Shown: piece by piece, positions 1 to 64,000 of the stretch
Numbering within the stretch: the stretch's first letter is position 1
How the letters are laid out: every line of letters begins with the position of its first letter
Origin: Arthrobacter sp. 35W
GTDB taxonomy: Bacteria; Actinomycetota; Actinomycetes; Actinomycetales; Micrococcaceae
Length of the DNA: 64,000 nt
Direction of reading: 5' to 3'
Assembly (NCBI RefSeq): GCF_000482545.1
Contig: NZ_KI519455.1
Coordinates: 1,673,247 to 1,737,246, forward strand
Notes under the pieces: model-generated
What the model was told of the DNA's origin: nothing
Seen by the model: the letters and a program-made list of their open reading frames with translations, nothing else
The model's database searches: none
Program-made: the position numbers and the translations under genes

Positions 1-1362
1 TGCGGCTGCGGATTGCATGGTTGCGCCGCCTGAGGCGGTGGGCCGGAGGCCGGCGGCGCCGCCCCCGGTTGCGCCGCCCCCGTCGTGGCGGATGGCCGTG
101 GTGTCCACGTCGGCGGGGTGCACCAGACGGGTGATGCCGCGGGCGGCGAGATGTCCGGCGTCGTCGGCCTTGGACGCCAGCACCACGGTGGGCCGGGCGC
201 CGTCGGCCGCCAACGCCATCCATGCCTCGAAGAACAGCCCGCCCGGGGCACATTGTTCGCGGTTCGGGGCGGAGGTCTCATCGCCCACATCCAGCACCAG
301 AGCGGTGGTCCGGGGCGCCGGGGCCGGGCGGCTGTCCGCCTGCTCCCGGTACCCGCGGGCGGCGTCGGCCAGGGCCGCACCCTGGGGCTTGACCGTCTGG
401 TCGTTGGCCAGCAGGCCCAGGCTGTACTCCAGCTCGGGGAAGTCCGCCAGGCCGCGGCTGACGTCGTGGGAGCACCACCAGGTGACGCCCCAGAGGTTTT
501 CGCAGTCCATCGCGTAGGCCAGCGTGCGGCGGGTGAATTCCGCGGCATCCTCGGCACTGACGTGCGGGCTGGGCGCCCCCACCTCCTGCAGCCAGATGGG
601 CATGTCCGGATCCGAGGACCAGCCGCGGGAGACCTCGATGAGGTACTCGGCCAGCCGGAAGCTGGGCTCGCTCATGCCGCCGTACAGCTGGGCGGTGTTG
701 TTGAAGATCCACGAGTGCACGGTGTTCATCGAGCCGTGGCGCGCGGCCATGGACGGGGTGAACCCGTGGCGGCCGTCAAAGAACGCGGCATCGTATTCGG
801 AATGGTGGTGCCACGCGTTGGGTGCGCCCTCCTTGCAGGCATTCAGCATGGTTTCCAGCCACGCGTCCGCCTCGGCGGTGGTGGGGGCGCTGCGCTGCGG
901 GTGGATGGCGGAGCTGAACTGGCTGAACTCGTTGCCCAGGCTCATGCCCAGGAAGTTGGGCCGGGTGGCCAGCGCCGTGGCCAGGGCCCTGAGGTACTCG
1001 GCCTGGCCGGCCACCACCCGCGCGTCGGTGAACAGATTGGCGCCGTGCCAGGTCTGCGTCCACGCGGGCAGGAAGTCGAAGCTGGAGAGGTGGCCCTGCA
1101 GGCCGTCCACGGAGACATCCAGGCCGCGCTCGGCCGCCGCATCAACGACGCTTAACAGATCGTCGATGGAGCGCTGGCGGATGAGGGAGCGGTTGGGCTG
1201 GAAATGCGGCCAGAGGGCAAACACCCGGATGTGGTCCATGCCCAGGGCGGCAAGGGAGTCCAGATCGCGGCGCACAACATCCAGGTCAAAGTCCAGCCAA
1301 TGGTGGAACCAACCCTGCGACGGTGTGTAGTTTGCGCCAAAGCGGGTGTGCAGCTGACCCAT
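1..1362 (-). CDS. GH5-family glycoside hydrolase, beta-mannosidase-like (C-terminus cut by window edge)
   Basis: The minus-strand frame is open from an ATG at 1362 to the left edge (454 codons, no stop seen). The protein starts MGQLHTRFGANYTPSQGWFH and has the GH5 (beta/alpha)8 pattern. The motif SLGNEF puts the acid/base Glu near residue 145, and WLQEVGAP puts the nucleophile near residue 260. There is no signal peptide, so it probably acts in the cytoplasm. The end seen here becomes Gly/Ala-rich. It diverges from a GH125 alpha-mannosidase. Actinobacterial GH5 enzymes of this type (subfamily 18) hydrolyse Man-beta-1,4-GlcNAc from the N-glycan core, and the GH125 neighbour fits that role. The subfamily and substrate are inference; the GH5 fold is well supported. 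Confidence 0.75.
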   Translation of the reverse strand, partial: MGQLHTRFGANYTPSQGWFHHWLDFDLDVVRRDLDSLAALGMDHIRVFALWPHFQPNRSLIRQRSIDDLLSVVDAAAERGLDVSVDGLQGHLSSFDFLPAWTQTWHGANLFTDARVVAGQAEYLRALATALATRPNFLGMSLGNEFSQFSSAIHPQRSAPTTAEADAWLETMLNACKEGAPNAWHHHSEYDAAFFDGRHGFTPSMAARHGSMNTVHSWIFNNTAQLYGGMSEPSFRLAEYLIEVSRGWSSDPDMPIWLQEVGAPSPHVSAEDAAEFTRRTLAYAMDCENLWGVTWWCSHDVSRGLADFPELEYSLGLLANDQTVKPQGAALADAARGYREQADSRPAPAPRTTALVLDVGDETSAPNREQCAPGGLFFEAWMALAADGARPTVVLASKADDAGHLAARGITRLVHPADVDTTAIRHDGGGATGGGAAGLRPTASGGATMQSAAA

Positions 1363-1465
1363 GAATTCTGCCTAACGTTGTAGAACGGTGGAATGCGGCC
1401 CTCGAGCGCGCTTATGGATGACAATACATATGACCTCCGCCACATATGGAAAGGGCCGCCCGCCC

Positions 1466-2776
1466 ATGACCGAAACCACCCCCGGCCCCGCCCTCTCCGC
1501 GGAGCCCGGAATCGCCGTCGTTCTTGAGGACTGCGCCACCAAGATCCGTGCCGCCACCGGGGACGAGCGGCTCGCGCGGATGTTCCTGGCCTGCATGCGC
1601 AATACCTTGGACACCACCATTTCCCGGGACGAGGACGGCTCCACCTTTGTGATCACTGGTGACATCCCCGCCATGTGGCTGCGGGATTCCTCGGCCCAGA
1701 TGCGCCCCTTCCTGCCGCTGGTGGGCTCCACCGGCGCCCTGTTCGATGTCGTCGCCGGGCTGGTGCGGCGGCAGTTCGCCTTCATCAACCACGATTCCTA
1801 CGCCAATGCCTTCAACCGGGAGCCCAACGGCGCCTCCTACGATCCGGACGATGCCTGCGACGATCCGTGGATCTGGGAACGCAAGTACGAGATCGATTCC
1901 CTGGCCTTTCCCGTCCAGCTGGCGCACCAGTTGTGGCGGGCGAGCGGGCGTACGGACTTCCTCACGTTGGACGTGCACCAGGCGCTGGCCACCATCGTGG
2001 AGCAGTGGCGCACCGAACAGGACCACCGCGCCAACTCGCCCTACCGGTTTGAACGGGCGACGACGCTGGCCTCGGAAACGCTGTCCGACGGCGGACTGGG
2101 CGCCCCGGTGGCGGTGACGGGCATGACGTGGGGCGGATTCCGGCCCAGCGACGACGCCTGTGTCTACGGCTACAACATTCCGGCCAACCACTTCGCGCAC
2201 CTCGCCCTGGGCCACATCGCGGAGTTGGCCAGCGAGGTCTTTGACGACGCCCGGTTGGCAGCCTCAGCCGCCGCGCTGGCAGGGGAGATCGCCGCCGGCA
2301 TCGCCGCCCACGGGGTGGTGGAACACCCGGAACACGGACCCATCCACGCCTACGAGGTGGACGGTATGGGCGGGGTGCTGCTGATGGACGATGCGAACAT
2401 GCCCAGCCTGCTGTCCCTGCCGCTCACCAGCGCCGTGCCCGCGGACGATCGGCTGTACCTGGCCACGCGGCGGTTCATCCTGGGCCCGGAGAACCCCTAC
2501 TTCAACAGCGGTTCGTTTGCCTCTGGAATTGGCAGCCCGCACACACCACCCGGCTACATCTGGCACATCGCGCTCGCGGTCCAGGGCCTTACCAGCGGAT
2601 CCCGCGCGGAGGAACTGCGGATGCTGGAGCTGCTGCGGGACACCGATGGAGGCACGGGCTTTCTGCACGAGGGCTTCGACCCGGCGGACCCCACGCGGTT
2701 CACCCGGCCCTGGTTTTCCTGGGCCAACTCGATGTTCTGCGAGCTGGCGCTGAAGTACGCAGGGGTGGCCGTCTGA
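1466..2776 (+). CDS. GH125 family exo-alpha-1,6-mannosidase
   Basis: A 436-residue protein, the usual length of the metal-independent GH125 (formerly DUF1237) family. Family blocks are visible: GDIPAMWLRDSSAQ near residue 65, PYFNSGSFASGIGSPHTPP near 340, and the C-terminal FTRPWFSWANSMFCEL. GH125 enzymes remove terminal alpha-1,6-linked mannose from N-glycans or mannans with inversion. No signal peptide is seen. The ATG at 1466 is chosen because of an upstream GGAAAGG; an in-frame ATG at 1388 has no ribosome site. It is divergent from the GH5 gene with only about 100 bp between them, so the two probably share a control region. Confidence 0.9.
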   Translation: MTETTPGPALSAEPGIAVVLEDCATKIRAATGDERLARMFLACMRNTLDTTISRDEDGSTFVITGDIPAMWLRDSSAQMRPFLPLVGSTGALFDVVAGLVRRQFAFINHDSYANAFNREPNGASYDPDDACDDPWIWERKYEIDSLAFPVQLAHQLWRASGRTDFLTLDVHQALATIVEQWRTEQDHRANSPYRFERATTLASETLSDGGLGAPVAVTGMTWGGFRPSDDACVYGYNIPANHFAHLALGHIAELASEVFDDARLAASAAALAGEIAAGIAAHGVVEHPEHGPIHAYEVDGMGGVLLMDDANMPSLLSLPLTSAVPADDRLYLATRRFILGPENPYFNSGSFASGIGSPHTPPGYIWHIALAVQGLTSGSRAEELRMLELLRDTDGGTGFLHEGFDPADPTRFTRPWFSWANSMFCELALKYAGVAV

Positions 2777-2788
2777 GGGCGGCACCTG

Positions 2789-2861
2789 CCGTTCTGCGCC
2801 GTGTTTGTCCCGAGACTGTGCGCAGCCCACAACTATTGACTCTAAACACTGCGCAGAACGG
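2789..2861. repeat. Intergenic palindromic element A (18-bp arms)
   Basis: Arms 2789-2806 and 2844-2861 are inverted repeats with one mismatch over 18 bp (CCGTTCTGCGC..., ...GCGCAGAACGG), around a 37-bp spacer. It starts 13 bp after the GH125 stop. There is no T-run, so it is not a typical terminator. It resembles in design, but not in sequence, the elements at 49505, 55559 and 38577. Confidence 0.7.
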
Positions 2862-2880
2862 ACCGCAGGAATGACAAAGG

Positions 2881-2916
2881 GCGTCTGCCTCGCTGGTTTT
2901 CCGGCGAGGCAGACGC
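2881..2916. terminator. Perfect 13-bp hairpin, possible terminator of the GH125 gene
   Basis: GCGTCTGCCTCGC (2881-2893) pairs perfectly with 2904-2916 around a 10-nt loop. It lies 100 bp after the GH125 stop. It lacks a clear U-tract, so intrinsic termination is only a suggestion. Confidence 0.5.
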
Positions 2917-3420
2917 AAACCCTGGATTCGAGGGAATCTGATCGGGACAGGTCAAATGGAACCACAGCCCATGCGGGAGGATGCGGGCGAGGTCGGAAGG
3001 CCTTGGCTTAGCTGGCGTCCATGACTTCCTTCACCCCGGATCTCCAAGAGAAGACCGTTTCGGCTGGCCTGGCACTAGCCATGTACTCGCTCGGGAAACG
3101 CAAGCTACCGAGCAACAACAAGGAGACAGCCGAACTAGGACGATTGCGGGATGGGTCTGGTCACTGGCCCGCAGACGCCCTTGGCGGATTCGAGTGCTCT
3201 ATTTCACCCCCAGCGGGCCGATAGCTGGTACGGATCGGCGGTGCCTTTGGTGACCAGTCCCTCAGCATGCCCGCAGCTGGCATGTCTTCGAACCACTCTG
3301 ATGCGACCTTGAGGTCCGTGGTGGGGAAGAGGACAACACCACGCAAAGGTGGCGGCCGGATGCGTCTGCCCTCAGAGAGTTTTGCCAATTCTTTGCCGAC
3401 GAGGCCAACCCGGGCAAAGC
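2917..3420. other. Gene-poor stretch between GH125 and tRNA-Ser
   Basis: No convincing gene is seen here. A minus-strand frame at 3161-3388 (75 residues) lacks a ribosome site and family motifs. It could be a decayed remnant, because tRNA genes are common integration sites, but no direct repeat of the tRNA end or integrase fragment was found. Confidence 0.4.
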
Positions 3421-3421
3421 A

Positions 3422-3464
3422 AAAGGCCCTGCTTCCCTTTGTTTACAAGGTAAGCAGGGCCTTT
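3422..3464 (-). terminator. Intrinsic terminator downstream of tRNA-Ser
   Basis: A 13-bp stem (3422-3434 with 3452-3464, core GGCCCTGCTT) lies just 3' of the minus-strand tRNA and is followed on that strand by TTTTGCTTT. Confidence 0.85.
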
Positions 3465-3472
3465 CTGATTGG

Positions 3473-3559
3473 CGGTGACGGTGGGATTTGAACCCACGTT
3501 AGGCTCTCACCTAAACAACATTTCGAGTGTTGCACCTTCGGCCGCTCGGACACGTCACC
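3473..3559 (-). tRNA. tRNA-Ser (anticodon CGA)
   Basis: The minus strand folds as a long-variable-arm tRNA. The acceptor is GGTGACG/CGTCACC, the anticodon stem CAACA/TGTTG holds loop CTCGAAA, and the T-arm contains GGTTCAAATCC. The anticodon CGA reads UCG. The terminal CCA is encoded (3470-3472). Confidence 0.95.
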
Positions 3560-3638
3560 AACTCGATTACCTTACCGGACACAGGGCGCTGATCCCAAAA
3601 TGAGGCCTCCACAGCCGGGGTTCGTGCAGGATGGTGCC

Positions 3639-4811
3639 ATGGATGCAGAGATGGATGTTGCCAAACTCCGGGCCTGGTCGTGGCACAAGCAGGGGCTTGA
3701 CGGCTCGCTGGCCGGGGCAGACTCGGCCAAGGTTTTGGGTCGTGCGGGATGGGCCAGGTCCGTGGGTGGGGCCAACCCCTACCTGACGCTCTTTGCCCGG
3801 GCCGGCATCCGGCGCCCGCAGGCGGATGCGGACGTCGCAGCCCTGCAGATCCACGAGCTCCCCACGGCGCGGGGCTGCACCTATGCCCTGGGTTCAGAGG
3901 ACTTTGCCTGGGGGCTGCAACTGGGCGGCGGCGCCGCTGCGGCCACGGCCAAGGTCGTTGAGAAGCTGGGGGTGGCGACGGCGGAGCTCGCCACGCTGCA
4001 GGAACGGGCGTACGCCGCTCTGCAGGAGCGCGGCCCGCTGGATCCCAAGGACCTCAAGGACGTGCTGGGCGACGCCGTCCGCAGCCTGGGGGAGGAGGGC
4101 AAGAAGAAGGGTGCCTCCACCACGCTGCCCACGGCGCTGGGTCTGCTGCAGGCCACGGGCCGCATCCGCAGGGTGCCTGTCAACGGCCGGCTGGACCAGC
4201 AGCGCTACGCGTACACGGCGTGGGATCTGCCAGGCAGCGGCCTGACGGACCATCAGGCCCGCGCCCGCCTGATGGAGTGCTATCTGGGTTGGACCGGGGG
4301 AGCGACGCTGAAGCAGACGCAGTGGTTCACGGCCTTCACTGTGGCGCAGACCAAGGCCGCGCTCACCGACGCCGGGGCCGTGGAGTCCCACGGGTTGTGG
4401 ATTCTTCCCGACGATGCGCAGGCATTCGAAGCCTTCCAAGTTCCGGCAGACGAGCAGATCCAGCTGTTGGCAGGCACCGATTCGCTGGTGCTGCTCCGCC
4501 GCAACTCGGAGGAGCTTTTTGCCGAGGAGGACAAGGGGCGCAAGCTGCTGGATTCCACGCTGGCCATTCAGGCGGATCTGCCGGACCACCCGATCGTGGA
4601 CCGGGGCCGGATCATCGGGCTGTGGCAGTACGACCCCGACAAGGAGCGCATTGCGCACTGGCTGTTCGGGGCTGCCACCACTGCCGTCAAGAACCGCATT
4701 GCCGAGGTGGAGGAGTTCATCCGTGAGGACCTGGGCGATTTCCGCTCCTTTTCGCTGGACTCGCCGGCCAGCCGGCAGAAGCGGATCGACGCACTCGACG
4801 CCGCCGGCTGA
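3639..4811 (+). CDS. Winged-helix DNA-binding domain protein, AlkZ/YcaQ-like (HTH_42) family
   Basis: A 390-residue cytoplasmic protein of the family formerly called DUF1006. Recognisable blocks are the N-terminal LRAWSWHKQGLDG, GWARSVGGANPYLTLFARAGI, and ELPTARGCTYALGSEDFAWGL. Relatives of E. coli YcaQ and Streptomyces AlkZ are DNA glycosylases that unhook interstrand crosslinks. The catalytic QxQ/QxD motif of that group is not obvious here, so glycosylase activity is uncertain. The start at 3639 is preferred over an in-frame ATG at 3600 because of AGGA 7 nt upstream. It stands alone, before the isochorismatase gene. Confidence 0.7.
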   Translation: MDAEMDVAKLRAWSWHKQGLDGSLAGADSAKVLGRAGWARSVGGANPYLTLFARAGIRRPQADADVAALQIHELPTARGCTYALGSEDFAWGLQLGGGAAAATAKVVEKLGVATAELATLQERAYAALQERGPLDPKDLKDVLGDAVRSLGEEGKKKGASTTLPTALGLLQATGRIRRVPVNGRLDQQRYAYTAWDLPGSGLTDHQARARLMECYLGWTGGATLKQTQWFTAFTVAQTKAALTDAGAVESHGLWILPDDAQAFEAFQVPADEQIQLLAGTDSLVLLRRNSEELFAEEDKGRKLLDSTLAIQADLPDHPIVDRGRIIGLWQYDPDKERIAHWLFGAATTAVKNRIAEVEEFIREDLGDFRSFSLDSPASRQKRIDALDAAG

Positions 4812-4880
4812 CCAGATCCGTCCGGCAGCTGTCCCGCAATGCCCTCCCGCACACGGCGGAACGACACTAGCGTGAAGGGT

Positions 4881-5465
4881 ATGAAAGCACTCCTCGTTAT
4901 TGACGTTCAAGAATCCTTCCGCCAGCGCGAGTCCTGGAACGCTGTCTCCAACCCGGATGTGGCGGCCCAGGTGGGCCGGCTCGTGGACCACTACCGGGCA
5001 GCCGGGGACGCCGTCGTCTGGATCATCCACAACGAGCCCGGCACGGACACGGTGTTCGATGCGGTGAACGGCTTCAATGTGCCCATCGCCCCACTGGCAC
5101 CGGAAAAGGGGGAGCCGCTGTTCACCAAGACGGCCCACAACGCCTTCACCACCACGGGCCTGCAGCAGTTTCTGGTGGAGCGCGGGATCACCGAGCTGGC
5201 CGTGTGCGGGATCCGCTCGGAACAGTGCGTGGAAACCACCGCACGGGTAGCCAGCGATCTGGGCTACCGGGTGGACTACATCGTGGACGCGACGGCCACC
5301 ATGCCGATCGAGCACTGGGATGCTCCGGCCGGCCGCAGCCTGGCGGAGATCATGGCGGACCCTCGCACGCTGGGGACAGCCGAGACCGTGGAGCGCACCT
5401 GCTATGCCCTCGCCGGCCGCTTTGCCACCATCCGCACCGTGGATGAGGCCGTCGGAGTACAGTGA
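4881..5465 (+). CDS. Isochorismatase-family cysteine hydrolase
   Basis: A 194-residue alpha/beta hydrolase of the isochorismatase-like superfamily. The three catalytic residues are visible: Asp8 (LLVIDVQESF), Lys83 (FTKTAHNAF) and Cys116 (GIRSEQCVETT), as in nicotinamidase and N-carbamoyl-amide hydrolases. The start MKALLVIDVQ is chosen because it begins at the first beta strand and is preceded by GAAGGG. The next gene, a GlxA-type regulator, starts 6 bp after the stop, so the two are an operon. The pairing suggests the regulator senses a related amide or nitrogen compound. The substrate is unknown. Confidence 0.88.
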   Translation: MKALLVIDVQESFRQRESWNAVSNPDVAAQVGRLVDHYRAAGDAVVWIIHNEPGTDTVFDAVNGFNVPIAPLAPEKGEPLFTKTAHNAFTTTGLQQFLVERGITELAVCGIRSEQCVETTARVASDLGYRVDYIVDATATMPIEHWDAPAGRSLAEIMADPRTLGTAETVERTCYALAGRFATIRTVDEAVGVQ

Positions 5466-5471
5466 CCGGAT

Positions 5472-6383
5472 ATGACCGCCATAGTTCTCCCCCTCATGGA
5501 CGGGGTGCACCTGCTGGACGTGGCAGGCCCGGCCCAGGTGTTCGGCGACGCCGCGCAGCTGGGTGCTGCATTCACGCTGCACTTCGTTGCCGACGCCACC
5601 ACTCCGCTCGTCTCCGCGCAGGGCCTGCCCCTGGCGCCGTCGTCCGTATGGCCGGAGCTGGCCGAGGGTGACATAGTGCTGGTGCCCGGGGGAAGGGCGC
5701 CCACGGTGGCCGCGGCGGCCCGGTTGTCGCCGCCGTCGCTGGCTAAACTCCGGAGCCACTACGACGACGGCGGCCGGGTGGCCAGCGTCTGCTCCGGCGC
5801 CGTGTCGCTGGGCCTGGCCGGGCTGCTGGACGGGCGGCGCTGCACCACGCACCATGATCTGCAGCGGGGCTTGGCGGAGCGGTTTCCGAGGGCGCATGTA
5901 GTGGCCGATGTCCTCTACACCCAGGATGGCCGGATCCTTACCTCGGCAGGGATTGCCAGCGGCATCGATCTGGCGCTCCACGTCGTGGCGCAGCAGGAGG
6001 GTCCCGCCATGGCGGCGCGGGTGGCCCGCGGAATGGTCATGTACACGCGCCGCAATGGCAACGCCCCGCAGGAGAGCAGCATTCTGCGGCACCGCGCCCA
6101 TCTCAGCGATGTGGTCCACCAGGCGCAGGACGTACTGGACGAGCGGTTCCGGGAGCGGCTGCCGCTGGTGGATCTCGCGCGCAGCGTGGGCGTCAGCGAA
6201 CGCACGCTGACCCGGGCGTTCAGCGACGCGGTGCAGTTAACACCACTGCGCTACCAACAGCTGCTCCGGCTGGAGGAGGCGCAGTCCTTGATCCAGCACG
6301 GCAGCACGGTGGAATCGGCCGCCGCTGCTGTGGGCTTCGACGACGCGCGGATGCTGCGCCGTCTGCGGGCCCGCGCCGCCTGA
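5472..6383 (+). CDS. GlxA-family transcriptional regulator (DJ-1/PfpI domain plus AraC HTH)
   Basis: A 303-residue protein. Residues 1-190 form a GATase1/DJ-1-like domain with the elbow sequence ASVCSGAVSLGLAGLL. Residues 205-300 form a double AraC-type helix-turn-helix (LVDLARSVGVSERTLTRAFSDAVQLTPLRYQQLLRLEEAQSL in two parts). Regulators of this family sense small molecules through the N-terminal domain and activate nearby genes. It is in an operon with the isochorismatase and is probably its own regulator. The second HTH ends early (FDDARMLRRLRARAA), slightly short of family length. Confidence 0.88.
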   Translation: MTAIVLPLMDGVHLLDVAGPAQVFGDAAQLGAAFTLHFVADATTPLVSAQGLPLAPSSVWPELAEGDIVLVPGGRAPTVAAAARLSPPSLAKLRSHYDDGGRVASVCSGAVSLGLAGLLDGRRCTTHHDLQRGLAERFPRAHVVADVLYTQDGRILTSAGIASGIDLALHVVAQQEGPAMAARVARGMVMYTRRNGNAPQESSILRHRAHLSDVVHQAQDVLDERFRERLPLVDLARSVGVSERTLTRAFSDAVQLTPLRYQQLLRLEEAQSLIQHGSTVESAAAAVGFDDARMLRRLRARAA

Positions 6384-6411
6384 CCCAGGGAAGCGGTCCG
6401 GCCCAGCGGTG

Positions 6412-6915
6412 TCAGCCCTGGCGGTGTCCGGCGAAGAAATCCTTCAACAGGGCCGCGCACTCGTCCTCACGCACTCCCGGGTAGACCTCCACCCAGTGGT
6501 TCAGCCGGCGTTCGCGCAGCACGTCGAAGACGCTGCCGGCGGCCCCGGCCTTTTCATCCCACGCGCCGAACACCACCCGCGGCACCCGTGCCAGCACAAT
6601 GGCCCCGGCGCACATGGTGCACGGCTCCAGCGTGACCACCAGCGTGCAGTCAGCCAGCCGCCATTCACCCAGCGCGGCAGCCGCCTCGCGGATGGCCACC
6701 ACCTCGGCATGCGCCGTCGGATCCCCGTGCGCCTCGCGCTCGTTGCGGCCGGTGCCCAGCACCGCGCCGTCGGGCCCGATCACGACGGCGCCAATGGGAA
6801 CGTCGGCCGTGGCCAGTGCGCCCCGGGCGGCGTCCAGGGCCATGCCCATCCACTTTTGGTGGGCCAGGGATGTGGGGCTGGACTCGTGTTGGCGGTTTTC
6901 CGGGGTTGTTGGCAC
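6412..6915 (-). CDS. tadA: tRNA adenosine(34) deaminase TadA
   Basis: A 167-residue zinc deaminase that converts A34 to inosine in tRNA-Arg(ACG). The zinc site is intact: HAE at 69-71 and PCTMC at 98-102, with EWRLADCTLVVTLEPC between. The start is a GTG at 6915 with no strong ribosome site. It is divergent from upp with only 22 bp between the start codons, so one or both transcripts may be leaderless. Two copies of its expected substrate tRNA lie at 47081 and 47316 in this same window. Confidence 0.92.
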   Translation of the reverse strand: MPTTPENRQHESSPTSLAHQKWMGMALDAARGALATADVPIGAVVIGPDGAVLGTGRNEREAHGDPTAHAEVVAIREAAAALGEWRLADCTLVVTLEPCTMCAGAIVLARVPRVVFGAWDEKAGAAGSVFDVLRERRLNHWVEVYPGVREDECAALLKDFFAGHRQG

Positions 6916-6937
6916 GGCTCAATGGTAGCTTTTATCT

Positions 6938-7573
6938 ATGCGCGTACTCGTTGCGGACCACCCGCTTGTAGCCCACAAACTCACGGTTCTTAGGGACAAG
7001 AACACCCCGTCGCCGGTCTTCCGGCAGCTGACGGAGGAACTCGTCACCCTGCTGGCCTACGAGGCCACCCGCGAGGTGCGCGTGGAACCCGTAAACATTG
7101 AAACCCCCGTCACCGCCACCGTCGGCACCGGACTGGTGAAGCCGACGCCGCTGGTGGTGCCGATTCTGCGCGCCGGACTGGGCATGCTTGAGGGCATGGT
7201 CCGCCTGCTCCCGACGGCCGAGGTTGGCTTCCTGGGCATGGCCCGCAACGAGGAAACCCTCGAGGCGATCACCTACGCAGAGCGCCTGCCGGACAACCTC
7301 ACCGGCCGCCAGGTCTACGTGCTGGACCCGATGCTGGCCACCGGCGGCACCCTGCGCGAGGCCATCAAGTTCCTCTTTGCCCGCGGCGCTGCTGACATCA
7401 CCTGCATCTGCCTGCTGGCCGCCCCGGAGGGTCTGGAGATCCTGCGCGAGGAGCTCGAAGGCAAGAACGTCACCATCGTACTGGCCTCCATCGACGAGAA
7501 GCTGGATGAGAACTCCTACATCGTTCCCGGCCTGGGCGACGCCGGCGACCGCCTCTACGGCGTCGTCGACTAA
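6938..7573 (+). CDS. upp: Uracil phosphoribosyltransferase
   Basis: A 211-residue enzyme of pyrimidine salvage (uracil + PRPP to UMP). The PRPP loop [17 protein letters not shown] (near residue 130), the [10 protein letters not shown] block and the C-terminal [12 protein letters not shown] uracil-binding region are all present and full length. It is transcribed alone, divergently from tadA, and ends in a perfect 50-bp palindromic terminator. Confidence 0.96.
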
Positions 7574-7585
7574 CCAGCTCCAAAC

Positions 7586-7635
7586 AGACATAACGAAGGG
7601 CCGGACGCTGCAGCGTCCGGCCCTTCGTTATGTCT
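7586..7635. terminator. Perfect 50-bp palindromic bidirectional terminator
   Basis: A 25-bp arm beginning AGACATAACGAAGGGCCGG is followed directly by its exact reverse complement. It sits between the convergent upp and transglycosylase genes and can serve both. Confidence 0.9.
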
Positions 7636-7671
7636 AATGGGCTGCCCGGCCGACCGGGACCATACAGCGGC

Positions 7672-8379
7672 TTAGTACCAGTTGACGGATTCCGAGTGGG
7701 CCCAGGCGCCGCAGGGGTTGCCGTAGCGGTCCTTGATGTAGCCCAGTCCCCAGCGGATCTGGGTCTGGTAGTTGGTGCGCCAGTCGGTCCCGGCGGAATC
7801 CATCTTGGACGCCGGCAGGGCCTGCACAATGCCATAGGACAGGCTGGAGGGGTTCTCCGCCGTCGTGGTCCAATCGGATTCGCGCTGCCACAGGGGCACC
7901 AAGCAGCTCATCTGGTCCTGGCCCCAGCCGAAGGCGGCCATCTGGCTGGCGGCGTAGGCCTTGGCGCCGGCGGGGTCGTTGATGGCCCCACCGTTGGCGC
8001 CCAGGGGGGCCACGGCATCCGAGACGCCCTTGAGGGCGGGGACGTTGGTGGTGTTTTCGCTGCTGGAGCCCACGGTGGGGCGGGCGAAGGCCAGCGGGGC
8101 ATCGGCCGCTGCCGTGATGTCGGCGTCGGCGCCGTCGGCCGAGACGGCGGAGGCGTCCAGCGGAGTGGTGGAGCTGGCCCGGGCGGGGGAGGCGCTGGCC
8201 TGTCCGCTCGGGGAGGTGGCGGCGCCCATGCCCACCAAAAGGGCTCCGGCGACGGCGACGACTGCCATGCGCTGGCCCGCGGCGGTGGGCTTCGGTGCGG
8301 CCGCCCAGAGCTGGCTGGCCAGCGACTGTTTGCGGGCGGGCAGGGCGCGGCGGCGCCCGTGGTGGGGTTTCGTGGACAT
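7672..8379 (-). CDS. Secreted lytic transglycosylase (SLT-like), under a c-di-AMP riboswitch
   Basis: A 235-residue protein. The N-terminus is basic (MSTKPHHGRRRALPARK), followed by a hydrophobic segment MAVVAVAGALLVGMGAAT near residues 38-55 acting as signal or anchor. After an Ala/Ser-rich linker comes a C-terminal domain of about 80 residues (QMSCLVPLWQRESDW... YGIVQALP... WGLGYIKDRYGNPCGAW). It has the layout of actinobacterial transglycosylase-like proteins, with RESDW holding the presumed catalytic Glu. It should cut peptidoglycan outside the cell. The ATG at 8379 has AGAGAGG upstream; longer frames run through the riboswitch and are not used. The riboswitch upstream is strong support for a cell-wall role. 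Confidence 0.87.
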   Translation of the reverse strand: MSTKPHHGRRRALPARKQSLASQLWAAAPKPTAAGQRMAVVAVAGALLVGMGAATSPSGQASASPARASSTTPLDASAVSADGADADITAAADAPLAFARPTVGSSSENTTNVPALKGVSDAVAPLGANGGAINDPAGAKAYAASQMAAFGWGQDQMSCLVPLWQRESDWTTTAENPSSLSYGIVQALPASKMDSAGTDWRTNYQTQIRWGLGYIKDRYGNPCGAWAHSESVNWY

Positions 8380-8386
8380 GCGGGTG

Positions 8387-8540
8387 GCCTCTCTCGACGC
8401 CTGCGAGGTGAGCTGTCGGGTTCGGATGGAGAGCATCCGGCCGGGCGCAAGGCACCGGCTTAACCCCAAGGGCAACCACTAGGTGGAGGCCCGCAAATCG
8501 TGGGTCCCCCGTCTCTGCCAAAGATGTGAACGGGCCTCGG
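8387..8540 (-). ncRNA. c-di-AMP riboswitch (ydaO/yuaA type)
   Basis: On the minus strand the leader of the transglycosylase gene carries the conserved ydaO core: CCGAACCCGACAGCTCACC followed by TCGCAGGC at the 3' side, and a 5' segment with GGGGGACCC and TTGGGGTTAAGCCGG. In actinobacteria this class is found before rpf and other wall-hydrolase genes and responds to cyclic di-AMP. The ends given are approximate. Confidence 0.85.
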
Positions 8541-8695
8541 GCGGCGGCAGAGCTCGGCGAACCGCCCGTGGATGCCAGTGAGCCTGATGGCTGCAGACGG
8601 CACCCTCCCCACTGTACAGACCGGGAGGCGAATAGTCACGCTTTGGTAACGAAGATCAATGGTGGCGGGAACCGTGTGAGGCATTCGTCATTTAC

Positions 8696-8721
8696 TTAGC
8701 ATTGCTAATGACCTAGGCTAA
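8696..8721. promoter_or_regulatory. Candidate MarR operator
   Basis: TTAGCATTGCTAA is an inverted repeat (8696-8708), and a third half-site GCTAA lies at 8717-8721. It lies 46-71 bp before the marR start codon, where an autoregulatory MarR site is expected. Confidence 0.45.
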
Positions 8722-8766
8722 TAAGTACGACAACACTTTAGTGATACGCAACGCAGCCACAGGTAG

Positions 8767-9258
8767 ATGACTTTGATGACGCAGGAAAAGCCCAAAAAAA
8801 GCAGTACGACGACGGCGGTGCCGCCCGCCCAGCCCAAGCCCAGGACACCCGCTCCGCTGCCGGTGGAGTTGAGGATTGCCATCATGCGCACCTCGCGCCG
8901 GCTTCGCGCCGAGGCCAGCTCCGACACCGTCTCGCCCGGCCAATATTCCGTTCTGGCCGCCGTCGCCCGCGAACCCATGACGCTGCGGGCCCTGGCCGAC
9001 AGGGAGAACATCGCGGCTCCGTCGATGACGCGGATCGTCAATGCCCTAGAAGCCAGCAAGCTGGTGGAACGCACCTCGCACCCCACGGATGGGCGCCAGG
9101 TGCTGGTGGGCATCACCGGCGCCGGAGCCGCGGCACTGTCCGAGGCCCGCACCAAACGCACCGAATGGTTGGCCAAACGCGTGGCCAAGCTTAGTTCCGA
9201 AGACCGCGCTGTTTTGCGCCGCGCGGCCGCGATCCTGGCGGAGATGAGCGCAAAATGA
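8767..9258 (+). CDS. MarR-family transcriptional regulator
   Basis: A 163-residue regulator. A 30-residue Pro/Lys-rich leader precedes a winged-helix MarR domain (SPGQYSVLAAVAREPMTLRALADRENIAAPSMTRIVNALE, then the wing RTSHPTDGRQVLVGIT). It probably represses itself and the overlapping downstream MFS exporter, whose ATG overlaps its stop (ATGA). AGGTAG precedes the start at 8767; an ATG three codons later is an alternative. The ligand is unknown. Confidence 0.9.
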   Translation: MTLMTQEKPKKSSTTTAVPPAQPKPRTPAPLPVELRIAIMRTSRRLRAEASSDTVSPGQYSVLAAVAREPMTLRALADRENIAAPSMTRIVNALEASKLVERTSHPTDGRQVLVGITGAGAAALSEARTKRTEWLAKRVAKLSSEDRAVLRRAAAILAEMSAK

Positions 9259-10520
9259 ACACAATGTTCCGTGCCCTGAAGGTATACAACTACCGGCTCT
9301 GGGTGGGCGGGGCATTGGTTTCCAACATCGGCACCTGGATGCAGCGGGTGGCCCAGGACTGGCTGGTCCTCACCGTGCTCACCCACAATTCGGGCACCGC
9401 CGTGGGCATCACCACGGGTTTGCAATTCCTCCCCATCATTTTCCTTGGACCCTACGCCGGAGTGCTGGCGGACCGCGTGAACAAGCGCAAGCTGCTGCTG
9501 GCCACGCAGACGGCCATGGGGCTGTGCGCCCTGGTGCTGGGACTGCTGGTGGTCACCGACACCGCCGTCCTCTGGCACGTCTACGCGCTGGCACTTGCCC
9601 TTGGTGTGGCCAGTGCCATCGATGCGCCGGCCCGCCAGGCCTTCGTCTCCGAAGTGGTCTCCACCCGCGACGTGCCCAACGCCGTCGCCCTCAACAGCGC
9701 CTCCTTCAACCTTGCCCGCTTGGCAGGCCCCGGCATTGCCGGCTTGCTCATCGCCTGGGTGGGGACCGGCGCCGCCTTCCTGCTCAACGCCGCCAGCTTT
9801 GCCGCGGTGATCATCTCGCTGGCCAAAATGCGCTCCGCCGAACTGAACCCCGTCGAACGCGTGCCGCGCCGCAAGGGGCAGATCCGCGAGGGGCTCGCGT
9901 ACATCCGCCAACGGCCGGATCTGATGATGATCATGGTGCTGGTCTTCCTGGTGAGCACCTTCGGGATGAACTTCCAGATCACCAACGCGATGATGGCCAC
10001 CGAGGTCTTCCACCTGGGCCCGGGGGAGTACGGGCTGCTGGGCTCCATCATGGCCATCGGCACTCTGGCCGCGGCCCTGCTTGCCGCCCGGCGCAAGGGC
10101 ACCCGGATGCTCTACGTGCTGGGCGGAGTGCTCAGCTTCGCGCTCTTCACCGCCATCGCCGCCACCATGCCCAGCTACTGGCTCTACGCGATTGCGCTTA
10201 TTCCGGTGGGTCTGGCGGCGCTGACCTTCATGAATGCCTGCAACACCACCGTGCAGCTCTCCACCGACCCCGCCATGCGTGGACGCGTGCTGGCCGTCTA
10301 CATGGTGGTGCTGCAGGGCGGCACGCCGCTGGGGGCGCCGCTGGTGGGCTGGATCGGCACCGAATTCGGCGCCCGCTGGTCGCTGGGCATCGGGGCAGTG
10401 GTGGCTTTGGCTGCCGGAGCCATGGCTCTGGCCATGATGAACAGGCGCAACGGCGTCCGGCTGCGGGACCAGCTGGCTGATCTGGCTCCGGTCCGGCTCC
10501 GGCACGCACTGCACCACTAG
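9255..10520 (+). CDS. MFS transporter, drug/siderophore exporter-like (MFS_3 type)
   Basis: A 421-residue, 12-helix major facilitator protein. It starts MFRALKVYNYRLWVGGALVSNIGTWMQ in its first 30 residues, typical of the EntS/MFS_3 exporters, and has the motif-A loop GVLADRVNKRKLL between helices 2 and 3. It is translationally coupled to the marR gene, the usual arrangement for an inducible efflux pump. The substrate is not known. A 32-bp palindromic terminator follows. Confidence 0.9.
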   Translation: MNTMFRALKVYNYRLWVGGALVSNIGTWMQRVAQDWLVLTVLTHNSGTAVGITTGLQFLPIIFLGPYAGVLADRVNKRKLLLATQTAMGLCALVLGLLVVTDTAVLWHVYALALALGVASAIDAPARQAFVSEVVSTRDVPNAVALNSASFNLARLAGPGIAGLLIAWVGTGAAFLLNAASFAAVIISLAKMRSAELNPVERVPRRKGQIREGLAYIRQRPDLMMIMVLVFLVSTFGMNFQITNAMMATEVFHLGPGEYGLLGSIMAIGTLAAALLAARRKGTRMLYVLGGVLSFALFTAIAATMPSYWLYAIALIPVGLAALTFMNACNTTVQLSTDPAMRGRVLAVYMVVLQGGTPLGAPLVGWIGTEFGARWSLGIGAVVALAAGAMALAMMNRRNGVRLRDQLADLAPVRLRHALHH

Positions 10521-10565
10521 AGGCGCAGAGCGGCTCCTGTCCGGCAATCAATCCGGGCAGGACCG

Positions 10566-10597
10566 CCCCGCTGTCCACGCGCGCGTGGACAGCGGGG
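10566..10597. terminator. Palindromic bidirectional terminator
   Basis: CCCCGCTGTCCACGCG is followed immediately by its exact complement, between the convergent MFS and aconitase X genes. Confidence 0.8.
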
Positions 10598-10622
10598 CCC
10601 AGCTGGCAATAGCCATCACGGG

Positions 10623-11039
10623 TCATTCCACGCGGAAGGACTCGAGCACCGTCAACTCCATGGTTGAGGGATCGAGGCTGATGTAGTCACCGGTCTTGAT
10701 CTGCTCGAACGCCTCGAGGGCAAGGCCGCTGGCAATTGGAATCCCGGCGGTGACGGCGCCCTGGACCATGACGGGGTTGGTGTCGCCGAAGACCAGGCCG
10801 GCAAAGCCGACGCCCCGGGCCTCCATGGCCAGCAGTGCCCAGCCGGCCGCGACGCCGCCCTGCACACCCGGGGCCAGAAAAATCTTGCCCTTGATCGACT
10901 CGCCCTGCAGTGGGTGGCCGATGCGGCTGATGACGCCATTGACCCGGTCTAGGTCATAGCGGGCGCTGAACGGAACCGGGCTGACCAGGGCTTCGCCTTC
11001 GATGGTCTTTCCCACGGCGCGGGTGAGGTTGAATTTCAT
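10623..11039 (-). CDS. Aconitase X small (swivel) subunit, DUF126
   Basis: A 138-residue beta-barrel swivel domain (MKFNLTRAVGKTIEGEALVS, PLQGESIKGKIFLAPGVQGGVAAGWALL), the small subunit of two-subunit aconitase X. The ATG at 11039 starts 1 bp after the stop of the large subunit, so the two are translated together. It carries GVQGGVAAGWAL and the loop FGDTNPVMVQGAVTAGIP, where the family binds the substrate phosphate or carboxylate. Characterised members dehydrate mevalonate 5-phosphate (archaea) or cis-3-hydroxy-L-proline (bacteria). This one lies in a CoA-thioester cluster and may have another hydroxy-acid substrate. Confidence 0.88.
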   Translation of the reverse strand: MKFNLTRAVGKTIEGEALVSPVPFSARYDLDRVNGVISRIGHPLQGESIKGKIFLAPGVQGGVAAGWALLAMEARGVGFAGLVFGDTNPVMVQGAVTAGIPIASGLALEAFEQIKTGDYISLDPSTMELTVLESFRVE

Positions 11040-11040
11040 G

Positions 11041-12306
11041 TCAGTTGCCCTTCTGGGTGGAGACTGCCCCGCTGGCAACGAGGGCAACGGTGGAAGCCAG
11101 AATGCACTCGGCCGTGGTCAGGACGGTTGGCGTGTAGCCATGTGCCTTGACGATGTTGGCCAGCTTGGCGGAATTGGTGGCCAGAGTGTTCCAGCCGAAG
11201 GACTTGCGCTGCTGTGCGGGGTCCATCAGGTACCAGCAGGTGTCCTGGAGGATGGATGCGCCCGATCCGGTGATGGTCTGCAGCAGGCCGGTCCGTTCGG
11301 CCTCGACATAGACGCTGCGGTTCGTGGTGATGATCATCTTGGTGCCCTCGCGGATCTTGCGGCCTTCAAGTTTGAGGGCCAGGTCCTGGATCTCGAACAT
11401 GGACAGCTGTGGAGCCGTGAACACCACCACGTCCGGGGCGAGGTCGTCGGGGGAGTAGCTGCCCATGAACTCCTCCAGGTCGGCCTGGCTGAATTCCCCC
11501 TCGCCCAACAAGCCACGTTCGCCGCGCGCCATGTCCAGGGTGGAGGCTTCAGGAGTCTGTCCGACGATGTGGAACATGGCCATGGAACCGTAGCTGGCGA
11601 TGGCCGCAGCCAAGTGTTTCAGGGCATCTGAGCTTGGAATGACGCCGTCCGGGAGAACGAATGCCACTACGTTGTCGTAGCCGCGGTATCTGGTTCCGGC
11701 CACGGCGCCAAGTGCGCCCCAGTGCGCAAGGTCTCCCATGGTGGCCGCAACTCGGACGATGGCGTTGGCCTTGCGGTTTTCGTCGAGGTGGAAACCGTAG
11801 GCCGGCGTGCGGCCGGTCATCCCTGCAAGCAGGGACGCGGTGCCGGATTCATAGTTGGTGCGGGCACCGAGGACGGAGTTGGCGTATGCCACGGTTCCGG
11901 TATCGCCCCAGGCAACATGTTCACCTAAGCGGGGCTGGTAGAGCGTCTGGTAGCCGATGCACGTATTGACGGCCATGACGCCCAGAGCCGTCAGCTGCTT
12001 GCGCACTCCGATTTCCCCCTGCGCCAGTTCCTTGGACTGTTGGAAGCTCTCCAGATGCTCCAGATCCACACAGGTGGCATTGCGGCTGGTGGGAATTGCG
12101 GTGCGCAGCCCCGCAGCGGTGAGGCGGGCAAGATAGGCCGCCCCAGCGTCGCCGAACACCTCGGGATCCCCCATGAAGTGCGCGTTGCTGACAGGGACCA
12201 TCCGCTCGGCGCCGAAAAACTCGCCAACTTGGATCTGTTCGCGGAAGGCATCCGCAAGGGCATCTCCTCGAGCCAGGATGTCCTGCTCTTCATCGGTAAG
12301 GTGCAT
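11041..12306 (-). CDS. Aconitase X catalytic subunit (AcnX type dehydratase, DUF521)
   Basis: A 421-residue Fe-S hydro-lyase subunit. It starts MHLTDEEQDILARGDALADAF as usual for AcnX and has Cys candidates for the cluster in NATCVDLEH, VNTCIGYQTLYQP and ILQDTCWYLMDP. It should act with the adjacent small subunit as a dehydratase of a beta-hydroxy carboxylic acid. The gene is divergent from the ABC importer operon across 273 bp that carry repeated GATAYGTTT sites. That places it in the same regulon as the biotin-dependent and thiolase genes. The substrate is not assigned. No proline-racemase-like partner of the hydroxyproline pathway is present. Confidence 0.9.
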   Translation of the reverse strand: MHLTDEEQDILARGDALADAFREQIQVGEFFGAERMVPVSNAHFMGDPEVFGDAGAAYLARLTAAGLRTAIPTSRNATCVDLEHLESFQQSKELAQGEIGVRKQLTALGVMAVNTCIGYQTLYQPRLGEHVAWGDTGTVAYANSVLGARTNYESGTASLLAGMTGRTPAYGFHLDENRKANAIVRVAATMGDLAHWGALGAVAGTRYRGYDNVVAFVLPDGVIPSSDALKHLAAAIASYGSMAMFHIVGQTPEASTLDMARGERGLLGEGEFSQADLEEFMGSYSPDDLAPDVVVFTAPQLSMFEIQDLALKLEGRKIREGTKMIITTNRSVYVEAERTGLLQTITGSGASILQDTCWYLMDPAQQRKSFGWNTLATNSAKLANIVKAHGYTPTVLTTAECILASTVALVASGAVSTQKGN

Positions 12307-12327
12307 CGGTGTCTCCTCAAGCTTTGA

Positions 12328-12348
12328 GATATGTTTAGATACGTTTCA
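12328..12348. promoter_or_regulatory. Candidate regulon operator before aconitase X (tandem GATAYGTTT)
   Basis: Two direct half-sites, GATATGTTTA and GATACGTTTCA, lie one helical turn apart just upstream of the AcnX gene. The second recurs (as TGAAACGTATC) before the MFS gene at 26237, and a weaker match lies before the gntR gene. Confidence 0.55.
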
Positions 12349-12520
12349 GTACCTTTATAGACCTGCGATCCTTCGTCCGCAAGTACCCGGCCCCAGTAGG
12401 CACTGCCGGATCGTCACATACTTCCTTGAAATACCGGGATTTATGCCGATGGTGGCGGGCGGGTTTGGAAACTTTTCGGCAGACCTTGCGACCCAGCTCA
12501 CAATTGGCTACGGTTACCAC

Positions 12521-12540
12521 AATACGTATCCATACGTCTT
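12521..12540. promoter_or_regulatory. Candidate operator before the ABC importer operon
   Basis: AATACGTATCCATACGTCTT contains two ATACGT cores 11 bp apart, 40 bp before the first start codon of the operon. It is related to, but not identical with, the GATACGTTTCA sites of the cluster. Confidence 0.4.
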
Positions 12541-12579
12541 ACCAACCCCTAGTGCGGTCCACTGGTCAGGAGCACGTCA

Positions 12580-13437
12580 ATGACGACACAGCCGGCCGCC
12601 GGTGCCAGCCGCTTGAAGGAGCAAGGCATGAGCGTCACTCTTCCAACCCAGGAGAAGATCGTCTTCTCCCAGGTCGACAAGCTATTCGCTTCACCGTCCA
12701 AGACGGGCGACCAAGTCCGTGCCCTCGTCGGGTTGGACTTGACCGTCCACAAGTCCGAAATCGTCTCCATCGTCGGCCCCACCGGGTGCGGCAAGTCCAC
12801 GGCGCTGAACATGGTGGCCGGCTTTGATGCCCCAACCAATGGCAGTCTGCGCCTCGACGGGAAGGCCATCGTCAAGCCCGGTCCGGACCGGGCCGTCGTG
12901 TTCCAGCAGGCGGCCCTGTTCCCGTGGATGAATGTCCTCGAGAACATCACGTTCGGCATCAAGTCCCGCGGCGTGGCCAAGGAGCAATACATGGCCAGTG
13001 CGGAAAAGCTGATCCGTGCAGTAGGACTCAACGGCTTTGAAAAGCACTTCCCGTACCAGATTTCCGGTGGCATGCAGCAGCGCGTCCAGATCGCCAGGGC
13101 GTTGATCTCCAACCCCGAAGTCCTCCTCATGGATGAGCCATTTGGTGCGCTCGACTACCAAACCCGAATCCTCATGCAACAGCTGCTGCTGGAGCTGTGG
13201 CGCGAATTCAAACCAACCATCCTTTTCATCACACACGACGTCACCGAAGCCATCTACATTTCGGACCGCGTCATCGTCATGGGCGCCCGCCCCGGCCGCG
13301 TCAAACTGGAAGTCGCAGTGGAAGAGCCGAAGCCCCGCTCATTGGATTTCCTCACCTCCGAACTATTCACTGGGCTCGAACACCAGATTCTGGAGACAGT
13401 CCAACACGAAGCCACCGCCTCCCACGCGGCCCACTGA
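12580..13437 (+). CDS. ABC transporter ATPase, NitT/TauT (SsuB/TauB-like) family
   Basis: A 285-residue ABC ATPase. Walker A GPTGCGKSTALNMVAGF, Q-loop FQQAALFPWMNV, signature SGGMQQRVQIARAL, Walker B VLLMDEPFGALD and switch His LFITHDVTEA are all present. With the next two genes it forms an importer for a small organic anion. Two starts are possible, each with a good ribosome site: ATG 12580 (AGGAG) and ATG 12628 (AAGGAG). The latter gives the usual length for the family. It is the first gene of a co-directional block running to 23261. Confidence 0.92.
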   Translation: MTTQPAAGASRLKEQGMSVTLPTQEKIVFSQVDKLFASPSKTGDQVRALVGLDLTVHKSEIVSIVGPTGCGKSTALNMVAGFDAPTNGSLRLDGKAIVKPGPDRAVVFQQAALFPWMNVLENITFGIKSRGVAKEQYMASAEKLIRAVGLNGFEKHFPYQISGGMQQRVQIARALISNPEVLLMDEPFGALDYQTRILMQQLLLELWREFKPTILFITHDVTEAIYISDRVIVMGARPGRVKLEVAVEEPKPRSLDFLTSELFTGLEHQILETVQHEATASHAAH

Positions 13438-13451
13438 CAGGAGCACATGAA

Positions 13452-14513
13452 ATGCTGAAGAAGAAACTTCTGGCCGCTGCGGCAGCCGCCCTCGTCCTCG
13501 GTTCCAGCCTGACCGCCTGTGGCAATGCAGCCGAGGCCGGCTCAAACAACGCGGCATCGGGGGAGGCCATCAAGTTCAACTGGGGCACGGCCCAAGGCTC
13601 GTACCTTGCTTTCTACGTTGCGTCCGAGCGTGGCTACTTCCAAGCCGAAGGACTCGACCCGACGTTCCAGGTGTTCCAGACCGGCACCCCGCTGCTGGCC
13701 GGCCTCGAGAGCAAAAGTCTGGACATTGTTACGACTGGCCTGGCCTCCGTGTTTGCCCTTGGACAGGGCATCCCGCTGCGGTACATCACCCTCGAGGGCG
13801 ATGCTTCCTCTGCCGAAGGCCTCGTAGTCGCCAAGGACTCGCCCATTGCCAGCGTCAAGGATCTTGCCCAGGCCGGAAAGATTGGCGTCCCCACAGGTAC
13901 CTGTGCCCAGGTGTCCGCCTACCATGCGGCGGCCGCTGCCGGCCTGAAGTACTCGGACCTGGACACCGTCAACATCAGCCCCAACTTGTTCGCCAACGCC
14001 TTCGAAAGCAAGTCCATCGGTGCCGGCTTCAGCTGGTCTCCCTATCTGGTGGACCTGGAGCAGCAGGGCAACAAGCTCATCGGGTTTGACACGGAGTGGG
14101 TGCCCGGTGGTGGCGCCTGCCCCGAAATGCACGCCGGCCGCCCGGAATTCCTGGACGCCCACCCCGAAGTGCCTCAGAAGATGCTCCGTGCCCTAAGCAA
14201 GGCCCGCGCCGATATCAACGCCGACAGCAACGTGGCCACGCAGGTCCTCATGAAGCGGCTCAGCGTCAGCGAAGCAGTCGCCAAGGAGACCGCCCGCCGC
14301 TACATCGCAGCCCAGCCGACGCTCCAGGACGAACTGGATGCCGGAACACGTTTTTCCTTCACCGATGAGAAGGGGCTCCTGGCCCAACTGACCCTGGCCT
14401 CGGAGACGTTCGCCCAGCTCGGTGTCATCAAGACCCCAGTTCCTGTGGACACGCTGAAGGCCGCCCTCGACTCCCGATACATCAAGGCCGCCGTGGCCGC
14501 AGGAGTGAAGTAG
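13452..14513 (+). CDS. ABC substrate-binding lipoprotein, NMT1/SsuA-like
   Basis: A 353-residue periplasmic-type binding protein tethered as a lipoprotein. A signal peptide of about 22 residues ends in the lipobox LTAC (Cys23). The mature part has the NMT1/SsuA pattern (GSYLAFYVASERGYFQAEGLDP, LVAKDSPIASVKDLAQAGKIGVPTGT in two parts). Members bind sulfonates, nitrate, thiamine precursors or aromatic acids. The ligand here is unknown but is likely the acid degraded by the cluster. The start at 13452 has AGGAG 8 nt upstream and lies 14 bp after the ATPase gene. Confidence 0.9.
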   Translation: MLKKKLLAAAAAALVLGSSLTACGNAAEAGSNNAASGEAIKFNWGTAQGSYLAFYVASERGYFQAEGLDPTFQVFQTGTPLLAGLESKSLDIVTTGLASVFALGQGIPLRYITLEGDASSAEGLVVAKDSPIASVKDLAQAGKIGVPTGTCAQVSAYHAAAAAGLKYSDLDTVNISPNLFANAFESKSIGAGFSWSPYLVDLEQQGNKLIGFDTEWVPGGGACPEMHAGRPEFLDAHPEVPQKMLRALSKARADINADSNVATQVLMKRLSVSEAVAKETARRYIAAQPTLQDELDAGTRFSFTDEKGLLAQLTLASETFAQLGVIKTPVPVDTLKAALDSRYIKAAVAAGVK

Positions 14514-14515
14514 CC

Positions 14516-15343
14516 ATGGTCGTGACAAATGTAGTCAAACAGCAGGCCCCTGTCGGGGTGGACGCGGAGACGAGCAAGCCGTTCCCCAGCGTGGCCATCT
14601 CGCTCATCTCCCTGGGTGCCATCATGGCGGTCTGGTTCGTCGTGACGAACACTGGGATTCTGGGCCCAAAGCAACTGCCGACGCCCCAGGCACTTGTGTC
14701 ACGCTTTCTGGAATTGATCAAGGACGGCTACCAGGGCTCCAGCCTCATGGGCCACATCACCACCAGCCTGACGCGTACCCTGAGCGGCTTCGTGATCGGT
14801 TCGGTCGTGGGCATCGTCGTCGGTCTTGTAGCCGGCTACAACAGGGTCATCTCGGCGGCACTCTCGCCCATCATGTCCTTCATCCGGCCCATCCCGCCGA
14901 TCGCGTTCATCCCCATGGCCGTGCTTTACTTCGGCCTGGGCGAGACCGGCAAGGTCATCCTCATCGCGGTGACGTCATTCAATTACACAGTGGTCAACGC
15001 CCAGTCGGGCGCAGCCGGAGTTCCGATTGCCTACCGCCGGGCGGCAGCGACCCTGGGTGTCAGCAAGACCCAGGAATTCTTCAAAGTCATCGTCCCGGCA
15101 GCACTGCCGTCCATCTTCACCGGACTCAAGACGGCCCTCGCACTGAGCTGGGCTGTGGTCGTGGCCGCGGAGCTCGTCGGCGCACAGAAGGGCCTGGGCT
15201 TCTTGATCAACCAGGCCGCACTCTTCTTCGACATCCCCACTGTCTTCATAGGCATCATCCTGATCGGCATCATCGGACTGTTGCTGAACCTGGCCCTGAG
15301 CCTGCTGGAGAAGAAGCTGGTCCACTGGCGGGGAAGAGGCTGA
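14516..15343 (+). CDS. ABC transporter permease, NitT/TauT family
   Basis: A 275-residue inner-membrane permease with about six helices. The EAA-like loop is visible (YRRAAATLGVSKTQEFFKVIVPAALPSIFTGLK in two parts), as is the first helix VAISLISLGAIMAVWFVV. It starts 2 bp after the binding-protein stop, so translation is coupled. It works with the ATPase and binding protein just upstream. Confidence 0.92.
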   Translation: MVVTNVVKQQAPVGVDAETSKPFPSVAISLISLGAIMAVWFVVTNTGILGPKQLPTPQALVSRFLELIKDGYQGSSLMGHITTSLTRTLSGFVIGSVVGIVVGLVAGYNRVISAALSPIMSFIRPIPPIAFIPMAVLYFGLGETGKVILIAVTSFNYTVVNAQSGAAGVPIAYRRAAATLGVSKTQEFFKVIVPAALPSIFTGLKTALALSWAVVVAAELVGAQKGLGFLINQAALFFDIPTVFIGIILIGIIGLLLNLALSLLEKKLVHWRGRG

Positions 15344-15347
15344 TTCC

Positions 15348-15734
15348 ATGAATTCGAACGCACATTTCCGGCACTTCGCGGAGCGTGCAGCGGCGGGCGA
15401 GCCCGTTCTGCCGCAGTGTGGGAGTTGCCAGGCAGTCTTCATGCCGCCCCGGGCCGTGTGCCCGGAGTGCGGCACCCCCGGACCCGGGTGGGTTCCTGGG
15501 GCGGGCGCCACAGGAACCCTGTACAGCTACACCGTGGTGGAGTCCAGGGAGGGGCCGATCATCATCGGCCTGGCCGAGCTGGACATGATCACGGAGGGCA
15601 GCAAGTTCTACGCCAGCGTCCTGGGCATCGACGCCGGGGACGTGGCGGTGGGACAGCGGGTCCGGCTGGATACTGCGGAGAACGAGGACGGCGTGCTGGT
15701 GCCTGTCCTGATGGTGGAAGGTGGAACAAAATGA
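15348..15734 (+). CDS. DUF35 OB-fold/zinc-ribbon protein, thiolase partner
   Basis: A 128-residue protein with an N-terminal rubredoxin-like zinc ribbon (CGSC at 24-27 and CPEC at 38-41), then an OB-fold (GTLYSYTVVES..., GQRVRLDT). Such proteins bind thiolase-superfamily enzymes and shuttle or position CoA substrates, as in archaeal HMG-CoA synthesis and in steroid side-chain aldolases (ChsH2 with Ltp2). The stop overlaps the start of the thiolase-like gene (ATGA), which supports a complex. Confidence 0.88.
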   Translation: MNSNAHFRHFAERAAAGEPVLPQCGSCQAVFMPPRAVCPECGTPGPGWVPGAGATGTLYSYTVVESREGPIIIGLAELDMITEGSKFYASVLGIDAGDVAVGQRVRLDTAENEDGVLVPVLMVEGGTK

Positions 15735-16864
15735 CCGATGTGGCATTGGCCGGCATGGGGATCGCGGAGACCTGGGCCCCCGGCCACCGGGACACCATGG
15801 ATGTCATGGCGGACGCTGCGCTGAAGGCGCTCGCCGACGCCGGGCTCCGCCCCGGTGATGTGGACGGCGTGTTCACCGCAACCGCCCAGGTCATGCTCCC
15901 CACCCTGGCCCTGTCTGAATATCTGGGCATCCAGCCCCGGTACCTCGATTCAACTGTCCACGGCGGTGCCTCCAACCTCTCCCACATCCACCACGCCATC
16001 GCCGCCATCCGTGACGGCAAGTGCGAGGTGGCCCTGGTGGTCTACGGCAGCACGCAGCGCACCGCGCTGAAAGCCAGTGGATCGCGGCCTGCCGTAGCCA
16101 GTGTTCCACCGGTCGAGTCGCTGGCCTCGCCGATGTTCCCCATTTCTTCCTACGCGCTGATGGCCCAGCGCCACATGGCTGAGTTCGGCACCACCCGTGA
16201 ACAGCTCAGCTCCGTGGCCGTTGCGGCCAGCCGCTGGGGGTCCCTGAACCCCGCGGCGCAGCGCCGCGACATTTTGACGCACGAAGAGATTGTCGCCTCG
16301 CCCAAGCTGTCGTCACCGTTCCACAAGCTCGACTGCTGCCTCATCACGGACGGTGCCGGCGCCGTCGTCGTCACCACCGCCGAGCGGGCACGGAAACTGA
16401 ACACCAAGGCTGTGCAGATCAACGCTTCAGCCGAGTTCAGCGGCCACGAAGGCGTGATGGCCATGAAGGACCTTGTCAGGACCGGCGCCTCCGTGACGGG
16501 CCGCGCGGCCTTTGAGATGGCAGGCATCGGCCCCGGCGACATCGACGTCGCCCAGGTGTACGACGCCTTCACCATTAACACCATTCTCCTGCTGGAGGAC
16601 CTCGGCTTCTGCCCCAAGGGCGAGGGCGGAAAATTCATCGCCGAGGGCAACATCGACCCAGGCGGCTCGCTGCCCACCAACACCAGCGGCGGAGGATTGT
16701 CCTTCTCACACCCCGGCATGTTTGGCATCTACACAGTGCTGGAAGCCATGGCGCAGCTGCGCGGCGAAGCCGGCGGCCGCCAGGTGGCCAACGCCCGCCG
16801 GGCCGTTGCCCACGGCATCGGCGGCACGATGTCGGCACATTGCACCCTCGTCTTGAGTAACTGA
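15731..16864 (+). CDS. Thiolase-superfamily enzyme, SCP-x/Ltp2-like, without canonical cysteines
   Basis: A 377-residue thiolase-fold protein. The nucleophile position reads TVHGGASN (75-82) with no Cys, and the C-terminal CxG motif is replaced by GIGGTMSAH. The histidine motif is kept as SHPGMFG (His327), and VYDAFTINTILLLEDLGF is typical of the Ltp2/DUF35-linked group. Ltp2-type proteins do a retro-aldol cleavage rather than thiolysis. It is coupled to the DUF35 gene. It probably makes or breaks a C-C bond in a CoA ester; the substrate is unknown. Confidence 0.85.
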   Translation: MTDVALAGMGIAETWAPGHRDTMDVMADAALKALADAGLRPGDVDGVFTATAQVMLPTLALSEYLGIQPRYLDSTVHGGASNLSHIHHAIAAIRDGKCEVALVVYGSTQRTALKASGSRPAVASVPPVESLASPMFPISSYALMAQRHMAEFGTTREQLSSVAVAASRWGSLNPAAQRRDILTHEEIVASPKLSSPFHKLDCCLITDGAGAVVVTTAERARKLNTKAVQINASAEFSGHEGVMAMKDLVRTGASVTGRAAFEMAGIGPGDIDVAQVYDAFTINTILLLEDLGFCPKGEGGKFIAEGNIDPGGSLPTNTSGGGLSFSHPGMFGIYTVLEAMAQLRGEAGGRQVANARRAVAHGIGGTMSAHCTLVLSN

Positions 16865-16895
16865 GCCACCAGAGAATTAGTAGGAGAAACCCCAC

Positions 16896-18971
16896 ATGGA
16901 TCGTTTGTTCAAACCCCAGCGGATCGCCGTGGTCGGCGCATCGGCCAACGAAGACGCCATCGGCGGAAAGCCGATCAAACAGCTCAAGAGCCACGGCTTC
17001 AAGGGCGAGATCTTCCCCGTCAACCCCAACCGCGACACCATCCAGGGCATCCCGTGCAGCCCCTCCGTGTCGGCCCTGCCCGAGGGCATCGACCTGGCGA
17101 TCATCGCCGTGGCGGCCCCACGTGTGGCTGCCGTGATCGCGGAGTGTGGAGAACGTGGAATCCCCTTCGCCGCGGTCATCAGCTCCGGCTTCGCCGATGC
17201 AGGTGGCGACGGAGCCGTCCTGCAGGAGCAGCTGCTCGAGGTGGCAGCACAGGCAAATGTCAGCATTCTGGGCCCGAACAACGTGGGCTTCATCAACATG
17301 GGTGCCAGCGTCTACGCTGGCTTCGGCGCGTTCTTCGACTACAACTTCAATGCCGGTCCGGTGGGCTTTGTCACCCAGAGCGGTGGCGTGGGCGGTTCGC
17401 TGTTGACGGTGGCCGACGAGGAAGGCATCGACTTCGGCTATTTTGTCCACACCGGAAACGCCGCGGACATCGACATCGAGGGCGTGCTGGGACACTTCCT
17501 CACCGACCCGGACATCAACACCATGGTGGCCTACGTCGAGGGCCTTGGCGACGATGCCCAACTTAAGTCCATCGCCTACTCGGCCCTCGCCGCCGACAAG
17601 CCCCTGTTGGTGTGGAAGGCCGGCCAGTATGCGAGCAGCATGTCCGCCGTCGTCTCCCACACCGGCCGCCTCGCCGGCGACATCGACCGCTACCGGGCCA
17701 TCTTCGACAAGTACGGCGTGGTGGAGGTCAACGACACCTCGGACATGGTGGACGTCCTCCGTCTGGCCCAGAGAAGCTACCGCCCGGCCGGCGGACGCAT
17801 CGGTGTCGTCTCCGTCTCCGGCGGTGCAGGCGTGGTCGCAGCCGACTACCTAGAGGGCTCGGCAAACCTGTCCCTGGCCGACCTTGGCGAGGAGACCGTC
17901 GGCAAGATCGCCGCGATGCTGCCCACCTTCGCCACGGCCCGCAACCCGATCGACGTCACGGCCCAGATCTTCAACGAGCCGGATCTGTTCGAACGGGTCG
18001 TCTCGGTGCTGCAGGAAAACTCGGCCGTGGACCAAATCCTGGCCTGCGTCGCCTCGGTGCACAGCGCCGTCGGCGTCCAGATTGCGGAGGCAATCGTTGT
18101 CGCGGCCGAAACGCTCAAGCTGCCCATCGTGGTCTCCTGGGCCGCCCGTGACAGCTTGAACGCGGAGGCCTTCAAGCTGCTGAAGAACGCCAACATCCCT
18201 GTCTTCCGCAGCCCGGAGCGCGCCCTGAAGGCCATGGACTCGATGACCTCCTTCACCAACGCCCAGGCAGGCCTGCCCAGTTTGTTGGACCCCGCAGCCG
18301 CCTCCGGCACCGCCGAAGGGGAGAAGCGGGGATGGGCCCGCTCCGTGGAGTTCGATGTCCTCAACGCCCTCGCCGGCTATGGCGTCACCATCCCGGCCCA
18401 GCGGCTGGCAGCCACTGCCGAGGAAGCCGCCGCCGCGGCCGAAGCCGTTGGCTACCCCGTGGCCGTCAAGATCCAATCCCCTGACATCCCGCACAAGGTG
18501 GCGGCCGGCGGGGTGCGGCTGCGCCTGAAGAATGCCGCCGAAGTTGCGGACGGCACCACGGAAATCTTCGACGCCGTCGCCACGCTGGGCGCCATCGAGT
18601 CCCGCGGCGTGGTGGTCCAGAACATGGCTGCACCCGGCACCGAACTCATCCTCGGATACATCCGCGACGCAGCACTGGGCGGATTCATCCTCTGCGGCCA
18701 GGGCGGTTCTGACGTGGAAGCGGTCAGTGACCGGGTGCTCATTCCCACACCGGCCACCCCTGCCGAAATCCTCGCCGGTCTTGAGTCGCTGCGTGTTCTA
18801 AAGGAGACCAAGGCCAGCGGCGCCGAGCTCGAAAAGGTGGTGGGCGTCATGGTGGCCCTCCAGCGGCTCGTGTCCGACTCCACTGGCGCACTCCAGGAAG
18901 TGGAGATCAACCCCGTCATCATCAGCGCAGGCAACGTCACCGCCGTCGATGCCCTCGCCGTCCAGGCCTGA
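16896..18971 (+). CDS. ADP-forming (NDP-forming) acyl-CoA synthetase
   Basis: A 691-residue single-chain acyl-CoA synthetase of the ACD/succinyl-CoA synthetase superfamily. It has an N-terminal CoA-binding Rossmann domain (RIAVVGASANEDAIGG), two CoA-ligase domains, and a C-terminal ATP-grasp domain (PVAVKIQSPDIPHKVAAGGV). The phosphorylated His is in VVSHTGRLAGD (His255). It converts a carboxylic acid, ATP and CoA to the acyl-CoA, or the reverse with ATP gain. A GGAG-like site precedes the ATG. In the cluster it is the only enzyme that can place the substrate on CoA. Confidence 0.9.
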   Translation: MDRLFKPQRIAVVGASANEDAIGGKPIKQLKSHGFKGEIFPVNPNRDTIQGIPCSPSVSALPEGIDLAIIAVAAPRVAAVIAECGERGIPFAAVISSGFADAGGDGAVLQEQLLEVAAQANVSILGPNNVGFINMGASVYAGFGAFFDYNFNAGPVGFVTQSGGVGGSLLTVADEEGIDFGYFVHTGNAADIDIEGVLGHFLTDPDINTMVAYVEGLGDDAQLKSIAYSALAADKPLLVWKAGQYASSMSAVVSHTGRLAGDIDRYRAIFDKYGVVEVNDTSDMVDVLRLAQRSYRPAGGRIGVVSVSGGAGVVAADYLEGSANLSLADLGEETVGKIAAMLPTFATARNPIDVTAQIFNEPDLFERVVSVLQENSAVDQILACVASVHSAVGVQIAEAIVVAAETLKLPIVVSWAARDSLNAEAFKLLKNANIPVFRSPERALKAMDSMTSFTNAQAGLPSLLDPAAASGTAEGEKRGWARSVEFDVLNALAGYGVTIPAQRLAATAEEAAAAAEAVGYPVAVKIQSPDIPHKVAAGGVRLRLKNAAEVADGTTEIFDAVATLGAIESRGVVVQNMAAPGTELILGYIRDAALGGFILCGQGGSDVEAVSDRVLIPTPATPAEILAGLESLRVLKETKASGAELEKVVGVMVALQRLVSDSTGALQEVEINPVIISAGNVTAVDALAVQA

Positions 18972-19009
18972 CGCGGCCGGGCACCAAGACCGAAGGAACG
19001 AGAACGAAA

Positions 19010-19570
19010 GTGGAAACTAAAATGACTGAACAGGCCCCCACCCTCACTTTCCAGGAACTGGACAGCATCCTGGCGATCATTGACGCCGCCCCGCGTGACG
19101 GCGAAGTCAAGATCACCGTCGGTGATGTGACGCTCGAGATCGCCACCCGCAGCAGCTCCCCGGCAGCGCAGCCGGCAGCAGCCACCGCCCCTGCGACGGT
19201 GGCTGCTGCAACACCCGAAGCAGCGCCTCCGGCACCCGCAGTCCCGGCACCGGCAGTCGCGGCACCGGCCCCCGCCGCGGCAGCTTCCGCCGCCGCCGAT
19301 GGCGACGATCTTGGCGGCCTCACCGCCATTCCGGCGCCAATGACAGGCGTCTTCTACACCAGGCCCAACCCGTCCGCCGAGCCGTTCGTCGCTGTGGGGG
19401 ACACTGTTGTCAAGGGCCAGGACCTGGCCATTGTGGAGGTCATGAAGCTCATGAACCGCATCGGATCCCCGGTGGATGGCATTGTCCGCCGCATCTGCGC
19501 CGAGAGCGATTCCCTGGTGGAGCATGGCAGCGCGCTGTTCTACATCGAAGCAATCGGTGGGGCTGCCTGA
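19010..19570 (+). CDS. Biotin carboxyl carrier protein
   Basis: A 186-residue carrier. An N-terminal helical part (FQELDSILAIIDAAPRDGEVKITVGDV) is followed by a long Ala/Pro linker (residues 55-100) and a biotinyl domain with VEVMKLMNRI, where Lys146 is the biotin attachment site. The common EAMKM motif is EVMKLM, as in acetyl-CoA carboxylase AccB-type carriers. It overlaps the biotin carboxylase gene by one base (TGATG). The GTG at 19010 is used; an ATG at 19022 is an alternative. The second AccB-like carrier inside a catabolic operon suggests a dedicated carboxylase. Confidence 0.9.
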   Translation: METKMTEQAPTLTFQELDSILAIIDAAPRDGEVKITVGDVTLEIATRSSSPAAQPAAATAPATVAAATPEAAPPAPAVPAPAVAAPAPAAAASAAADGDDLGGLTAIPAPMTGVFYTRPNPSAEPFVAVGDTVVKGQDLAIVEVMKLMNRIGSPVDGIVRRICAESDSLVEHGSALFYIEAIGGAA

Positions 19571-20952
19571 TGAAGCGGGTGCTCGTTGCCAACCGGGGCG
19601 AAATCGCGGTCCGGATCATCCGGGCCTGCCAGGAGTCCGGCATCGAAAGCGTTGCCGTGTACTCCGAGGCGGACCGCGATTCCCTCCATGCCAAGCTGGC
19701 GGACCGCGCCGTCTGCATCGGCCCACCGCGCCCGGGCGAGAGCTACCTCAGGCCCGAAACCATTGTCCAGGTCGCCATCTCCACGGGCTGCGATGCGGTC
19801 CATCCCGGATATGGCTTCCTGGCCGAAAACGCCGGCTTCGCCCGGATGTGCGCCGAGAACGGCCTCATTTTCGTCGGACCATCGGCTGAAGTGATCGACG
19901 AACTCGGCGACAAGGTCTATGGGCGCCGTCTGGCAGCCGCCGCGGGAATCCCCGTGGTGCCGGGGACCGGCGACAAGCCGGCCACGTACGAGGACCTCGT
20001 GGAACTTGGCCGCACCGGCGGCTACCCGATCCTGATCAAGGCCGCTGCCGGCGGCGGAGGGCGCGGCATGCGCATCCTCCACGACGAGTCGGAGGTCCGT
20101 GCCAACTTTGAGGACGCCCAGGCGGAATCCCTGTCCGCGTTCGGCAGCCCGGTCATCTTCGGTGAGCGCTTCCTCACCCGGATCCGCCATGTGGAGGTCC
20201 AGGTGATCGGCGACCACAGTGGCAACGTCCAGCACGTCGGCACCCGCGACTGCAGCGTCCAGCGCCGCTACCAGAAGGTCATCGAGGAAGGCCCCGCGTC
20301 CAGCATCCCGCTGGAGTCCCGGCACCGGATCGAGGCCGACGCCGTCAAGCTCGTCTCCCAGCTTGGCTACGTCGGTGCAGGAACGGTGGAGTTCGTGGTG
20401 GACATGGACACCGGCTCGCACCACTTCATCGAGATGAACACCCGCATCCAGGTTGAGCACCCGGTGTCCGAAATGGTGTCCGGCTTCGATTTGGTCCGCG
20501 AGCAGCTCTGGGTGGCAGACCCCGAAAACACGCTGTCCTTCACGCAGGAGGAAGTCTCGCTGCGGGGCCACGCAATTGAGCTGCGCATCTGTGCGGAGGA
20601 CCCGGCCAACGGCTTCATGCCGTCCCCCGGGCTCATCACCGAGCTGGTGCTGCCCGGCGGTCCGGGCATACGCGTGGACACGCACTGCGTGCCCGGTTGG
20701 AAGGTTTCCCCGTTCTACGACTCGATGATCGCGAAACTGATTGTCCACGACGTCGACAGGAACCATGCCATCAGGCGGGCGCTTCGGGCCTTGGACGAGA
20801 CCACCATCGGTGGCCTGAAGACCAACATTGAGTTCCTCAAGGCCATCCTGGGCCACGAGGACTATGCGGCCAACGAAGTCCACACCAAATGGGTCGAGGA
20901 AAAGCAGGGCGAACTGCTCGGCCAGCGTTCCGGCCAACTGCAGCCCACCTAG
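19570..20952 (+). CDS. Biotin carboxylase subunit
   Basis: A 460-residue ATP-grasp enzyme that carboxylates biotin on the carrier. The N-terminus MKRVLVANRGEIAVRIIRACQESGI, the glycine-rich loop KAAAGGGGRGMRI, and the active-site block HHFIEMNTRIQVEHPVSEM are intact, as is the usual length of AccC. It lies between the carrier and the carboxyltransferase, so the three genes supply a complete three-subunit biotin enzyme. Confidence 0.93.
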   Translation: MKRVLVANRGEIAVRIIRACQESGIESVAVYSEADRDSLHAKLADRAVCIGPPRPGESYLRPETIVQVAISTGCDAVHPGYGFLAENAGFARMCAENGLIFVGPSAEVIDELGDKVYGRRLAAAAGIPVVPGTGDKPATYEDLVELGRTGGYPILIKAAAGGGGRGMRILHDESEVRANFEDAQAESLSAFGSPVIFGERFLTRIRHVEVQVIGDHSGNVQHVGTRDCSVQRRYQKVIEEGPASSIPLESRHRIEADAVKLVSQLGYVGAGTVEFVVDMDTGSHHFIEMNTRIQVEHPVSEMVSGFDLVREQLWVADPENTLSFTQEEVSLRGHAIELRICAEDPANGFMPSPGLITELVLPGGPGIRVDTHCVPGWKVSPFYDSMIAKLIVHDVDRNHAIRRALRALDETTIGGLKTNIEFLKAILGHEDYAANEVHTKWVEEKQGELLGQRSGQLQPT

Positions 20953-20968
20953 AAAGACGGAGTTCACC

Positions 20969-22441
20969 ATGTCTAAGAAAGTAAGCATTGAAGACATCAC
21001 CATCCGCGATGGTGTGCAGTGCCTGTGGGCGACTCGTCTGACCACAGAGGAAATCATCCCGATTGCCACCACCATGGACCGGGCTGGGTTCGAGGTGGTG
21101 GACGTTGCCGGCGGGGCGATGATGGACACCTCCATCATGTACCAGCGCGAAGACCCTTTCGAGCGCATCCGCCTGCTCAAGAAGCTCATGCCGAACACGC
21201 TGTTGAACTTCAACTCCCGAGGCCAGAGCGTGTTCCGCTGGACCCAGTACCCCGACGACGTCGCGGAACTGAGCATCCGGACCTTCGCCGAGAACGGCAT
21301 CGGTTCGATCATGCTGTTCGACCCTCTGAACGACATGCGGAACCTGGCGTACTCGGCCAAGGTCTCCAAGCAGCTGGGGTTGTACGTTATCGGCAGCGTC
21401 ACCTACACGGAGAGTCCATACCACACGGACGAGCACTTCATCGAGAAGACCAAGGAACTGGTTGACATGGGCGTGGACGCTGTGTCGCTCAAGGACCCCA
21501 GTGGATTGCTCACCCCGGACCGGGGCCGCATGCTGCTCAAGCAGATGCGCTCAGTCCTGGCCGGCCAGAAGCTGCAGCTGCACTGCCACACCTCCACGGG
21601 CACTGGGCCAGATGTCCACAAGGCTGCCATGGAACTGGGCGAAGACGCGCCGGACGTCTTCCACGGGGCGGTCCCGCCACTGGCGTGGGGGACCTCGCAT
21701 CCCTCGCATGAGTTTTTGTTGGACAACTTGGAGCAGCGTGGCTTCACTGTCGACGTCGACCGCCAGGCGATCAGGGAGATGGAACACTACTTCACCCTCC
21801 TGGCCCGCAAACGTGGTTTGCCGACCAGCCACGTGGCAAAGCACGACCCGGAAATGCTCAAGCACCAGGTCCCGGGCGGCATGCTCAGCAACCTCCGCCA
21901 GCAGCTGACCGACCAGGGCATGGTCCACCGCCTTCCCGAAGTCCTGGACGAGGTCAGCCGCGTGCGCGCCGATCTCGGCTATCCGCTGCTGGTCAGCCCC
22001 ATGGCCCAGTATGTCGGTATTACCGCCGTACTCAACGTGGTCACCGCGGACCGGTACTCGGTGGTTCCGGATGAAATCCGCAACTACCTGCTCGGCTACT
22101 ACGGCACCCCTCCCGGCCCCGTGGACGAGAATGTCCGCGACAAGGTCACCAAGGGTGAGGCAGCCATCACCAAGCGCCCGGGCGAAGTGCTCGAACCGAT
22201 GGTGGAGAAGTTCAAGGCCGAAAACGGCCCGTTCGAGACCAACGAGGCCCTGACGCTGGCCCTGTTCTATTCCAAGCCGATCCTTCGCGACTGGAACCTC
22301 AAGGACTGGAATGGCTACCGGGGTACTCCGAAGGATGCCTTCAGCTACCTCATCGACTCCGTCAACCGCAACACGAGAATCAGCAACTTCCGGCTGACCA
22401 ACCCGCAGAAATCCGTCCACTTCAGCTTTGACGCAACGTAA
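20969..22441 (+). CDS. Carboxyltransferase, transcarboxylase 5S / pyruvate carboxylase B-like, divergent active site
   Basis: A 490-residue DRE-TIM barrel protein. Metal and carbamyl-lysine residues are kept: Asp14 (IRDGVQC), Lys175 (SLKDPSG), His205 and His207 (LHCHT). Elsewhere the pattern differs from pyruvate or oxaloacetate enzymes: RDAHQS is RDGVQC, the HSHDTSG motif is HCHTSTG, and WGGATFD is VAGGAMMD. The C-terminal barrel extension (VPGGMLSNLRQQL, VSPMAQYVGITAVLNVVT) is typical. It should transfer a carboxyl group between biotin and a 2-oxo acid or related substrate, probably not pyruvate itself. GGAG precedes the ATG at 20969. Confidence 0.85.
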   Translation: MSKKVSIEDITIRDGVQCLWATRLTTEEIIPIATTMDRAGFEVVDVAGGAMMDTSIMYQREDPFERIRLLKKLMPNTLLNFNSRGQSVFRWTQYPDDVAELSIRTFAENGIGSIMLFDPLNDMRNLAYSAKVSKQLGLYVIGSVTYTESPYHTDEHFIEKTKELVDMGVDAVSLKDPSGLLTPDRGRMLLKQMRSVLAGQKLQLHCHTSTGTGPDVHKAAMELGEDAPDVFHGAVPPLAWGTSHPSHEFLLDNLEQRGFTVDVDRQAIREMEHYFTLLARKRGLPTSHVAKHDPEMLKHQVPGGMLSNLRQQLTDQGMVHRLPEVLDEVSRVRADLGYPLLVSPMAQYVGITAVLNVVTADRYSVVPDEIRNYLLGYYGTPPGPVDENVRDKVTKGEAAITKRPGEVLEPMVEKFKAENGPFETNEALTLALFYSKPILRDWNLKDWNGYRGTPKDAFSYLIDSVNRNTRISNFRLTNPQKSVHFSFDAT

Positions 22442-22451
22442 GGAAAAGACC

Positions 22452-23261
22452 ATGACGAACAACAACGCATCAACAGCACTCCGCCCCGCACTGGGCTCCC
22501 TTTTTGACCTCCACGGCCGCAAAGCACTCGTGGTCGGCGCCGGTGGCGGCCTGGGCCTGGCCGTCTCCCGCGGCCTGGCCACGTTCGGTGCAGACCTCAT
22601 CGTGGCCGAGCGCAATGCCGAACTGACCGACGCTGCTGTCAACGCACTGCGCGAGGAGGACCTGGACAGCACCGGCATCCCCGTCGACATGACCTCCACC
22701 GCGGCCATCGACGCCCTTGTCGACGCCCATCCGGACGTTGACGTCCTGGTGATCACGCCGGCCGTCCTGGTCCGCAAGACCCTGCTGGACCACACCGAGG
22801 ACGAGATCGACCTCCAGATGGACCTCAACATCAAATACACCCTGCTGCTGGCCAGGGCCTTCGGAGCCAAGATGGCCGAGCGCGGCCGCGGCTCGATCAT
22901 CACCTTCTCGAGCATCCGCGCCTCCGTGGTGGAGCCGGGTTCGGGCATGTACGCCGCCACCAAGGCAGCTTTGGTGCAGCTCATGCGGACGCTCGCCGTC
23001 GAGCTCGGCCCGCAGGGCGTGAGAGTCAACCTCATTGCACCGAGCCCCGTGGCCACGCCGCTGACCGCGGATGTCCGCTCCAAGCAGGAATGGGTGGACA
23101 TCGTGGCCAACCGGTCCATGCTGCGCCGCTGGGCCGAGCCGGAGGACTTCGTAGGGCCGGTGCTCCTGCTTGCCTCCGACGCCGGGGCCTTCGTCACCGC
23201 CAGCAACATCGCCGTCGACGGCGGCTGGACCGCCACGGACGGCCTCGCCCGCATCGAGTAG
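22452..23261 (+). CDS. Short-chain dehydrogenase/reductase
   Basis: A 269-residue classical SDR. The cofactor loop is VVGAGGGLGLAV (residues 32-40 region), and the catalytic Ser and Tyr-x3-Lys are in TFSSIRA and MYAATKAAL. It likely oxidises or reduces a hydroxy/keto acid or its CoA ester in the pathway. The ATG at 22452 has AAGGAAAA upstream, 10 bp after the carboxyltransferase stop. It is the last gene of the operon; a 15-bp-stem terminator follows at 23269. Confidence 0.9.
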   Translation: MTNNNASTALRPALGSLFDLHGRKALVVGAGGGLGLAVSRGLATFGADLIVAERNAELTDAAVNALREEDLDSTGIPVDMTSTAAIDALVDAHPDVDVLVITPAVLVRKTLLDHTEDEIDLQMDLNIKYTLLLARAFGAKMAERGRGSIITFSSIRASVVEPGSGMYAATKAALVQLMRTLAVELGPQGVRVNLIAPSPVATPLTADVRSKQEWVDIVANRSMLRRWAEPEDFVGPVLLLASDAGAFVTASNIAVDGGWTATDGLARIE

Positions 23262-23268
23262 CGGCTGC

Positions 23269-23305
23269 GCGGCGGCGTGCACGCCCTTCGCGTGCACGCC
23301 GCCGC
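23269..23305 (+). terminator. Terminator hairpin at the end of the catabolic operon
   Basis: GCGGCGGCGTGCACG (23269-23283) pairs perfectly with 23291-23305 around a 7-nt loop, just after the SDR stop. No T-run is present. Confidence 0.65.
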
Positions 23306-23390
23306 AACCGGCACACCCATCGTGGTGGAAGAATCTCAAGAGAAGCCACGCTGCGGCACCTTATCTCATTGCCTGCGTGCTAGCATCAGT

Positions 23391-23416
23391 CATCTCGAGA
23401 TGTAGTGAAACATTAC
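23391..23416. promoter_or_regulatory. Control region of the GntR gene: palindrome plus regulon-like site
   Basis: CATCTCGAGATG is a perfect 12-bp palindrome (23391-23402). Next to it, TGAAACATTAC (23406-23416) resembles the TGAAACGTATC found before the MFS gene. An autoregulatory operator is likely here. Confidence 0.4.
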
Positions 23417-23462
23417 TTCGAAGGTCACAGCAGGTGCCGGACGGCGCTGGATAGGACGTGTG

Positions 23463-24263
23463 ATGAACGGGCGAGTCGACAGCGCCGGCGCGGCAACCGG
23501 GGTACTGCAGCGGGACAGCCCTGTCGCCGTGTACCAACAAATGGCGGACGTTCTGACCGAGCAGGTCAGCAAACTGCATGCAGGTTCGCGCTTCCACACC
23601 GAAGAAGAGCTGATCGAGGACTACGGCGTCAGCCGTACCACTGTTCGCAAGGCAATCCAGACGCTCGTGGAGAAGGGGCTGCTGGTCCGGCGCCAGGGCA
23701 AGGGCACCTTTGTCACCTCTCAGCGGCCCATCCAGTCGCTGAACCGGCTGGCGCCCTTTGTGGAGTCTTTCACCGCGGCAGGCATCACCCCTGTTGTCAG
23801 CCTTCTCGAGTTCAAGTGGATCGAGGACGGCGAAGCTGTCCCGCCACAGATCGTCTCCGACGACAACTCCTTCCTGATGGTCCGGCGCTCCTATTTGAGC
23901 GAGGGCAAACCCTACGCAGTTGCTGAAATCTATCTGCCCTCCTCCATTGGCAAGTACATCAGCCGGGCAGACGTCGAACGGCACCCCATCTACCAGGTGA
24001 TCCAGGACCGCACGCAGCACCAGCTCGTCCATGCGGAGATCGTGGTCACGCTTCAACCCCCGCCCGAAGAGCTGGTCGACTTGCTGGATGTCAGGTCCTT
24101 CCAATTGATCCCCCGTCTGGAACGCACCACCTTCGGGCCAGGCGGTGAAGCACTGGAGTGCACCATCACCCACTTCCACCCGGCAGGGTTCGAAATCCGG
24201 GCTGACGTGGCAACGGATGCCCCATCCACCTACGACTACACCTTCAGCACCGACAAGCCCTAG
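23463..24263 (+). CDS. GntR/HutC-family regulator with UTRA domain
   Basis: A 266-residue regulator. The N-terminal winged helix (VYQQMADVLTEQVSKLHAGSRF, EEELIEDYGVSRTTVRKAIQ) is followed by a UTRA ligand-binding domain (residues 90-250). HutC-group members bind the substrate or an early intermediate of the pathway they control. It lies between the two halves of the cluster and is the best candidate for its repressor. A GTG at 23460 directly before this ATG could also be the start. Confidence 0.9.
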   Translation: MNGRVDSAGAATGVLQRDSPVAVYQQMADVLTEQVSKLHAGSRFHTEEELIEDYGVSRTTVRKAIQTLVEKGLLVRRQGKGTFVTSQRPIQSLNRLAPFVESFTAAGITPVVSLLEFKWIEDGEAVPPQIVSDDNSFLMVRRSYLSEGKPYAVAEIYLPSSIGKYISRADVERHPIYQVIQDRTQHQLVHAEIVVTLQPPPEELVDLLDVRSFQLIPRLERTTFGPGGEALECTITHFHPAGFEIRADVATDAPSTYDYTFSTDKP

Positions 24264-24292
24264 CTGTAGTTCCCACCGCCGCTGCCATGCTT

Positions 24293-24331
24293 GAAAGGCC
24301 CGATTCCGCCACCGGCGGGATCGGGCCTTTC
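24293..24331. terminator. Bidirectional terminator
   Basis: An 18-bp stem (24293-24310 with 24314-24331, GAAAGGCCCGAT... with ...ATCGGGCCTTTC), one wobble pair and a 3-nt loop, between convergent gntR and the EthD-like gene. Confidence 0.85.
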
Positions 24332-24367
24332 CATTGCGATGCAGTCCGATGCGCTGCCTGCGCCGGG

Positions 24368-24685
24368 CTAGATCTCGATGTTCTGTGTATCGCGGATCCA
24401 CGTTCTGATGGTCTTTGCGCCGCTGGCTGCCGTGTGCTCGCGGGCGGCCTGCCACTCGGCGGATTCGTAGGCGGCCTGCGCGGCATCCCAGTCGGCGAAC
24501 TCCAGGTAGTCGGTGCCGGCAATCTGCGGGTCGTTGCCGTACTCGTCAAGGTCGGCCAGGTTGATCGTGTAGCTGAGCAGCCCGGGCATCTTCTTGGCCA
24601 GAGGGGCGTGGTCTTCCAGCCACCAGCGGTGCTGTTCGGCGAGGGTCTGCTCGTTGCGGAAGAGGATGATGGCGATCTTTGCCAT
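24368..24685 (-). CDS. EthD-domain / dimeric alpha-beta barrel protein
   Basis: A 105-residue protein (MAKIAIILFRNEQTLAEQHRWW...) with the ferredoxin-like pattern of EthD and methylmuconolactone-isomerase-like proteins: HRWWLEDHAPLAKKMPGLLSYTIN, then YLEFADWDAAQAAYES. These small dimers often act as accessory isomerases or decarboxylases in catabolic operons. AAAGGA precedes the ATG. It follows the MFS gene by 50 bp on the minus strand and probably shares its transcript. A role in the 10.6-26 kb pathway is inferred from position and the shared operator upstream of the MFS gene. Confidence 0.75.
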   Translation of the reverse strand: MAKIAIILFRNEQTLAEQHRWWLEDHAPLAKKMPGLLSYTINLADLDEYGNDPQIAGTDYLEFADWDAAQAAYESAEWQAAREHTAASGAKTIRTWIRDTQNIEI

Positions 24686-24735
24686 GGTGGTTCCTTTCAG
24701 AGTGGGTCGAATTGCGGCGTCGGGCGATGGTGGAA

Positions 24736-26145
24736 CTAGAGGGCCTTTTGCAGGCGGAGGATTGCCTTCTCTGGACGGATGAGAACCATGGCCATGGTGC
24801 CACTTACGATGAGCAGAACGGCGAGGAGTCCCCAGGCGTGCTGGTATCCCTGGGCCGGAGTGGCCGCGGCGTCGATCATCAGGCCTGTCACGTAGGGCCC
24901 CACGAGGCCGCCGAAGGTCAGCAGCGCCAGGAACGTGCCCTGGACAGCGCCGCGCTGGCTGTCGGGGACGATCTCGGCCAGGACCACCATGGCCACGGAC
25001 TGGATCATATGGCCGAATTCGAAGCCGATGACCAGGGCAACCACGGCGATGATGCCTTGGGGGCCCCATGCCAGGGTGGCGATGGCGATGCCGGAAAGAA
25101 CCACGCCGGCACCGCCGAAGACTCCGCGTGCAAGCCGGCTGGAGACGCCGCGGTCCATGAGCCACTGCGAGGCCACCGCTTGGAGCATCAGGCCGCCGGC
25201 ACCCACCAGCCACGGCAGCACGATGATAGTGCCCACCTCTGTGGTGCTGAAGCCCATGACTGTGTGCAGATACGACGGTACCCATGCCACCAGTACGGCC
25301 AGGGACCAATAGTGGCAGAAGCACACGAAGAGCGCCCCGAGGAAGGTGCCGCTGCGGAACAGCTGCCAGTAGGACACCTTCCTGAGCTGCTTGGCGGCGG
25401 CGTGCACCGCTGCCTTCGTGGCGCCGGCCGCACGGACCGCCCCTGTCCCGCCAGCCGCCGCGGCAGAAGAGTCCGTTGGAATGGCGACGGCAGGGGTGCC
25501 GGGCTTGGCGCGTGACGAGAGCGGGCCTTCCTTGCCGATGAATAGCCAGACGACGCCCCAGACGGCGCTGCAGGCGCCCAGCAGGGCGAAGGCGACGTGC
25601 CAGTTGTAGTGGGTAATGATCCATGTCAGGCCAGGTCCGGCCACAACGACGCCGATGGTGGAACCGGCCGTGATGAGCGCCGTGGGGATGTTGCGGCGGT
25701 TGTTGGGGAACCACTGGTGGGCAGTGTGGATGGCGAGGGGGTAGGCGGGGCCTTCGCCAGCACCCAGTGCGATGCGGCTGATCATCAAAGCTGTGAAGCT
25801 CACGGTGCCAGCGACGGGAACGAGGGCGATGGTCCATACGGCGGCCAGGACGATCAGCAGCCACTTGGAGGACATTCGATTGGAGATGAAACCGACTCCG
25901 AGCGCTGCGACGCTGAAGAGGAAGTAGAAGGCACTGGCCAGCAGGCCGAACTCCGTGGCAGTGAGTCCGAGTTCTTCGCGGATGGGCCCTGCAGCCAGAC
26001 CGATGACGGCCTTGTCGCCGAAGTTGATCAGGATGAAGAGGAACAGCAGGCCGACGATCACCCAACGGCGCCGGAAGGATTCCTGCGGACGAGGTGCTGT
26101 GAGGCCGCTCCCCGGCAAGGGTGTTTCAGAACTGCGAAGTGCCAC
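24736..26145 (-). CDS. MFS transporter, anion:cation symporter (ACS) family-like
   Basis: A 469-residue, 12-helix carrier. Blocks include FGDKAVIGLAAGPIREELGL, RIALGAGEGPAYPLAIHTAHQWFPNNRRN in the first half (typical of glucarate/tartrate/phthalate carriers), and a long Ala-rich central loop (residues 205-245). It probably imports an organic acid. It is transcribed away from the GntR operon with TGAAACGTATCT about 92 bp before its start. It gives the cluster a second uptake route beside the ABC importer, or an uptake route for a related acid. Confidence 0.88.
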   Translation of the reverse strand: MALRSSETPLPGSGLTAPRPQESFRRRWVIVGLLFLFILINFGDKAVIGLAAGPIREELGLTATEFGLLASAFYFLFSVAALGVGFISNRMSSKWLLIVLAAVWTIALVPVAGTVSFTALMISRIALGAGEGPAYPLAIHTAHQWFPNNRRNIPTALITAGSTIGVVVAGPGLTWIITHYNWHVAFALLGACSAVWGVVWLFIGKEGPLSSRAKPGTPAVAIPTDSSAAAAGGTGAVRAAGATKAAVHAAAKQLRKVSYWQLFRSGTFLGALFVCFCHYWSLAVLVAWVPSYLHTVMGFSTTEVGTIIVLPWLVGAGGLMLQAVASQWLMDRGVSSRLARGVFGGAGVVLSGIAIATLAWGPQGIIAVVALVIGFEFGHMIQSVAMVVLAEIVPDSQRGAVQGTFLALLTFGGLVGPYVTGLMIDAAATPAQGYQHAWGLLAVLLIVSGTMAMVLIRPEKAILRLQKAL

Positions 26146-26236
26146 AGGACTCCTTGTGCCTGGCGCAACGCTGCGCGGCTGGATCGGCGTATCAGTGCTT
26201 CGAAGACGAATAGATCTCCCTAAGTAGGAAATGTTA

Positions 26237-26248
26237 TGAAACGTATCT
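26237..26248. promoter_or_regulatory. Candidate regulon operator before the MFS gene
   Basis: TGAAACGTATCT here is the exact reverse complement of AGATACGTTTCA at 12337-12348 before the AcnX gene. The 12-bp identity between two divergent promoters of one cluster suggests a common regulator. Confidence 0.55.
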
Positions 26249-26283
26249 TGTCAAGGGTGCCCCATTGACAGTGCGGGCCTGGC

Positions 26284-26317
26284 GGCGTCCCGGGCGCGAC
26301 TCTGCACCCGGGACGCC
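26284..26317 (-). terminator. Terminator-like hairpin after the DUF305 gene
   Basis: GGCGTCCCGGG (26284-26294) pairs with 26307-26317, 19 bp downstream of the DUF305 stop on the minus strand. Confidence 0.6.
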
Positions 26318-26335
26318 GGGCTCCGCCGCGTCCGC

Positions 26336-26956
26336 CTAGAGTGCGGCCAGGAGCTGCTGCATGTCCTTGATCTCGGTGTCCTGGCTGCTGGCGATCGCCG
26401 TGGCGAGGGCGACGGCGTCGGCGTTCAGGCCGGCGGCCACCTCGGTCCTGGCCATCTCGATGGCACCCTCGTGGTGGGCGGTCATCTGGGCAAGGAACAG
26501 CTTCGATGCCTCGGTGCCCTCGGCGGCGGCCAGCGCGGACAGCTCCGCCTCGGTCAGCATGCCGCTCATGGTGTGCCCGCCGCCCATGGTCGTGGGCTCG
26601 CCCCAGGTGGCCAGCCACCCGGTCAGCGTCTCAATTTCCGGTGCCTGGGCGTCCTTGATTTTCAGGGCGAGGCCGCGGACCCGCGGATCGAGTCCGCCCT
26701 TGGCCAGCATGGCCTCGCTCATTTGAACGGCCTGCGCGTGGTGCGGGATCATCATCTGGGCAAACATCGTGTCCGCCGCGTTGTGGCCAGCCGACTGCTG
26801 TCCGCCGGTCGTCGACGACGGAGCGGCGGACGACGCGGAGCCGTGCGTCGAGTGGTCCATGCCCGGCATGGAGCCGGTGTCGGTGGTGGCGCTGCAGCCC
26901 GCGAGGGCAATGGTGGCGGCGAGGGCAGCGGTGGAAAGTGTCACAAGCTTTTTCAT
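26336..26956 (-). CDS. DUF305 lipoprotein (copper-associated)
   Basis: A 206-residue secreted lipoprotein (signal peptide ending LAGC, Cys21). A Met/His/Ser-rich segment (GSMPGMDHSTHGS) precedes two ferritin-like DUF305 helical repeats, each with the signature MIPHHAQAVQMS and MTAHHEGAIEMA. The HH motifs and Met-rich leader suggest metal (copper) binding. It is third in the same direction as an HMA copper chaperone, supporting a copper role outside the membrane. Confidence 0.9.
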   Translation of the reverse strand: MKKLVTLSTAALAATIALAGCSATTDTGSMPGMDHSTHGSASSAAPSSTTGGQQSAGHNAADTMFAQMMIPHHAQAVQMSEAMLAKGGLDPRVRGLALKIKDAQAPEIETLTGWLATWGEPTTMGGGHTMSGMLTEAELSALAAAEGTEASKLFLAQMTAHHEGAIEMARTEVAAGLNADAVALATAIASSQDTEIKDMQQLLAAL

Positions 26957-27051
26957 GGTGCAGTCCTTCTCTGGGGTTCTCGGGAAGCGCGGGCGCCAGG
27001 AGGCGCGGCGCAGTCAGGATGGTCCGCCGGTGGGCGGGGCAAGGCAGCGGC

Positions 27052-27492
27052 CTATGTCCTGCTGATCGAGAGCTCGTCCAAAGTGGGGCTGTCGGGAATG
27101 TAGCTGTAGCCACTGGCTTGCCCGACGGCGCCCGCGCGGGGTTGTGGAGCGCCGGAGGCAGCGGGGGAGAGGTGGATGCCCGGAGCCCCCGCCAGAGGGA
27201 TGCAGCCACCGGCCATCGCCATCCCCGTGGAGCACCCGGAGGCGCAGTCGCAGGCGGGCGCTGGATCTTCGTCATGCGGGATGTCACCCCGTGAAGCGTG
27301 TTCGGCCGCCGCCTGGACTGCGGGCACAGCGTGGCCAGCTGCTGTGTGGACCCCGCCCGCTGCTGTGGGCGCCGGAAGGCCGTTGAGCGCGTGCATGCCC
27401 AACACTCCGCCGGCAATGGCCAGGACGAAGGCGGCAAGGGTGAGCCGAAACAGCCAGGATCCGGCGCGGGTCCCGGGCTGGGGACGGAGCAT
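27052..27492 (-). CDS. Small membrane protein with cysteine-rich tail (DUF6153-like)
   Basis: A 146-residue protein. One membrane segment (FRLTLAAFVLAIAGGVLGMHAL, about residues 16-37) is followed by His/Ala-rich sequence and CDCASGCSTGMAMAGGC, which could bind metal. The start MLRPQPGTRAG (27492) is 10 bp after the stop of the HMA gene, and a DUF305 gene follows, so it belongs to the copper operon. The match to DUF6153 is from layout (short TM protein with MHAL and a Gly/Cys tail) and is tentative. Function unknown. Confidence 0.6.
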   Translation of the reverse strand: MLRPQPGTRAGSWLFRLTLAAFVLAIAGGVLGMHALNGLPAPTAAGGVHTAAGHAVPAVQAAAEHASRGDIPHDEDPAPACDCASGCSTGMAMAGGCIPLAGAPGIHLSPAASGAPQPRAGAVGQASGYSYIPDSPTLDELSISRT

Positions 27493-27502
27493 GGAAGCGG
27501 TC

Positions 27503-27826
27503 CTAGCGGGCGGTGATGCTGTAGCCGGCGGCCTCGACAACGCGCGTGACGGCGTCGGCGTTGGCAGTTCCCGCAACGGTCAGCGTCGAGGCGCCGCCGG
27601 CCACCAGATCGACGACGGCGGACTCGACGCCGTCGATCCCGGCCACGGCCGTCTCCACCTTGCGTACGCAGCTGCCGCAGGTCAGGCCGGAGACGGCAAA
27701 CTGTGTGCCGCCGCCAGCGGGGGCTTCGACGGAATCGGTGGCTGTGGAGTCCGTGGCGCAGCAGGCGCAGGAGGCGCCGCCGACGGGCGTGAGGGTCAGT
27801 TCTTCGGGGGTGTTGGTTCCGCACAT
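27503..27826 (-). CDS. Copper chaperone-like HMA-domain protein
   Basis: A 107-residue protein. Residues 1-40 carry extra cysteines (MCGT, GASCACCAT), which may bind metal. Residues 41-107 form a heavy-metal-associated domain with the GLTCGSCVRKVETAV CxxC site. It should bind Cu(I) in the cytoplasm and hand it to a transporter or regulator. AAGGACA precedes the ATG, and a CsoR-like operator lies about 105 bp upstream. Confidence 0.88.
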   Translation of the reverse strand: MCGTNTPEELTLTPVGGASCACCATDSTATDSVEAPAGGGTQFAVSGLTCGSCVRKVETAVAGIDGVESAVVDLVAGGASTLTVAGTANADAVTRVVEAAGYSITAR

Positions 27827-27931
27827 GGCAATGTCCTTGAAAGAGGGGAGGTGTGCGTTGTGGGTTGAACGGAAGTGGCGGATCCGGAACCCTCCGGCCG
27901 CGACAGGCTACTCACTGACAACTCTCAAAAT

Positions 27932-27948
27932 ATACCCCCTAGGGGTAT
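27932..27948. promoter_or_regulatory. CsoR-type copper operator
   Basis: ATACCCCCTAGGGGTAT is a perfect inverted repeat of the CsoR consensus (TACCCC...GGGGTA). It lies between the HMA operon and the histidine-kinase gene. The csoR gene itself is not in this window. Confidence 0.8.
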
Positions 27949-27974
27949 TTCTGTGCAAGCGACGGATGCCGGTC

Positions 27975-29477
27975 CTAGGGCCGGGCGGGGAGCGCCACGG
28001 TGAAGCAGGTGGAGCCGGGACGGCTGGCCAGGGAGACCCTGGCGCCGTGCGCCGCCGCGATGGCCTGTACAATCGACAGGCCCAATCCGGTGCTCGGAGC
28101 CGTCTGCGTTCGGGCGGAATCGGCCTGGGCGAACCGATCGAAGGCCTGGCTCTGGAAGGCAGCGGGGATGCCGGGGCCGTTGTCCGCCACGGACAGCAGC
28201 ACCATGCCGTCGTCGGCGGTGGACAGCGAGACGGCCACGGTGGTGCCCGGCGGCGTGTGCTTGTGGGCGTTTCCCACCAGGTTCAACAGCAGCGTCCGCA
28301 GCTGTTCCGGGTCCGCCGTGGCCACTATGGGTTCCTCGCCCAGGTCCAACTCCCAGCGGTGCGACGGAGCCGCGACGGCGGCGTCGGCCACCGTCTCAAC
28401 GACCAGCTCGGTCACGTCCGTCGCGGCCCACTGCGGCGCCCGGCCCTCGTCCAGGCGGGCAAGCAGCAGCAGATCCTCCACCAACTGCGCCATCCGCGCG
28501 CTGTGCTGCTCCACCCGCTCCAGCGAGCGGCCGCTGTCCTCGCTCAGCTCCGCATCGGCGCGCATCAGTTCCGTATAGCCGCGAATGGCCGTCAGGGGGG
28601 TGCGCAGCTCATGGCTGGCATCGGCCACAAAGCGGCGCACGCGGGTTTCGCTGGCCTGGCGGGCTGTGAGGGCATTGGCCACGTTGTCCAGCATGCCGTT
28701 GAGTGCATGGCCCACTTTGCCCACCTCGGTGTCCGGATTGGCACCGCGGGCGGGCACGCGCTCGGCCAGCGCCACCTCGCCGGCATCCAATGGCAGGCCC
28801 GCCACCTTGGTGGCGACGGCGGAGAGCTCCTCCAACGGGCGCAGGGTGCGGCGGATGATCAGCGTCCCCACCAGGCCCAGCGCCAGCAGGCCCGCGGCCG
28901 AAACCACCACAATGGTCCTGGCCAGCGCGGCCAGGGTGTTGTTCTGCTCCAGCAGGGGCAGGCCCGTCACGATGACGTCGCCGGAAGACAGCTGGACGGC
29001 GGCCAGCCGGTATTCGCCGATCGAGAGGTCCTTGTCCACGAAGCCGTCCCGTGCCGCGGCACCGGGGTCAGTCGCCAGGGCGGACAGAATCTTCGCATCG
29101 GCGGACGTGAGCTGCGGCTGGCCGGAACCCACTGCGAGGATGCCGGCGCTGAGCACTGTCCCGGTGGGGGACAGCCGGGCGGTCAAAGTGCCCACGCCCG
29201 TGCCCCGGGCATCGAGGGGGTTGGGCCGCACGGAGATGCCGCCGGACTGGCCGCCAAAGGCCGCGGCCCGGTGCGCGGCAGCCGCCAACGCCGTGTTCAC
29301 CTGTCCATCGAGGGAGATCTTCACGGCCGTGTAGCTGACGGCGCCCACCACCGTGCAGATGGTGGCCAACAGAACCATGGTGGCCGCGATGAAGGTGGTG
29401 CGCAGATGCCACGCGCCCGGGTTGCGCCAGCGCGGCCTGGGCGCCGGTGCCGCCGGTGCCATCTCGGCGGCGGTCAC
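27975..29477 (-). CDS. Sensor histidine kinase
   Basis: A 500-residue membrane kinase. TM1 (residues 28-52), an extracellular domain, TM2 (near 185-205), HAMP, HisKA with FVADASHELRTPLTAIRGY (His289), and HATPase with N box LLLNLVGNAHKHT and G box DNGPGIP. It is translationally coupled (4-bp overlap) to the response regulator upstream, and its 3' end faces the CsoR-type operator. The signal is unknown. The extracellular domain is rich in Ala and has no recognisable sensor motif. Confidence 0.93.
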   Translation of the reverse strand: MTAAEMAPAAPAPRPRWRNPGAWHLRTTFIAATMVLLATICTVVGAVSYTAVKISLDGQVNTALAAAAHRAAAFGGQSGGISVRPNPLDARGTGVGTLTARLSPTGTVLSAGILAVGSGQPQLTSADAKILSALATDPGAAARDGFVDKDLSIGEYRLAAVQLSSGDVIVTGLPLLEQNNTLAALARTIVVVSAAGLLALGLVGTLIIRRTLRPLEELSAVATKVAGLPLDAGEVALAERVPARGANPDTEVGKVGHALNGMLDNVANALTARQASETRVRRFVADASHELRTPLTAIRGYTELMRADAELSEDSGRSLERVEQHSARMAQLVEDLLLLARLDEGRAPQWAATDVTELVVETVADAAVAAPSHRWELDLGEEPIVATADPEQLRTLLLNLVGNAHKHTPPGTTVAVSLSTADDGMVLLSVADNGPGIPAAFQSQAFDRFAQADSARTQTAPSTGLGLSIVQAIAAAHGARVSLASRPGSTCFTVALPARP

Positions 29478-30214
29478 GGGGCCGGCTTGATAACGTAGCC
29501 GGCGCCGCGGACGGTGTGGATCATCGGTTCGCGGCCGACGTCGATCTTCTTGCGCAGGTAGGAGATGTACAGCTCCACGATGTTCGCCTGGCCGCCAAAA
29601 TCGTAGTTCCAGACCCGGTCCAGGATTTGGGACTTGCTGAGCACGTGGCGCGGGTTCTCCATCAGGTAGCGCAGCAGCTCGAACTGGGTGGCGGTGAGGG
29701 CTATCGCCTCCCCGCCGCGCACCACCTCGCGGGTGTCGCCGTCCAGGGACAGGTCCCCCACGGTGAGCAGGGCGGAATCCGGGGCGGCCACCCCCGCGCG
29801 CTGGACAATCCGATGCAGCCGCAGCAGCACCTCCTCCATGCTGAAGGGTTTGGTCACGTAGTCGTCCCCACCGGAGGCCAGGCCCGTGACCCGGTCCTCG
29901 ACGGCGTCCCGGGCCGTGAGGAAGAGGGCAGGGATGTCCGGGTGGAAGGTGCGGATCCGGGACAGCAGCTCAAAGCCGTCGATGCCGGGGAGCATCACGT
30001 CGAGCACCAGGACGTCGGGCCGTGCCGCCCGGGCGGACTTCAGCGCCTGCTGGGCATCGTGGGCGACCTCCACCTGCCAGCCCGCCATGGACAGGCCCAT
30101 CCTGAGCAGGTCGGCGAGGCTGGGTTCGTCGTCGACCACCAGGGCCCGGATCGGGGAGCCATCCGGGTGCGACAGTGCGGGGAGGTTGCTGGTGAAGGAG
30201 CGGGGAGCGGCCAT
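29474..30214 (-). CDS. OmpR/PhoB-family response regulator
   Basis: A 246-residue regulator: receiver domain with DDE (28-30), phospho-acceptor Asp72 (VLVLDVMLPG) and the switch Lys in VTKPFSMEEVL, then a winged-helix effector (LTATQFELLRYLMENPRHVLSK, YISYLRKKID, HTVRGAGYVIKP). It resembles mycobacterial TrcR/PhoP regulators. It is first in a two-gene operon with the kinase. Targets are not known. Confidence 0.93.
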   Translation of the reverse strand: MAAPRSFTSNLPALSHPDGSPIRALVVDDEPSLADLLRMGLSMAGWQVEVAHDAQQALKSARAARPDVLVLDVMLPGIDGFELLSRIRTFHPDIPALFLTARDAVEDRVTGLASGGDDYVTKPFSMEEVLLRLHRIVQRAGVAAPDSALLTVGDLSLDGDTREVVRGGEAIALTATQFELLRYLMENPRHVLSKSQILDRVWNYDFGGQANIVELYISYLRKKIDVGREPMIHTVRGAGYVIKPAP

Positions 30215-30842
30215 GCTCCAACTCTGTGCGATGCGCGCCCCAGACTGCTGGGAATTGGCTGGGAGCCGGCTGTGTCTTTCTGCGCAGGCAAGGAGGGCGG
30301 AAGGTGCCCAAATCCACCGTCAAGCGCTTAACCTGAGAAGCTGGGTGTTTCCTGACCGTTAGCAACCCGCCAACAGTGGGATGTCCCACGTGGTGGACGC
30401 CACTGTCGAATAATTCTGGAAAAAAGATGCATTGCGTCGAACAATTTCAGCCAAAATATGTGTATTTGGAGAAAAGGTTCGGGGAAGTGGCAAATCTGGC
30501 GCCGCAGCGAGGCGGAGATGGCTATGTAAGCTTCATCACACTTTGCCCAAACGTCTCACAATATGGACCCTTTGGGGCTTTATTACTTGCGAGTTCGCAT
30601 TGTTACGTAGAAACTCAAGGTGTGAACACCAACGCAATGGCATCTGCAGTCGCAGCGATCCGGCCGGGCAAGACCGGCGGATCATTCGTGTGCTGTTGTC
30701 GAATGCAGCCCTAACTCACACCCCTCGAGCTAGCTGTTTCGGCCCCTCTGGCCAGCCCGGCAACGGGCATCCAGTTCTGACAACCAGAACACGAAGTTAC
30801 ATTCGCGCCGTGACAACGGTCATTCACCCTTAGGTAGTTCTA
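30215..30842. other. 628-bp divergent intergenic region
   Basis: This stretch separates the minus-strand response-regulator gene from the winged-helix gene and is less GC-rich than its surroundings. Nested inverted repeats lie at 30374-30405 (CAGTGG...CCACTG, with GTGGGATGTCCCAC inside). They are possible regulator sites. No gene, tRNA or recognised riboswitch was seen. The winged-helix transcript could have a long leader. Confidence 0.4.
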
Positions 30843-31700
30843 ATGTCTGTAGCATCCGGATACGTCCACATCTCTGTTCGCAATGCCAACAAGGCAGCTG
30901 CACTGGCTTCCGGCGCAACCCGCCAGCCCTTCGCGCCGCGCCCGTCCTTTGCCCCCACCGCCGCCCCCCGAGGCTTCGGACACGACCTCGACAGCGGTGC
31001 CGGCCACGGCCACCTGCGCAGCGTCGCTCCGGCCCAGGCGGCCCCCATGACGGCGCCCACCCCCATAGTGGCCGGTCCGGATGTTCTCCGCAGCGTCAGC
31101 CAGGACAATGTGGCCCGCGGCTTCGTGCTCTACGTGGGTGTGGATGAAGACACCGCGGCCGCAGCCGGCACCTCGCTGGCCAAGCTGGCCCAGGACATCC
31201 GCGCCTACGCACAGTCCCTGGTGCCGCAGGCCCAGAGCTACGCCGCCGTCGCCATTGCCCCCGCCGACACCCCCGGTTCCCCGCTTGACGTGGTCCGCTC
31301 CACCTTCGGAGATCCCACGGTGGCCGCCCGCCAGCGCCAGGAATCGGCCCGTCTGGCCGCTGCCCAGGAGCCCCGCCCGTCCGGCGTCCTGATCGACCTG
31401 GCCCGCCGCGAGGTCCACCTCGACGGCGAAACGCTGAACCTCACGTTCAAGGAATTCGAACTGCTCAACTACCTCGTCGAGAACGGCACCCGCACCGTGG
31501 GCCGCGACGAGCTGCTCGAGGGCCTGTGGAGCAACGCCGACGAGGTGCCCAACGAGCGCACCATCGACGTCCACATCCGCCGCCTCCGCTCCAAGCTGGG
31601 GCGCCTGGCCAACACCGTGCGCACCGTGCGCGGCGAGGGCTACCGCTTCTACGAACACCCCGAAGTTGTTGTCTGGGCCGCTCCGGAATACTCCATCTAG
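30843..31700 (+). CDS. Winged-helix (OmpR/PhoB-type effector) regulator without receiver domain
   Basis: A 285-residue protein. Residues 1-75 are low-complexity (Ala/Pro/Arg). Residues 76-170 form an alpha/beta segment with no receiver Asp motif (ARGFVLYVGVDEDTAAAAGTSLAKL). Residues 185-275 are a Trans_reg_C winged helix (LNLTFKEFELLNYLVENGTRTVGRDELLEGLW, RTIDVHIRRLRSKLGRL, TVRGEGYRFYE). It must be controlled by something other than phosphorylation of its own receiver. AGGTAG precedes the ATG. Targets unknown. Confidence 0.85.
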   Translation: MSVASGYVHISVRNANKAAALASGATRQPFAPRPSFAPTAAPRGFGHDLDSGAGHGHLRSVAPAQAAPMTAPTPIVAGPDVLRSVSQDNVARGFVLYVGVDEDTAAAAGTSLAKLAQDIRAYAQSLVPQAQSYAAVAIAPADTPGSPLDVVRSTFGDPTVAARQRQESARLAAAQEPRPSGVLIDLARREVHLDGETLNLTFKEFELLNYLVENGTRTVGRDELLEGLWSNADEVPNERTIDVHIRRLRSKLGRLANTVRTVRGEGYRFYEHPEVVVWAAPEYSI

Positions 31701-31736
31701 GCTTCAAACACGCTCCTTCCGCTGTACAACCACAGC

Positions 31737-31779
31737 TGCACAAGGCCCGCCGCGGGAACCCCGCGGCGGGCCTTGTGCA
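31737..31779. terminator. Strong intrinsic-type hairpin
   Basis: A perfect 20-bp stem (31737-31756 with 31760-31779) and 3-nt loop follow the winged-helix gene. It is followed by no clear T-run. Confidence 0.8.
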
Positions 31780-31820
31780 TGCCGGGACCCATGCGGGCCG
31801 CGGCTCACTAAACTGGGCCT

Positions 31821-32342
31821 ATGAGTGAACACCATGTGAAGCGGCTGATCCTGATGCGCCATGCCAAGGCGGCCTACCCGCTGGGCGTTGGCGACCATGA
31901 CCGCCCGCTGGCCCAGCGCGGCCACAACGAGGCCCCGCTGGCCGGCAAGTGGCTGCTGGAGAACGGGATCGTCCCCGACTTCATCCTGTGTTCCTCGGCC
32001 CTGCGCACACGGCAGACCTGCACCTGGGTCTGCCAGCAGCTGGGGGACAAGGCACCCACCCCCAAGCTGGAGGAGCGGCTCTACGCCACCAGCGCCACCA
32101 CCATGCTCTCGGTGATCAACCACGTGCCGGACACGGTCCGCACACTCATGGTCATCAGCCACCTGCCCGGCATCCAGGATCTGGCGCTGCGGCTGGCCTC
32201 GCGGGATTCGGATGAATCCGCCTACATGGGGCTGGCCTCGAACTACCCCACCAGCGCGTTCTCGGTCTTCGAGCACACCAAGGATTGGGCGGAACTGGAC
32301 GGCCAGGATGCCCGGGCCGTCCACTTCCACATTCCGCGCTAG
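31821..32342 (+). CDS. SixA-like phosphohistidine phosphatase
   Basis: A 173-residue histidine-phosphatase-superfamily protein. The RHG motif appears as LMRHAKAAYP (catalytic His near residue 13), with SSALRTRQT and a second His in VISHLPGIQDL. SixA-type enzymes remove phosphate from phospho-His on proteins. Its stop codon overlaps by four bases the stop of the convergent YhgE-like gene (32339-32342), so no terminator separates them. Its protein partner is not evident. Confidence 0.88.
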   Translation: MSEHHVKRLILMRHAKAAYPLGVGDHDRPLAQRGHNEAPLAGKWLLENGIVPDFILCSSALRTRQTCTWVCQQLGDKAPTPKLEERLYATSATTMLSVINHVPDTVRTLMVISHLPGIQDLALRLASRDSDESAYMGLASNYPTSAFSVFEHTKDWAELDGQDARAVHFHIPR

Positions 32343-34375
32343 ACCTCGATCTCCGGCTGGAGCCGCTTCAGCGTCCAGAACTTGTGCTTGTTCACGGCCA
32401 GCAGCGACAGCGCCAGCCCCACCAGCGTGTAGCCCAGCAGCCCGAACACGATGGGGACCAGTGTGGCCAGGTCGGCGCCGTAGATCAGATGCCGCATGCC
32501 CTCCACCACATGCCCCATGGGCAGGATCTGGTGCATGATGTGCAGCGGCTCCGGGGTGGTCTGCCAGGGGAAGGTGCCACCGGAGGAGACCAGCTGGAGC
32601 ACCAGCAGGATCAGCACCACAAACTTGCCCGGGGTGCCCATCAGCGCCACGATGCCCTGGATCAGGGCCGTGAAGGCCATGGCCGCCAGCAGCAGCAGGC
32701 CCAGTGTCAGCCACGGATGCGCCGGTTCCAGCCCCAGACCGAAGTGGACGACGGCGTACAAGAGCAGTGCCTGGCCGACGGAGACCACCAGGAACGGCAG
32801 CCAGCCGCCGACGGCGATCTTCCATGAGGGGGCGTTGGAGGCCAGAGCGCGGGTGGTCAGCGGCCGCATGGCCTGGACCAGCATGAACGCGCCGATCCAC
32901 AGAGCCAGCACCAGGAAGAACGGGGCGAGCCCGGAGCCGTAGTTGGCGGCGGTGGCCAGGGAGGTGTTGCTGACCTTGATGGGGCTGGCAATGACGGATG
33001 ACGCGATGTTCTTCTGCGCATCGTTGGGGTTGGGGACCGAGGAAGCCCCGGCGCCGAGCTGGCTGGCAAGCTCCGCCGCGCCGTCGGAGAGTGCGCCGGC
33101 GCCGTTGCTGAGGTCGCCTGCGCCGGCGTCGAGCTTGTGCGCCCCGGCCGCCAGCTGGTTGGCGCCGTCCAGAGCCGTGTCCTGGCCGGCAGCCAATGTG
33201 GCCGCCCCATCCGCCAGTGATGCAGCCCCTGCGCTGGCTTGGCCGATGGCACCGGTCAATGCGGGTGTGGCCCCGGCCAGCGTGGCCGCGCCGTCGGAAA
33301 CCTGCTGCGCCCCGCCAGCCAGTTTCGCGATGTCTCCCGCGTCGGTGGCCAGTTTGTTCTTCAGCTCCTGGACGGGGGCGCTGGTGCCAAGATTGGCCAC
33401 GGCCGCGGAAATCTCACTGTGCTGCGCCGGCGTCAGGACGCCGTCGGCCAGCATCTGGTTGAGCTTGGCGGTGACGGCACTGGCAGCCGCGGCGTCAATG
33501 TCCGAGAGGGTGCCGACGGTGTTCTGCACCTTGGCGTTGAGGGCGGCGTTGCCGGCCGCCACCTGCGCGGCGCCAGTGGCCAGGGCTTGGGTGTCCGCCG
33601 GCAAAGTCGATGTCTTGCTCTTGAGCTCGCCCAGCCCGGAGTTGAGGGTGGCCGCGCCGTCGGAAAGTTGGTGTGCGCCGGTGGTGAGCTGTACCTGGCC
33701 GGCCACCAGTTTGTCGGCGCCGGTGGCCAGGTCCCCGGTGCCCTGGTGGAGGGTGGCGGCCCCATCCTTGAGCTTCGCGGCGCCGTCGGCCAGTTGCTGC
33801 GCACCGTCAGCGGCCTGGACGAGCTTGCCGTGGATGGTTCCGTAGCCGGAGAGCAGGGCATCGGCCGTCTGCTCACCCACCTGCTGGGCCACCGAGGCGT
33901 GGACCTGGGTGGTCACCTTGTCCACGATGTTGGTCAGCAGATAGTTGTTGGCGTCGTTGGTGGTGACGCTGAGGATGGCCTGTTGGGCCGAGTCAAAGTC
34001 CTCCGGAGAGGCCAGATTGGCCGAGAAATTGGAGGGGATCACCAGTGCGAAGGCGTACTCGCCGGATTCTACGCCGTGGTTGGCCGCCTCGGGCGAATCC
34101 ACAGTGGTCCAGTCGAACTTGTGCCCATCGATGAGGTTCTTGGCCACCTCTTGGCCGACGTCCAGGCGCTTGCCGTCGGAGGTGGTGGCGCCCTGGTCCT
34201 GGACCACAATCGCGGCCTTGAGCTGGTCGAGGTTGGAGTAGGGGTCCCAGTTCGCATAGAGGTAGACGGCCCCGTAGAGCAGCGGAACCATGGTGAGCGC
34301 GACGATGGTCAGCTTGGGCAGCAGCCCGCCTGTCATGCGCTTGAGTTCGGACATTGCCAGCCGCAGCACCGTCAT
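32339..34375 (-). CDS. YhgE/Pip-domain membrane protein
   Basis: A 678-residue protein. TM1 near residues 20-42 (LTIVALTMVPLLYGAVYLYANWDPYSNLD) is followed by a large extracellular region built from repeats of about 7-11 residues such as LADGAAKLKDGAATLHQG, which are helical. About five further TM segments lie at 485-665, with the ABC-2-like membrane domain. YhgE/Pip proteins serve as phage-infection protein or peptide/ESX-linked exporters. Its start overlaps the stop of an ATPase-like gene, so the two probably form an ABC-type complex. Confidence 0.88.
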   Translation of the reverse strand: MTVLRLAMSELKRMTGGLLPKLTIVALTMVPLLYGAVYLYANWDPYSNLDQLKAAIVVQDQGATTSDGKRLDVGQEVAKNLIDGHKFDWTTVDSPEAANHGVESGEYAFALVIPSNFSANLASPEDFDSAQQAILSVTTNDANNYLLTNIVDKVTTQVHASVAQQVGEQTADALLSGYGTIHGKLVQAADGAQQLADGAAKLKDGAATLHQGTGDLATGADKLVAGQVQLTTGAHQLSDGAATLNSGLGELKSKTSTLPADTQALATGAAQVAAGNAALNAKVQNTVGTLSDIDAAAASAVTAKLNQMLADGVLTPAQHSEISAAVANLGTSAPVQELKNKLATDAGDIAKLAGGAQQVSDGAATLAGATPALTGAIGQASAGAASLADGAATLAAGQDTALDGANQLAAGAHKLDAGAGDLSNGAGALSDGAAELASQLGAGASSVPNPNDAQKNIASSVIASPIKVSNTSLATAANYGSGLAPFFLVLALWIGAFMLVQAMRPLTTRALASNAPSWKIAVGGWLPFLVVSVGQALLLYAVVHFGLGLEPAHPWLTLGLLLLAAMAFTALIQGIVALMGTPGKFVVLILLVLQLVSSGGTFPWQTTPEPLHIMHQILPMGHVVEGMRHLIYGADLATLVPIVFGLLGYTLVGLALSLLAVNKHKFWTLKRLQPEIEV

Positions 34376-35172
34376 CAGTGGGACTCCTCTTCATCGGACC
34401 GGTCTGCACCAGGTGTGGAGGCTGGTTCAACGGCCGGTTCCAAGGCAGGTTCAACGGCCGGGATGGCGGCCGTTGGCGGTGCCGGATCTGCGGCCGGTTC
34501 CGGTTCGGGTTCCGCAGCCGGGGCCGGTGCCGGTTCGGGCACGCTGGGCTCCTGCTCCGCGCCGACGTAGGCGGCATCGCCCTCCCACCCGTCGGGGATG
34601 CGGCCGACGACGGCGATGACCGCCAGGTCCCGCTCCGCGCCGGCGGCAAGGCCCTGGAGGTAGGGCAGCCACTGGCCCTCATCGGAGGTGTGGCGGTCCG
34701 GGGAATCGACCACCAGCACGTCGACCTCGGGATTCGCCAGGGCCAGCTCGGCCAGCAGCGCCAGCAAGGCGCCGGATTCCAGCTCCTCCACCCATTTGTC
34801 CAAAATCTCCGTGTGCCCCTGGCGGACCAGCCATGCAGTCGGTTTGGTCCTGTCGCGGAACTTGCGCGGCACCAGGGCCAGATCCTCGGCCACCAGGCTG
34901 CGCACCGTCAGATGCCGCTCGGGTTCATTGACGTCGGGGGAATCGAGAACGGCGCTGTGCCGGCGCAGCCTGGCGATGCTGTCGTCGTGGCCAAGGGCGA
35001 CGCTCCCGGAGGTCGGTTTCATCCGTCCGGTGAGCGCGAGGGCCAACGCCGTCCGGCGGTCCTGGCCGTCCGCCTGGACCAGCAGCAATTTGCCACGCAC
35101 CGCTGAAAATGTGGTGGCCGGTAGAAGATTGTGATGTCTTCCGTTGACGTGGATTTGGACGGCTGACAGCAC
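34375..35172 (-). CDS. ABC-ATPase-like partner of the YhgE/Pip protein
   Basis: A 265-residue protein. An N-terminal ABC-like half (residues 1-195) has GKLLLVQADGQDRRTALALALTGRMKPTSGSVAL and a Walker B-like VDVLVVDSP. The Walker A is degenerate (QADGQDRRT in place of GxxGxGKT/S), so ATP hydrolysis is doubtful. The C-terminal 70 residues are Pro/Glu/Ala-rich. The GTG at 35172 (VLSAVQIHVNG) has a purine-rich site upstream. ATGA overlap with the next gene supports a complex. It may be a regulatory or nucleotide-binding partner. Confidence 0.65.
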   Translation of the reverse strand: MLSAVQIHVNGRHHNLLPATTFSAVRGKLLLVQADGQDRRTALALALTGRMKPTSGSVALGHDDSIARLRRHSAVLDSPDVNEPERHLTVRSLVAEDLALVPRKFRDRTKPTAWLVRQGHTEILDKWVEELESGALLALLAELALANPEVDVLVVDSPDRHTSDEGQWLPYLQGLAAGAERDLAVIAVVGRIPDGWEGDAAYVGAEQEPSVPEPAPAPAAEPEPEPAADPAPPTAAIPAVEPALEPAVEPASTPGADRSDEEESH

Positions 35173-35236
35173 AGGATCTTCTTTCTGTCGGGGCGGGGGG
35201 TCATGCCAACGTATCAAACGAACCCGAGCCCCCGGT

Positions 35237-36745
35237 TCAGTCCCCGGGCGGTGGTGCGGCCCCCAGCAGGGCGCCGGCCGGGAGTCTTGCCGTGATGGCG
35301 AGGGCGGCCAGCTGGGCCAGTGCGGCCGCATCGGGGCCGGCGAAGGTGGCACCCAGCAGCCGGGAAGTGTCCGGGTCGACCAGCAGCTGGCTGAAGACAT
35401 CGGCGTGCCCACCTGCCCTCCGGGCCGGGGTGGCGTCCGCGGAGGAGACCCGGTTGAGCAGGACCGTCGGGTCCAGGCCCTGGTGCCGGGCCTGCTCCAG
35501 CGAAGGGCCGACGGCGGCAATCAAGGGATCGGTGTAGACCATCCGGGGTGCCAGGGCCGGCCCTGCGGCGCCCCGGGCGGGGGAGGCCCGTCCGTCCTCC
35601 ACGCCGGCCGCCGCCAGGATTGATGCGGCGGCCCGGCGGCCCTGGTCCGCGGCGGCCGTGCTGCTGAATGCGGCTGTGTTGGATCCGGCCGTACTGGATC
35701 CGGCTGTGTTGCTTCCGGATGTGTTGCTTCCGGCTGCGCCGGGTGCTGTGCTGCCGGATCCCGCGCTGCGCAATCCTGCGCCGGCCGCGTCGCCGGCGAG
35801 GTACAGCCAGTCCGTGCCCTGCACGAGGCCGTGGGCGTCCAGGCGCAGTGCGTCCAGGCGCAGGCCGCCGGGGCTGCCGGGACCAGAGGGTATCTCCAAG
35901 GATTCCAGCCCCAGCCCCGCCAGCAGGGGGCGGCGCGGGGTGTCCACCAGCAGTGCGTCGCAATCGACGGTGTGGCCGTTGGCCAGTTCCACCACGAGGG
36001 AGCCGCCGCCGGCCGTGGCCTTCGTGGCGCCGGTGGTGCGCCACAGCTGGATCCCATCGGCACGCATCGAGGCCGCGGCCAGCTCGACGGCCGGTGCGGG
36101 CCATCCGGGCAGCAGACCATCGGGCGCCGCGAGCACCACCCGGGAGCCAAGCCGGGCATACGCCTGGGCGATGGCCGCTGCGAGGGGCCCGCCGCCGGCC
36201 ACCACCAGGCGGTGTGGCACGGTGGCGGCGCTGAGCGCCTCGCGCGTTCCCCAGCAGGCGGCGCCCGCGGAGTGGAGTTCCTCCCCGACAGGTTCAGGCG
36301 CCGAGCCGGTGGCCAGCACCACGGCCAGGGCGGCCTCGGCCACCTCGGTGCCGCCGTCGAGCCTTGCCACCGACACCTGCCGGGGGCCGGTGATCCGGGC
36401 CCGCCCGCGCAGCAGCTGCACGCCGGCGCGTTCGAGTGTGGCGGCAGCGGCGTCGTCCTGCCAGTGGTGCACCAGAGAGTTGCGCCACTGCAGGGTGGCT
36501 GCGGCGTCCAATGTGGTGGTCACGGCGTCCTGGGCGCCGGGGACGGATTGGGCCGCCAGCAGCACCTCCCCGGGAAGCCGGAGGGCATCGAGGGGTATAT
36601 CGGCCCAATAGGCCGCAGCACCGCCGGCCAGCTCGGCCTCCACCACCGCCACCGAGAGCCCCGCGGCGGCCAGCGTCCGGCATGCCGCAAGGCCGGCCGT
36701 GCCGGCACCCACCACCACTACGTCAACCGCCACTGGCTCAGCCAT
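35237..36745 (-). CDS. FAD-dependent pyridine nucleotide-disulfide-oxidoreductase-like protein without redox cysteines
   Basis: A 502-residue flavoprotein. The FAD-binding VVVVGAGTAGLAACRTLAAAG (in part) and a second dinucleotide site LVVAGGGPLAAAIAQAYARLG are clear, and LYLAGDAAGAG near residue 320 is the FAD-contact block. The usual GGTCxxxxC redox site reads GGAAAYWADIP (41-51), with both Cys lost (Ala44, Asp49). A Gly/Ser/Thr/Ala-rich stretch of about 35 residues (327-362), coded by degenerate repeats, follows that block. The C-terminal HPT-type catalytic segment is missing. It may act as a different flavin enzyme or binding protein. Confidence 0.75.
   Translation of the reverse strand: MAEPVAVDVVVVGAGTAGLAACRTLAAAGLSVAVVEAELAGGAAAYWADIPLDALRLPGEVLLAAQSVPGAQDAVTTTLDAAATLQWRNSLVHHWQDDAAAATLERAGVQLLRGRARITGPRQVSVARLDGGTEVAEAALAVVLATGSAPEPVGEELHSAGAACWGTREALSAATVPHRLVVAGGGPLAAAIAQAYARLGSRVVLAAPDGLLPGWPAPAVELAAASMRADGIQLWRTTGATKATAGGGSLVVELANGHTVDCDALLVDTPRRPLLAGLGLESLEIPSGPGSPGGLRLDALRLDAHGLVQGTDWLYLAGDAAGAGLRSAGSGSTAPGAAGSNTSGSNTAGSSTAGSNTAAFSSTAAADQGRRAAASILAAAGVEDGRASPARGAAGPALAPRMVYTDPLIAAVGPSLEQARHQGLDPTVLLNRVSSADATPARRAGGHADVFSQLLVDPDTSRLLGATFAGPDAAALAQLAALAITARLPAGALLGAAPPPGD
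35668..35765. repeat. Degenerate tandem repeat inside the flavoprotein gene
   Basis: About 15-30-bp units of the form GGATCCGGC(C/T)GT..., TTGCTTCCGG... recur on the plus strand over about 100 bp. They code (minus strand) for the Ser/Asn/Thr/Ala-rich insert at residues 327-362. It looks like a slippage-prone expansion. Confidence 0.6.
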
Positions 36746-36773
36746 GAATGGAGCATACGACTATTAACGACGC

Positions 36774-36804
36774 GGGGCGAGGCACCGTAGTGGTGCCCCG
36801 CCCC
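36774..36804. terminator. Hairpin between nanE and the flavoprotein gene
   Basis: GGGGC...GGCACC pairs with GGTGCC...GCCCC in the 81-bp gap just 3' of the nanE stop on the minus strand. Likely the terminator of the sialic-acid operon. Confidence 0.65.
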
Positions 36805-36826
36805 TGATCAAAGGCAAGTTCCGCGG

Positions 36827-37513
36827 CTAGGCGGTGATGGCGTCCTTGAACCAGCCAGTGATGGAGGCCGGGTGGGTGATGGCGGTGCCGACAACGACGG
36901 CGAAGGCTCCGGCGTCCATGGCGGCGCGCGCCTGGGCGGGGGTGTGGATGCGGCCCTCGGCAATGAGCGGGCGGCCCAGGTCCGCGGCGGCGATGGCGGC
37001 CAGCAGTTCCAGATCCGGGCCGTGGGTCTTCTCCCGCTCGCCCGAGTAGCCGGCGAGGGTGGTGCCGATGATGTCGGCGCCGGCCTCAACGGCGGCGACG
37101 GCGTCCTCGAAGGAGCCGCAGTCCGCCATGACCAGCGCGTTGGAACCCTCGTGGATGCCGGTGATGGTCTCTTTCAGCGTCAGTCCGTCCGGGCGCGGGC
37201 GGCGGGTGCCGTCGATGGCCACGATGTGGGCGCCGGCATTGGCGCAGGAGAGCGCATGGCGCAGCGTGGGGGTGATGAAGACGCCGTCGTGGCCATCCTT
37301 CCAGAGGCCGATCACCGGCACCTCCACGGCGGCACGGGTGAACTGGATGTCAGCGATGCCCTGCACCCGGATGCCGGCGGCGCCGCCGATGACGGCGGAG
37401 GCGGCAACCTGTGCTGTGGTGCGCGGGTCGCGCATCGGCTCGCCCGGGTACGCCTGGGCGGAAACGATCAGCGCACCGGCCAGCGCATCAAGGTTGGTGA
37501 GTTTCAAGGTCAT
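36827..37513 (-). CDS. nanE: N-acetylmannosamine-6-phosphate 2-epimerase
   Basis: A 228-residue TIM-barrel enzyme that converts ManNAc-6-P to GlcNAc-6-P. Blocks: LIVSAQAYPGEPMRDPRTTAQVAASAV, VPVIGLWKDGHDGVFITPT, IVAIDGTRRPRPDG, ALVMADCGSFEDAVAAVEAGADIIGTTLAGYSG (in parts). It ends PLIAEGRIHTPAQAR and VVVGTAITHP. The start has AGGAG. It lies downstream of nanK and a nanA-like gene, giving the phosphorylating half of sialic-acid breakdown. Confidence 0.94.
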   Translation of the reverse strand: MTLKLTNLDALAGALIVSAQAYPGEPMRDPRTTAQVAASAVIGGAAGIRVQGIADIQFTRAAVEVPVIGLWKDGHDGVFITPTLRHALSCANAGAHIVAIDGTRRPRPDGLTLKETITGIHEGSNALVMADCGSFEDAVAAVEAGADIIGTTLAGYSGEREKTHGPDLELLAAIAAADLGRPLIAEGRIHTPAQARAAMDAGAFAVVVGTAITHPASITGWFKDAITA

Positions 37514-37560
37514 GGTGGCTCCTGGGTGGGATGGTCTGGGAGGCGGAAGGTGGTGGGACG

Positions 37561-38490
37561 TTAGTTCAGGACGAGGCTGGCCGCGCCGGCAATGGCTGCG
37601 GTGTTGCCCAGCGTGGCGCGCAGCACCGGGACGTCGGCCAACGGGGCCAGCAGTTCCTGGCGCAGGGCGCGCTCCATGGCGCCCCACCAGAGCTCGCCGG
37701 CATCGGCCAGTCCGCCGGAGACCACCACTACCTCGGGATCGAGGATGTTCACCATGCCGCCCACGGCCTGGCCCGCGGCGCCGGCACCGGTGCCAATGGC
37801 CTTCAGTGCCGTGGCATCGCCGGTGCGGGCCAGATCGAAGACGGCGCGGGTGTCGGGGACCTCCGCCGAGCCGCCAAAGCGCAGGTAGCTGGCGTGGATG
37901 GCCGGCCCGGAGGCGATGGCCTCCACATGCCCCACGTGGCCGCAGGAGCAGTCCAGTGCGGTGCCGTCGTGGTAGGCGTAGGGGGAGGCGAAGTGGCCCA
38001 CATGGCCGCCCACAAAGCGGTGGCCCAGCAGCGGGTGGCCGTTGACAACAAAGCTGCCGCCGACGCCGGTGCCGAAGGCCACCATCAACGAGGAGTCGGT
38101 GCCCGCCGCAGCGCCCAGCCACGCTTCGCCGAGGGCATGGGCGTGGACATCGTTGACCACCGAGACCTGAAGACCGGTGCGTGCGCCCAGCCCCGTGCGG
38201 ATGTCAGTGCCGCTCCAGCCCAGAATCGCGTCGGTGGCGGAGATGACAGTCCCGGCCGCCGCGTCAATCACGCCCGCCGAGCCCATCCCGATGGCCGAAA
38301 CCTCAATGCCCTCGGCCGCCGCGCGGCCGCGCAGTGAGGCAACCAGCGCCGCCGTAGCATCCAGGATGGCCTCCCCGCCGTCGCGGTTGCGCGTCGGCGT
38401 CTGGTCCATGAACAACACGGATCCATCAGCCCCAACCACCCCCGCCGCAGTCTTCGTCCCACCCAAATCAACGCCAATTACGTACTGCAT
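37561..38490 (-). CDS. nanK: ROK-family kinase, N-acetylmannosamine kinase (NanK-like)
   Basis: A 309-residue ROK kinase. MQYVIGVDLGGTKTAAGVV is the phosphate-binding start, and the substrate Asp is in VSVVNDVHAHALGEA. The zinc motif CxCGxxGCxE reads CSCGHVGHVEAIASG, so the third cysteine is His. It should phosphorylate ManNAc to ManNAc-6-P. AGGA precedes the ATG at 38490. The kinase role is inferred from the nanE and nanA-like neighbours; a glucokinase role is a weaker alternative. Confidence 0.88.
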   Translation of the reverse strand: MQYVIGVDLGGTKTAAGVVGADGSVLFMDQTPTRNRDGGEAILDATAALVASLRGRAAAEGIEVSAIGMGSAGVIDAAAGTVISATDAILGWSGTDIRTGLGARTGLQVSVVNDVHAHALGEAWLGAAAGTDSSLMVAFGTGVGGSFVVNGHPLLGHRFVGGHVGHFASPYAYHDGTALDCSCGHVGHVEAIASGPAIHASYLRFGGSAEVPDTRAVFDLARTGDATALKAIGTGAGAAGQAVGGMVNILDPEVVVVSGGLADAGELWWGAMERALRQELLAPLADVPVLRATLGNTAAIAGAASLVLN

Positions 38491-38576
38491 GCCATTCCTC
38501 GAAAGAGAGTTGCGGTAAAGAAAATCAAAAAAAGCAATGAATGAAGTCCGAGGGTCAAACCTAAGATTCCATCCCC

Positions 38577-38709
38577 GGTGGCGGTGCCGGAGGCGCCGTT
38601 TTGCGTAGGCGCGCATCGCGGACGCGTGTGGCGCGCCGCGAGCTCTGCGAGCAAGCGACACACCGGACGTGTCTAAGCGACGGCAAAACGGTGCGCAGGC
38701 ACCGCCACC
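38577..38709. repeat. Intergenic imperfect palindromic element D (133 bp)
   Basis: The ends GGTGGCGGTGCC...CGCCGTTTTGC and GCAAAACGGTG...GGCACCGCCACC form a 25-27-bp imperfect inverted repeat around about 80 bp that also contain short complementary tracts. It lies between nanK and the nanA-like gene and reads as a mobile or REP-like intergenic element rather than a terminator. Confidence 0.6.
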
Positions 38710-38721
38710 CAGGAAAGAGCC

Positions 38722-39651
38722 TTAGATCAGGCCGTTGCGCGCCAGGATGACCTTGACCGCAGCGGTCTCATCCTCATCCAGGGACAGCATCGGAGCGCTC
38801 ATCACGTTCGTCTTGATGATCCCCATCAGCTGCAGCGCGGTCTTGAAGGCGCCCAGGCCCGCGGCATTGCCGGACATGCGGCCAGCCTTGGGGGTGTAGA
38901 CGATCTCGAAGACGTCAGCAATGCGGTCCTGCTCGGCGGCGGCCTTGGCCCACTCGCCGGCAACAGCGGCGTCGTAGAGGCGGCGGTAGGCGGCCGGGTC
39001 AACGTTGCCCAGACCCGGAACAACACCCTGTGCGCCGCCCAGCAGGGCGCCGTCGACAACCACTTCGTGGCCGGTGAAGATGTCGAAGTTGGGGATGTCG
39101 CGGGCGGCCAGCAGCAGCTGGCGGAAGGAGACGTCATCGCCCGAGGAATCCTTCACACCGGCAATGACACCCTCGCGGCCCAGCTCAACCAGCAGGTCGG
39201 TGGGCAGCTTGAAGTGGGTGCGCACCGGAACGTCGTAGGCGAAGACGGGGACGTCGACGGCTGCGGCGATGGAACGGAAGTGCGTGCCGTTCTCCTGGGC
39301 GTTGGAGATGGCGTAGTACAGGCTGGTGGCCACGATGGCGTCGGCACCGAGGGAGATGACGCGCTGGGCTTCCTCGATGACGCGGTTGGTGGTCTGCTCC
39401 ACGGCGCCGGCGATGACCGGGACCTGGCCGGCGTTGACGCCGGCGATGGTGGTCAGGACCAGGTCGCGCTCGGCGTTGGTCATGTGGGTGACCTCGGAAG
39501 AGGAGCCCAGCACGAACAGGCCGCTGACGCCGCCCTCGAGGAGGTGCTTGGTGACGTTCTCCAGCGACGGAACGTCGATGGCGCCTTCGGCGGTGCGGGG
39601 GGTGACGACGGGCGGGATGACGCCCTGGAAACGGGAAGCGACGGTTGTCAC
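38722..39651 (-). CDS. nanA: DHDPS/NAL-family aldolase, likely N-acetylneuraminate lyase
   Basis: A 309-residue TIM-barrel lyase. The Schiff-base Lys is in IAGVKDSSGDD and the catalytic Tyr in VFAYDVPVRTH; the family start GVIPPVVTPRT and the 2-oxo-acid site LFVLGSSSEVTHMT are clear. It would split sialic acid into ManNAc and pyruvate. The family also holds dihydrodipicolinate synthase and keto-deoxy-sugar-acid aldolases, so the call rests on nanK, nanE and the importer beside it. The GTG at 39651 has TGGAGA upstream. Confidence 0.82.
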   Translation of the reverse strand: MTTVASRFQGVIPPVVTPRTAEGAIDVPSLENVTKHLLEGGVSGLFVLGSSSEVTHMTNAERDLVLTTIAGVNAGQVPVIAGAVEQTTNRVIEEAQRVISLGADAIVATSLYYAISNAQENGTHFRSIAAAVDVPVFAYDVPVRTHFKLPTDLLVELGREGVIAGVKDSSGDDVSFRQLLLAARDIPNFDIFTGHEVVVDGALLGGAQGVVPGLGNVDPAAYRRLYDAAVAGEWAKAAAEQDRIADVFEIVYTPKAGRMSGNAAGLGAFKTALQLMGIIKTNVMSAPMLSLDEDETAAVKVILARNGLI

Positions 39652-39700
39652 AGTGTTCTCCAAAATATTGATTGTTAGGTGAAAAATCTTGCGGGGGAAG

Positions 39701-40504
39701 CTAGATGTGAAGGAGCGACGGCGCGGCGCCGAGCAGCTTCTTCGTGTAGTCGTTGCTCGGGTTGTCGAAGATCTGCTCCGCGGAACCCTGCTCGACGATC
39801 TGGCCGTAGTACATGACGCAGATGCGGTCGGAGACGTAGCGGACGGTCTGGATGTCATGGCTGATGAAGACCATGCCCAGGTTCAGTTCCTTCTTCAGAT
39901 CCGAGAGCAGGTTGAGCACCTGGGCGCGGACGGAGACGTCCAGTGCGGAGGTGGGCTCATCCGCCACGATCAGGTCCGGGCCCAGGGCCAGGGCGCGGGC
40001 GATGGCCACACGCTGGCGCTGGCCACCGGAGACCTGCGACGGCGTGACCTCGGCCGCGGACTGCGGCAGACCCACCAGGGCCAGCAGTTCCTTGACCTTG
40101 GCCGAGCGGGAGGCCGCCGTGCCAATGCCGTGGACCTGCAGGGGGTCCGTGAGGATGTCGTGGATGGTCATGCGCGGGTTCAGCGCCGTTGCCGGGTCCT
40201 GGAAGACCACTGAGACGGAACGGCCGAATTCCTTGCGCATGGCGGCGTTGCGCTTGATGGCGGGCTTGCCATGGAAGAGCACCTCGCCGGAGGTCGGCGT
40301 CTGCAGACCCACCAGCACGGAGGCCAGCGTGGACTTGCCACAGCCGGACTCGCCCACGATGCCCACCGTCTCGCCGCGGCTGACGGTGAAGTCAACACCG
40401 TTGACGGCCTTGACGTAGTTCGGCTTGAACAGGCCGCCGGAACGGGTCCGGTGGTGGACGTGCAGGTCCTTCAGTTCAATGACGGGGGTGGTTGCGTTGC
40501 TCAT
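39701..40504 (-). CDS. Dpp/Opp-type ABC ATPase of sialic-acid importer (SiaI-like)
   Basis: A 267-residue ATPase with Walker A GESGCGKSTLASVL, signature VSGGQRQRVAIARAL, Walker B LIVADEPTSALD, and the oligopeptide-type C-terminal GSAEQIFDNPSNDYTKKLL. It is the second ATPase of the importer, paired with the fused permease-ATPase. ATGA overlap with that gene. Confidence 0.9.
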   Translation of the reverse strand: MSNATTPVIELKDLHVHHRTRSGGLFKPNYVKAVNGVDFTVSRGETVGIVGESGCGKSTLASVLVGLQTPTSGEVLFHGKPAIKRNAAMRKEFGRSVSVVFQDPATALNPRMTIHDILTDPLQVHGIGTAASRSAKVKELLALVGLPQSAAEVTPSQVSGGQRQRVAIARALALGPDLIVADEPTSALDVSVRAQVLNLLSDLKKELNLGMVFISHDIQTVRYVSDRICVMYYGQIVEQGSAEQIFDNPSNDYTKKLLGAAPSLLHI

Positions 40505-42654
40505 TTGGCACCTACCTGGGTTTCAATCGCGGCTGCTGCCGGGGCATCCTTCTTGAGGTGGCTGGCCCAGAAGTGGTCCGTGCCTTCGCTCGCGCCGCCC
40601 AGCTTGGTGAACGCCAGCTTCTGGTTGGGGTCCGCGCCGGCACGCAGCGAGCGGCTGGCGAAACGGTCGCCGGGGGCGAACTCGCGCGGGGAGGGAACGG
40701 TGCCGGGGATCTGGTGCAGACGCGCGGCGTCGGCCTCGATCGAGAGCACGGCGCCCAGCAGGCCGCGGGTGTACTCGTGGGTCGGGTTCTGCAGCAGCTC
40801 GGAAGCCTGTGCGGATTCCACCACCTGGCCGGCGTACATGACGGTGATCCGGTGGGCCAGCGAGGCCACCAGGGCCAGGTCGTGGCTGACGAACACCATC
40901 GCGAAGCCCAGCTGCTCGCGCAGCTCGTTGAGCAGATCGACAACCTGCTTCTGGACGGTGACGTCCAGCGCCGTCGTCGGCTCATCGGCGACGACGATCT
41001 TCGGTGAGCGGGAGAGCGCCATGGCGATCAGCACACGCTGGCGCTGTCCACCGGAGAGCTCGTGCGGGTAGCTCTTGAGCGTGCGGACCGGATCCAGCTT
41101 CACCAGTTCCAGCAGCTCGGCGGGGGTCTTGCGGCCACCGCGGTTGGTGAGCTGCAGCATCTGGTCCTTGATCAGCATGGACGGGTTCAGCGAGCTGAGC
41201 GCATCCTGGTAGACCATGGCAATCTGCTCGCCGCGCAGGCCCTCGTAGGCCTTGACGTCGGAGTGCTTCGTGACCGGGTTCAGCAGTTCCTTGCCATCGA
41301 ACTTGATGGACCCGGTGACCTGGGCGGACTTGGGCAGCAGGCCCATGATCGCCAGGGAGGAGATGGACTTGCCGCAGCCGGACTCGCCCACCAGACCCAT
41401 GGTCTCGCCCTCGCGGACGGTGAAGGACACGTTGTCCACGATGGCGATGTCGCCGTAGCGCTCCGGGAAGCGGATGGAGAGGTTCTTGACCTCCAGAACA
41501 TTGCGGGCGCCGGCGCCAACCTGGGGCAGGCGGTCGGTGCGCTTGGCCTCGATGTCGCGCAGCAGGGTCAGCTCGTGGTCCAGCAGGGCGAACGGGTTGG
41601 CAGCGGCCAGGACCGGGTCCTTGATGGCGCTGGCTGCCGCTTCGGCGTCGTCCAGTTCGGAGTGCAGCGGGGTGTCCAGCCGGTCCAGCTCGTGGGTTTC
41701 CACAATGGAGACTGCCGTCGGCGAGGTGCCGATCTCGGTGTCCACGCCCTTGGCGGCGATGGCGGCGGCGGAACCGTCGTCGTCGGAGACCTTGGGAGCC
41801 TTGCGCAGCTTCGGGTTGACCATGGCATCGGTCAGGCCCTCGGCCAGGATGTTCAGGGCCAGCACGGTCAGCAGGATGGTCAGACCGGCAAAGGTGGTTG
41901 CCCACCAGCCGCCGGAGAGGACCAGGTTGCGGCCGTAGGAGATGACGTTGCCCCAGGACGGATCGGGGTCCTGGATGCCGGCGCCCAGGAAGGACAGCGA
42001 GGCTTCCAGGATGATGGCGTCGGCCACCATCACCGTTGCGAACACCAGCACCGGGGCGGCGGTGTTGCGGATGATGTGCTTGATCAGGATGAACGGAACG
42101 CTGGCGCCCATGACCTTTTCGGCACGGACATAGTCCTCGCCGTACTGGGAGAGCACGTTGGCGCGGACCACACGGGCGATCTGCGGCGTGTAGATGATGG
42201 CGATGGCCACGATGATCGTGGGGACCGAGTTGCCAAAGGAAGCCAGCAGCACGGCGGCCAGGGCGATGCCCGGGAAGGCCATCAGGATGTCCATGAGGCG
42301 CATGATGACCTCAGCGACGTTCTTGGACGCGGTGGCGGCAATGGAGCCGAGGGTCGCGCCGACAACGATGGCCAGGGCGACGGCGCCGAGGCCGATCATC
42401 AGCGATGCGCGGGCACCGAAGACGAGGCGGGAGAACACGTCACGGCCGATGCGGTCCGTTCCGAACAGGTGGTCCACACTGGGCGCCTGGGCCGGGATGT
42501 CCGAGGCCAGGGGATCGTGCGGTGCGATGAGGGGGGCAAAGATTGCCACGATGATGATGAAAAGAAGGAAGAGCAGGGCAATTTTCGATCCCAGGGCAAG
42601 AGCCTTGAATCGCAATCCGGGGGCGCTCAACCGTTCGGCAAGTTTGCTGCGCAT
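40501..42654 (-). CDS. Fused ABC permease-ATPase of sialic-acid importer (SiaG-like)
   Basis: A 717-residue fusion. Residues 1-290 are a DppC-type permease with TM1 (LALGSKIALLFLLFIIIVAIFAPLIAPHDP in parts) and the EAA loop YVRAEKVMGASVPFILIKHIIRN. A charged linker follows (290-375). Residues 380-660 are a DppD-type ATPase with GESGCGKSISSLAI, signature SGGQRQRVLIA and Walker B VADEPTTALD, then the oligopeptide-binding tail. The fused layout is like the sialic-acid (SatABCD/SiaEFGI-type) importers of the Dpp class. Confidence 0.93.
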   Translation of the reverse strand: MRSKLAERLSAPGLRFKALALGSKIALLFLLFIIIVAIFAPLIAPHDPLASDIPAQAPSVDHLFGTDRIGRDVFSRLVFGARASLMIGLGAVALAIVVGATLGSIAATASKNVAEVIMRLMDILMAFPGIALAAVLLASFGNSVPTIIVAIAIIYTPQIARVVRANVLSQYGEDYVRAEKVMGASVPFILIKHIIRNTAAPVLVFATVMVADAIILEASLSFLGAGIQDPDPSWGNVISYGRNLVLSGGWWATTFAGLTILLTVLALNILAEGLTDAMVNPKLRKAPKVSDDDGSAAAIAAKGVDTEIGTSPTAVSIVETHELDRLDTPLHSELDDAEAAASAIKDPVLAAANPFALLDHELTLLRDIEAKRTDRLPQVGAGARNVLEVKNLSIRFPERYGDIAIVDNVSFTVREGETMGLVGESGCGKSISSLAIMGLLPKSAQVTGSIKFDGKELLNPVTKHSDVKAYEGLRGEQIAMVYQDALSSLNPSMLIKDQMLQLTNRGGRKTPAELLELVKLDPVRTLKSYPHELSGGQRQRVLIAMALSRSPKIVVADEPTTALDVTVQKQVVDLLNELREQLGFAMVFVSHDLALVASLAHRITVMYAGQVVESAQASELLQNPTHEYTRGLLGAVLSIEADAARLHQIPGTVPSPREFAPGDRFASRSLRAGADPNQKLAFTKLGGASEGTDHFWASHLKKDAPAAAAIETQVGAK

Positions 42655-42657
42655 GAC

Positions 42658-43614
42658 TTAGACCGTCCTGATTCGGGGATTGATGAGCAGGTAGAGAAGA
42701 TCCACCAGGATGTTGACCAAAACGAAGGTCACGGCGATGACAAGGACAACACCCTGGACGAGGTTGGTGTCCTTGTTGGTGATGCCGTTGAGGATCTGCT
42801 GTCCCATGCCAGGCAGGGAGAAGATCATTTCAATCACGACGGCGCCGCCGAGCAGGTAGCCCACGCGCAGACCCAGCACCGTCACCGGGGTGACGAGGGC
42901 GTTGCGGAGCACATTGCGGGACACCACGGTGCGGTAGGGGACACCGTTGCCGATGGCCGTACGGACGTAGTCGCGGTCCAGCTCTTCAACCATCGAGGTG
43001 CGGACCACGCGGATCAGGGAGGCGGAGACCGGGATGGCCAGAGCCAGTGCCGGCAGCGCCATGGACTTCAGCCAGCCAACGAAGCCGTCGGCCGGATCGG
43101 CCAGACCACCCGAGGGGAAGATGGAGTCGGTGCCCAGGGCGAACCACTGGATGAGCAGGATGCCGAGCCAGAAGGACGGAGTGGCGATGGCGGCGATGGA
43201 GAACACGCGCACCAGCTGGTCAACCCAGGTGTCGCGGTACAGCGCGGCCAACACACCGAAGACCAGGGCCAGGACGACGGCGATCAGGACACCCACGAAG
43301 GTGAGCTGCAGCGTCAGGGGGAAGGCGCCGGCAATAACCTCGGTGATGGGCTTCTGCGGCGGCAGGGTGTTGCCGAAGTTCAGAGTGACCAGGTTGCCCA
43401 AGTACCGGAAGTACTGCAGGAACAACGGGTCGTTGAGTCCGTTTTCAGCACGGAACTGGGCGAGGGCCTCGGGGGAGGCGCCTTCGCCAAGAGCCGCAAC
43501 GGCACGGTCGCCTGGGGCGAACTGCAGCACCACGAAGACCAACAGGGTGACACCCAGGATCATCAGCGGAAGTGCTGCGAGCCGGCGTCCCAGCAGTCGC
43601 AAAAACATTACCAA
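42658..43614 (-). CDS. Dpp/Opp-type ABC permease of sialic-acid importer (SiaF-like)
   Basis: A 318-residue DppB-type permease: TM1 LLGRRLAALPLMILGVTLLVFVVLQFAPGD, the LRAENGLNDPLFLQY loop, and the EAA motif YVRTAIGNGVPYRTVVSRNVLRNAL. It starts 116 bp after the binding-protein stop, beyond a strong hairpin, and is followed 3 bp later by the fused permease-ATPase. Confidence 0.92.
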   Translation of the reverse strand: MVMFLRLLGRRLAALPLMILGVTLLVFVVLQFAPGDRAVAALGEGASPEALAQFRAENGLNDPLFLQYFRYLGNLVTLNFGNTLPPQKPITEVIAGAFPLTLQLTFVGVLIAVVLALVFGVLAALYRDTWVDQLVRVFSIAAIATPSFWLGILLIQWFALGTDSIFPSGGLADPADGFVGWLKSMALPALALAIPVSASLIRVVRTSMVEELDRDYVRTAIGNGVPYRTVVSRNVLRNALVTPVTVLGLRVGYLLGGAVVIEMIFSLPGMGQQILNGITNKDTNLVQGVVLVIAVTFVLVNILVDLLYLLINPRIRTV

Positions 43615-43669
43615 TTTACTTCTCCGGTTCTATTAGCAGTGTGTCCTGCATCATAGGATTTGTGGTTTT

Positions 43670-43713
43670 AGACCAGAGGGGCCATGGCCGAAAGGCCACA
43701 GCCCCTCTGGTCT
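43670..43713 (-). terminator. Partial terminator between binding protein and permease genes
   Basis: AGACCAGAGGGGC (43670-43682) pairs with 43701-43713, with an inner TGGCC-gaaa-GGCCA stem and a GNRA-like loop. It lies just after the binding-protein stop, where such hairpins lower expression of downstream transporter genes. Confidence 0.7.
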
Positions 43714-43729
43714 GTGTCGTGCTGTGTTG

Positions 43730-45358
43730 CTACGCGGTGCGGCCCACGCCCACGAAGCTCACGCCCGTGGTCGGCAGCGGCTGGAAACCGGCAAGCTTCT
43801 TGCTGTCCCAAGCGGACGGCAGCTTGCGGTGGAAGATCGGGTACAGCGGCGCCTCTTCGGCGATGATGTCCACGATCTCCTTGTACAGGGTCTTCTGCTT
43901 GTCGCCGGTGGCCTGTGCAGCCTCGTTCAGCTTGGTCTGGACCGTGGCGTACTCCGGGGTGGTGCTCCAGGCGAAGCGGTTCTTGGCCCAGGTGTCGCCA
44001 CGGAACCACCAGCTGAGGAGAACGTCAGCGTCGTTGCCGAAGACGGAGGGGTCGCCGGGGGCGGCCACGACGTCGTACTTCAGGCCGCCAACCTTGTCCG
44101 GTCCGTACAGGGCCGAGGAAGCCAGCGGCTCCAGGGTGGTGTTGATGCCAATGGCATCCCAGTTCTTCTTGATCAGCGGTCCGACGTCCTTGACCCAGGC
44201 GGTGTCGGTGGTGTTCAACGTCAGGGACAGGTCCTTGACACCGGCGGAGGCCAGCAGGGACTTGGCCTTCTCTGCGTCGTAGCCATAGACCGTGGAAGCC
44301 TTCGAGTAGGACGGGTGGCCCTGCTGGAAGTAGGAGGTGGCGGCGGTGGCGTTGCCCAGCAGCGCCGTCTTGATGATGGTTTCCTTGTCCAGGGCGTAGT
44401 GCAGTGCCTGGCGGACTTCCTTCTTGTCGAAGGGAGCCTTGGAGAGGTTGAACATCAGGAACAGCAGGCCGAAGGACTGCACGGACTCGACGCTGACCTT
44501 GGACTTGAGCGAGTCAACGTCCAGGTAGGGGACGTCCTCGATGGCCTGGACACGGCCGGACTGGACGGCGGTGACGCGGGCGGCTGCATCGGAGAGCAGG
44601 AACCAGGTCATGGACTTGGCCAGAGCCGGCTTGGGGCCGTTGTAGGCCTCGAAGCGCTCAAAGACGATCTTGTCGTCCTTGGCGGCGGAGACGAACTTGT
44701 ACGGGCCGGTGCCGACGGGCTTGGCGTCGAATGCCTTCTGATCTGCCGAGGCCAGGGCCTTCGGGACAACCTTGACGACGGAGATGCGCGGGCCGAAGCC
44801 GGCGAACGGGGTCTTCAGCTTGAACTCGACGGTCTTGGCGTCAACGGCCGTGACGGTGTCCAGGAAGAAGATGAACTGGGCGAACAGGGCCTTGTTGGCC
44901 GGGTCCAGCACGCGGGTGAAGGAGTAGACGACGTCGTCGGTGGTCACCGGGGTGCCATCGTGGAAGGTTGCACCGTCGCGGAGGGTGACCTGGTAGGTCA
45001 GGTCGTCGACCTTCTTGGGGTCGGCGGCGGCCAGAGCGTTGTACGGCTCGCGGGTGGCCGGGTGGAGCTCAACGAGGCCCTCGAAGATGTGCAGGTTTGC
45101 GGCCATCGGGGTTGCACCCGAGGAAGACATCGGGTCGAAGCCCGTCGAGAGCGAGTAGGAGATGCCTGCCTCGATGGTCAGGTCCTTGTTGACGGCAGCG
45201 GTGGTGGCTGCGGTGGTGCCCGTCGACGTCGACGAGGAGCCGCAGGCGGCAAGCGTACCGGCAAAGGCCGTCGCAGTACCAAGGACGCCGGCAACCTTCA
45301 AAAAGCTGCGGCGGGAAGCATCCTTGATCAAAGGCAGGTTCTCAAGAGTGTTGCTCAT
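43730..45358 (-). CDS. Dpp-type ABC substrate-binding lipoprotein for sialic acid (SiaE-like)
   Basis: A 542-residue family-5 binding protein. The N-terminus has a Tat-type motif (SRRSFLK, Arg16-17) and a lipobox ending LAAC (Cys39). SBP_bac_5 blocks include [25 protein letters not shown] and [18 protein letters not shown]. The ATG at 45358 is chosen; an in-frame ATG at 45373 lacks a ribosome site. It is the first gene of the operon, divergent from a FadR-type regulator. The ligand is inferred from the nan genes; peptides are the alternative. Confidence 0.88.
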
Positions 45359-45387
45359 TGTGGGACTCACCATTTCGTAAGTTGGTT

Positions 45388-45408
45388 ATCGGATGTAGGA
45401 CGTCCGAT
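45388..45408. promoter_or_regulatory. Candidate NanR operator, site 1
   Basis: ATCGGATGT and ACGTCCGAT are 9-bp arms (one mismatch) around AGG, 30 bp before the binding-protein start. It includes the 9-mer ATCGGATGT shared with the fucose promoters. Confidence 0.6.
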
Positions 45409-45592
45409 GCTTGTCAATAAACTGTAAGAGGCGTCACAGTGATTGGTCAAGTGCGATTCGGATTACAAATCGGTTACGAGCGGCACCTGGCGACGGGGTC
45501 GCGGCGGCGGGTTCTTAAGCACGTTCCTGAGTGGCGGCGGTTCTGCCGGAGAAATCCGAGGAGGGCGCGCCACGCCGTGCCTATTCTAGTCG

Positions 45593-45605
45593 TCGGACAT
45601 CCGAT
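45593..45605. promoter_or_regulatory. Candidate NanR operator, site 2
   Basis: TCGGACATCCGAT carries TCGGA/TCCGA half-sites and on the other strand reads ATCGGATGT. It lies about 130 bp before the regulator start, in the divergent gap with site 1. The gap 45359-45732 holds no gene. Confidence 0.55.
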
Positions 45606-45732
45606 ATCATATGTGCTAGATCACTTTTTTGGGTACGGATGACTTGCCCAACTTTACACCGAAGGCACCATCGCCCACAGGGTTCCGCACCGCTCGGATC
45701 CCGTGGCGCAAGGCCGCTATAAAGGAGCACCG

Positions 45733-46464
45733 ATGGCAGCATCGACAGCCGCACCGCAGGCGCGTTTCAGCGCGCAGGCACGTTTGAGGGCACTGCAGTC
45801 GGACATCATGGAGCTGATCCTTGACCGCGAGCTGGAGGCCGGGGACGCACTGCCGACCGAAAACGAGCTCTCGCTTGCCCTGGGCGTCGGCCGCAACACC
45901 CTGCGCGAGTCGCTCAAGGTGCTGCAGGCGCTGGGCGTCATAGAGATCCGCCACGGCTTTGGCATGTTCGTTGCGCCGAGCAACTTCGACGCCATGGCAG
46001 ACGGCCTTACGTTCCGCGGGCGCCTGTCGCTGCGCCACCAGGGCATTGAGGCACAGCAGCTGGTTGACATCCGCCAGGCGCTGGAATCGGGGCTGATCGG
46101 CAGCTCCATGGACATGATGACGGCGGAGCAGCATACCGCCATTGAAGCCGCGGTGGCCCGGATGGAGGCTCTGGCTGCCAAGGGTGAAAACTTCACCGAG
46201 GCCGACGCCGAGTTCCACTCGCTGCTCTTTGAGCCGTTGGCCAATGACCTGCTGGCCAACCTGATGGGCGTCTTTTGGAAGGTCTACCGCAAGATCCACG
46301 CGGAAATCGACGCCGGTGATCCGGACCTGCTGGCCATTGCCGCCGTGCACCGCGCCATCTTCACCGCCGTCAAGGCCGGCGACAAGATTCTGGCCGCCGA
46401 ACTGCTCAACCGGCACTTCGACGGCATCCGCAACCGCATCGCCGAGGTTGTCGGCCTGCCCTAG
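45733..46464 (+). CDS. nanR: FadR-type GntR regulator of the sialic-acid operon (NanR-like)
   Basis: A 243-residue regulator. Winged-helix domain (LQSDIMELILDRELEAGDALPTENELSLALGVGRNTLRESLKVLQALG in parts) and an all-helical FCD ligand domain (residues 90-235) with DAEFHSLLF and HRAIFTAVKAGD, the usual metal/ligand Asp-His pattern. The ATG at 45733 has AAAGGAG 7 nt upstream. Divergent position and operator pair point to control of the sia/nan genes. Ligand likely sialic acid or ManNAc-6-P. Confidence 0.87.
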   Translation: MAASTAAPQARFSAQARLRALQSDIMELILDRELEAGDALPTENELSLALGVGRNTLRESLKVLQALGVIEIRHGFGMFVAPSNFDAMADGLTFRGRLSLRHQGIEAQQLVDIRQALESGLIGSSMDMMTAEQHTAIEAAVARMEALAAKGENFTEADAEFHSLLFEPLANDLLANLMGVFWKVYRKIHAEIDAGDPDLLAIAAVHRAIFTAVKAGDKILAAELLNRHFDGIRNRIAEVVGLP

Positions 46465-46492
46465 CGGCAGCACTCCATTTCGCCCGGCCATC

Positions 46493-46534
46493 AGCGCCGC
46501 CGTCGTGCCTCAAGGGCATGGCAGCGGCGCTTTT
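46493..46534 (+). terminator. Intrinsic terminator after nanR
   Basis: AGCGCCGC (46493-46500) pairs with GCGGCGCT (46524-46531), with an inner GTGCC/GGCAT stem, followed by TTT. Confidence 0.75.
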
Positions 46535-46571
46535 GCGTTCTCTTCGGACGTGGTGCGGCCGGGGCGGGTCC

Positions 46572-47015
46572 ATGGTGTGGTCAGATGGGGCCATGGACCC
46601 GGTGGAGATTTCCCGGCAGGAGGCTGGACCGGGCTGTGCGCTGCTGACGGCACGCGTCCTGGGCGCTGTTGTGGGATCGGTGGTGCTGGCGGCGCCGGGG
46701 GAGTCCTCCGACTGGCCGCTGGCGCCGGTGCTCCGCGATCTGGCCGTGGAGCCGTTGTGGCGCCGCCGCGGGATCGGCACGGCCCTGGTGGCGGCCGCAG
46801 AGTCCCTGGCCGCCGAGCAAGGGGCCGAGCTTCTGGTCTTGGAGGTCGACGCCGGCAATGGCGCCGCGGCCAGGCTGTACGCCGCGCTGGGCTGGCTGCC
46901 TGTGGGGGAGCCCAGCGGCTATTCCTATGCCTCGCTCAATGAGGACGGTGTGGCCACGCTGGTCCAGGTGGAGCGCCAGAGCTGGGCGAAGGCGCTGATG
47001 GACGATGCTGGCTGA
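46572..47015 (+). CDS. GNAT-family N-acetyltransferase
   Basis: A 147-residue acetyltransferase. The acetyl-CoA loop is LWRRRGIGTALVAAA (Q/RxxGxG/A), followed by LLVLEVDAGNGAAARLYAALGWLPVGE, the usual beta4-alpha4-beta5 of the fold. Substrate unknown. Two close starts exist (46572 and 46593). It stands alone between nanR and the tRNA-Arg pair. Confidence 0.83.
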   Translation: MVWSDGAMDPVEISRQEAGPGCALLTARVLGAVVGSVVLAAPGESSDWPLAPVLRDLAVEPLWRRRGIGTALVAAAESLAAEQGAELLVLEVDAGNGAAARLYAALGWLPVGEPSGYSYASLNEDGVATLVQVERQSWAKALMDDAG

Positions 47016-47034
47016 CTGGCCGGATTGAATGACG

Positions 47035-47072
47035 AAAAAGCCCGCCGGATCCAGTGGATCCAGCGGGCTTTT
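47035..47072 (-). terminator. Terminator of the first tRNA-Arg copy
   Basis: AAAAAGCCCGC...GCGGGCTTTT forms a stem with inner GGATCCA/TGGATCC, followed on the minus strand by a T-run. Confidence 0.85.
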
Positions 47073-47080
47073 CCTCAAAG

Positions 47081-47153
47081 TGCGCGCGAAGGGATTCGAA
47101 CCCCCAACCTTCTGATCCGTAGTCAGATGCTCTATCCGTTGAGCTACGCACGC
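47081..47153 (-). tRNA. tRNA-Arg (anticodon ACG), copy 1
   Basis: A 73-nt cloverleaf on the minus strand: acceptor GCGTGCG/CGCGCGC, anticodon loop CTACGGA (ACG), T-loop TTCGAAT, discriminator A, CCA not encoded. The A34 is the substrate of TadA. Confidence 0.95.
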
Positions 47154-47269
47154 CTATTTGGTTTTCGGCAACAAGGCCGGGAACTACTCTAGCGTACTTT
47201 TTCACCAACGTTGAACCACGGTCCCTGCGGCCCGCTGTGGGAGGGCTGGAACCGGTCCATTGGACAACG

Positions 47270-47307
47270 AAAAAGCCCGCTTGATCCAGTGGATCCAGCG
47301 GGCTTTT
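47270..47307 (-). terminator. Terminator of the second tRNA-Arg copy
   Basis: Same hairpin as at 47035, with one or two changes in the stem (GCTTGATCC in place of GCCGGATCC). Confidence 0.85.
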
Positions 47308-47315
47308 CCTCAAAG

Positions 47316-47388
47316 TGCGCGCGAAGGGATTCGAACCCCCAACCTTCTGATCCGTAGTCAGATGCTCTATCCGTTGAGCTACGCACGC
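47316..47388 (-). tRNA. tRNA-Arg (anticodon ACG), copy 2
   Basis: Identical over 73 nt to the copy at 47081; the 235-bp offset also includes the terminator, so the unit was duplicated in tandem. Confidence 0.95.
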
Positions 47389-47493
47389 CTATTTTGTTTT
47401 CTTTCGGCTCTCGGGCCGGGAACAACTCTAACCTGTTTCGATCGGCAGGACAAACCAGGGGCCATGTGTTCCGCCCCACACTAGACCGGTCTA

Positions 47494-47509
47494 CGTGAGT
47501 TAGATCACA
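47494..47509 (+). promoter_or_regulatory. CRP/GlxR-type operator before pckG
   Basis: CGTGAGTTAGATCACA matches the GTGA-N6-TCAC core of CRP/GlxR sites. It lies about 150 bp before the pckG start. PEP carboxykinase is a known target of GlxR in Corynebacterium. Confidence 0.65.
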
Positions 47510-47532
47510 ATTTTGAGTCCGCCCCGAAATGG

Positions 47533-47557
47533 AAAACCCCGGAATCTAGGGGTTTTT
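47533..47557 (+). terminator. Terminator-like hairpin in the pckG leader
   Basis: AAAACCCC (47533-47540) and GGGGTTTTT (47549-47557) form a stem followed by a T-run, about 100 bp before the start codon and just after the CRP-like site. It could be an attenuator, or a terminator for transcription coming from the left. Confidence 0.6.
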
Positions 47558-47658
47558 CAATTCTGGCAAGCCATAAGATCCCATGTCCGGCCCCCGGAAG
47601 CCGCCGTCGAGCGCCCCTACATTTGAAACACACCACTGACCCACCGAAGGGAAACACC

Positions 47659-49485
47659 ATGGGCCACGCCTCAGCGCAGCAGATTGTTGAACATGCACCG
47701 ACGACGCACCGCCGCCTGGCAGCATGGGTAGCCGAGGTCGCAACGCTGACCCAGCCGGATGCAATCCACTGGGTTGATGGTTCCGAAGCGGAGAACCGCG
47801 CACTGACGGATGCCCTGGTAGCGGCCGGCACGCTGGTCAAGCTGGATGAGGGGCAGTTCCCGAACTCGTTCGCCGCGTTCTCGGACCCGAAGGACGTTGC
47901 CCGCGTGGAGGAGCAGACGTTCATCTGCTCCAAGAACGAGCGCGACGCCGGCTTCACCAACAACTGGATGGAGCCCTCCGCCATGAAGGCCAAGCTGGAC
48001 GGCCTCTTCGCCGGATCCATGCGCGGCCGCACCATGTACGTCATCCCGTTCGTCATGGGGCACCTTGATGCCAAAGACCCCAAGTTCGGCGTCGAGATCA
48101 CCGACAGCGCCTACGTGGTGGCCTCGATGCGCATCATGGCCCGCATCGGCACCGCCGTCCTGCGCCGCATGGAAGAGCTGGACGCCTTCTACGTTCCGGC
48201 CCTGCACTCCGTGGGCATGCCGCTGGCCGATGTCCAGGCCGATGTCGCCTGGCCGTGCAGCGATGAAAAGTGGATTGTGCACTTCCCCGAGGAGCGCTCC
48301 ATCTTCTCCTTCGGCTCCGGCTACGGCGGCAACGCACTGCTGGGCAAGAAGTGCTTCGCCCTGCGCATCGCCTCGGTCATGGCCCACGATGAGGGTTGGC
48401 TGGCCGAGCACATGCTCATCCTCAAGCTCACCTCCCCGGCGAAGAAGACCCACTACGTCACCGCGGCGTTCCCCTCCGCCTGCGGCAAGACCAACCTGGC
48501 CCTGCTGGACCCCACCATCGATGGCTGGGAGGTGGAGACCCTGGGTGATGACATCGCCTGGATGCGCTTCGACTCCGAAGGCCAGCTGCGCGCCATCAAC
48601 CCGGAAATGGGCCTGTTCGGCGTGGCACCTGGCACCGGCTGGCACACCAACCCGAACGCCATGCGGGCCATCGCCCGGGGCAACTCGATCTTCACCAATG
48701 TCGCCCTGACCGACGACGGCGGTGTCTGGTGGGAGGGCATGACCGAGGAGGTCCCCGCCCACCTGGTTGATTGGCAGGGCAACTCCTGGACGCCGGATTC
48801 CGCGACCCCAGCGGCCCACCCGAACTCGCGCTTCTGCACGCCGATCGACCAGATCGACATGATTGCCGATGAGTTCACCGACCCCGAAGGCGTGCCGATC
48901 TCGGCCATCCTCTTCGGCGGCCGCCGCAAGACCACCATCCCGCTGGTCACCGAATCCCGCGACTGGGCCAATGGCATTTTCATGGGCTCCACGCTGTCCT
49001 CGGAGACCACCGCCGCCGCTGCCGGCGCCGTCGGCGTGGTGCGCCGCGACCCGATGGCCATGCTGCCGTTCATCGGCTACGACGCAGGCGACTACCTCAA
49101 GCACTGGATCGCGCTGAGCAAGAGTGCGGACCAGGCCAAGCTGCCGAAGATCTTCCTGGTGAACTGGTTCCGCCGCAAGGGCGACGGCTCCTTCGCCTGG
49201 CCCGGATTCGGCGACAACGCCCGGGTGCTCAAGTGGGCCATCGAGCGCATCGAAGGCACCGCAGACGCCGTCGAGACTCCAATCGGCTTCATCCCGGCCG
49301 CCGGTTCGCTGGACATCAGTGGTCTGGACCTGACCGAGGCCGACGTCGAAGAGGCCGTCCGCGTGGACCCGCTGGAGTGGGAGGCGGAGCTGGACAGCAT
49401 TGACGAGTGGTACCGCCGCTTTGGCAGCTCGCTGCCGGAGGAGCTGCTCAACGAGCTCGAGGGCCTCAAGACCCGCCTCGGCTGA
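47659..49485 (+). CDS. pckG: Phosphoenolpyruvate carboxykinase (GTP)
   Basis: A 608-residue GTP-type PEP carboxykinase (oxaloacetate + GTP to PEP + CO2 + GDP), the gluconeogenic step. The P-loop [13 protein letters not shown], the hyper-reactive Cys in that loop, and the guanine-binding RRKTTIPLV / GNARVLKW-type segments are present. Length matches the family. GAAGGGAAA precedes the ATG at 47659. A CRP/GlxR-like site and an upstream hairpin may set carbon-source control. Confidence 0.96.
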
Positions 49486-49504
49486 GTGGTCTAGACCGGC
49501 AGCC

Positions 49505-49569
49505 CCAACTAGGTGACAGCTATCGCACATTCCGAGCCTCGGAACGTGCGATAACTGTCACCTAGTTGG
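49505..49569. repeat. Intergenic palindromic element B (32-bp arms)
   Basis: Arms 49505-49536 and 49538-49569 (CCAACTAGGTGACAGCTATC..., ...CTGTCACCTAGTTGG) match at 30 of 32 positions. Both mismatches become G-U wobbles in a minus-strand RNA, so that transcript can form a fully paired 32-bp hairpin. It lies between convergent pckG and hmp and has no T-run. Confidence 0.75.
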
Positions 49570-49577
49570 TTGCGGGG

Positions 49578-50774
49578 TTAGTTGGCGCCGGCCAGCCAGA
49601 GGTCCGGGCCAAAGACCTCGTAGCGGATCTTGGCCGCGGGGATGCCGGCGTCGATCGCCTGGCTGCGAATCGCCTTCATGAAGGGCAGCGGCCCGCAGAC
49701 ATAGACAGTGGCGTCGGCGGGAAGCTCCATGCCCTGCAGTGACATGAACCCGTGGTGGAGCCCTTCGGCGGCCTGCGGCAGGGGATCCTGCGCGGGCTCC
49801 TCAAGCCAGAGCCTGAGGATCGCGCCGTCCAGGGCGGCGATGTCGGCACTCATCTGTTCGCGCAGGGCCCATGCCTGAAGGTTCTTTTCGGCGTGGAGCA
49901 CGATGATCTCCCGCTCCGACCCGGCGCTGGCCAGCGACCGCAGGGCGGAGGCCGACGGCGTGCAGCCGATGCCGGCAGTGGCGAAGACCAGTGGGCCGTC
50001 GCCCGGCTCCAGTGTGACGTCACCATAGGGGTTGGACAGCTCCAGGACATCGCCGACGACGACGTTGTGGTGCAGGGCGGGGGAGACCTCGCCGCCGTCG
50101 TCGAGCTTGGTGGTGAACACGCGCCGGCTGGTGGACTCGGCGTCGGCGGAGAGCGAGTACTGGCGGCACTGGCGCAGACCGTCCGGCAGGGCCACCCGGA
50201 CTGACACAAACTGGCCCGGGCGGGCGCTCGTGGCCGGGGTGTCATCGGCCGGTTCCAGCACGAACGTCATACTGGCGGTGCCGGCGGCGTTCTTTTCCAC
50301 CACCGTCCATGGCGTGAACATCTTGTCGTTGGCCTGGCGCGCATACAGTCCCTTCTCCAGGGTGATCAGCGCGTTGGCCATCAGCCAGTAGACCTCGGTC
50401 CAGGCTGCAGCGATCTCAGCGGTGATGACATCGGCCAACTCCTCGGCGATGGCGCCAAAGAGGTGGGTGTAGACCACCTGGTACTGGTCCTCGGCGATGC
50501 CCAGAGAGGTGTGCTTGTTGGCGATGCGGCTGAGCATGGCCTCCGGGAGCAGGTCCGGATTGGCCACCAGTGCGCCGGCGAAGGCCGCAATGGAGCCGGC
50601 CAGTGCCTTCTGCTGCTCACCATTGTTCTGGTTGGCCCTGCTGAACAGGCCGTCCAGGAGTTCCGGGTGGGCAGCAAAGAGCCGGCTGTAGAAGTTCGGG
50701 GTGATGGCGCCCAGACGTGATCCGACCAGCGGCAGCGTTGCCTCAATGATGGGGCGGGATTTCTCGGAGAGCAT
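49578..50774 (-). CDS. hmp: Flavohemoglobin (nitric oxide dioxygenase)
   Basis: A 398-residue flavohemoglobin: N-terminal globin (proximal His88 in NKHTSLGI), FAD domain (RQYSLSA), and NAD domain (FATAGIGCTPSASALR, YVCGPLPFM). It converts NO to nitrate in the cytoplasm. It follows the NsrR gene on the same strand across a 107-bp gap holding an NsrR-like operator, so it should be induced by nitric oxide. Confidence 0.96.
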   Translation of the reverse strand: MLSEKSRPIIEATLPLVGSRLGAITPNFYSRLFAAHPELLDGLFSRANQNNGEQQKALAGSIAAFAGALVANPDLLPEAMLSRIANKHTSLGIAEDQYQVVYTHLFGAIAEELADVITAEIAAAWTEVYWLMANALITLEKGLYARQANDKMFTPWTVVEKNAAGTASMTFVLEPADDTPATSARPGQFVSVRVALPDGLRQCRQYSLSADAESTSRRVFTTKLDDGGEVSPALHHNVVVGDVLELSNPYGDVTLEPGDGPLVFATAGIGCTPSASALRSLASAGSEREIIVLHAEKNLQAWALREQMSADIAALDGAILRLWLEEPAQDPLPQAAEGLHHGFMSLQGMELPADATVYVCGPLPFMKAIRSQAIDAGIPAAKIRYEVFGPDLWLAGAN

Positions 50775-50810
50775 CGGTGCTCCTTGGGTGGAAGGTGTAT
50801 GACTCCTTCA

Positions 50811-50834
50811 AAGTAGCATCTGAAATGCGTATTT
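50811..50834. promoter_or_regulatory. NsrR-type operator
   Basis: AAGTAGCATCTG at 50811-50822 and AAATGCGTATTT make an interrupted palindrome of the NsrR form (AAGATGCAT-N-ATGCATCTT-like), directly before hmp and after nsrR. Confidence 0.75.
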
Positions 50835-50881
50835 AAATCCAAACTTCTACGGTTTGTAGAAAAAGCATTGATTTTGCGGGC

Positions 50882-51331
50882 CTACTCCGGCCGGTGCGTG
50901 CCCAAGGTCACAGGAACGGGGCCGTGGCGCCGGGCCGGCGCCAGGCTGGAAACCACCACCGGGTCCAGCTCGGCATAGAAGGCCTCGCGGGCCCGGGCCA
51001 GCGCCCCGCGCAGCCCGCAGCCGTCGAGGAGGGGGCAGTCGCCGTTGGCCGAAAGGCACTCGGCGACATCCTGGCGCTCATCGAGGGTGCGCAGCAGCGA
51101 GCCCACCGATGCAGACATCCCGGCCGTGCTGATCCGGACACCGCCGGAGCGCCCCCGGACGGCCTCCACCAGGCCGAGGTTGCGCAGTTTGAGTACGGCC
51201 TTGCTGACATGGTTGTAGGGCGTCCCCACGGCCTCGGCGAGCTCCTTGGTGGTGGAGAGCTCAGCCCCGGGGTCCGCGCACAGCACCATGAGCACCCGTA
51301 GGCAGACATCGGAAAATGCGGTGAGGCGCAC
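50882..51331 (-). CDS. nsrR: Rrf2-family NO-sensing repressor NsrR
   Basis: A 149-residue Rrf2 regulator with a winged helix (ELSTTKELAEAVGTPYNHVSKAV) and the three Fe-S cysteines Cys92, Cys99 and Cys105 (ECLSANGDCPLLDGCGLRGAL in parts). NO attack on its Fe-S cluster should release repression of hmp. The operator at 50811 lies just downstream. Confidence 0.94.
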   Translation of the reverse strand: MRLTAFSDVCLRVLMVLCADPGAELSTTKELAEAVGTPYNHVSKAVLKLRNLGLVEAVRGRSGGVRISTAGMSASVGSLLRTLDERQDVAECLSANGDCPLLDGCGLRGALARAREAFYAELDPVVVSSLAPARRHGPVPVTLGTHRPE

Positions 51332-51366
51332 GGATCAACCGCCCTGTTGCCACGACGGGGAGGTCA

Positions 51367-51855
51367 TCAGGACCAGACGAGCTTCTCGCCGGGCTCCCAG
51401 ATGGGATCGGCAAAGGTGAATCCTGCCTCTGCCTCGGCCTCAGCTGGGGGCGTGTACGGCTGGACTGCGGCAATGGAGACTCCGCCGCTGTGCTCGGCCA
51501 CCACATGGATGGCATCGCTGTTCTCGTCCGGCAGGTGGATGTCGCAGACCACTGCTGCGGCGCGGTTGCCCGCCCGCTGCTGGCGCAGCACCTCGTAGAG
51601 GTCGGCGATCATTGCGTCGGCGTCGAGCTCGGGCTCGACGCCGTCTGCACTGTCGGGATCTTCCCCGGGGCCGACGGCCACCAGCTGGACTTCGCCGTCG
51701 GCGGCCACCACCAGGGCGACCGGCAGGAAGGCCCCGTGCTGCTCAAGCTGCTCCTGGGCCAGGCCCAGGGCCGTGCCGACCAGCTTGTTGAGGTCGTCCT
51801 GGATGGTTTCTTCGCTCACAGTGGTCTCGTCGGCCATGCCGTTCACCGCTTCCAT
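51367..51855 (-). CDS. Conserved hypothetical acidic protein
   Basis: A 162-residue acidic protein with no recognised domain. The middle (FLPVALVVAADGEVQLVAVGPGED, AAAVVCDIHLPDENSDAIHVVAEHSGGVSIAAVQPY in parts) looks like alternating beta strands. No signal peptide or membrane segment. It follows the phosphomannomutase gene by 32 bp in the same direction and may share its transcript. Function unknown. The ATG at 51855 has GAGAG upstream; 51837 is an alternative start. Confidence 0.65.
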   Translation of the reverse strand: MEAVNGMADETTVSEETIQDDLNKLVGTALGLAQEQLEQHGAFLPVALVVAADGEVQLVAVGPGEDPDSADGVEPELDADAMIADLYEVLRQQRAGNRAAAVVCDIHLPDENSDAIHVVAEHSGGVSIAAVQPYTPPAEAEAEAGFTFADPIWEPGEKLVWS

Positions 51856-51887
51856 GGTTCAGTGCTCTCTTGAGGGATGCCGTGCGG

Positions 51888-53315
51888 TTAGGCGCGGACG
51901 AGGGCCAGCACGTCGTCGCGCAGACCGGCCATGGTGGCCGGGTCCACGGCCTCGGCGTTCAGGCGCAGGAACGGCTCGGTGTTGGAGGCGCGCAGGTTGA
52001 ACCACCACTCGCCGTTGTCGGCGGTGAAGGTCAGGCCGTCCATCTCGTCCACGCTGACGCCGGGCCGGTCGTAGGCTGCGCGGACGCGTGCCACGGCGGC
52101 CGGCACGTCGGCCAGCTTGGAGTTGATCTCCCCGGAGGAGGTGTAGGGCTCGTATTCGCGGCCCAGCTCCGACAGCGGCCCGTCCTGCTCGCCCAGGGCG
52201 GCGAGGACGTGCATGGCCGCCAGCATGCCGGTGTCGGCGTTGTAGAAGTCGCGGAAGTAGTAGTGCGCGGAGTGCTCGCCGCCGAACACGGCGCCCTCCT
52301 CGGCCATGACGGCCTTGATGAAGGAGTGGCCCACGCGGGTGCGGACCGGGCGTCCGCCGTCGGCGAGGACCAGCTCGGGCACGGCGCGGGAGGTGATGAG
52401 GTTGTGGATGATGACCGGGGTCTGCTCGCCGGCGGCCCTGGCCCGGGCGATCTCGCGGCGGGCCACCAGGGCGGTGACGGCGGAGGGGGAGACGGGGGCG
52501 CCGAGCTCGTCGATGACGAAGCAGCGGTCCGCGTCGCCGTCGAAGGCCAGGCCGATGTCCGCGCCGTGGGCGATGACGGCGGCCTGCAGGTCGCGCAGGT
52601 TCTCCGGCTCCAGCGGGTTGGCCGGGTGGTTCGGGAAGGAGCCGTCGAGCTCGAAGTACAGCGGGACGATCTCAAACGGCAGCGCATCCAGCAGCTCCCC
52701 GCCCAGCACGGCGGGGGTGGTCATGCCGGCCATGCCGTTGCCGGCGTCGACGACGATCTTCAGCGGGCGCGAGCCGGCCAGGTCCACGAGGGAGCGCAGG
52801 TATTGGGCGTAGTCCTTCAGGACGTCGCGCACGCCGATGGTGCCGGTGGTCAAGCCGGCGGACTCGGCGGAGGGGATGCCCCCGGCCAGGTAGAGCTGGG
52901 CGACGGCGCGGATGTCATCCAGCCCGGTCTCGGAGGACAGCGGCACGGCGCCGGCCTTGGACATCTTGATGCCGTTGTATTCGGCCGGGTTGTGGCTGGC
53001 GGTGAAGACGACGCCGGCGGCGTCCAGGGACCCGGAGGCGAAGTAGAGTTCGTCGGTGGAGATCAGGTCCAGCAGCGTGACGTTGGCGCCGCGGGTGGTG
53101 GCGCCGGCGGCGAAGGCCGCGGCGAATTCGGGGGAGGAGGGGCGCATGTCCCCGCCGACCAGCACCGTTGACCCGTTCAGGCCCAGGACGTCGACAAAGG
53201 CGGCGCCGACGGCCTTGACCGACTCGGCCGTGATGGTCTCGCCCACGAGGCCCCGCACGTCATAGGCCTTGAAGGATTCAGACAGGTCAATGGTGGTGTT
53301 ATCTACGCTGCTCAC
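51888..53315 (-). CDS. manB: Phosphomannomutase/phosphoglucomutase
   Basis: A 475-residue phosphohexomutase. The phosphoserine loop is FTASHNPAEYNGIKM, the metal loop is DGDADRCFV, the sugar loop is GGEHSAHYYF, and the C-terminal phosphate loop is RASNTEPFLRLN. It interconverts hexose-1-P and hexose-6-P for sugar-nucleotide synthesis. The GTG at 53315 has GGAGG only 1-2 nt upstream, so the true start is uncertain by a few codons. RecQ diverges from its 5' end. Confidence 0.93.
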   Translation of the reverse strand: MSSVDNTTIDLSESFKAYDVRGLVGETITAESVKAVGAAFVDVLGLNGSTVLVGGDMRPSSPEFAAAFAAGATTRGANVTLLDLISTDELYFASGSLDAAGVVFTASHNPAEYNGIKMSKAGAVPLSSETGLDDIRAVAQLYLAGGIPSAESAGLTTGTIGVRDVLKDYAQYLRSLVDLAGSRPLKIVVDAGNGMAGMTTPAVLGGELLDALPFEIVPLYFELDGSFPNHPANPLEPENLRDLQAAVIAHGADIGLAFDGDADRCFVIDELGAPVSPSAVTALVARREIARARAAGEQTPVIIHNLITSRAVPELVLADGGRPVRTRVGHSFIKAVMAEEGAVFGGEHSAHYYFRDFYNADTGMLAAMHVLAALGEQDGPLSELGREYEPYTSSGEINSKLADVPAAVARVRAAYDRPGVSVDEMDGLTFTADNGEWWFNLRASNTEPFLRLNAEAVDPATMAGLRDDVLALVRA

Positions 53316-53395
53316 GCCTCCATGGTACCGGGAGCTTATCCACAGCCTTCGCCGCACTCCCCGGAAGTGTCAGAGCAGGCTGGGATACTGGGGGG

Positions 53396-55546
<2,151 letters not shown>

Positions 55547-55558
55547 GCGCGAGCTCCC

Positions 55559-55711
55559 CAACGGGGACGCAGTTCCCCGCTTGAGACATGACTACTACTG
55601 CGTCGTCAACGGGGAACTGCGTCGCGGGCCCACCGCGCGCAACGGGGACGCAGTTCCCCGCTTGGGACATGACTACTACTGCGTCGTCAACGGGGAACTG
55701 CGTCGCGGGCC
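55559..55711. repeat. Tandem pair of 72-bp palindromic elements (element C)
   Basis: Copies 55559-55630 and 55640-55711 differ at one base (CTTGAGAC against CTTGGGAC). In each, CGGGGACGCAGTTCCCCG and CGGGGAACTGCGTCGCGG are inverted arms around about 30 bp that contain CATGACTACTACTGCGTC. They lie between convergent recQ and the fucose SDR gene. Only two copies are present, so this is not a CRISPR array. Confidence 0.85.
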
Positions 55712-55725
55712 GGGGTCGGTGCCGG

Positions 55726-56484
55726 CTACTGGCCGGCGGGGCGCAGACGCAGGGCCTGCATGCCGCCGTCGACGGCGATGGAGGTGCCGGTGGTGGAACC
55801 GGAGAGCGGGCTCGCCAGGTAGGCCACGGCCCCGGCAACCTCCTCCGCGCTGACCAGGCGGCCGTGCGGCTGGCGGGCGTTCAGGGCTGCGCGCTCGGCG
55901 GCCGGGTCATCGGCGGAATCCAGCAGCCGGGCCACCCAGGGGGTGTCGGCCGTGCCGGGGTTGACGCAGTTCACGCGGATGCCCTCGCGCAGGTGGTCCG
56001 CGGCCATCGCCTGGGTCAGGGACAGCACCGCACCCTTGGTGGCGCTGTACAGGGCGCGCTGGGGCAGGCCGGCCGTGGCGGCGATGGAGCAGGTGTTCAC
56101 AATCGCCGCGGCTTTGGACTTGCGCAGGTGCGGCAGCGTGGCGCGGCTCAGGCGCACCATGCCGACGACGTTGATGTTCCACACGCGGTGCCATTCGTCG
56201 TCGTCGTTGTCCTCCACCGTGCCTTGGGCGCCGATGCCGGCGTTGTTCACCACAATGTCGATCCCGCCCAGCTGCGCGGCGACGGCGTCGACGGCGGCAC
56301 GGACCGAGGCGTCGTCGGAGACGTCGCAGGCCAGGCCCAGCTGGCCGGCCGGAATCCCGGCCGGGTTGAGGTCCAGCACGGCCACCGAGGCGCCCATGCC
56401 CTGGAGTTTGGCCGCGATGGCCGCCCCGATGCCGGAGGCGCCGCCGGTGACGACGGCGGTGAGGGTGTCCAGTTCGGTGCTCAT
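55726..56484 (-). CDS. SDR, 2-keto-3-deoxy-L-fuconate dehydrogenase-like
   Basis: A 252-residue SDR with VTGGASGIGAAI, NNAGIGAQG, catalytic Tyr-Lys in YSATKGAVL and the C-terminal GTSIAVDGGM. In the fucose route it oxidises 2-keto-3-deoxy-L-fuconate to the 2,4-diketo acid. Its ATG follows directly the stop of the hydrolase gene. Specificity is inferred from the neighbours. Confidence 0.88.
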   Translation of the reverse strand: MSTELDTLTAVVTGGASGIGAAIAAKLQGMGASVAVLDLNPAGIPAGQLGLACDVSDDASVRAAVDAVAAQLGGIDIVVNNAGIGAQGTVEDNDDDEWHRVWNINVVGMVRLSRATLPHLRKSKAAAIVNTCSIAATAGLPQRALYSATKGAVLSLTQAMAADHLREGIRVNCVNPGTADTPWVARLLDSADDPAAERAALNARQPHGRLVSAEEVAGAVAYLASPLSGSTTGTSIAVDGGMQALRLRPAGQ

Positions 56485-57456
56485 CTACTGCTCCTGAGTG
56501 GTTGAGGTCGTTGCAGCGGTGGCCAGGGCGGCGGGTGCGCCGGGGACGGTACGGAAGAATTCCTGGCGCTGGCGGCCCAGGCCCTCGATCTCGACCTCGA
56601 CGACGTCGCCGTCGGCGAGGTAGGGGAAGCGGCCGGAGAGGGCCACGCCCTCGGGGGTGCCGGTGAGGATGACGTCGCCGGGCTCCAGCAGCATGTACTG
56701 GCTGACGTGGTGGACGATCGTGGGGATGTCGAAGATCAGGTCCGCCGTGTTGGAGTCCTGGCGCGGTTCGCCGTTGACCCAGCTGCGCAGGCGCAGGGCG
56801 GAGGCGTCGATGTCCCCGGCGGGCACGAACCACGGGCCCAGCGGGGTGGACTTGGGCAGGGACTTGCCCTTGGTCCACTGCCCTGCGGCACCGGGGATCT
56901 GGTATTCGCGTTCGGAGAGGTCGTTGGCCACCACGTAGCCGGCGACGGCGGCTGCCGCCTCCTCCAGCGAGCCGGCGTAGCTGAGTTCGGTGCCGATCAC
57001 GATGCCCAGTTCCACCTCCCAGTCGTACTGGCTGCTCAGCGGCGGGATGGGGGCGGCGTCGTGGGGGCCGGCCACGGTGTTGGTGGGCTTGAGGAAGACC
57101 ACCGGGATGGTGGGCGGCTGGGCGCCGGACTCGGCGGCGTGCGCGGCGTAGTTCATGCCGATGCAGACCACGTTGTTCGGGCGGGCGACCGGCGTGCCCT
57201 GGCGCAGGTCCGAGGCCCCGGGAAGTTCGGGCAGGGAGCCGGCGGCCAGGGCCGCGCGGACGGCGTCGATGCCGCCGCCTGCCAGGAAGGCGCCGTCGAC
57301 GGCGGTTGTTACGGAGCGCACGTCATAGGCGCGCTCCGTGCCGGTGGAATCGGTGGCGAAGACGACGGGGATCTCGTTCCCCGGGGTTCCAAGCTGTGCA
57401 ATCTTCATGGGGAAATCCCTCTCAACCGCCGCGGCGGTGCGCTGTTGTTCCGGCAT
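56485..57456 (-). CDS. FAH-family hydrolase, 2,4-diketo-3-deoxy-L-fuconate hydrolase-like
   Basis: A 323-residue fumarylacetoacetase-family enzyme: CIGMNYAAHAAES, EVELGIVIG (metal Glu), LSEREYQIPG, PLGPWFVPA and DVILTGTPEGVAL are all present. It would split the diketo acid into pyruvate and L-lactate. AGGAG precedes the ATG at 57456; a second start 16 codons in also has a site. A half operator lies 13 bp upstream. Confidence 0.88.
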   Translation of the reverse strand: MPEQQRTAAAVERDFPMKIAQLGTPGNEIPVVFATDSTGTERAYDVRSVTTAVDGAFLAGGGIDAVRAALAAGSLPELPGASDLRQGTPVARPNNVVCIGMNYAAHAAESGAQPPTIPVVFLKPTNTVAGPHDAAPIPPLSSQYDWEVELGIVIGTELSYAGSLEEAAAAVAGYVVANDLSEREYQIPGAAGQWTKGKSLPKSTPLGPWFVPAGDIDASALRLRSWVNGEPRQDSNTADLIFDIPTIVHHVSQYMLLEPGDVILTGTPEGVALSGRFPYLADGDVVEVEIEGLGRQRQEFFRTVPGAPAALATAATTSTTQEQ

Positions 57457-57468
57457 GGCAGCTCCTAT

Positions 57469-57481
57469 AACATCTGAGCTT
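57469..57481. promoter_or_regulatory. Half-site of the fucose operator, minus-strand promoter
   Basis: AACATCTGAGCTT shares AACATC-N-GA with the full site AACATCGGATGTT at 57533. It lies just before the hydrolase gene. Confidence 0.4.
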
Positions 57482-57521
57482 TGAAGCCACTTTACCTATG
57501 ATTCTAGGCGATGCGTCATGA

Positions 57522-57551
57522 TTGACAAGTCAAACATCGGATGTTTATCTA
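57522..57551 (+). promoter_or_regulatory. SigA-type promoter with operator between -35 and -10
   Basis: TTGACA (57522-57527) and TATCTA (57546-57551) are spaced 18 bp, and the perfect palindrome AACATCGGATGTT (57533-57545) fills the space between. A bound repressor would block RNA polymerase directly. Confidence 0.7.
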
Positions 57552-57616
57552 GAGGGAGTATGGGTGACTGCCACGGCAGGACACCGCGCCGCCACCAAAA
57601 CCTAGGGAGCAACCAC

Positions 57617-58960
57617 GTGAGTACCGTCATTGCGGTCGAGACCAGCGACGTTCGTTTTCCAACCTCCCGCGAGTTGGATGGCTCCGATGCCATGAATCCG
57701 GACCCCGATTACTCGGCGGCCTACCTGCGCATCCGCACGGACAGCAGCGATGGACTGGAAGGCCACGGCTTCGTGTTCACCATCGGCCGTGGAAACGACG
57801 TGGAGACCGCCGCGATCAAGGCGCTGACGCCCTACCTGCTGGGCTGCAATGTCGAGGAGCTCCTGGCAAACATGGGAGCCACCTACAAGGAATTCATCAA
57901 CGATTCGCAGCTGCGCTGGCTGGGTCCGGAGAAGGGCGTCATGCACATGGCCATCGGCGCCGTCGTCAACGCGCTGTGGGACCTGAAGGCCAAGCGCGCG
58001 GGCGTTCCGCTGTGGCAGCTGCTGGCGGCCATGAGCCCGGCGGAGCTGGTGGAGCTGGTGGACTTCCGCTACCTTTCCGATGCGCTGACCCCCGCCGAGG
58101 CGCTGGAGATCCTTGAAGGAGCCGTCGCGGGCCGCGGCGAGCGCCAGGCCACCTTGCTGGCCGAGGGCTACCCGGGCTACACGACGACGCCGGGCTGGCT
58201 GGGCTACTCCGATGAGAAGCTCACCCGGCTGGCCCGCGAGGCCGTGGCCGACGGCTTCAAGCAGATCAAGCTGAAGGTCGGCGCCGATCTTGCGGACGAC
58301 ATCCGCCGCGTCCGCGCGGCCCGTGCCGCCGTCGGCCCCGGCATCAAGATTGCCGTGGACGCCAACCAGCGCTGGGATGTGGGCAGCGCCATTGAGTGGA
58401 TGAAGCACCTGGCGCCGTTCGACATCGCCTGGATCGAGGAGCCCACCAGCCCCGACGACATTCTGGGCCATGCGGCCATTGCCCGCGGCGTTGCCCCGAT
58501 TCCGGTGGCCACCGGCGAGCACGTGCAGAACCGCGTGGTGTTCAAGCAGATGCTCCAGGCCCAGTCCCTGCAGGTGCTGCAGATCGATGCCGCCCGCGTG
58601 GCAGGTGTCAACGAGAATGTGGCCATCCTGCTGCTGGCGGCCAAGTTCGGCGTCCGCGTCTGCCCCCACGCCGGCGGTGTGGGACTGTGCGAGGCCGTCC
58701 AGCACTTGTCCATGTTCGACTATGTTGCAGTCTCCGGAAAGAAGGATGACCGCATGATTGAATTTGTTGACCACCTGCACGAGCACTTCGCGACCCCGAT
58801 CGATGTGCGCCAGGGCTGCTACTGGCCGCCTCTCGCACCGGGCGGCGGCAGCGAAATGCTGGCGTCCTCCATCGAGGAGTACAGCTTCCCGGATGGCACG
58901 TTCTGGCGTGAAGACGCACTGGCCCAGGCGGCTCGGCACGAATTGAAAGAAGCGGTCTAG
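57617..58960 (+). CDS. L-fuconate dehydratase (enolase superfamily)
   Basis: A 447-residue enolase-superfamily protein. KxK is in [11 protein letters not shown] (Lys218, Lys220), metal ligands are in [19 protein letters not shown] and ATGEHVQNR, and the catalytic His is in [11 protein letters not shown]. The N-terminal capping block is [23 protein letters not shown]. This pattern is that of L-fuconate dehydratase (L-fuconate to 2-keto-3-deoxy-L-fuconate). The GTG at 57617 has AGGGAG upstream. First gene of the forward fucose operon. Confidence 0.93.
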
Positions 58961-58964
58961 AACA

Positions 58965-60275
58965 ATGTCGTCGCAGGTCCACATCCCCCATGCCCCCTGG
59001 TTCACCGAGGCCCGGTTTGGCATGTTCGTGCACTGGGGGCTCTACTCCCTCCCCGCCCGCCACGAGTGGGTGCGCTACCGCGAGCAGACCTCGATCGAGG
59101 ACTACAACAAGTACTTCGAGCACTTCGACCCGGACCTCTACGATCCGCGCGAGTGGGCCGCCACCGCCAAGGCCGCCGGCATGAAATACGTGGTGCTGAC
59201 CACCAAACACCACGATGGCTTCTGCCTGTGGGATTCGGCCCTGACGGACTACAAGGCCACCAACACTCCCTACGGTGCGGATCTGCTGGCGCCCTACGTT
59301 GCCGCCCTGCGCGAGGCCGGGCTGAAGGTGGGCTTCTACCACTCCGTCATCGACTGGCACCACCCCGATTTCGCCATCGACGCCAACCACGTCGAGCGGA
59401 ACCATCCGGATGCGTTGGAGCTGAACAAAATGCGCGACGGCGCCAAGTACCGCGAGTACCTCCATGGCCAGGTCCGCGAACTGCTCACCAACTATGGACA
59501 GATCGACTACCTGTTCTTCGACTTCTCCTACCCGAACCCGGGCGGCACGGCCCCGGCCGGGGACAAGTTCCCGGGCAAGGGCCGCAAGGACTGGGGCTCG
59601 GAAGAGCTGATGGGGATGATCCGGGCGCTCCAGCCGGGCATTGTGGTCAACGACAGGCTGGACATTCCGGGTGACTTTGTCACCCCGGAGCAGTACCAGC
59701 CCACCGGGGCCATGGTGAGCGGGGACAAGGAGGTGCCCTGGGAGGCCTGCCAGACGCTGAACGGCAGCTGGGGCTATGACCGGGACAACCTTGACTACAA
59801 GTCCACCGACCTTCTGGTGCGCATGCTGATCGACGGCGTCTCCAAGGGCGGCAACCTGCTGCTCAATGTTGGTCCGACGGCGCGTGGCGAGATCGACGCA
59901 CGCGCCCGGGAGGCGCTGGCCGGCATGGGCGAATGGATGCGCGTCCACGGCAGGTCCATCCACGGCGCCGAAGCCACGGAGCTGGTGCCGCCGTCGGACG
60001 CGCGGTACACCCGCCGGGGGAACCGGCTGTACGTGCACCTGTTCGCCTGGCCCTTCCAGTTTGTCCACCTCCCCGGCCTGGCCGGCAGGGTCCGCTACGC
60101 CCAGCTGCTCAATGACGCCTCCGAGGCGGCCATGCAGGTGCTGGACCCGGACCAGGAGGCGGGCCACATGACCCCCGCGGGGCAGCCGGAGGGCACCCTG
60201 ACCCTCAAGCTCCCCGTGCAGCGGCCGGATGTTGCAGTACCCGTCATCGAACTTTTCCTCAACGAAGGAGATTGA
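58965..60275 (+). CDS. GH29 alpha-L-fucosidase, cytoplasmic
   Basis: A 436-residue GH29 enzyme with no signal peptide. WFTEARFGMFVHWGLYS, AKAAGMKYVVLTTKHHDGFCLWDS (in parts) and the nucleophile Asp186 in IDYLFFDFSYP are clear. Since it stays in the cell, fucosylated mono- or disaccharides must be imported, perhaps by the ABC transporter whose ATPase starts at 62751. It lies 4 bp after the dehydratase gene. Confidence 0.92.
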   Translation: MSSQVHIPHAPWFTEARFGMFVHWGLYSLPARHEWVRYREQTSIEDYNKYFEHFDPDLYDPREWAATAKAAGMKYVVLTTKHHDGFCLWDSALTDYKATNTPYGADLLAPYVAALREAGLKVGFYHSVIDWHHPDFAIDANHVERNHPDALELNKMRDGAKYREYLHGQVRELLTNYGQIDYLFFDFSYPNPGGTAPAGDKFPGKGRKDWGSEELMGMIRALQPGIVVNDRLDIPGDFVTPEQYQPTGAMVSGDKEVPWEACQTLNGSWGYDRDNLDYKSTDLLVRMLIDGVSKGGNLLLNVGPTARGEIDARAREALAGMGEWMRVHGRSIHGAEATELVPPSDARYTRRGNRLYVHLFAWPFQFVHLPGLAGRVRYAQLLNDASEAAMQVLDPDQEAGHMTPAGQPEGTLTLKLPVQRPDVAVPVIELFLNEGD

Positions 60276-60278
60276 CCC

Positions 60279-60593
60279 GTGGCACAGACCATTGCCCTGC
60301 ACACCCGGCTGAAGCCGGGCAAGGAAGCGGAGTACGACGCCGTGCACGCGCGGATCAGCGATGAGCTGGACGCCGCACTGCGCGCCGCCGGCGTGTCCAC
60401 GTGGCGCATCTGGCGCAGCGGCCGCGAGCTGTTCCACGTGGTGGAGGTGGCCGACTACAGCGCCATGCGCAAGAACATGGCCACCCATCCGGTGAACATC
60501 GCCTGGCAGGCCCAGATGGCCGAGCTGCTGGAGATCGAGGACGACTACTCCGGCAACGACGATGGACTGGCAAAGGTGTGGGAGCTGCCATGA
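60279..60593 (+). CDS. RhaM-family sugar mutarotase (L-fucose/L-rhamnose type)
   Basis: A 104-residue dimeric ferredoxin-like mutarotase (AQTIALHTRLKPGKEAEYDAVHARISDEL, then FHVVEVADYSAMRKNM, ending AKVWELP). It speeds anomer exchange so that the dehydrogenase receives the right form. GAAGGAG precedes the GTG at 60279. It overlaps the AKR gene by 4 bp. Confidence 0.88.
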   Translation: MAQTIALHTRLKPGKEAEYDAVHARISDELDAALRAAGVSTWRIWRSGRELFHVVEVADYSAMRKNMATHPVNIAWQAQMAELLEIEDDYSGNDDGLAKVWELP

Positions 60594-61549
60594 CCGAAAT
60601 GACCACGCTCGGCTTCGGTGCCGCGGGCATCGGAAATCTGTACCGCGGGGTGTCCGACGACGATGCCGCGGCCACAGTGCACGCCGCCTGGGACGCCGGG
60701 ATCCGGTACTTCGACACGGCCCCGCACTACGGGCTGGGGCTGTCAGAACGACGTCTGGGCGCCGTGCTGGCGTCCAAGCCGCGCGATGAATTTGTCATCT
60801 CCACCAAGGTGGGCCGGGTCCTGGACCCCACGGACAACCCCGACGGCGCGCTGGACACCCAGGGCTTTGCCGTCCGGGCGGACACCGTGCGCCGGTGGGA
60901 CCCGTCCGAGGCCGGCATCCGCCGCAGCATCGAGGACTCCCTGGAACGCCTGGGTCTGGAACGCATCGACATCGCCTACCTGCACGATCCGGACGTCTAC
61001 GACCTCGACGCAGGAATCAGCCAGGCGCTGCCCGCCCTGCAAAAGCTGCGTGCCGAGGGGTTGGTGTCCCAGATCGGCGTCGGCGCCAACTCCGCCGAGG
61101 CCCTGGCGGCCTGCGTCCGCGGGGCGGATCTGGATCTGATCATGCTGGCCGGCCGCTACACCCTGCTGGAACAGCCCGCCCTGGCCGAACTCCTCCCGCT
61201 GTGCACGGAGAACGGCGTCGGCGTGGTCAACGTGGGCGTCTACAACTCCGGCCTGCTGGCCCGACCCGTGGTTCCCGATGATGCCCACTACAACTACGCC
61301 CCCGCGCCTGTTGCCATCCTGGCCAAGGCCCGCGCGCTCGCCGCCTGCTGCGCCGAGTTCGGCGTGGACCTGCCGACGGCGGCGCTGAAGTTCAGCCTGC
61401 GGCACCCGGCGGTGCGCAGCGTCGTCGTCGGCGCTGCCACGCCGGCGCAGATCAGCCAGACGGCCGAGCGGATGGCGGCCGATGTCCCGGCGGAATTGTG
61501 GGAGGCGCTCGTGGAGCAGGGTCTGCTGCCTCTGGAGGTCAGGGCATGA
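60590..61549 (+). CDS. Aldo/keto reductase, L-fucose dehydrogenase-like
   Basis: A 319-residue AKR. Catalytic tetrad elements: Asp and Tyr in YFDTAPHYGLGLSERRLG, Lys in VISTKVGR, His in IAYLHDPDV. It would oxidise L-fucose to L-fuconolactone with NAD(P). Coupled to the mutarotase before it and to the lactonase after it. Confidence 0.9.
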   Translation: MTEMTTLGFGAAGIGNLYRGVSDDDAAATVHAAWDAGIRYFDTAPHYGLGLSERRLGAVLASKPRDEFVISTKVGRVLDPTDNPDGALDTQGFAVRADTVRRWDPSEAGIRRSIEDSLERLGLERIDIAYLHDPDVYDLDAGISQALPALQKLRAEGLVSQIGVGANSAEALAACVRGADLDLIMLAGRYTLLEQPALAELLPLCTENGVGVVNVGVYNSGLLARPVVPDDAHYNYAPAPVAILAKARALAACCAEFGVDLPTAALKFSLRHPAVRSVVVGAATPAQISQTAERMAADVPAELWEALVEQGLLPLEVRA

Positions 61550-62445
61550 ACCAGTCCGGCTCCGCCGCTGGCAGGGTTGGTGCCACTGGTCCGGATGCCG
61601 CGGCAGCGGACTGGGTGGACGCCCACCTGCACCTGTGGCAGCTGGAGCCCGGCCGGTACTCCTGGCTGGGCCCGCAGCACGGCGTGCTGCACCGCAGCTT
61701 CGATGCCGCTGACGCCTGGACCGAGTTGTCCGCGGCCGGCATCGGCCGGGCCATCCTGGTCCAGGCCGAGGACTCCACCGCGGACACCGAGTTCATGCTG
61801 GCCACGGCCGAGGCCAATCCGTGGATTGCCGGCGTGGTGGGTTGGGTGCAGCTGGATGATCCGGCGGCAGCGGCGCGGCAGCTGGAACTCTTCGGTCTCC
61901 GGCCGGCATTCGCTGGCGTGCGCCACCTGATCCATGACGATCCGCGCAGCGGGTTTCTGGCACTGGCGTCCGTGCGCAAATCCCTGGCTCTGCTGGCCGG
62001 GGCGGGGCTTCCGCTGGATGTCCCCAATGCCTTCCCCGGCCATCTTGGCGACACCGTTGACGCCGCGGCGGAGCTCGAGGAGCTGACGGTGGTGGTGGAC
62101 CACCTGGCCAAACCGCCGGTGGACGACGCCGGGCTGGCGGACTGGGAGGCGCAGCTGCGCCGGCTGGCCCCGCTGCCCAATGTGGCAGCGAAGATTTCCG
62201 GGCTGCACGAGCCCGGGCGGCCCTATTCCGCCGCGGCATTGCGGCGGATCTTTGACATTGCACTGGACGTCTTCGGCCCCGCGCGCCTGATGTACGGCGG
62301 GGACTGGCCCGTCAGCCTGCTGGGGGCACCCTACGCACAGACGCAGGGGGTGCTGGCGGAGCTGGTGTCCACGCTGAGCCCCGCCGAACAGTGCGAAATC
62401 CAGGCCGGCACGGCCCGCCGGATCTACGCCCGGGCGGCCTGGTAG
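61546..62445 (+). CDS. Amidohydrolase-family lactonase (L-fuconolactonase-like)
   Basis: A 299-residue metal-dependent hydrolase: HLHLWQLEPGRYSWLG (HxH), GVRHLIHDDP, TVVVDHLAKPP and RLMYGGDWPVSLLG match the L-rhamnono/L-fuconolactonase family. It opens the lactone to L-fuconate, the substrate of the dehydratase at the start of the operon. Last gene of the forward block. Confidence 0.9.
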   Translation: MNQSGSAAGRVGATGPDAAAADWVDAHLHLWQLEPGRYSWLGPQHGVLHRSFDAADAWTELSAAGIGRAILVQAEDSTADTEFMLATAEANPWIAGVVGWVQLDDPAAAARQLELFGLRPAFAGVRHLIHDDPRSGFLALASVRKSLALLAGAGLPLDVPNAFPGHLGDTVDAAAELEELTVVVDHLAKPPVDDAGLADWEAQLRRLAPLPNVAAKISGLHEPGRPYSAAALRRIFDIALDVFGPARLMYGGDWPVSLLGAPYAQTQGVLAELVSTLSPAEQCEIQAGTARRIYARAAW

Positions 62446-62470
62446 GCAACCGGCGAGTAACTTTCTAGTA

Positions 62471-62502
62471 AACATCGGATGTTTTTGGAAAATCTGATGT
62501 TT
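62471..62502. promoter_or_regulatory. Two fucose-type operators before the ABC ATPase gene
   Basis: AACATCGGATGTT (62471-62483) is identical to the site at 57533. AAATCTGATGTTT (62490-62502) is a second, weaker copy 19 bp on. They lie about 270 bp before the ATPase start. The 305-bp gap 62446-62750 holds no other clear gene. Confidence 0.65.
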
Positions 62503-62677
62503 CCGACACGTAAATGTCGTACCATTGTGTAAGCCAAGTCACTGTGGTGGCGCAACAAATGAACCTTCTCGAAGTGTTTGAGCCGATTTCGACCCAAAAT
62601 ACTCAGAAGTCGGCCCAAGTTTCCAGGAGGACGTATGATCTCTCTGACCCATAGACATCAGATCTTAGTCTCACTGC

Positions 62678-62737
62678 ATGTATCCGCACCGAATGTATCC
62701 GCACTGCATGGATCCCCACAGCATGGATCCCCACAGG
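62678..62737 (+). repeat. Four tandem 15-bp repeats in the ABC ATPase leader
   Basis: Units ATGTATCCGCACCGA, ATGTATCCGCACTGC, ATGGATCCCCACAGC and ATGGATCCCCACAGG lie head to tail, ending 13 bp before the ATPase start. Each begins with ATG, in one frame with each other but not with the ATPase. They may be a leader or a slippage product. Confidence 0.75.
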
Positions 62738-62750
62738 GTGGGGTCAACGC

Positions 62751-64000
<1,250 letters not shown>

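What the first reader, a model, noticed from the sequence alone, without database searches (positions are those of the whole stretch)
10623..26145. Catabolic cluster of unassigned substrate, combining aconitase X, a biotin-dependent 5S enzyme and a DUF35/thiolase-like pair
Seen: one block with two-subunit AcnX, an NMT1-type ABC importer, DUF35 plus thiolase-like protein, ADP-forming acyl-CoA synthetase, BCCP, biotin carboxylase, 5S-like carboxyltransferase, SDR, GntR/UTRA regulator, EthD-like protein and MFS symporter. Known: each family has members with defined chemistry (dehydration, CoA activation, C-C cleavage, carboxyl transfer). Inference: together they could import an organic acid, activate it to CoA, oxidise and cleave it, and move a carboxyl group. 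I cannot place it in a known pathway, so it is the best candidate here for an undescribed system.
Basis: partly seen in the sequence, partly recalled or inferred. Interest (0 to 1): 0.82.

Follow-up and report, generated by a model that had tools for sequence, protein, structure and literature searches.

The report
Unassigned acid-degrading operon with aconitase X
A soil bacterium carries a rare gene set with its own regulator that probably imports an organic acid, adds carbon dioxide to it, rearranges it and splits it into acetyl-CoA and a smaller acid by a route for which no description was found.

Summary
In detail: every named gene is present at 10623-26145 of an Arthrobacter-like genome. 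Fourteen genes recur together in 3 of 3 fetched relatives, two Arthrobacter and one Leucobacter. An operator-like repeat, ATACGTN4ATACGT, lies in the divergent promoter; its only exact copy in the genome is there. Two readings change. First, the DUF35/thiolase-like pair is probably not a thiolase: the nucleophilic Cys is Gly in 119 of the 120 listed homologues (one gap) and HD is YD in 120 of 120, as in the Ltp2/Sal steroid retro-aldolases. Second, the 5S-like protein has its own biotin carboxylase, so it is a carboxylase rather than a transcarboxylase. The AcnX lacks landmark residues of both known AcnX enzymes. Best model, inferred: carboxylate an oxo acid, reduce it, AcnX shifts the hydroxyl, ADP-forming CoA ligation, retro-aldol cleavage: the step order of the two-step reductive TCA segment, run by other enzymes on an unknown acid. 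Main rival: Hpe-type ketone carboxylation. No description of the set was found. New variant of a known kind; substrate unknown.

The parts
10623..11039 (-). AcnX small (swivel) subunit, 138 aa; GGVA(A/G)GWA where TkAcnX has the catalytic Ser62
   Evidence: PF01989 1.5e-18; matches TkAcnX small chain 7cnr_B; orthologues 62-81% in 3 of 3 relatives
11041..12306 (-). AcnX large subunit, 421 aa; AcnX subclass without a known activity
   Evidence: PF04412 1.3e-104; 7cnr_A 2.5e-49; active-site conservation over the 120 listed proteins, the window's own included
12329..12354 (+). two overlapping operator-like repeats before acnX (ATATGTTTAGATACGT, ATACGTTTCAGTACCT)
   Evidence: pattern drawn up from these promoters
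12522..12539 (+). operator-like ATACGTATCCATACGT before the ABC/enzyme operon, near-palindromic; only exact copy in the 4.66 Mb genome
12580..13437 (+). ABC importer ATPase, taurine/nitrate-type
   Evidence: PF00005, NCBIfam hits below cut-off
13452..14513 (+). NMT1/SsuA-type solute-binding protein; relatives carry two or three copies
   Evidence: PF09084; TIGR01728 below cut-off
14516..15343 (+). ABC permease
   Evidence: PF00528
15348..15734 (+). DUF35 (Zn ribbon + OB fold) partner of the thiolase-fold protein
   Evidence: PF01796/PF12172; best PDB match ChsH2(DUF35) of the Ltp2 complex, 6ok1_B, 1.5e-10
15731..16864 (+). thiolase-fold protein without nucleophilic Cys (Gly79), with Y277-D-A-F and His327: probable acyl-CoA retro-aldolase
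   Evidence: NF004811 over cut-off
16896..18971 (+). ADP-forming acyl-CoA synthetase, 691 aa, SHTG at residue 254
   Evidence: PF13607, PF13549; TIGR02717 below cut-off; 8wzu_A 7.9e-82
19022..19570 (+). biotin carboxyl carrier protein, EVMKLM
   Evidence: PF00364; TIGR00531 below cut-off
19570..20952 (+). biotin carboxylase
   Evidence: PF02785/PF02786/PF00289; NF006367 over cut-off
20969..22441 (+). pyruvate-carboxylase/OAD/5S-type carboxyltransferase
   Evidence: PF02436; NF006761 over cut-off; alignment and trees
22452..23261 (+). SDR oxidoreductase (YAATK, GAGGGLG)
   Evidence: PF13561
23463..24263 (+). GntR/UTRA regulator, presumed to bind the operator-like repeats
   Evidence: PF07702, PF00392
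24368..24685 (-). EthD-like protein, 105 aa, core member
   Evidence: PF07110 3.4e-8; 70-81% identity in 3 of 3 relatives
24736..26145 (-). MFS transporter (D-galactonate-transporter-like), accessory
   Evidence: PF07690; TIGR00893 below cut-off; found in 1 of 3 relatives' loci

Best explanation
A dedicated, substrate-controlled catabolic regulon (broad claim, about 0.75: conservation and the operator-like repeats are shown, catabolism and regulator binding are inferred). Its five enzyme activities most likely run in this order (inferred, about 0.33): (1) BCCP/BC/CT carboxylate an oxo acid R-CH2-CO-COOH next to its keto group, using ATP and bicarbonate; (2) the SDR reduces the keto group, giving a 3-substituted malate; (3) AcnX removes and re-adds water, moving the hydroxyl to the substituted carbon and giving a tertiary 2-substituted malate; (4) the ADP-forming ligase makes the CoA ester; (5) the DUF35/thiolase-fold pair cleaves it by retro-aldol to acetyl-CoA and the shorter oxo acid R-CO-COOH. 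This is the logic of the two-step reductive TCA segment (2-oxoglutarate carboxylase, oxalosuccinate reductase, aconitase, citryl-CoA synthetase, citryl-CoA lyase) run by other enzymes on another acid. The ABC importer brings in the acid or a precursor; GntR/UTRA senses it. The substrate and the role of EthD are not known.
For: Fourteen genes kept together in 3 of 3 relatives, in one of them despite rearrangement. Operator-like repeat with its only exact genomic copy at the divergent promoter, which holds 3 of the 4 genome matches with at most 1 mismatch (two of the three are one near-palindromic place read on both strands); 8 overlapping matches at four places against 0.24 expected in L003. 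The model uses all five core enzyme activities in one line. The CT keeps R13, D14, Q17, R84, K175, H205 and H207, as the four oxaloacetate decarboxylases compared do, and R84 is Thr in the two Hpe-like CTs. The genome has a separate 1152-codon frame matching the CT at 31%, pyruvate-carboxylase-like, so this is not the only such enzyme. Thiolase nucleophile absent, Ltp2/Sal-like Tyr present (PMC12329534 passages). DUF35 nearest to ChsH2(DUF35) among solved chains. The CoA ligase is of the ADP-forming family; [quoted passage not shown] AcnX is an aconitase-superfamily protein with D47, E49 and R75 in 120 of 120 listed proteins, in the segments that bind phosphate in TkAcnX. Leucobacter has a D-lactate dehydrogenase gene just downstream of acnX, a 2-hydroxy to 2-oxo acid enzyme.
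Against: No substrate is known and no step has been assayed. Known AcnX enzymes only dehydrate; this one has Gly for the general-base Ser and Asp for Glu, so its reaction may differ. The SDR is generic and its direction unknown. The third residue of the YD[H/C] aldolase motif is Ala. Keeping R84 does not single out oxo-acid enzymes: the CTs of the apparent ketone-type clusters L027, L032 and L035, and L025, L026 and L030, keep it too. The Thr aligned with PC Thr882 varies within the clade. The AU test does not separate the CT clade from oxaloacetate decarboxylases (p 0.067), so the tree gives no substrate class. The operator pattern was drawn up from these same promoters; in Leucobacter and, at 3 mismatches, in MYb229 the local counts are not above chance, and in MYb229's genome the matches (4) hardly exceed the reversed-pattern control (3). 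The model costs two ATP and a reductant per turn, odd for catabolism. EthD is left over.
Confidence: 0.33

Rival explanations
1. Ketone carboxylation of the Hpe/Xcc kind: the SDR makes a ketone from a secondary alcohol, the biotin enzyme carboxylates it to a beta-keto acid, the ligase activates it, and the DUF35/thiolase-fold pair or a housekeeping enzyme cleaves it; AcnX prepares the substrate upstream.
For: HpeCBA is a biotin-dependent ketone carboxylase of this type followed, as proposed there, by CoA ligation and C-C cleavage (PMC9618137, abstract and passages). Plasmid relatives of the CT sit with beta-keto acid activation and thiolase or hydrolase genes: Cnuibacter CT-AccB-AccC-BioY-3-oxoacid CoA-transferase-thiolase, Rhodococcus BCCP-BC-CT-DUF35-thiolase, P. 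putida and Rhizobium Hpe-like sets. These CTs keep R84 except the two Hpe-like ones. In the tree with PC included, OAD and PC form one 100/100 group and the window clade falls outside it.
Against: No kinase or phosphatase family among the cluster proteins scanned; the thiolase-fold protein has no Cys, unlike those of L027, L032 and L035; the two Hpe-like CTs lack the Arg that this CT keeps; AcnX has no role in the line.
Confidence: 0.26
2. Retro-aldol first: AcnX hydrates an enoic acid to a tertiary 3-hydroxy acid, the ligase and the DUF35/aldolase pair cut it to acyl-CoA plus a ketone, and the ketone is then carboxylated (for example 3-methylcrotonate to 3-hydroxyisovalerate to acetone plus acetyl-CoA, acetone to acetoacetate).
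For: AcnX type IIb acts on a tertiary 3-hydroxy-3-methyl acid (PMC8184944, sections 12 and 14) and Ltp2/Sal cut 3-hydroxyacyl-CoAs (PMC12329534 passages); CT relatives include an apparent ketone carboxylase.
Against: Conserved D47, E49 and R75 point to a more polar substrate; the example acid is recalled chemistry without any gene evidence.
Confidence: 0.15
3. Two or more unrelated functions share one regulon: the AcnX and ABC genes serve uptake and first attack of one compound, and the biotin carboxylase refills oxaloacetate from the pyruvate it yields.
For: The CT passes the PRK09282 pyruvate carboxylase subunit B cut-off (448.3 against 402 bits) and keeps the catalytic residues compared. 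In L003 the ABC block lies apart from acnX.
Against: A separate pyruvate-carboxylase-like frame exists; the CT clade is a distinct, rare one and stood with the other 13 core genes in the three relatives read.
Confidence: 0.15

Closest known systems
Two-step reductive TCA segment (2-oxoglutarate carboxylase, oxalosuccinate reductase, aconitase, citryl-CoA synthetase, citryl-CoA lyase; Hydrogenobacter/Aquifex)
   Same: Biotin carboxylase of pyruvate-carboxylase type, oxidoreductase, aconitase-superfamily enzyme, ADP-forming CoA ligase, retro-aldol C-C cleavage: five steps with one counterpart each
   Different: Reductase is an SDR, aconitase is an AcnX, lyase is a DUF35/thiolase-fold pair; presumably aerobic heterotroph; dedicated importer and GntR regulator; substrate unknown; no reference sequences of the segment were compared
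Hpe pathway (HpeHI, HpeCBA, HpeD, HpeE, HpeF; acetovanillone)
   Same: Three-part biotin carboxylase with PYC/OAD-type CT, followed by CoA ligation and C-C cleavage genes
   Different: No kinase or phosphatase, ADP-forming instead of AMP-forming ligase, no HpeF-type hydrolase, Arg84 kept where the two Hpe-like CTs have Thr, AcnX/SDR/ABC added
Ltp2-ChsH2(DUF35) and Sal-Shy(DUF35) steroid side-chain retro-aldolases
   Same: DUF35 plus thiolase-fold pair, Cys to Gly, Tyr of the YD motif
   Different: Ala instead of His/Cys after YD, His327 kept, no MaoC hydratase partner, no steroid genes among the cluster proteins
[quoted passage not shown]
   Same: Family, two-subunit form (types IIa and IIb), two cluster Cys, active-site Lys
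   Different: Amine- and phosphate-binding residues not kept, Ser base replaced by Gly, Glu by Asp, third [4Fe-4S] Cys absent

Membership tests
AcnX (aconitase X) | AcnX large and swivel domains | tested here: met
   PF04412 and PF01989 over cut-off
[quoted passage not shown]
   Asp203 position: Met45 here (Met 99, Thr 20, Leu 1 of 120). Ser70, which superimposes on TkAcnX Ser62 (PMC8184944): Gly in the small subunit. NF051439 195.7 bits against cut-off 700
mevalonate 5-phosphate dehydratase (AcnX type IIb) | phosphate site (Ser50, Asn53), Cys283, Ser62 of TkAcnX | tested here: not met
   aligned Pro48, Val50, Ala298, Gly
thiolase | nucleophilic Cys | tested here: not met
   Gly79; Gly in 119 of the 120 listed homologues, one gap; Cys in the three reference thiolases L027, L032, L035
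Ltp2/Sal acyl-CoA retro-aldolase | DUF35 partner | tested here: met
   15348-15734, best PDB match 6ok1_B
Ltp2/Sal acyl-CoA retro-aldolase | Gly for Cys and Tyr base in YD[H/C][F/Y] | tested here: inconclusive
   Gly and YD met, third residue Ala in 119 and Ser in 1 of 120
Ltp2/Sal acyl-CoA retro-aldolase | hydratase (MaoC) attached to DUF35 | tested here: not met
   DUF35 is a stand-alone 128 aa protein; no MaoC hit among the cluster proteins scanned
biotin-dependent carboxylase with PYC/OAD-type CT | BCCP with biotin Lys, BC, CT with His/Lys site | tested here: met
   roles of the motifs recalled
methylmalonyl-CoA transcarboxylase (5S) | 5S subunit model; no BC | tested here: not met
   NF008984 324.2 bits against cut-off 827; BC present
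Hpe ketone carboxylase | HpeHI kinase and HpeD phosphatase in the cluster | tested here: not met
   no such family among the cluster proteins scanned
Hpe ketone carboxylase | activity on a ketone | not testable with these tools
   needs assay
two-step reductive TCA segment | counterpart for each of five activities | tested here: met
   families present; order and substrates not tested
two-step reductive TCA segment | homologous enzymes acting on 2-oxoglutarate and citrate | not tested
   no CfiA, CcsAB or Ccl reference sequence was compared

The most novel reading that the evidence does not exclude
The operon encodes an undescribed oxo-acid shortening route, a non-homologous copy of the two-step reductive TCA segment that works as a reversal of alpha-keto-acid chain elongation, with a new AcnX acting as a malate-type hydroxyl mutase and a DUF35/thiolase-fold enzyme acting as a non-steroid 2-alkylmalyl-CoA lyase.
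Probability: 0.27. Interest if true: 0.8.

Novelty: new variant of a known kind. Interest (0 to 1): 0.55.

Why it matters
It would give a function to an AcnX group with a strictly conserved but unexplained active site (PMC8184944 section 14 says that types IIc-IIf lack the landmark residues of both known activities; that this is one of them is my inference). It would place the 'acetyl-CoA acetyltransferase' PRK06158-type proteins among aldolases rather than thiolases, correcting many names. If the best model holds, it shows the reductive TCA step order rebuilt from other enzymes for catabolism. The operator-like repeats, binding protein and carboxylase make the substrate directly findable.

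Tried and rejected
Thiolysis by the DUF35/thiolase pair: rejected, no nucleophile. 5S transcarboxylase: rejected (BC present). AcnX as cis-3-hydroxyproline or mevalonate-phosphate dehydratase: rejected on residues. Substrate from the solute-binding protein: only generic sulfonate/taurine/nitrate-type matches. A sulfonate substrate from the TauE-like gene beside the cluster in L003: seen in 1 relative only, not pursued. Using the CT tree, or the kept Arg84, to decide ketone against oxo acid: inconclusive. PC Thr882 equivalent as a discriminator: alignment uncertain there, not used. A wider regulon: three other operator-like places were fetched. In G780 the exact match lies inside ORFs, one a metallo-beta-lactamase-fold protein; in G007 inside an amino-acid-permease gene; in G000 at the end of an ORF without family and about 50 bases before a TetR-type gene followed by GDSL-lipase and FMN-oxidoreductase genes. 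The three regions share no DNA similarity, so they were taken as chance. The other places (2 mismatches) and (one more in G780, one in G781) were not looked at. Proteobacterial members of the CT clade (Aquisalimonas, Variovorax, Rubrivivax) were seen only as proteins; no handle led to their loci. EthD function: no useful PDB match (best 2ftr, E 0.61). Sigma-70-type promoter scan: 0 found.

Dropped or spoiled data: the alignment contained a mistaken empty row (L022:1-1), which emptied its 'invariant' list; conservation is taken. The query used for EthD was the wrong ORF (24244-24549), corrected. Trees used selected rows: 32, 31 (own PC left out there as a long branch). Locus L024 was fetched and not used. 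G007 and the genome of L003 (G779) share contig number, length and coordinates and are taken to be one genome.

Full report
Where it lies. The window is G000:C2:1673247-1737246 of a 4.66 Mb genome; two of its three named relatives at this locus are Arthrobacter strains. Mean GC of the eight 2 kb windows from 10001 to 26000 is 64.3%, against 67.3% for the other 24, which fits acquisition by transfer but proves nothing.

Observation. acnX small and large run leftward from 12306; the ABC importer, DUF35, thiolase-fold, CoA ligase, BCCP, BC, CT and SDR genes run rightward from 12580 and are followed by GntR/UTRA. The MFS and EthD-like genes come back on the minus strand. Expected catalytic signatures are there: SHTG in the ligase, EVMKLM in BCCP, GGGGRGM in BC, YAATK in the SDR (that these motifs are catalytic is recalled).

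Conservation. A pattern scan of genome contigs with the CT found 3 loci (it reaches close relatives only): Arthrobacter sp. HY1533 (L003), Arthrobacter sp. MYb229 (L004, extended by L040) and Leucobacter chromiisoli (L005, extended by L039). AcnX-S, AcnX-L, ATPase, binding protein, permease, DUF35, thiolase-fold protein, ligase, BCCP, BC, CT, SDR, GntR and EthD occur in 3 of 3; MFS in 1 of 3, within the loci fetched. HY1533 has the importer moved to the other side of the enzyme block, yet the set stays together. All three have two adjacent binding proteins, and MYb229 and Leucobacter a third. The unit is rare: CT at E <= 1e-100 in 2 of 58 relatives, the own genome being one, and at E <= 1e-110 in 1 of 394 genomes of the class, the own one. 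In the genus, 13 of 23 genomes have an AcnX over the cut-off. Eleven of these loci score above 410 bits and two near 350; a further 23-bit fragment is below the cut-off. Four of the eleven, compared with the window protein, gave 31-36% identity. The two near 350 are in G000 and G007, the same two of the genus genomes that have the CT; G007 is evidently the genome of L003, so this is not a further case. A more distant AcnX (48%, the only other of 394 class genomes at E <= 1e-85) sits with a 3-hydroxyisobutyrate-dehydrogenase-like gene, an aldehyde dehydrogenase and a sugar-type importer instead, so this kind of AcnX may serve more than one pathway.

Regulation. The acnX/ABC intergenic region holds ATACGTATCCATACGT and two overlapping copies with 1 and 2 mismatches. 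The pattern was drawn up from the promoters of the window and its relatives, so the counts are not blind. Over the whole genome ATACGTN4ATACGT has one exact match, here, and 3 of the 4 matches with at most 1 mismatch are here, two of them one near-palindromic place read on both strands; the tally with 2 mismatches, 38, is close to the reversed-pattern control, 34. In the window 4 matches at two places stand against 0.42 expected, in L003 8 matches at four places against 0.24. In the HY1533 genome 4 of 5 matches with at most 1 mismatch are in this cluster, control 1. In MYb229 the two promoter sites have 1 mismatch each, but an exact match and one more lie elsewhere, total 4 against control 3, and at 3 mismatches the local count is not above chance. 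In Leucobacter only a 2-mismatch site was found, not above chance. Other places looked at lie in or by genes without evident link. The regulator is presumed to be the clustered GntR protein; binding is not shown.

The DUF35/thiolase-fold pair. Over the 120 best of 7778 homologues, the thiolase nucleophile position is Gly in 119 (one gap), the HD motif is YD in 120, and His327 is kept in 120; the thiolases of L027, L032 and L035 have Cys. PMC12329534 (passages) states that Gly at this position rules out thiolysis in CtSal and that the Tyr of the motif is the catalytic base in Ltp2 and Sal. The best matches with solved structures are an uncharacterised 'Thiolase' (4u4e, 315 bits), then lipid-transfer chains 9myr (167) and 6ok1 (149), ahead of the acetoacetyl-CoA thiolase 6esq (139) and benzoylsuccinyl-CoA thiolase 7pxp (130), by small margins. 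The DUF35 partner is nearest to ChsH2(DUF35). The pair is therefore most likely a retro-aldolase, though the third motif residue is Ala and nothing was assayed.

The AcnX. Against TkAcnX and AtAcnX (residues from PMC8184944, of which I read sections 9 and 11-14 and passages) it keeps two cluster Cys (C116, C357), Asn76 and Lys381. It has Asp135-Thr136 for Glu-Ser, Ile385 for Tyr, Ala298 for the third Cys, and Gly for the general-base Ser of the small subunit, seen in the five small subunits compared. D47, E49, R75, N76, C116, WGDTG 133-137, C357-W-Y and K381 are each invariant in the 120 listed of 3426 proteins, the window's own included. It meets neither known activity. Which of the paper's subclasses it belongs to could not be told.

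The biotin enzyme. BCCP, BC and CT are all present, so bicarbonate is fixed with ATP. Characterised relatives by chemistry are HpeCBA and XccBCA, biotin-dependent ketone carboxylases (PMC9618137, abstract and passages; PMC8461187, passages). Plasmid relatives show the same carboxylase type with beta-keto acid activation and cleavage genes in several forms and in other settings. Trees put the window CT in a supported 14-row clade with Burkholderiales-type proteins, apart from the oxaloacetate decarboxylases, but the AU test of grouping the two does not reject (p 0.067). The window CT keeps the catalytic residues compared, including R84. The two Hpe-like CTs (so called from gene content) have Thr there, but six other CTs, some from apparent ketone-type clusters, keep Arg. 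I lean to an oxo acid rather than a simple ketone, mainly because that gives AcnX and the SDR a role; the sequence is not decisive.

Mechanism. The five activities fit in one line that has a precedent. [quoted passage not shown] The carboxylase and synthetase are thought to descend from pyruvate carboxylase and succinyl-CoA synthetase (PMC5441870, passages); that aconitase stands between them is recalled. Here an SDR, an AcnX and a DUF35/aldolase would take the places of reductase, aconitase and lyase, on R-CH2-CO-COOH instead of 2-oxoglutarate, giving acetyl-CoA and R-CO-COOH. What is shown: families, residues, co-inheritance, operator-like repeats. What is inferred: order, direction, substrate type. 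A D-lactate dehydrogenase gene just downstream of acnX in Leucobacter fits oxo-acid entry but is one case.

Novelty. Searches for the combination found no paper: 'aconitase X' with biotin, thiolase and gene cluster, 0 papers; DUF521 with gene cluster and catabol, 0; DUF35 with thiolase, biotin carboxylase and gene cluster, 0; 15 papers with DUF126, DUF521 or AcnX, of which 14 were listed and none shows this set in its title or the start of its abstract. The library holds open-licence papers only. I call it a new variant of a known kind, because each enzyme family is known and the step order may copy a known segment.

Noticed in passing
L003:1750-2427 (-) and L003:12333-13214 (-): In Arthrobacter HY1533 a BioY biotin transporter gene adjoins acnX and a TauE/SafE-type exporter gene adjoins the ABC permease; neither showed among the genes scanned next to the cluster in the other two relatives.
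   Followed up: partly
L035:8932-15616 (Cnuibacter physcomitrellae plasmid): CT, AccB, AccC, BioY, 3-oxoacid CoA-transferase A/B and a Cys-bearing thiolase in a row: looks like a plasmid-borne ketone (acetone-type) carboxylation operon without kinase.
   Followed up: partly
L027:1026-13181 and L032:872-13177 (Rhodococcus plasmids): Hpe-like clusters in which a DUF35/thiolase pair and a tyrosine-phosphatase-like gene stand where Hpe has HpeF and HpeD; the CT has Glu at the position of K175.
   Followed up: partly
L028:4319-13508 (Sulfitobacter dubius plasmid): A divergent CT with BC, two biotin/lipoyl proteins, a TRAP importer and a citryl-CoA lyase gene on the opposite strand; the positions of D14 and K175 hold Asn and Ser.
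   Followed up: no
L023:2532-11059: A 48% identical AcnX pair in another actinobacterium sits with a 3-hydroxyisobutyrate-dehydrogenase-like gene, an aldehyde dehydrogenase, an IclR regulator and sugar-type importer genes.
   Followed up: partly
L039:167-1996 (-): D-lactate dehydrogenase (membrane-binding type) gene directly downstream of the acnX small-subunit gene in Leucobacter.
   Followed up: partly
proteins P0241-P0360: The 120 listed homologues, many named acetyl-CoA acetyltransferase or thiolase, lack the thiolase nucleophile (119 Gly, 1 gap), so that name is probably wrong for them.
   Followed up: yes
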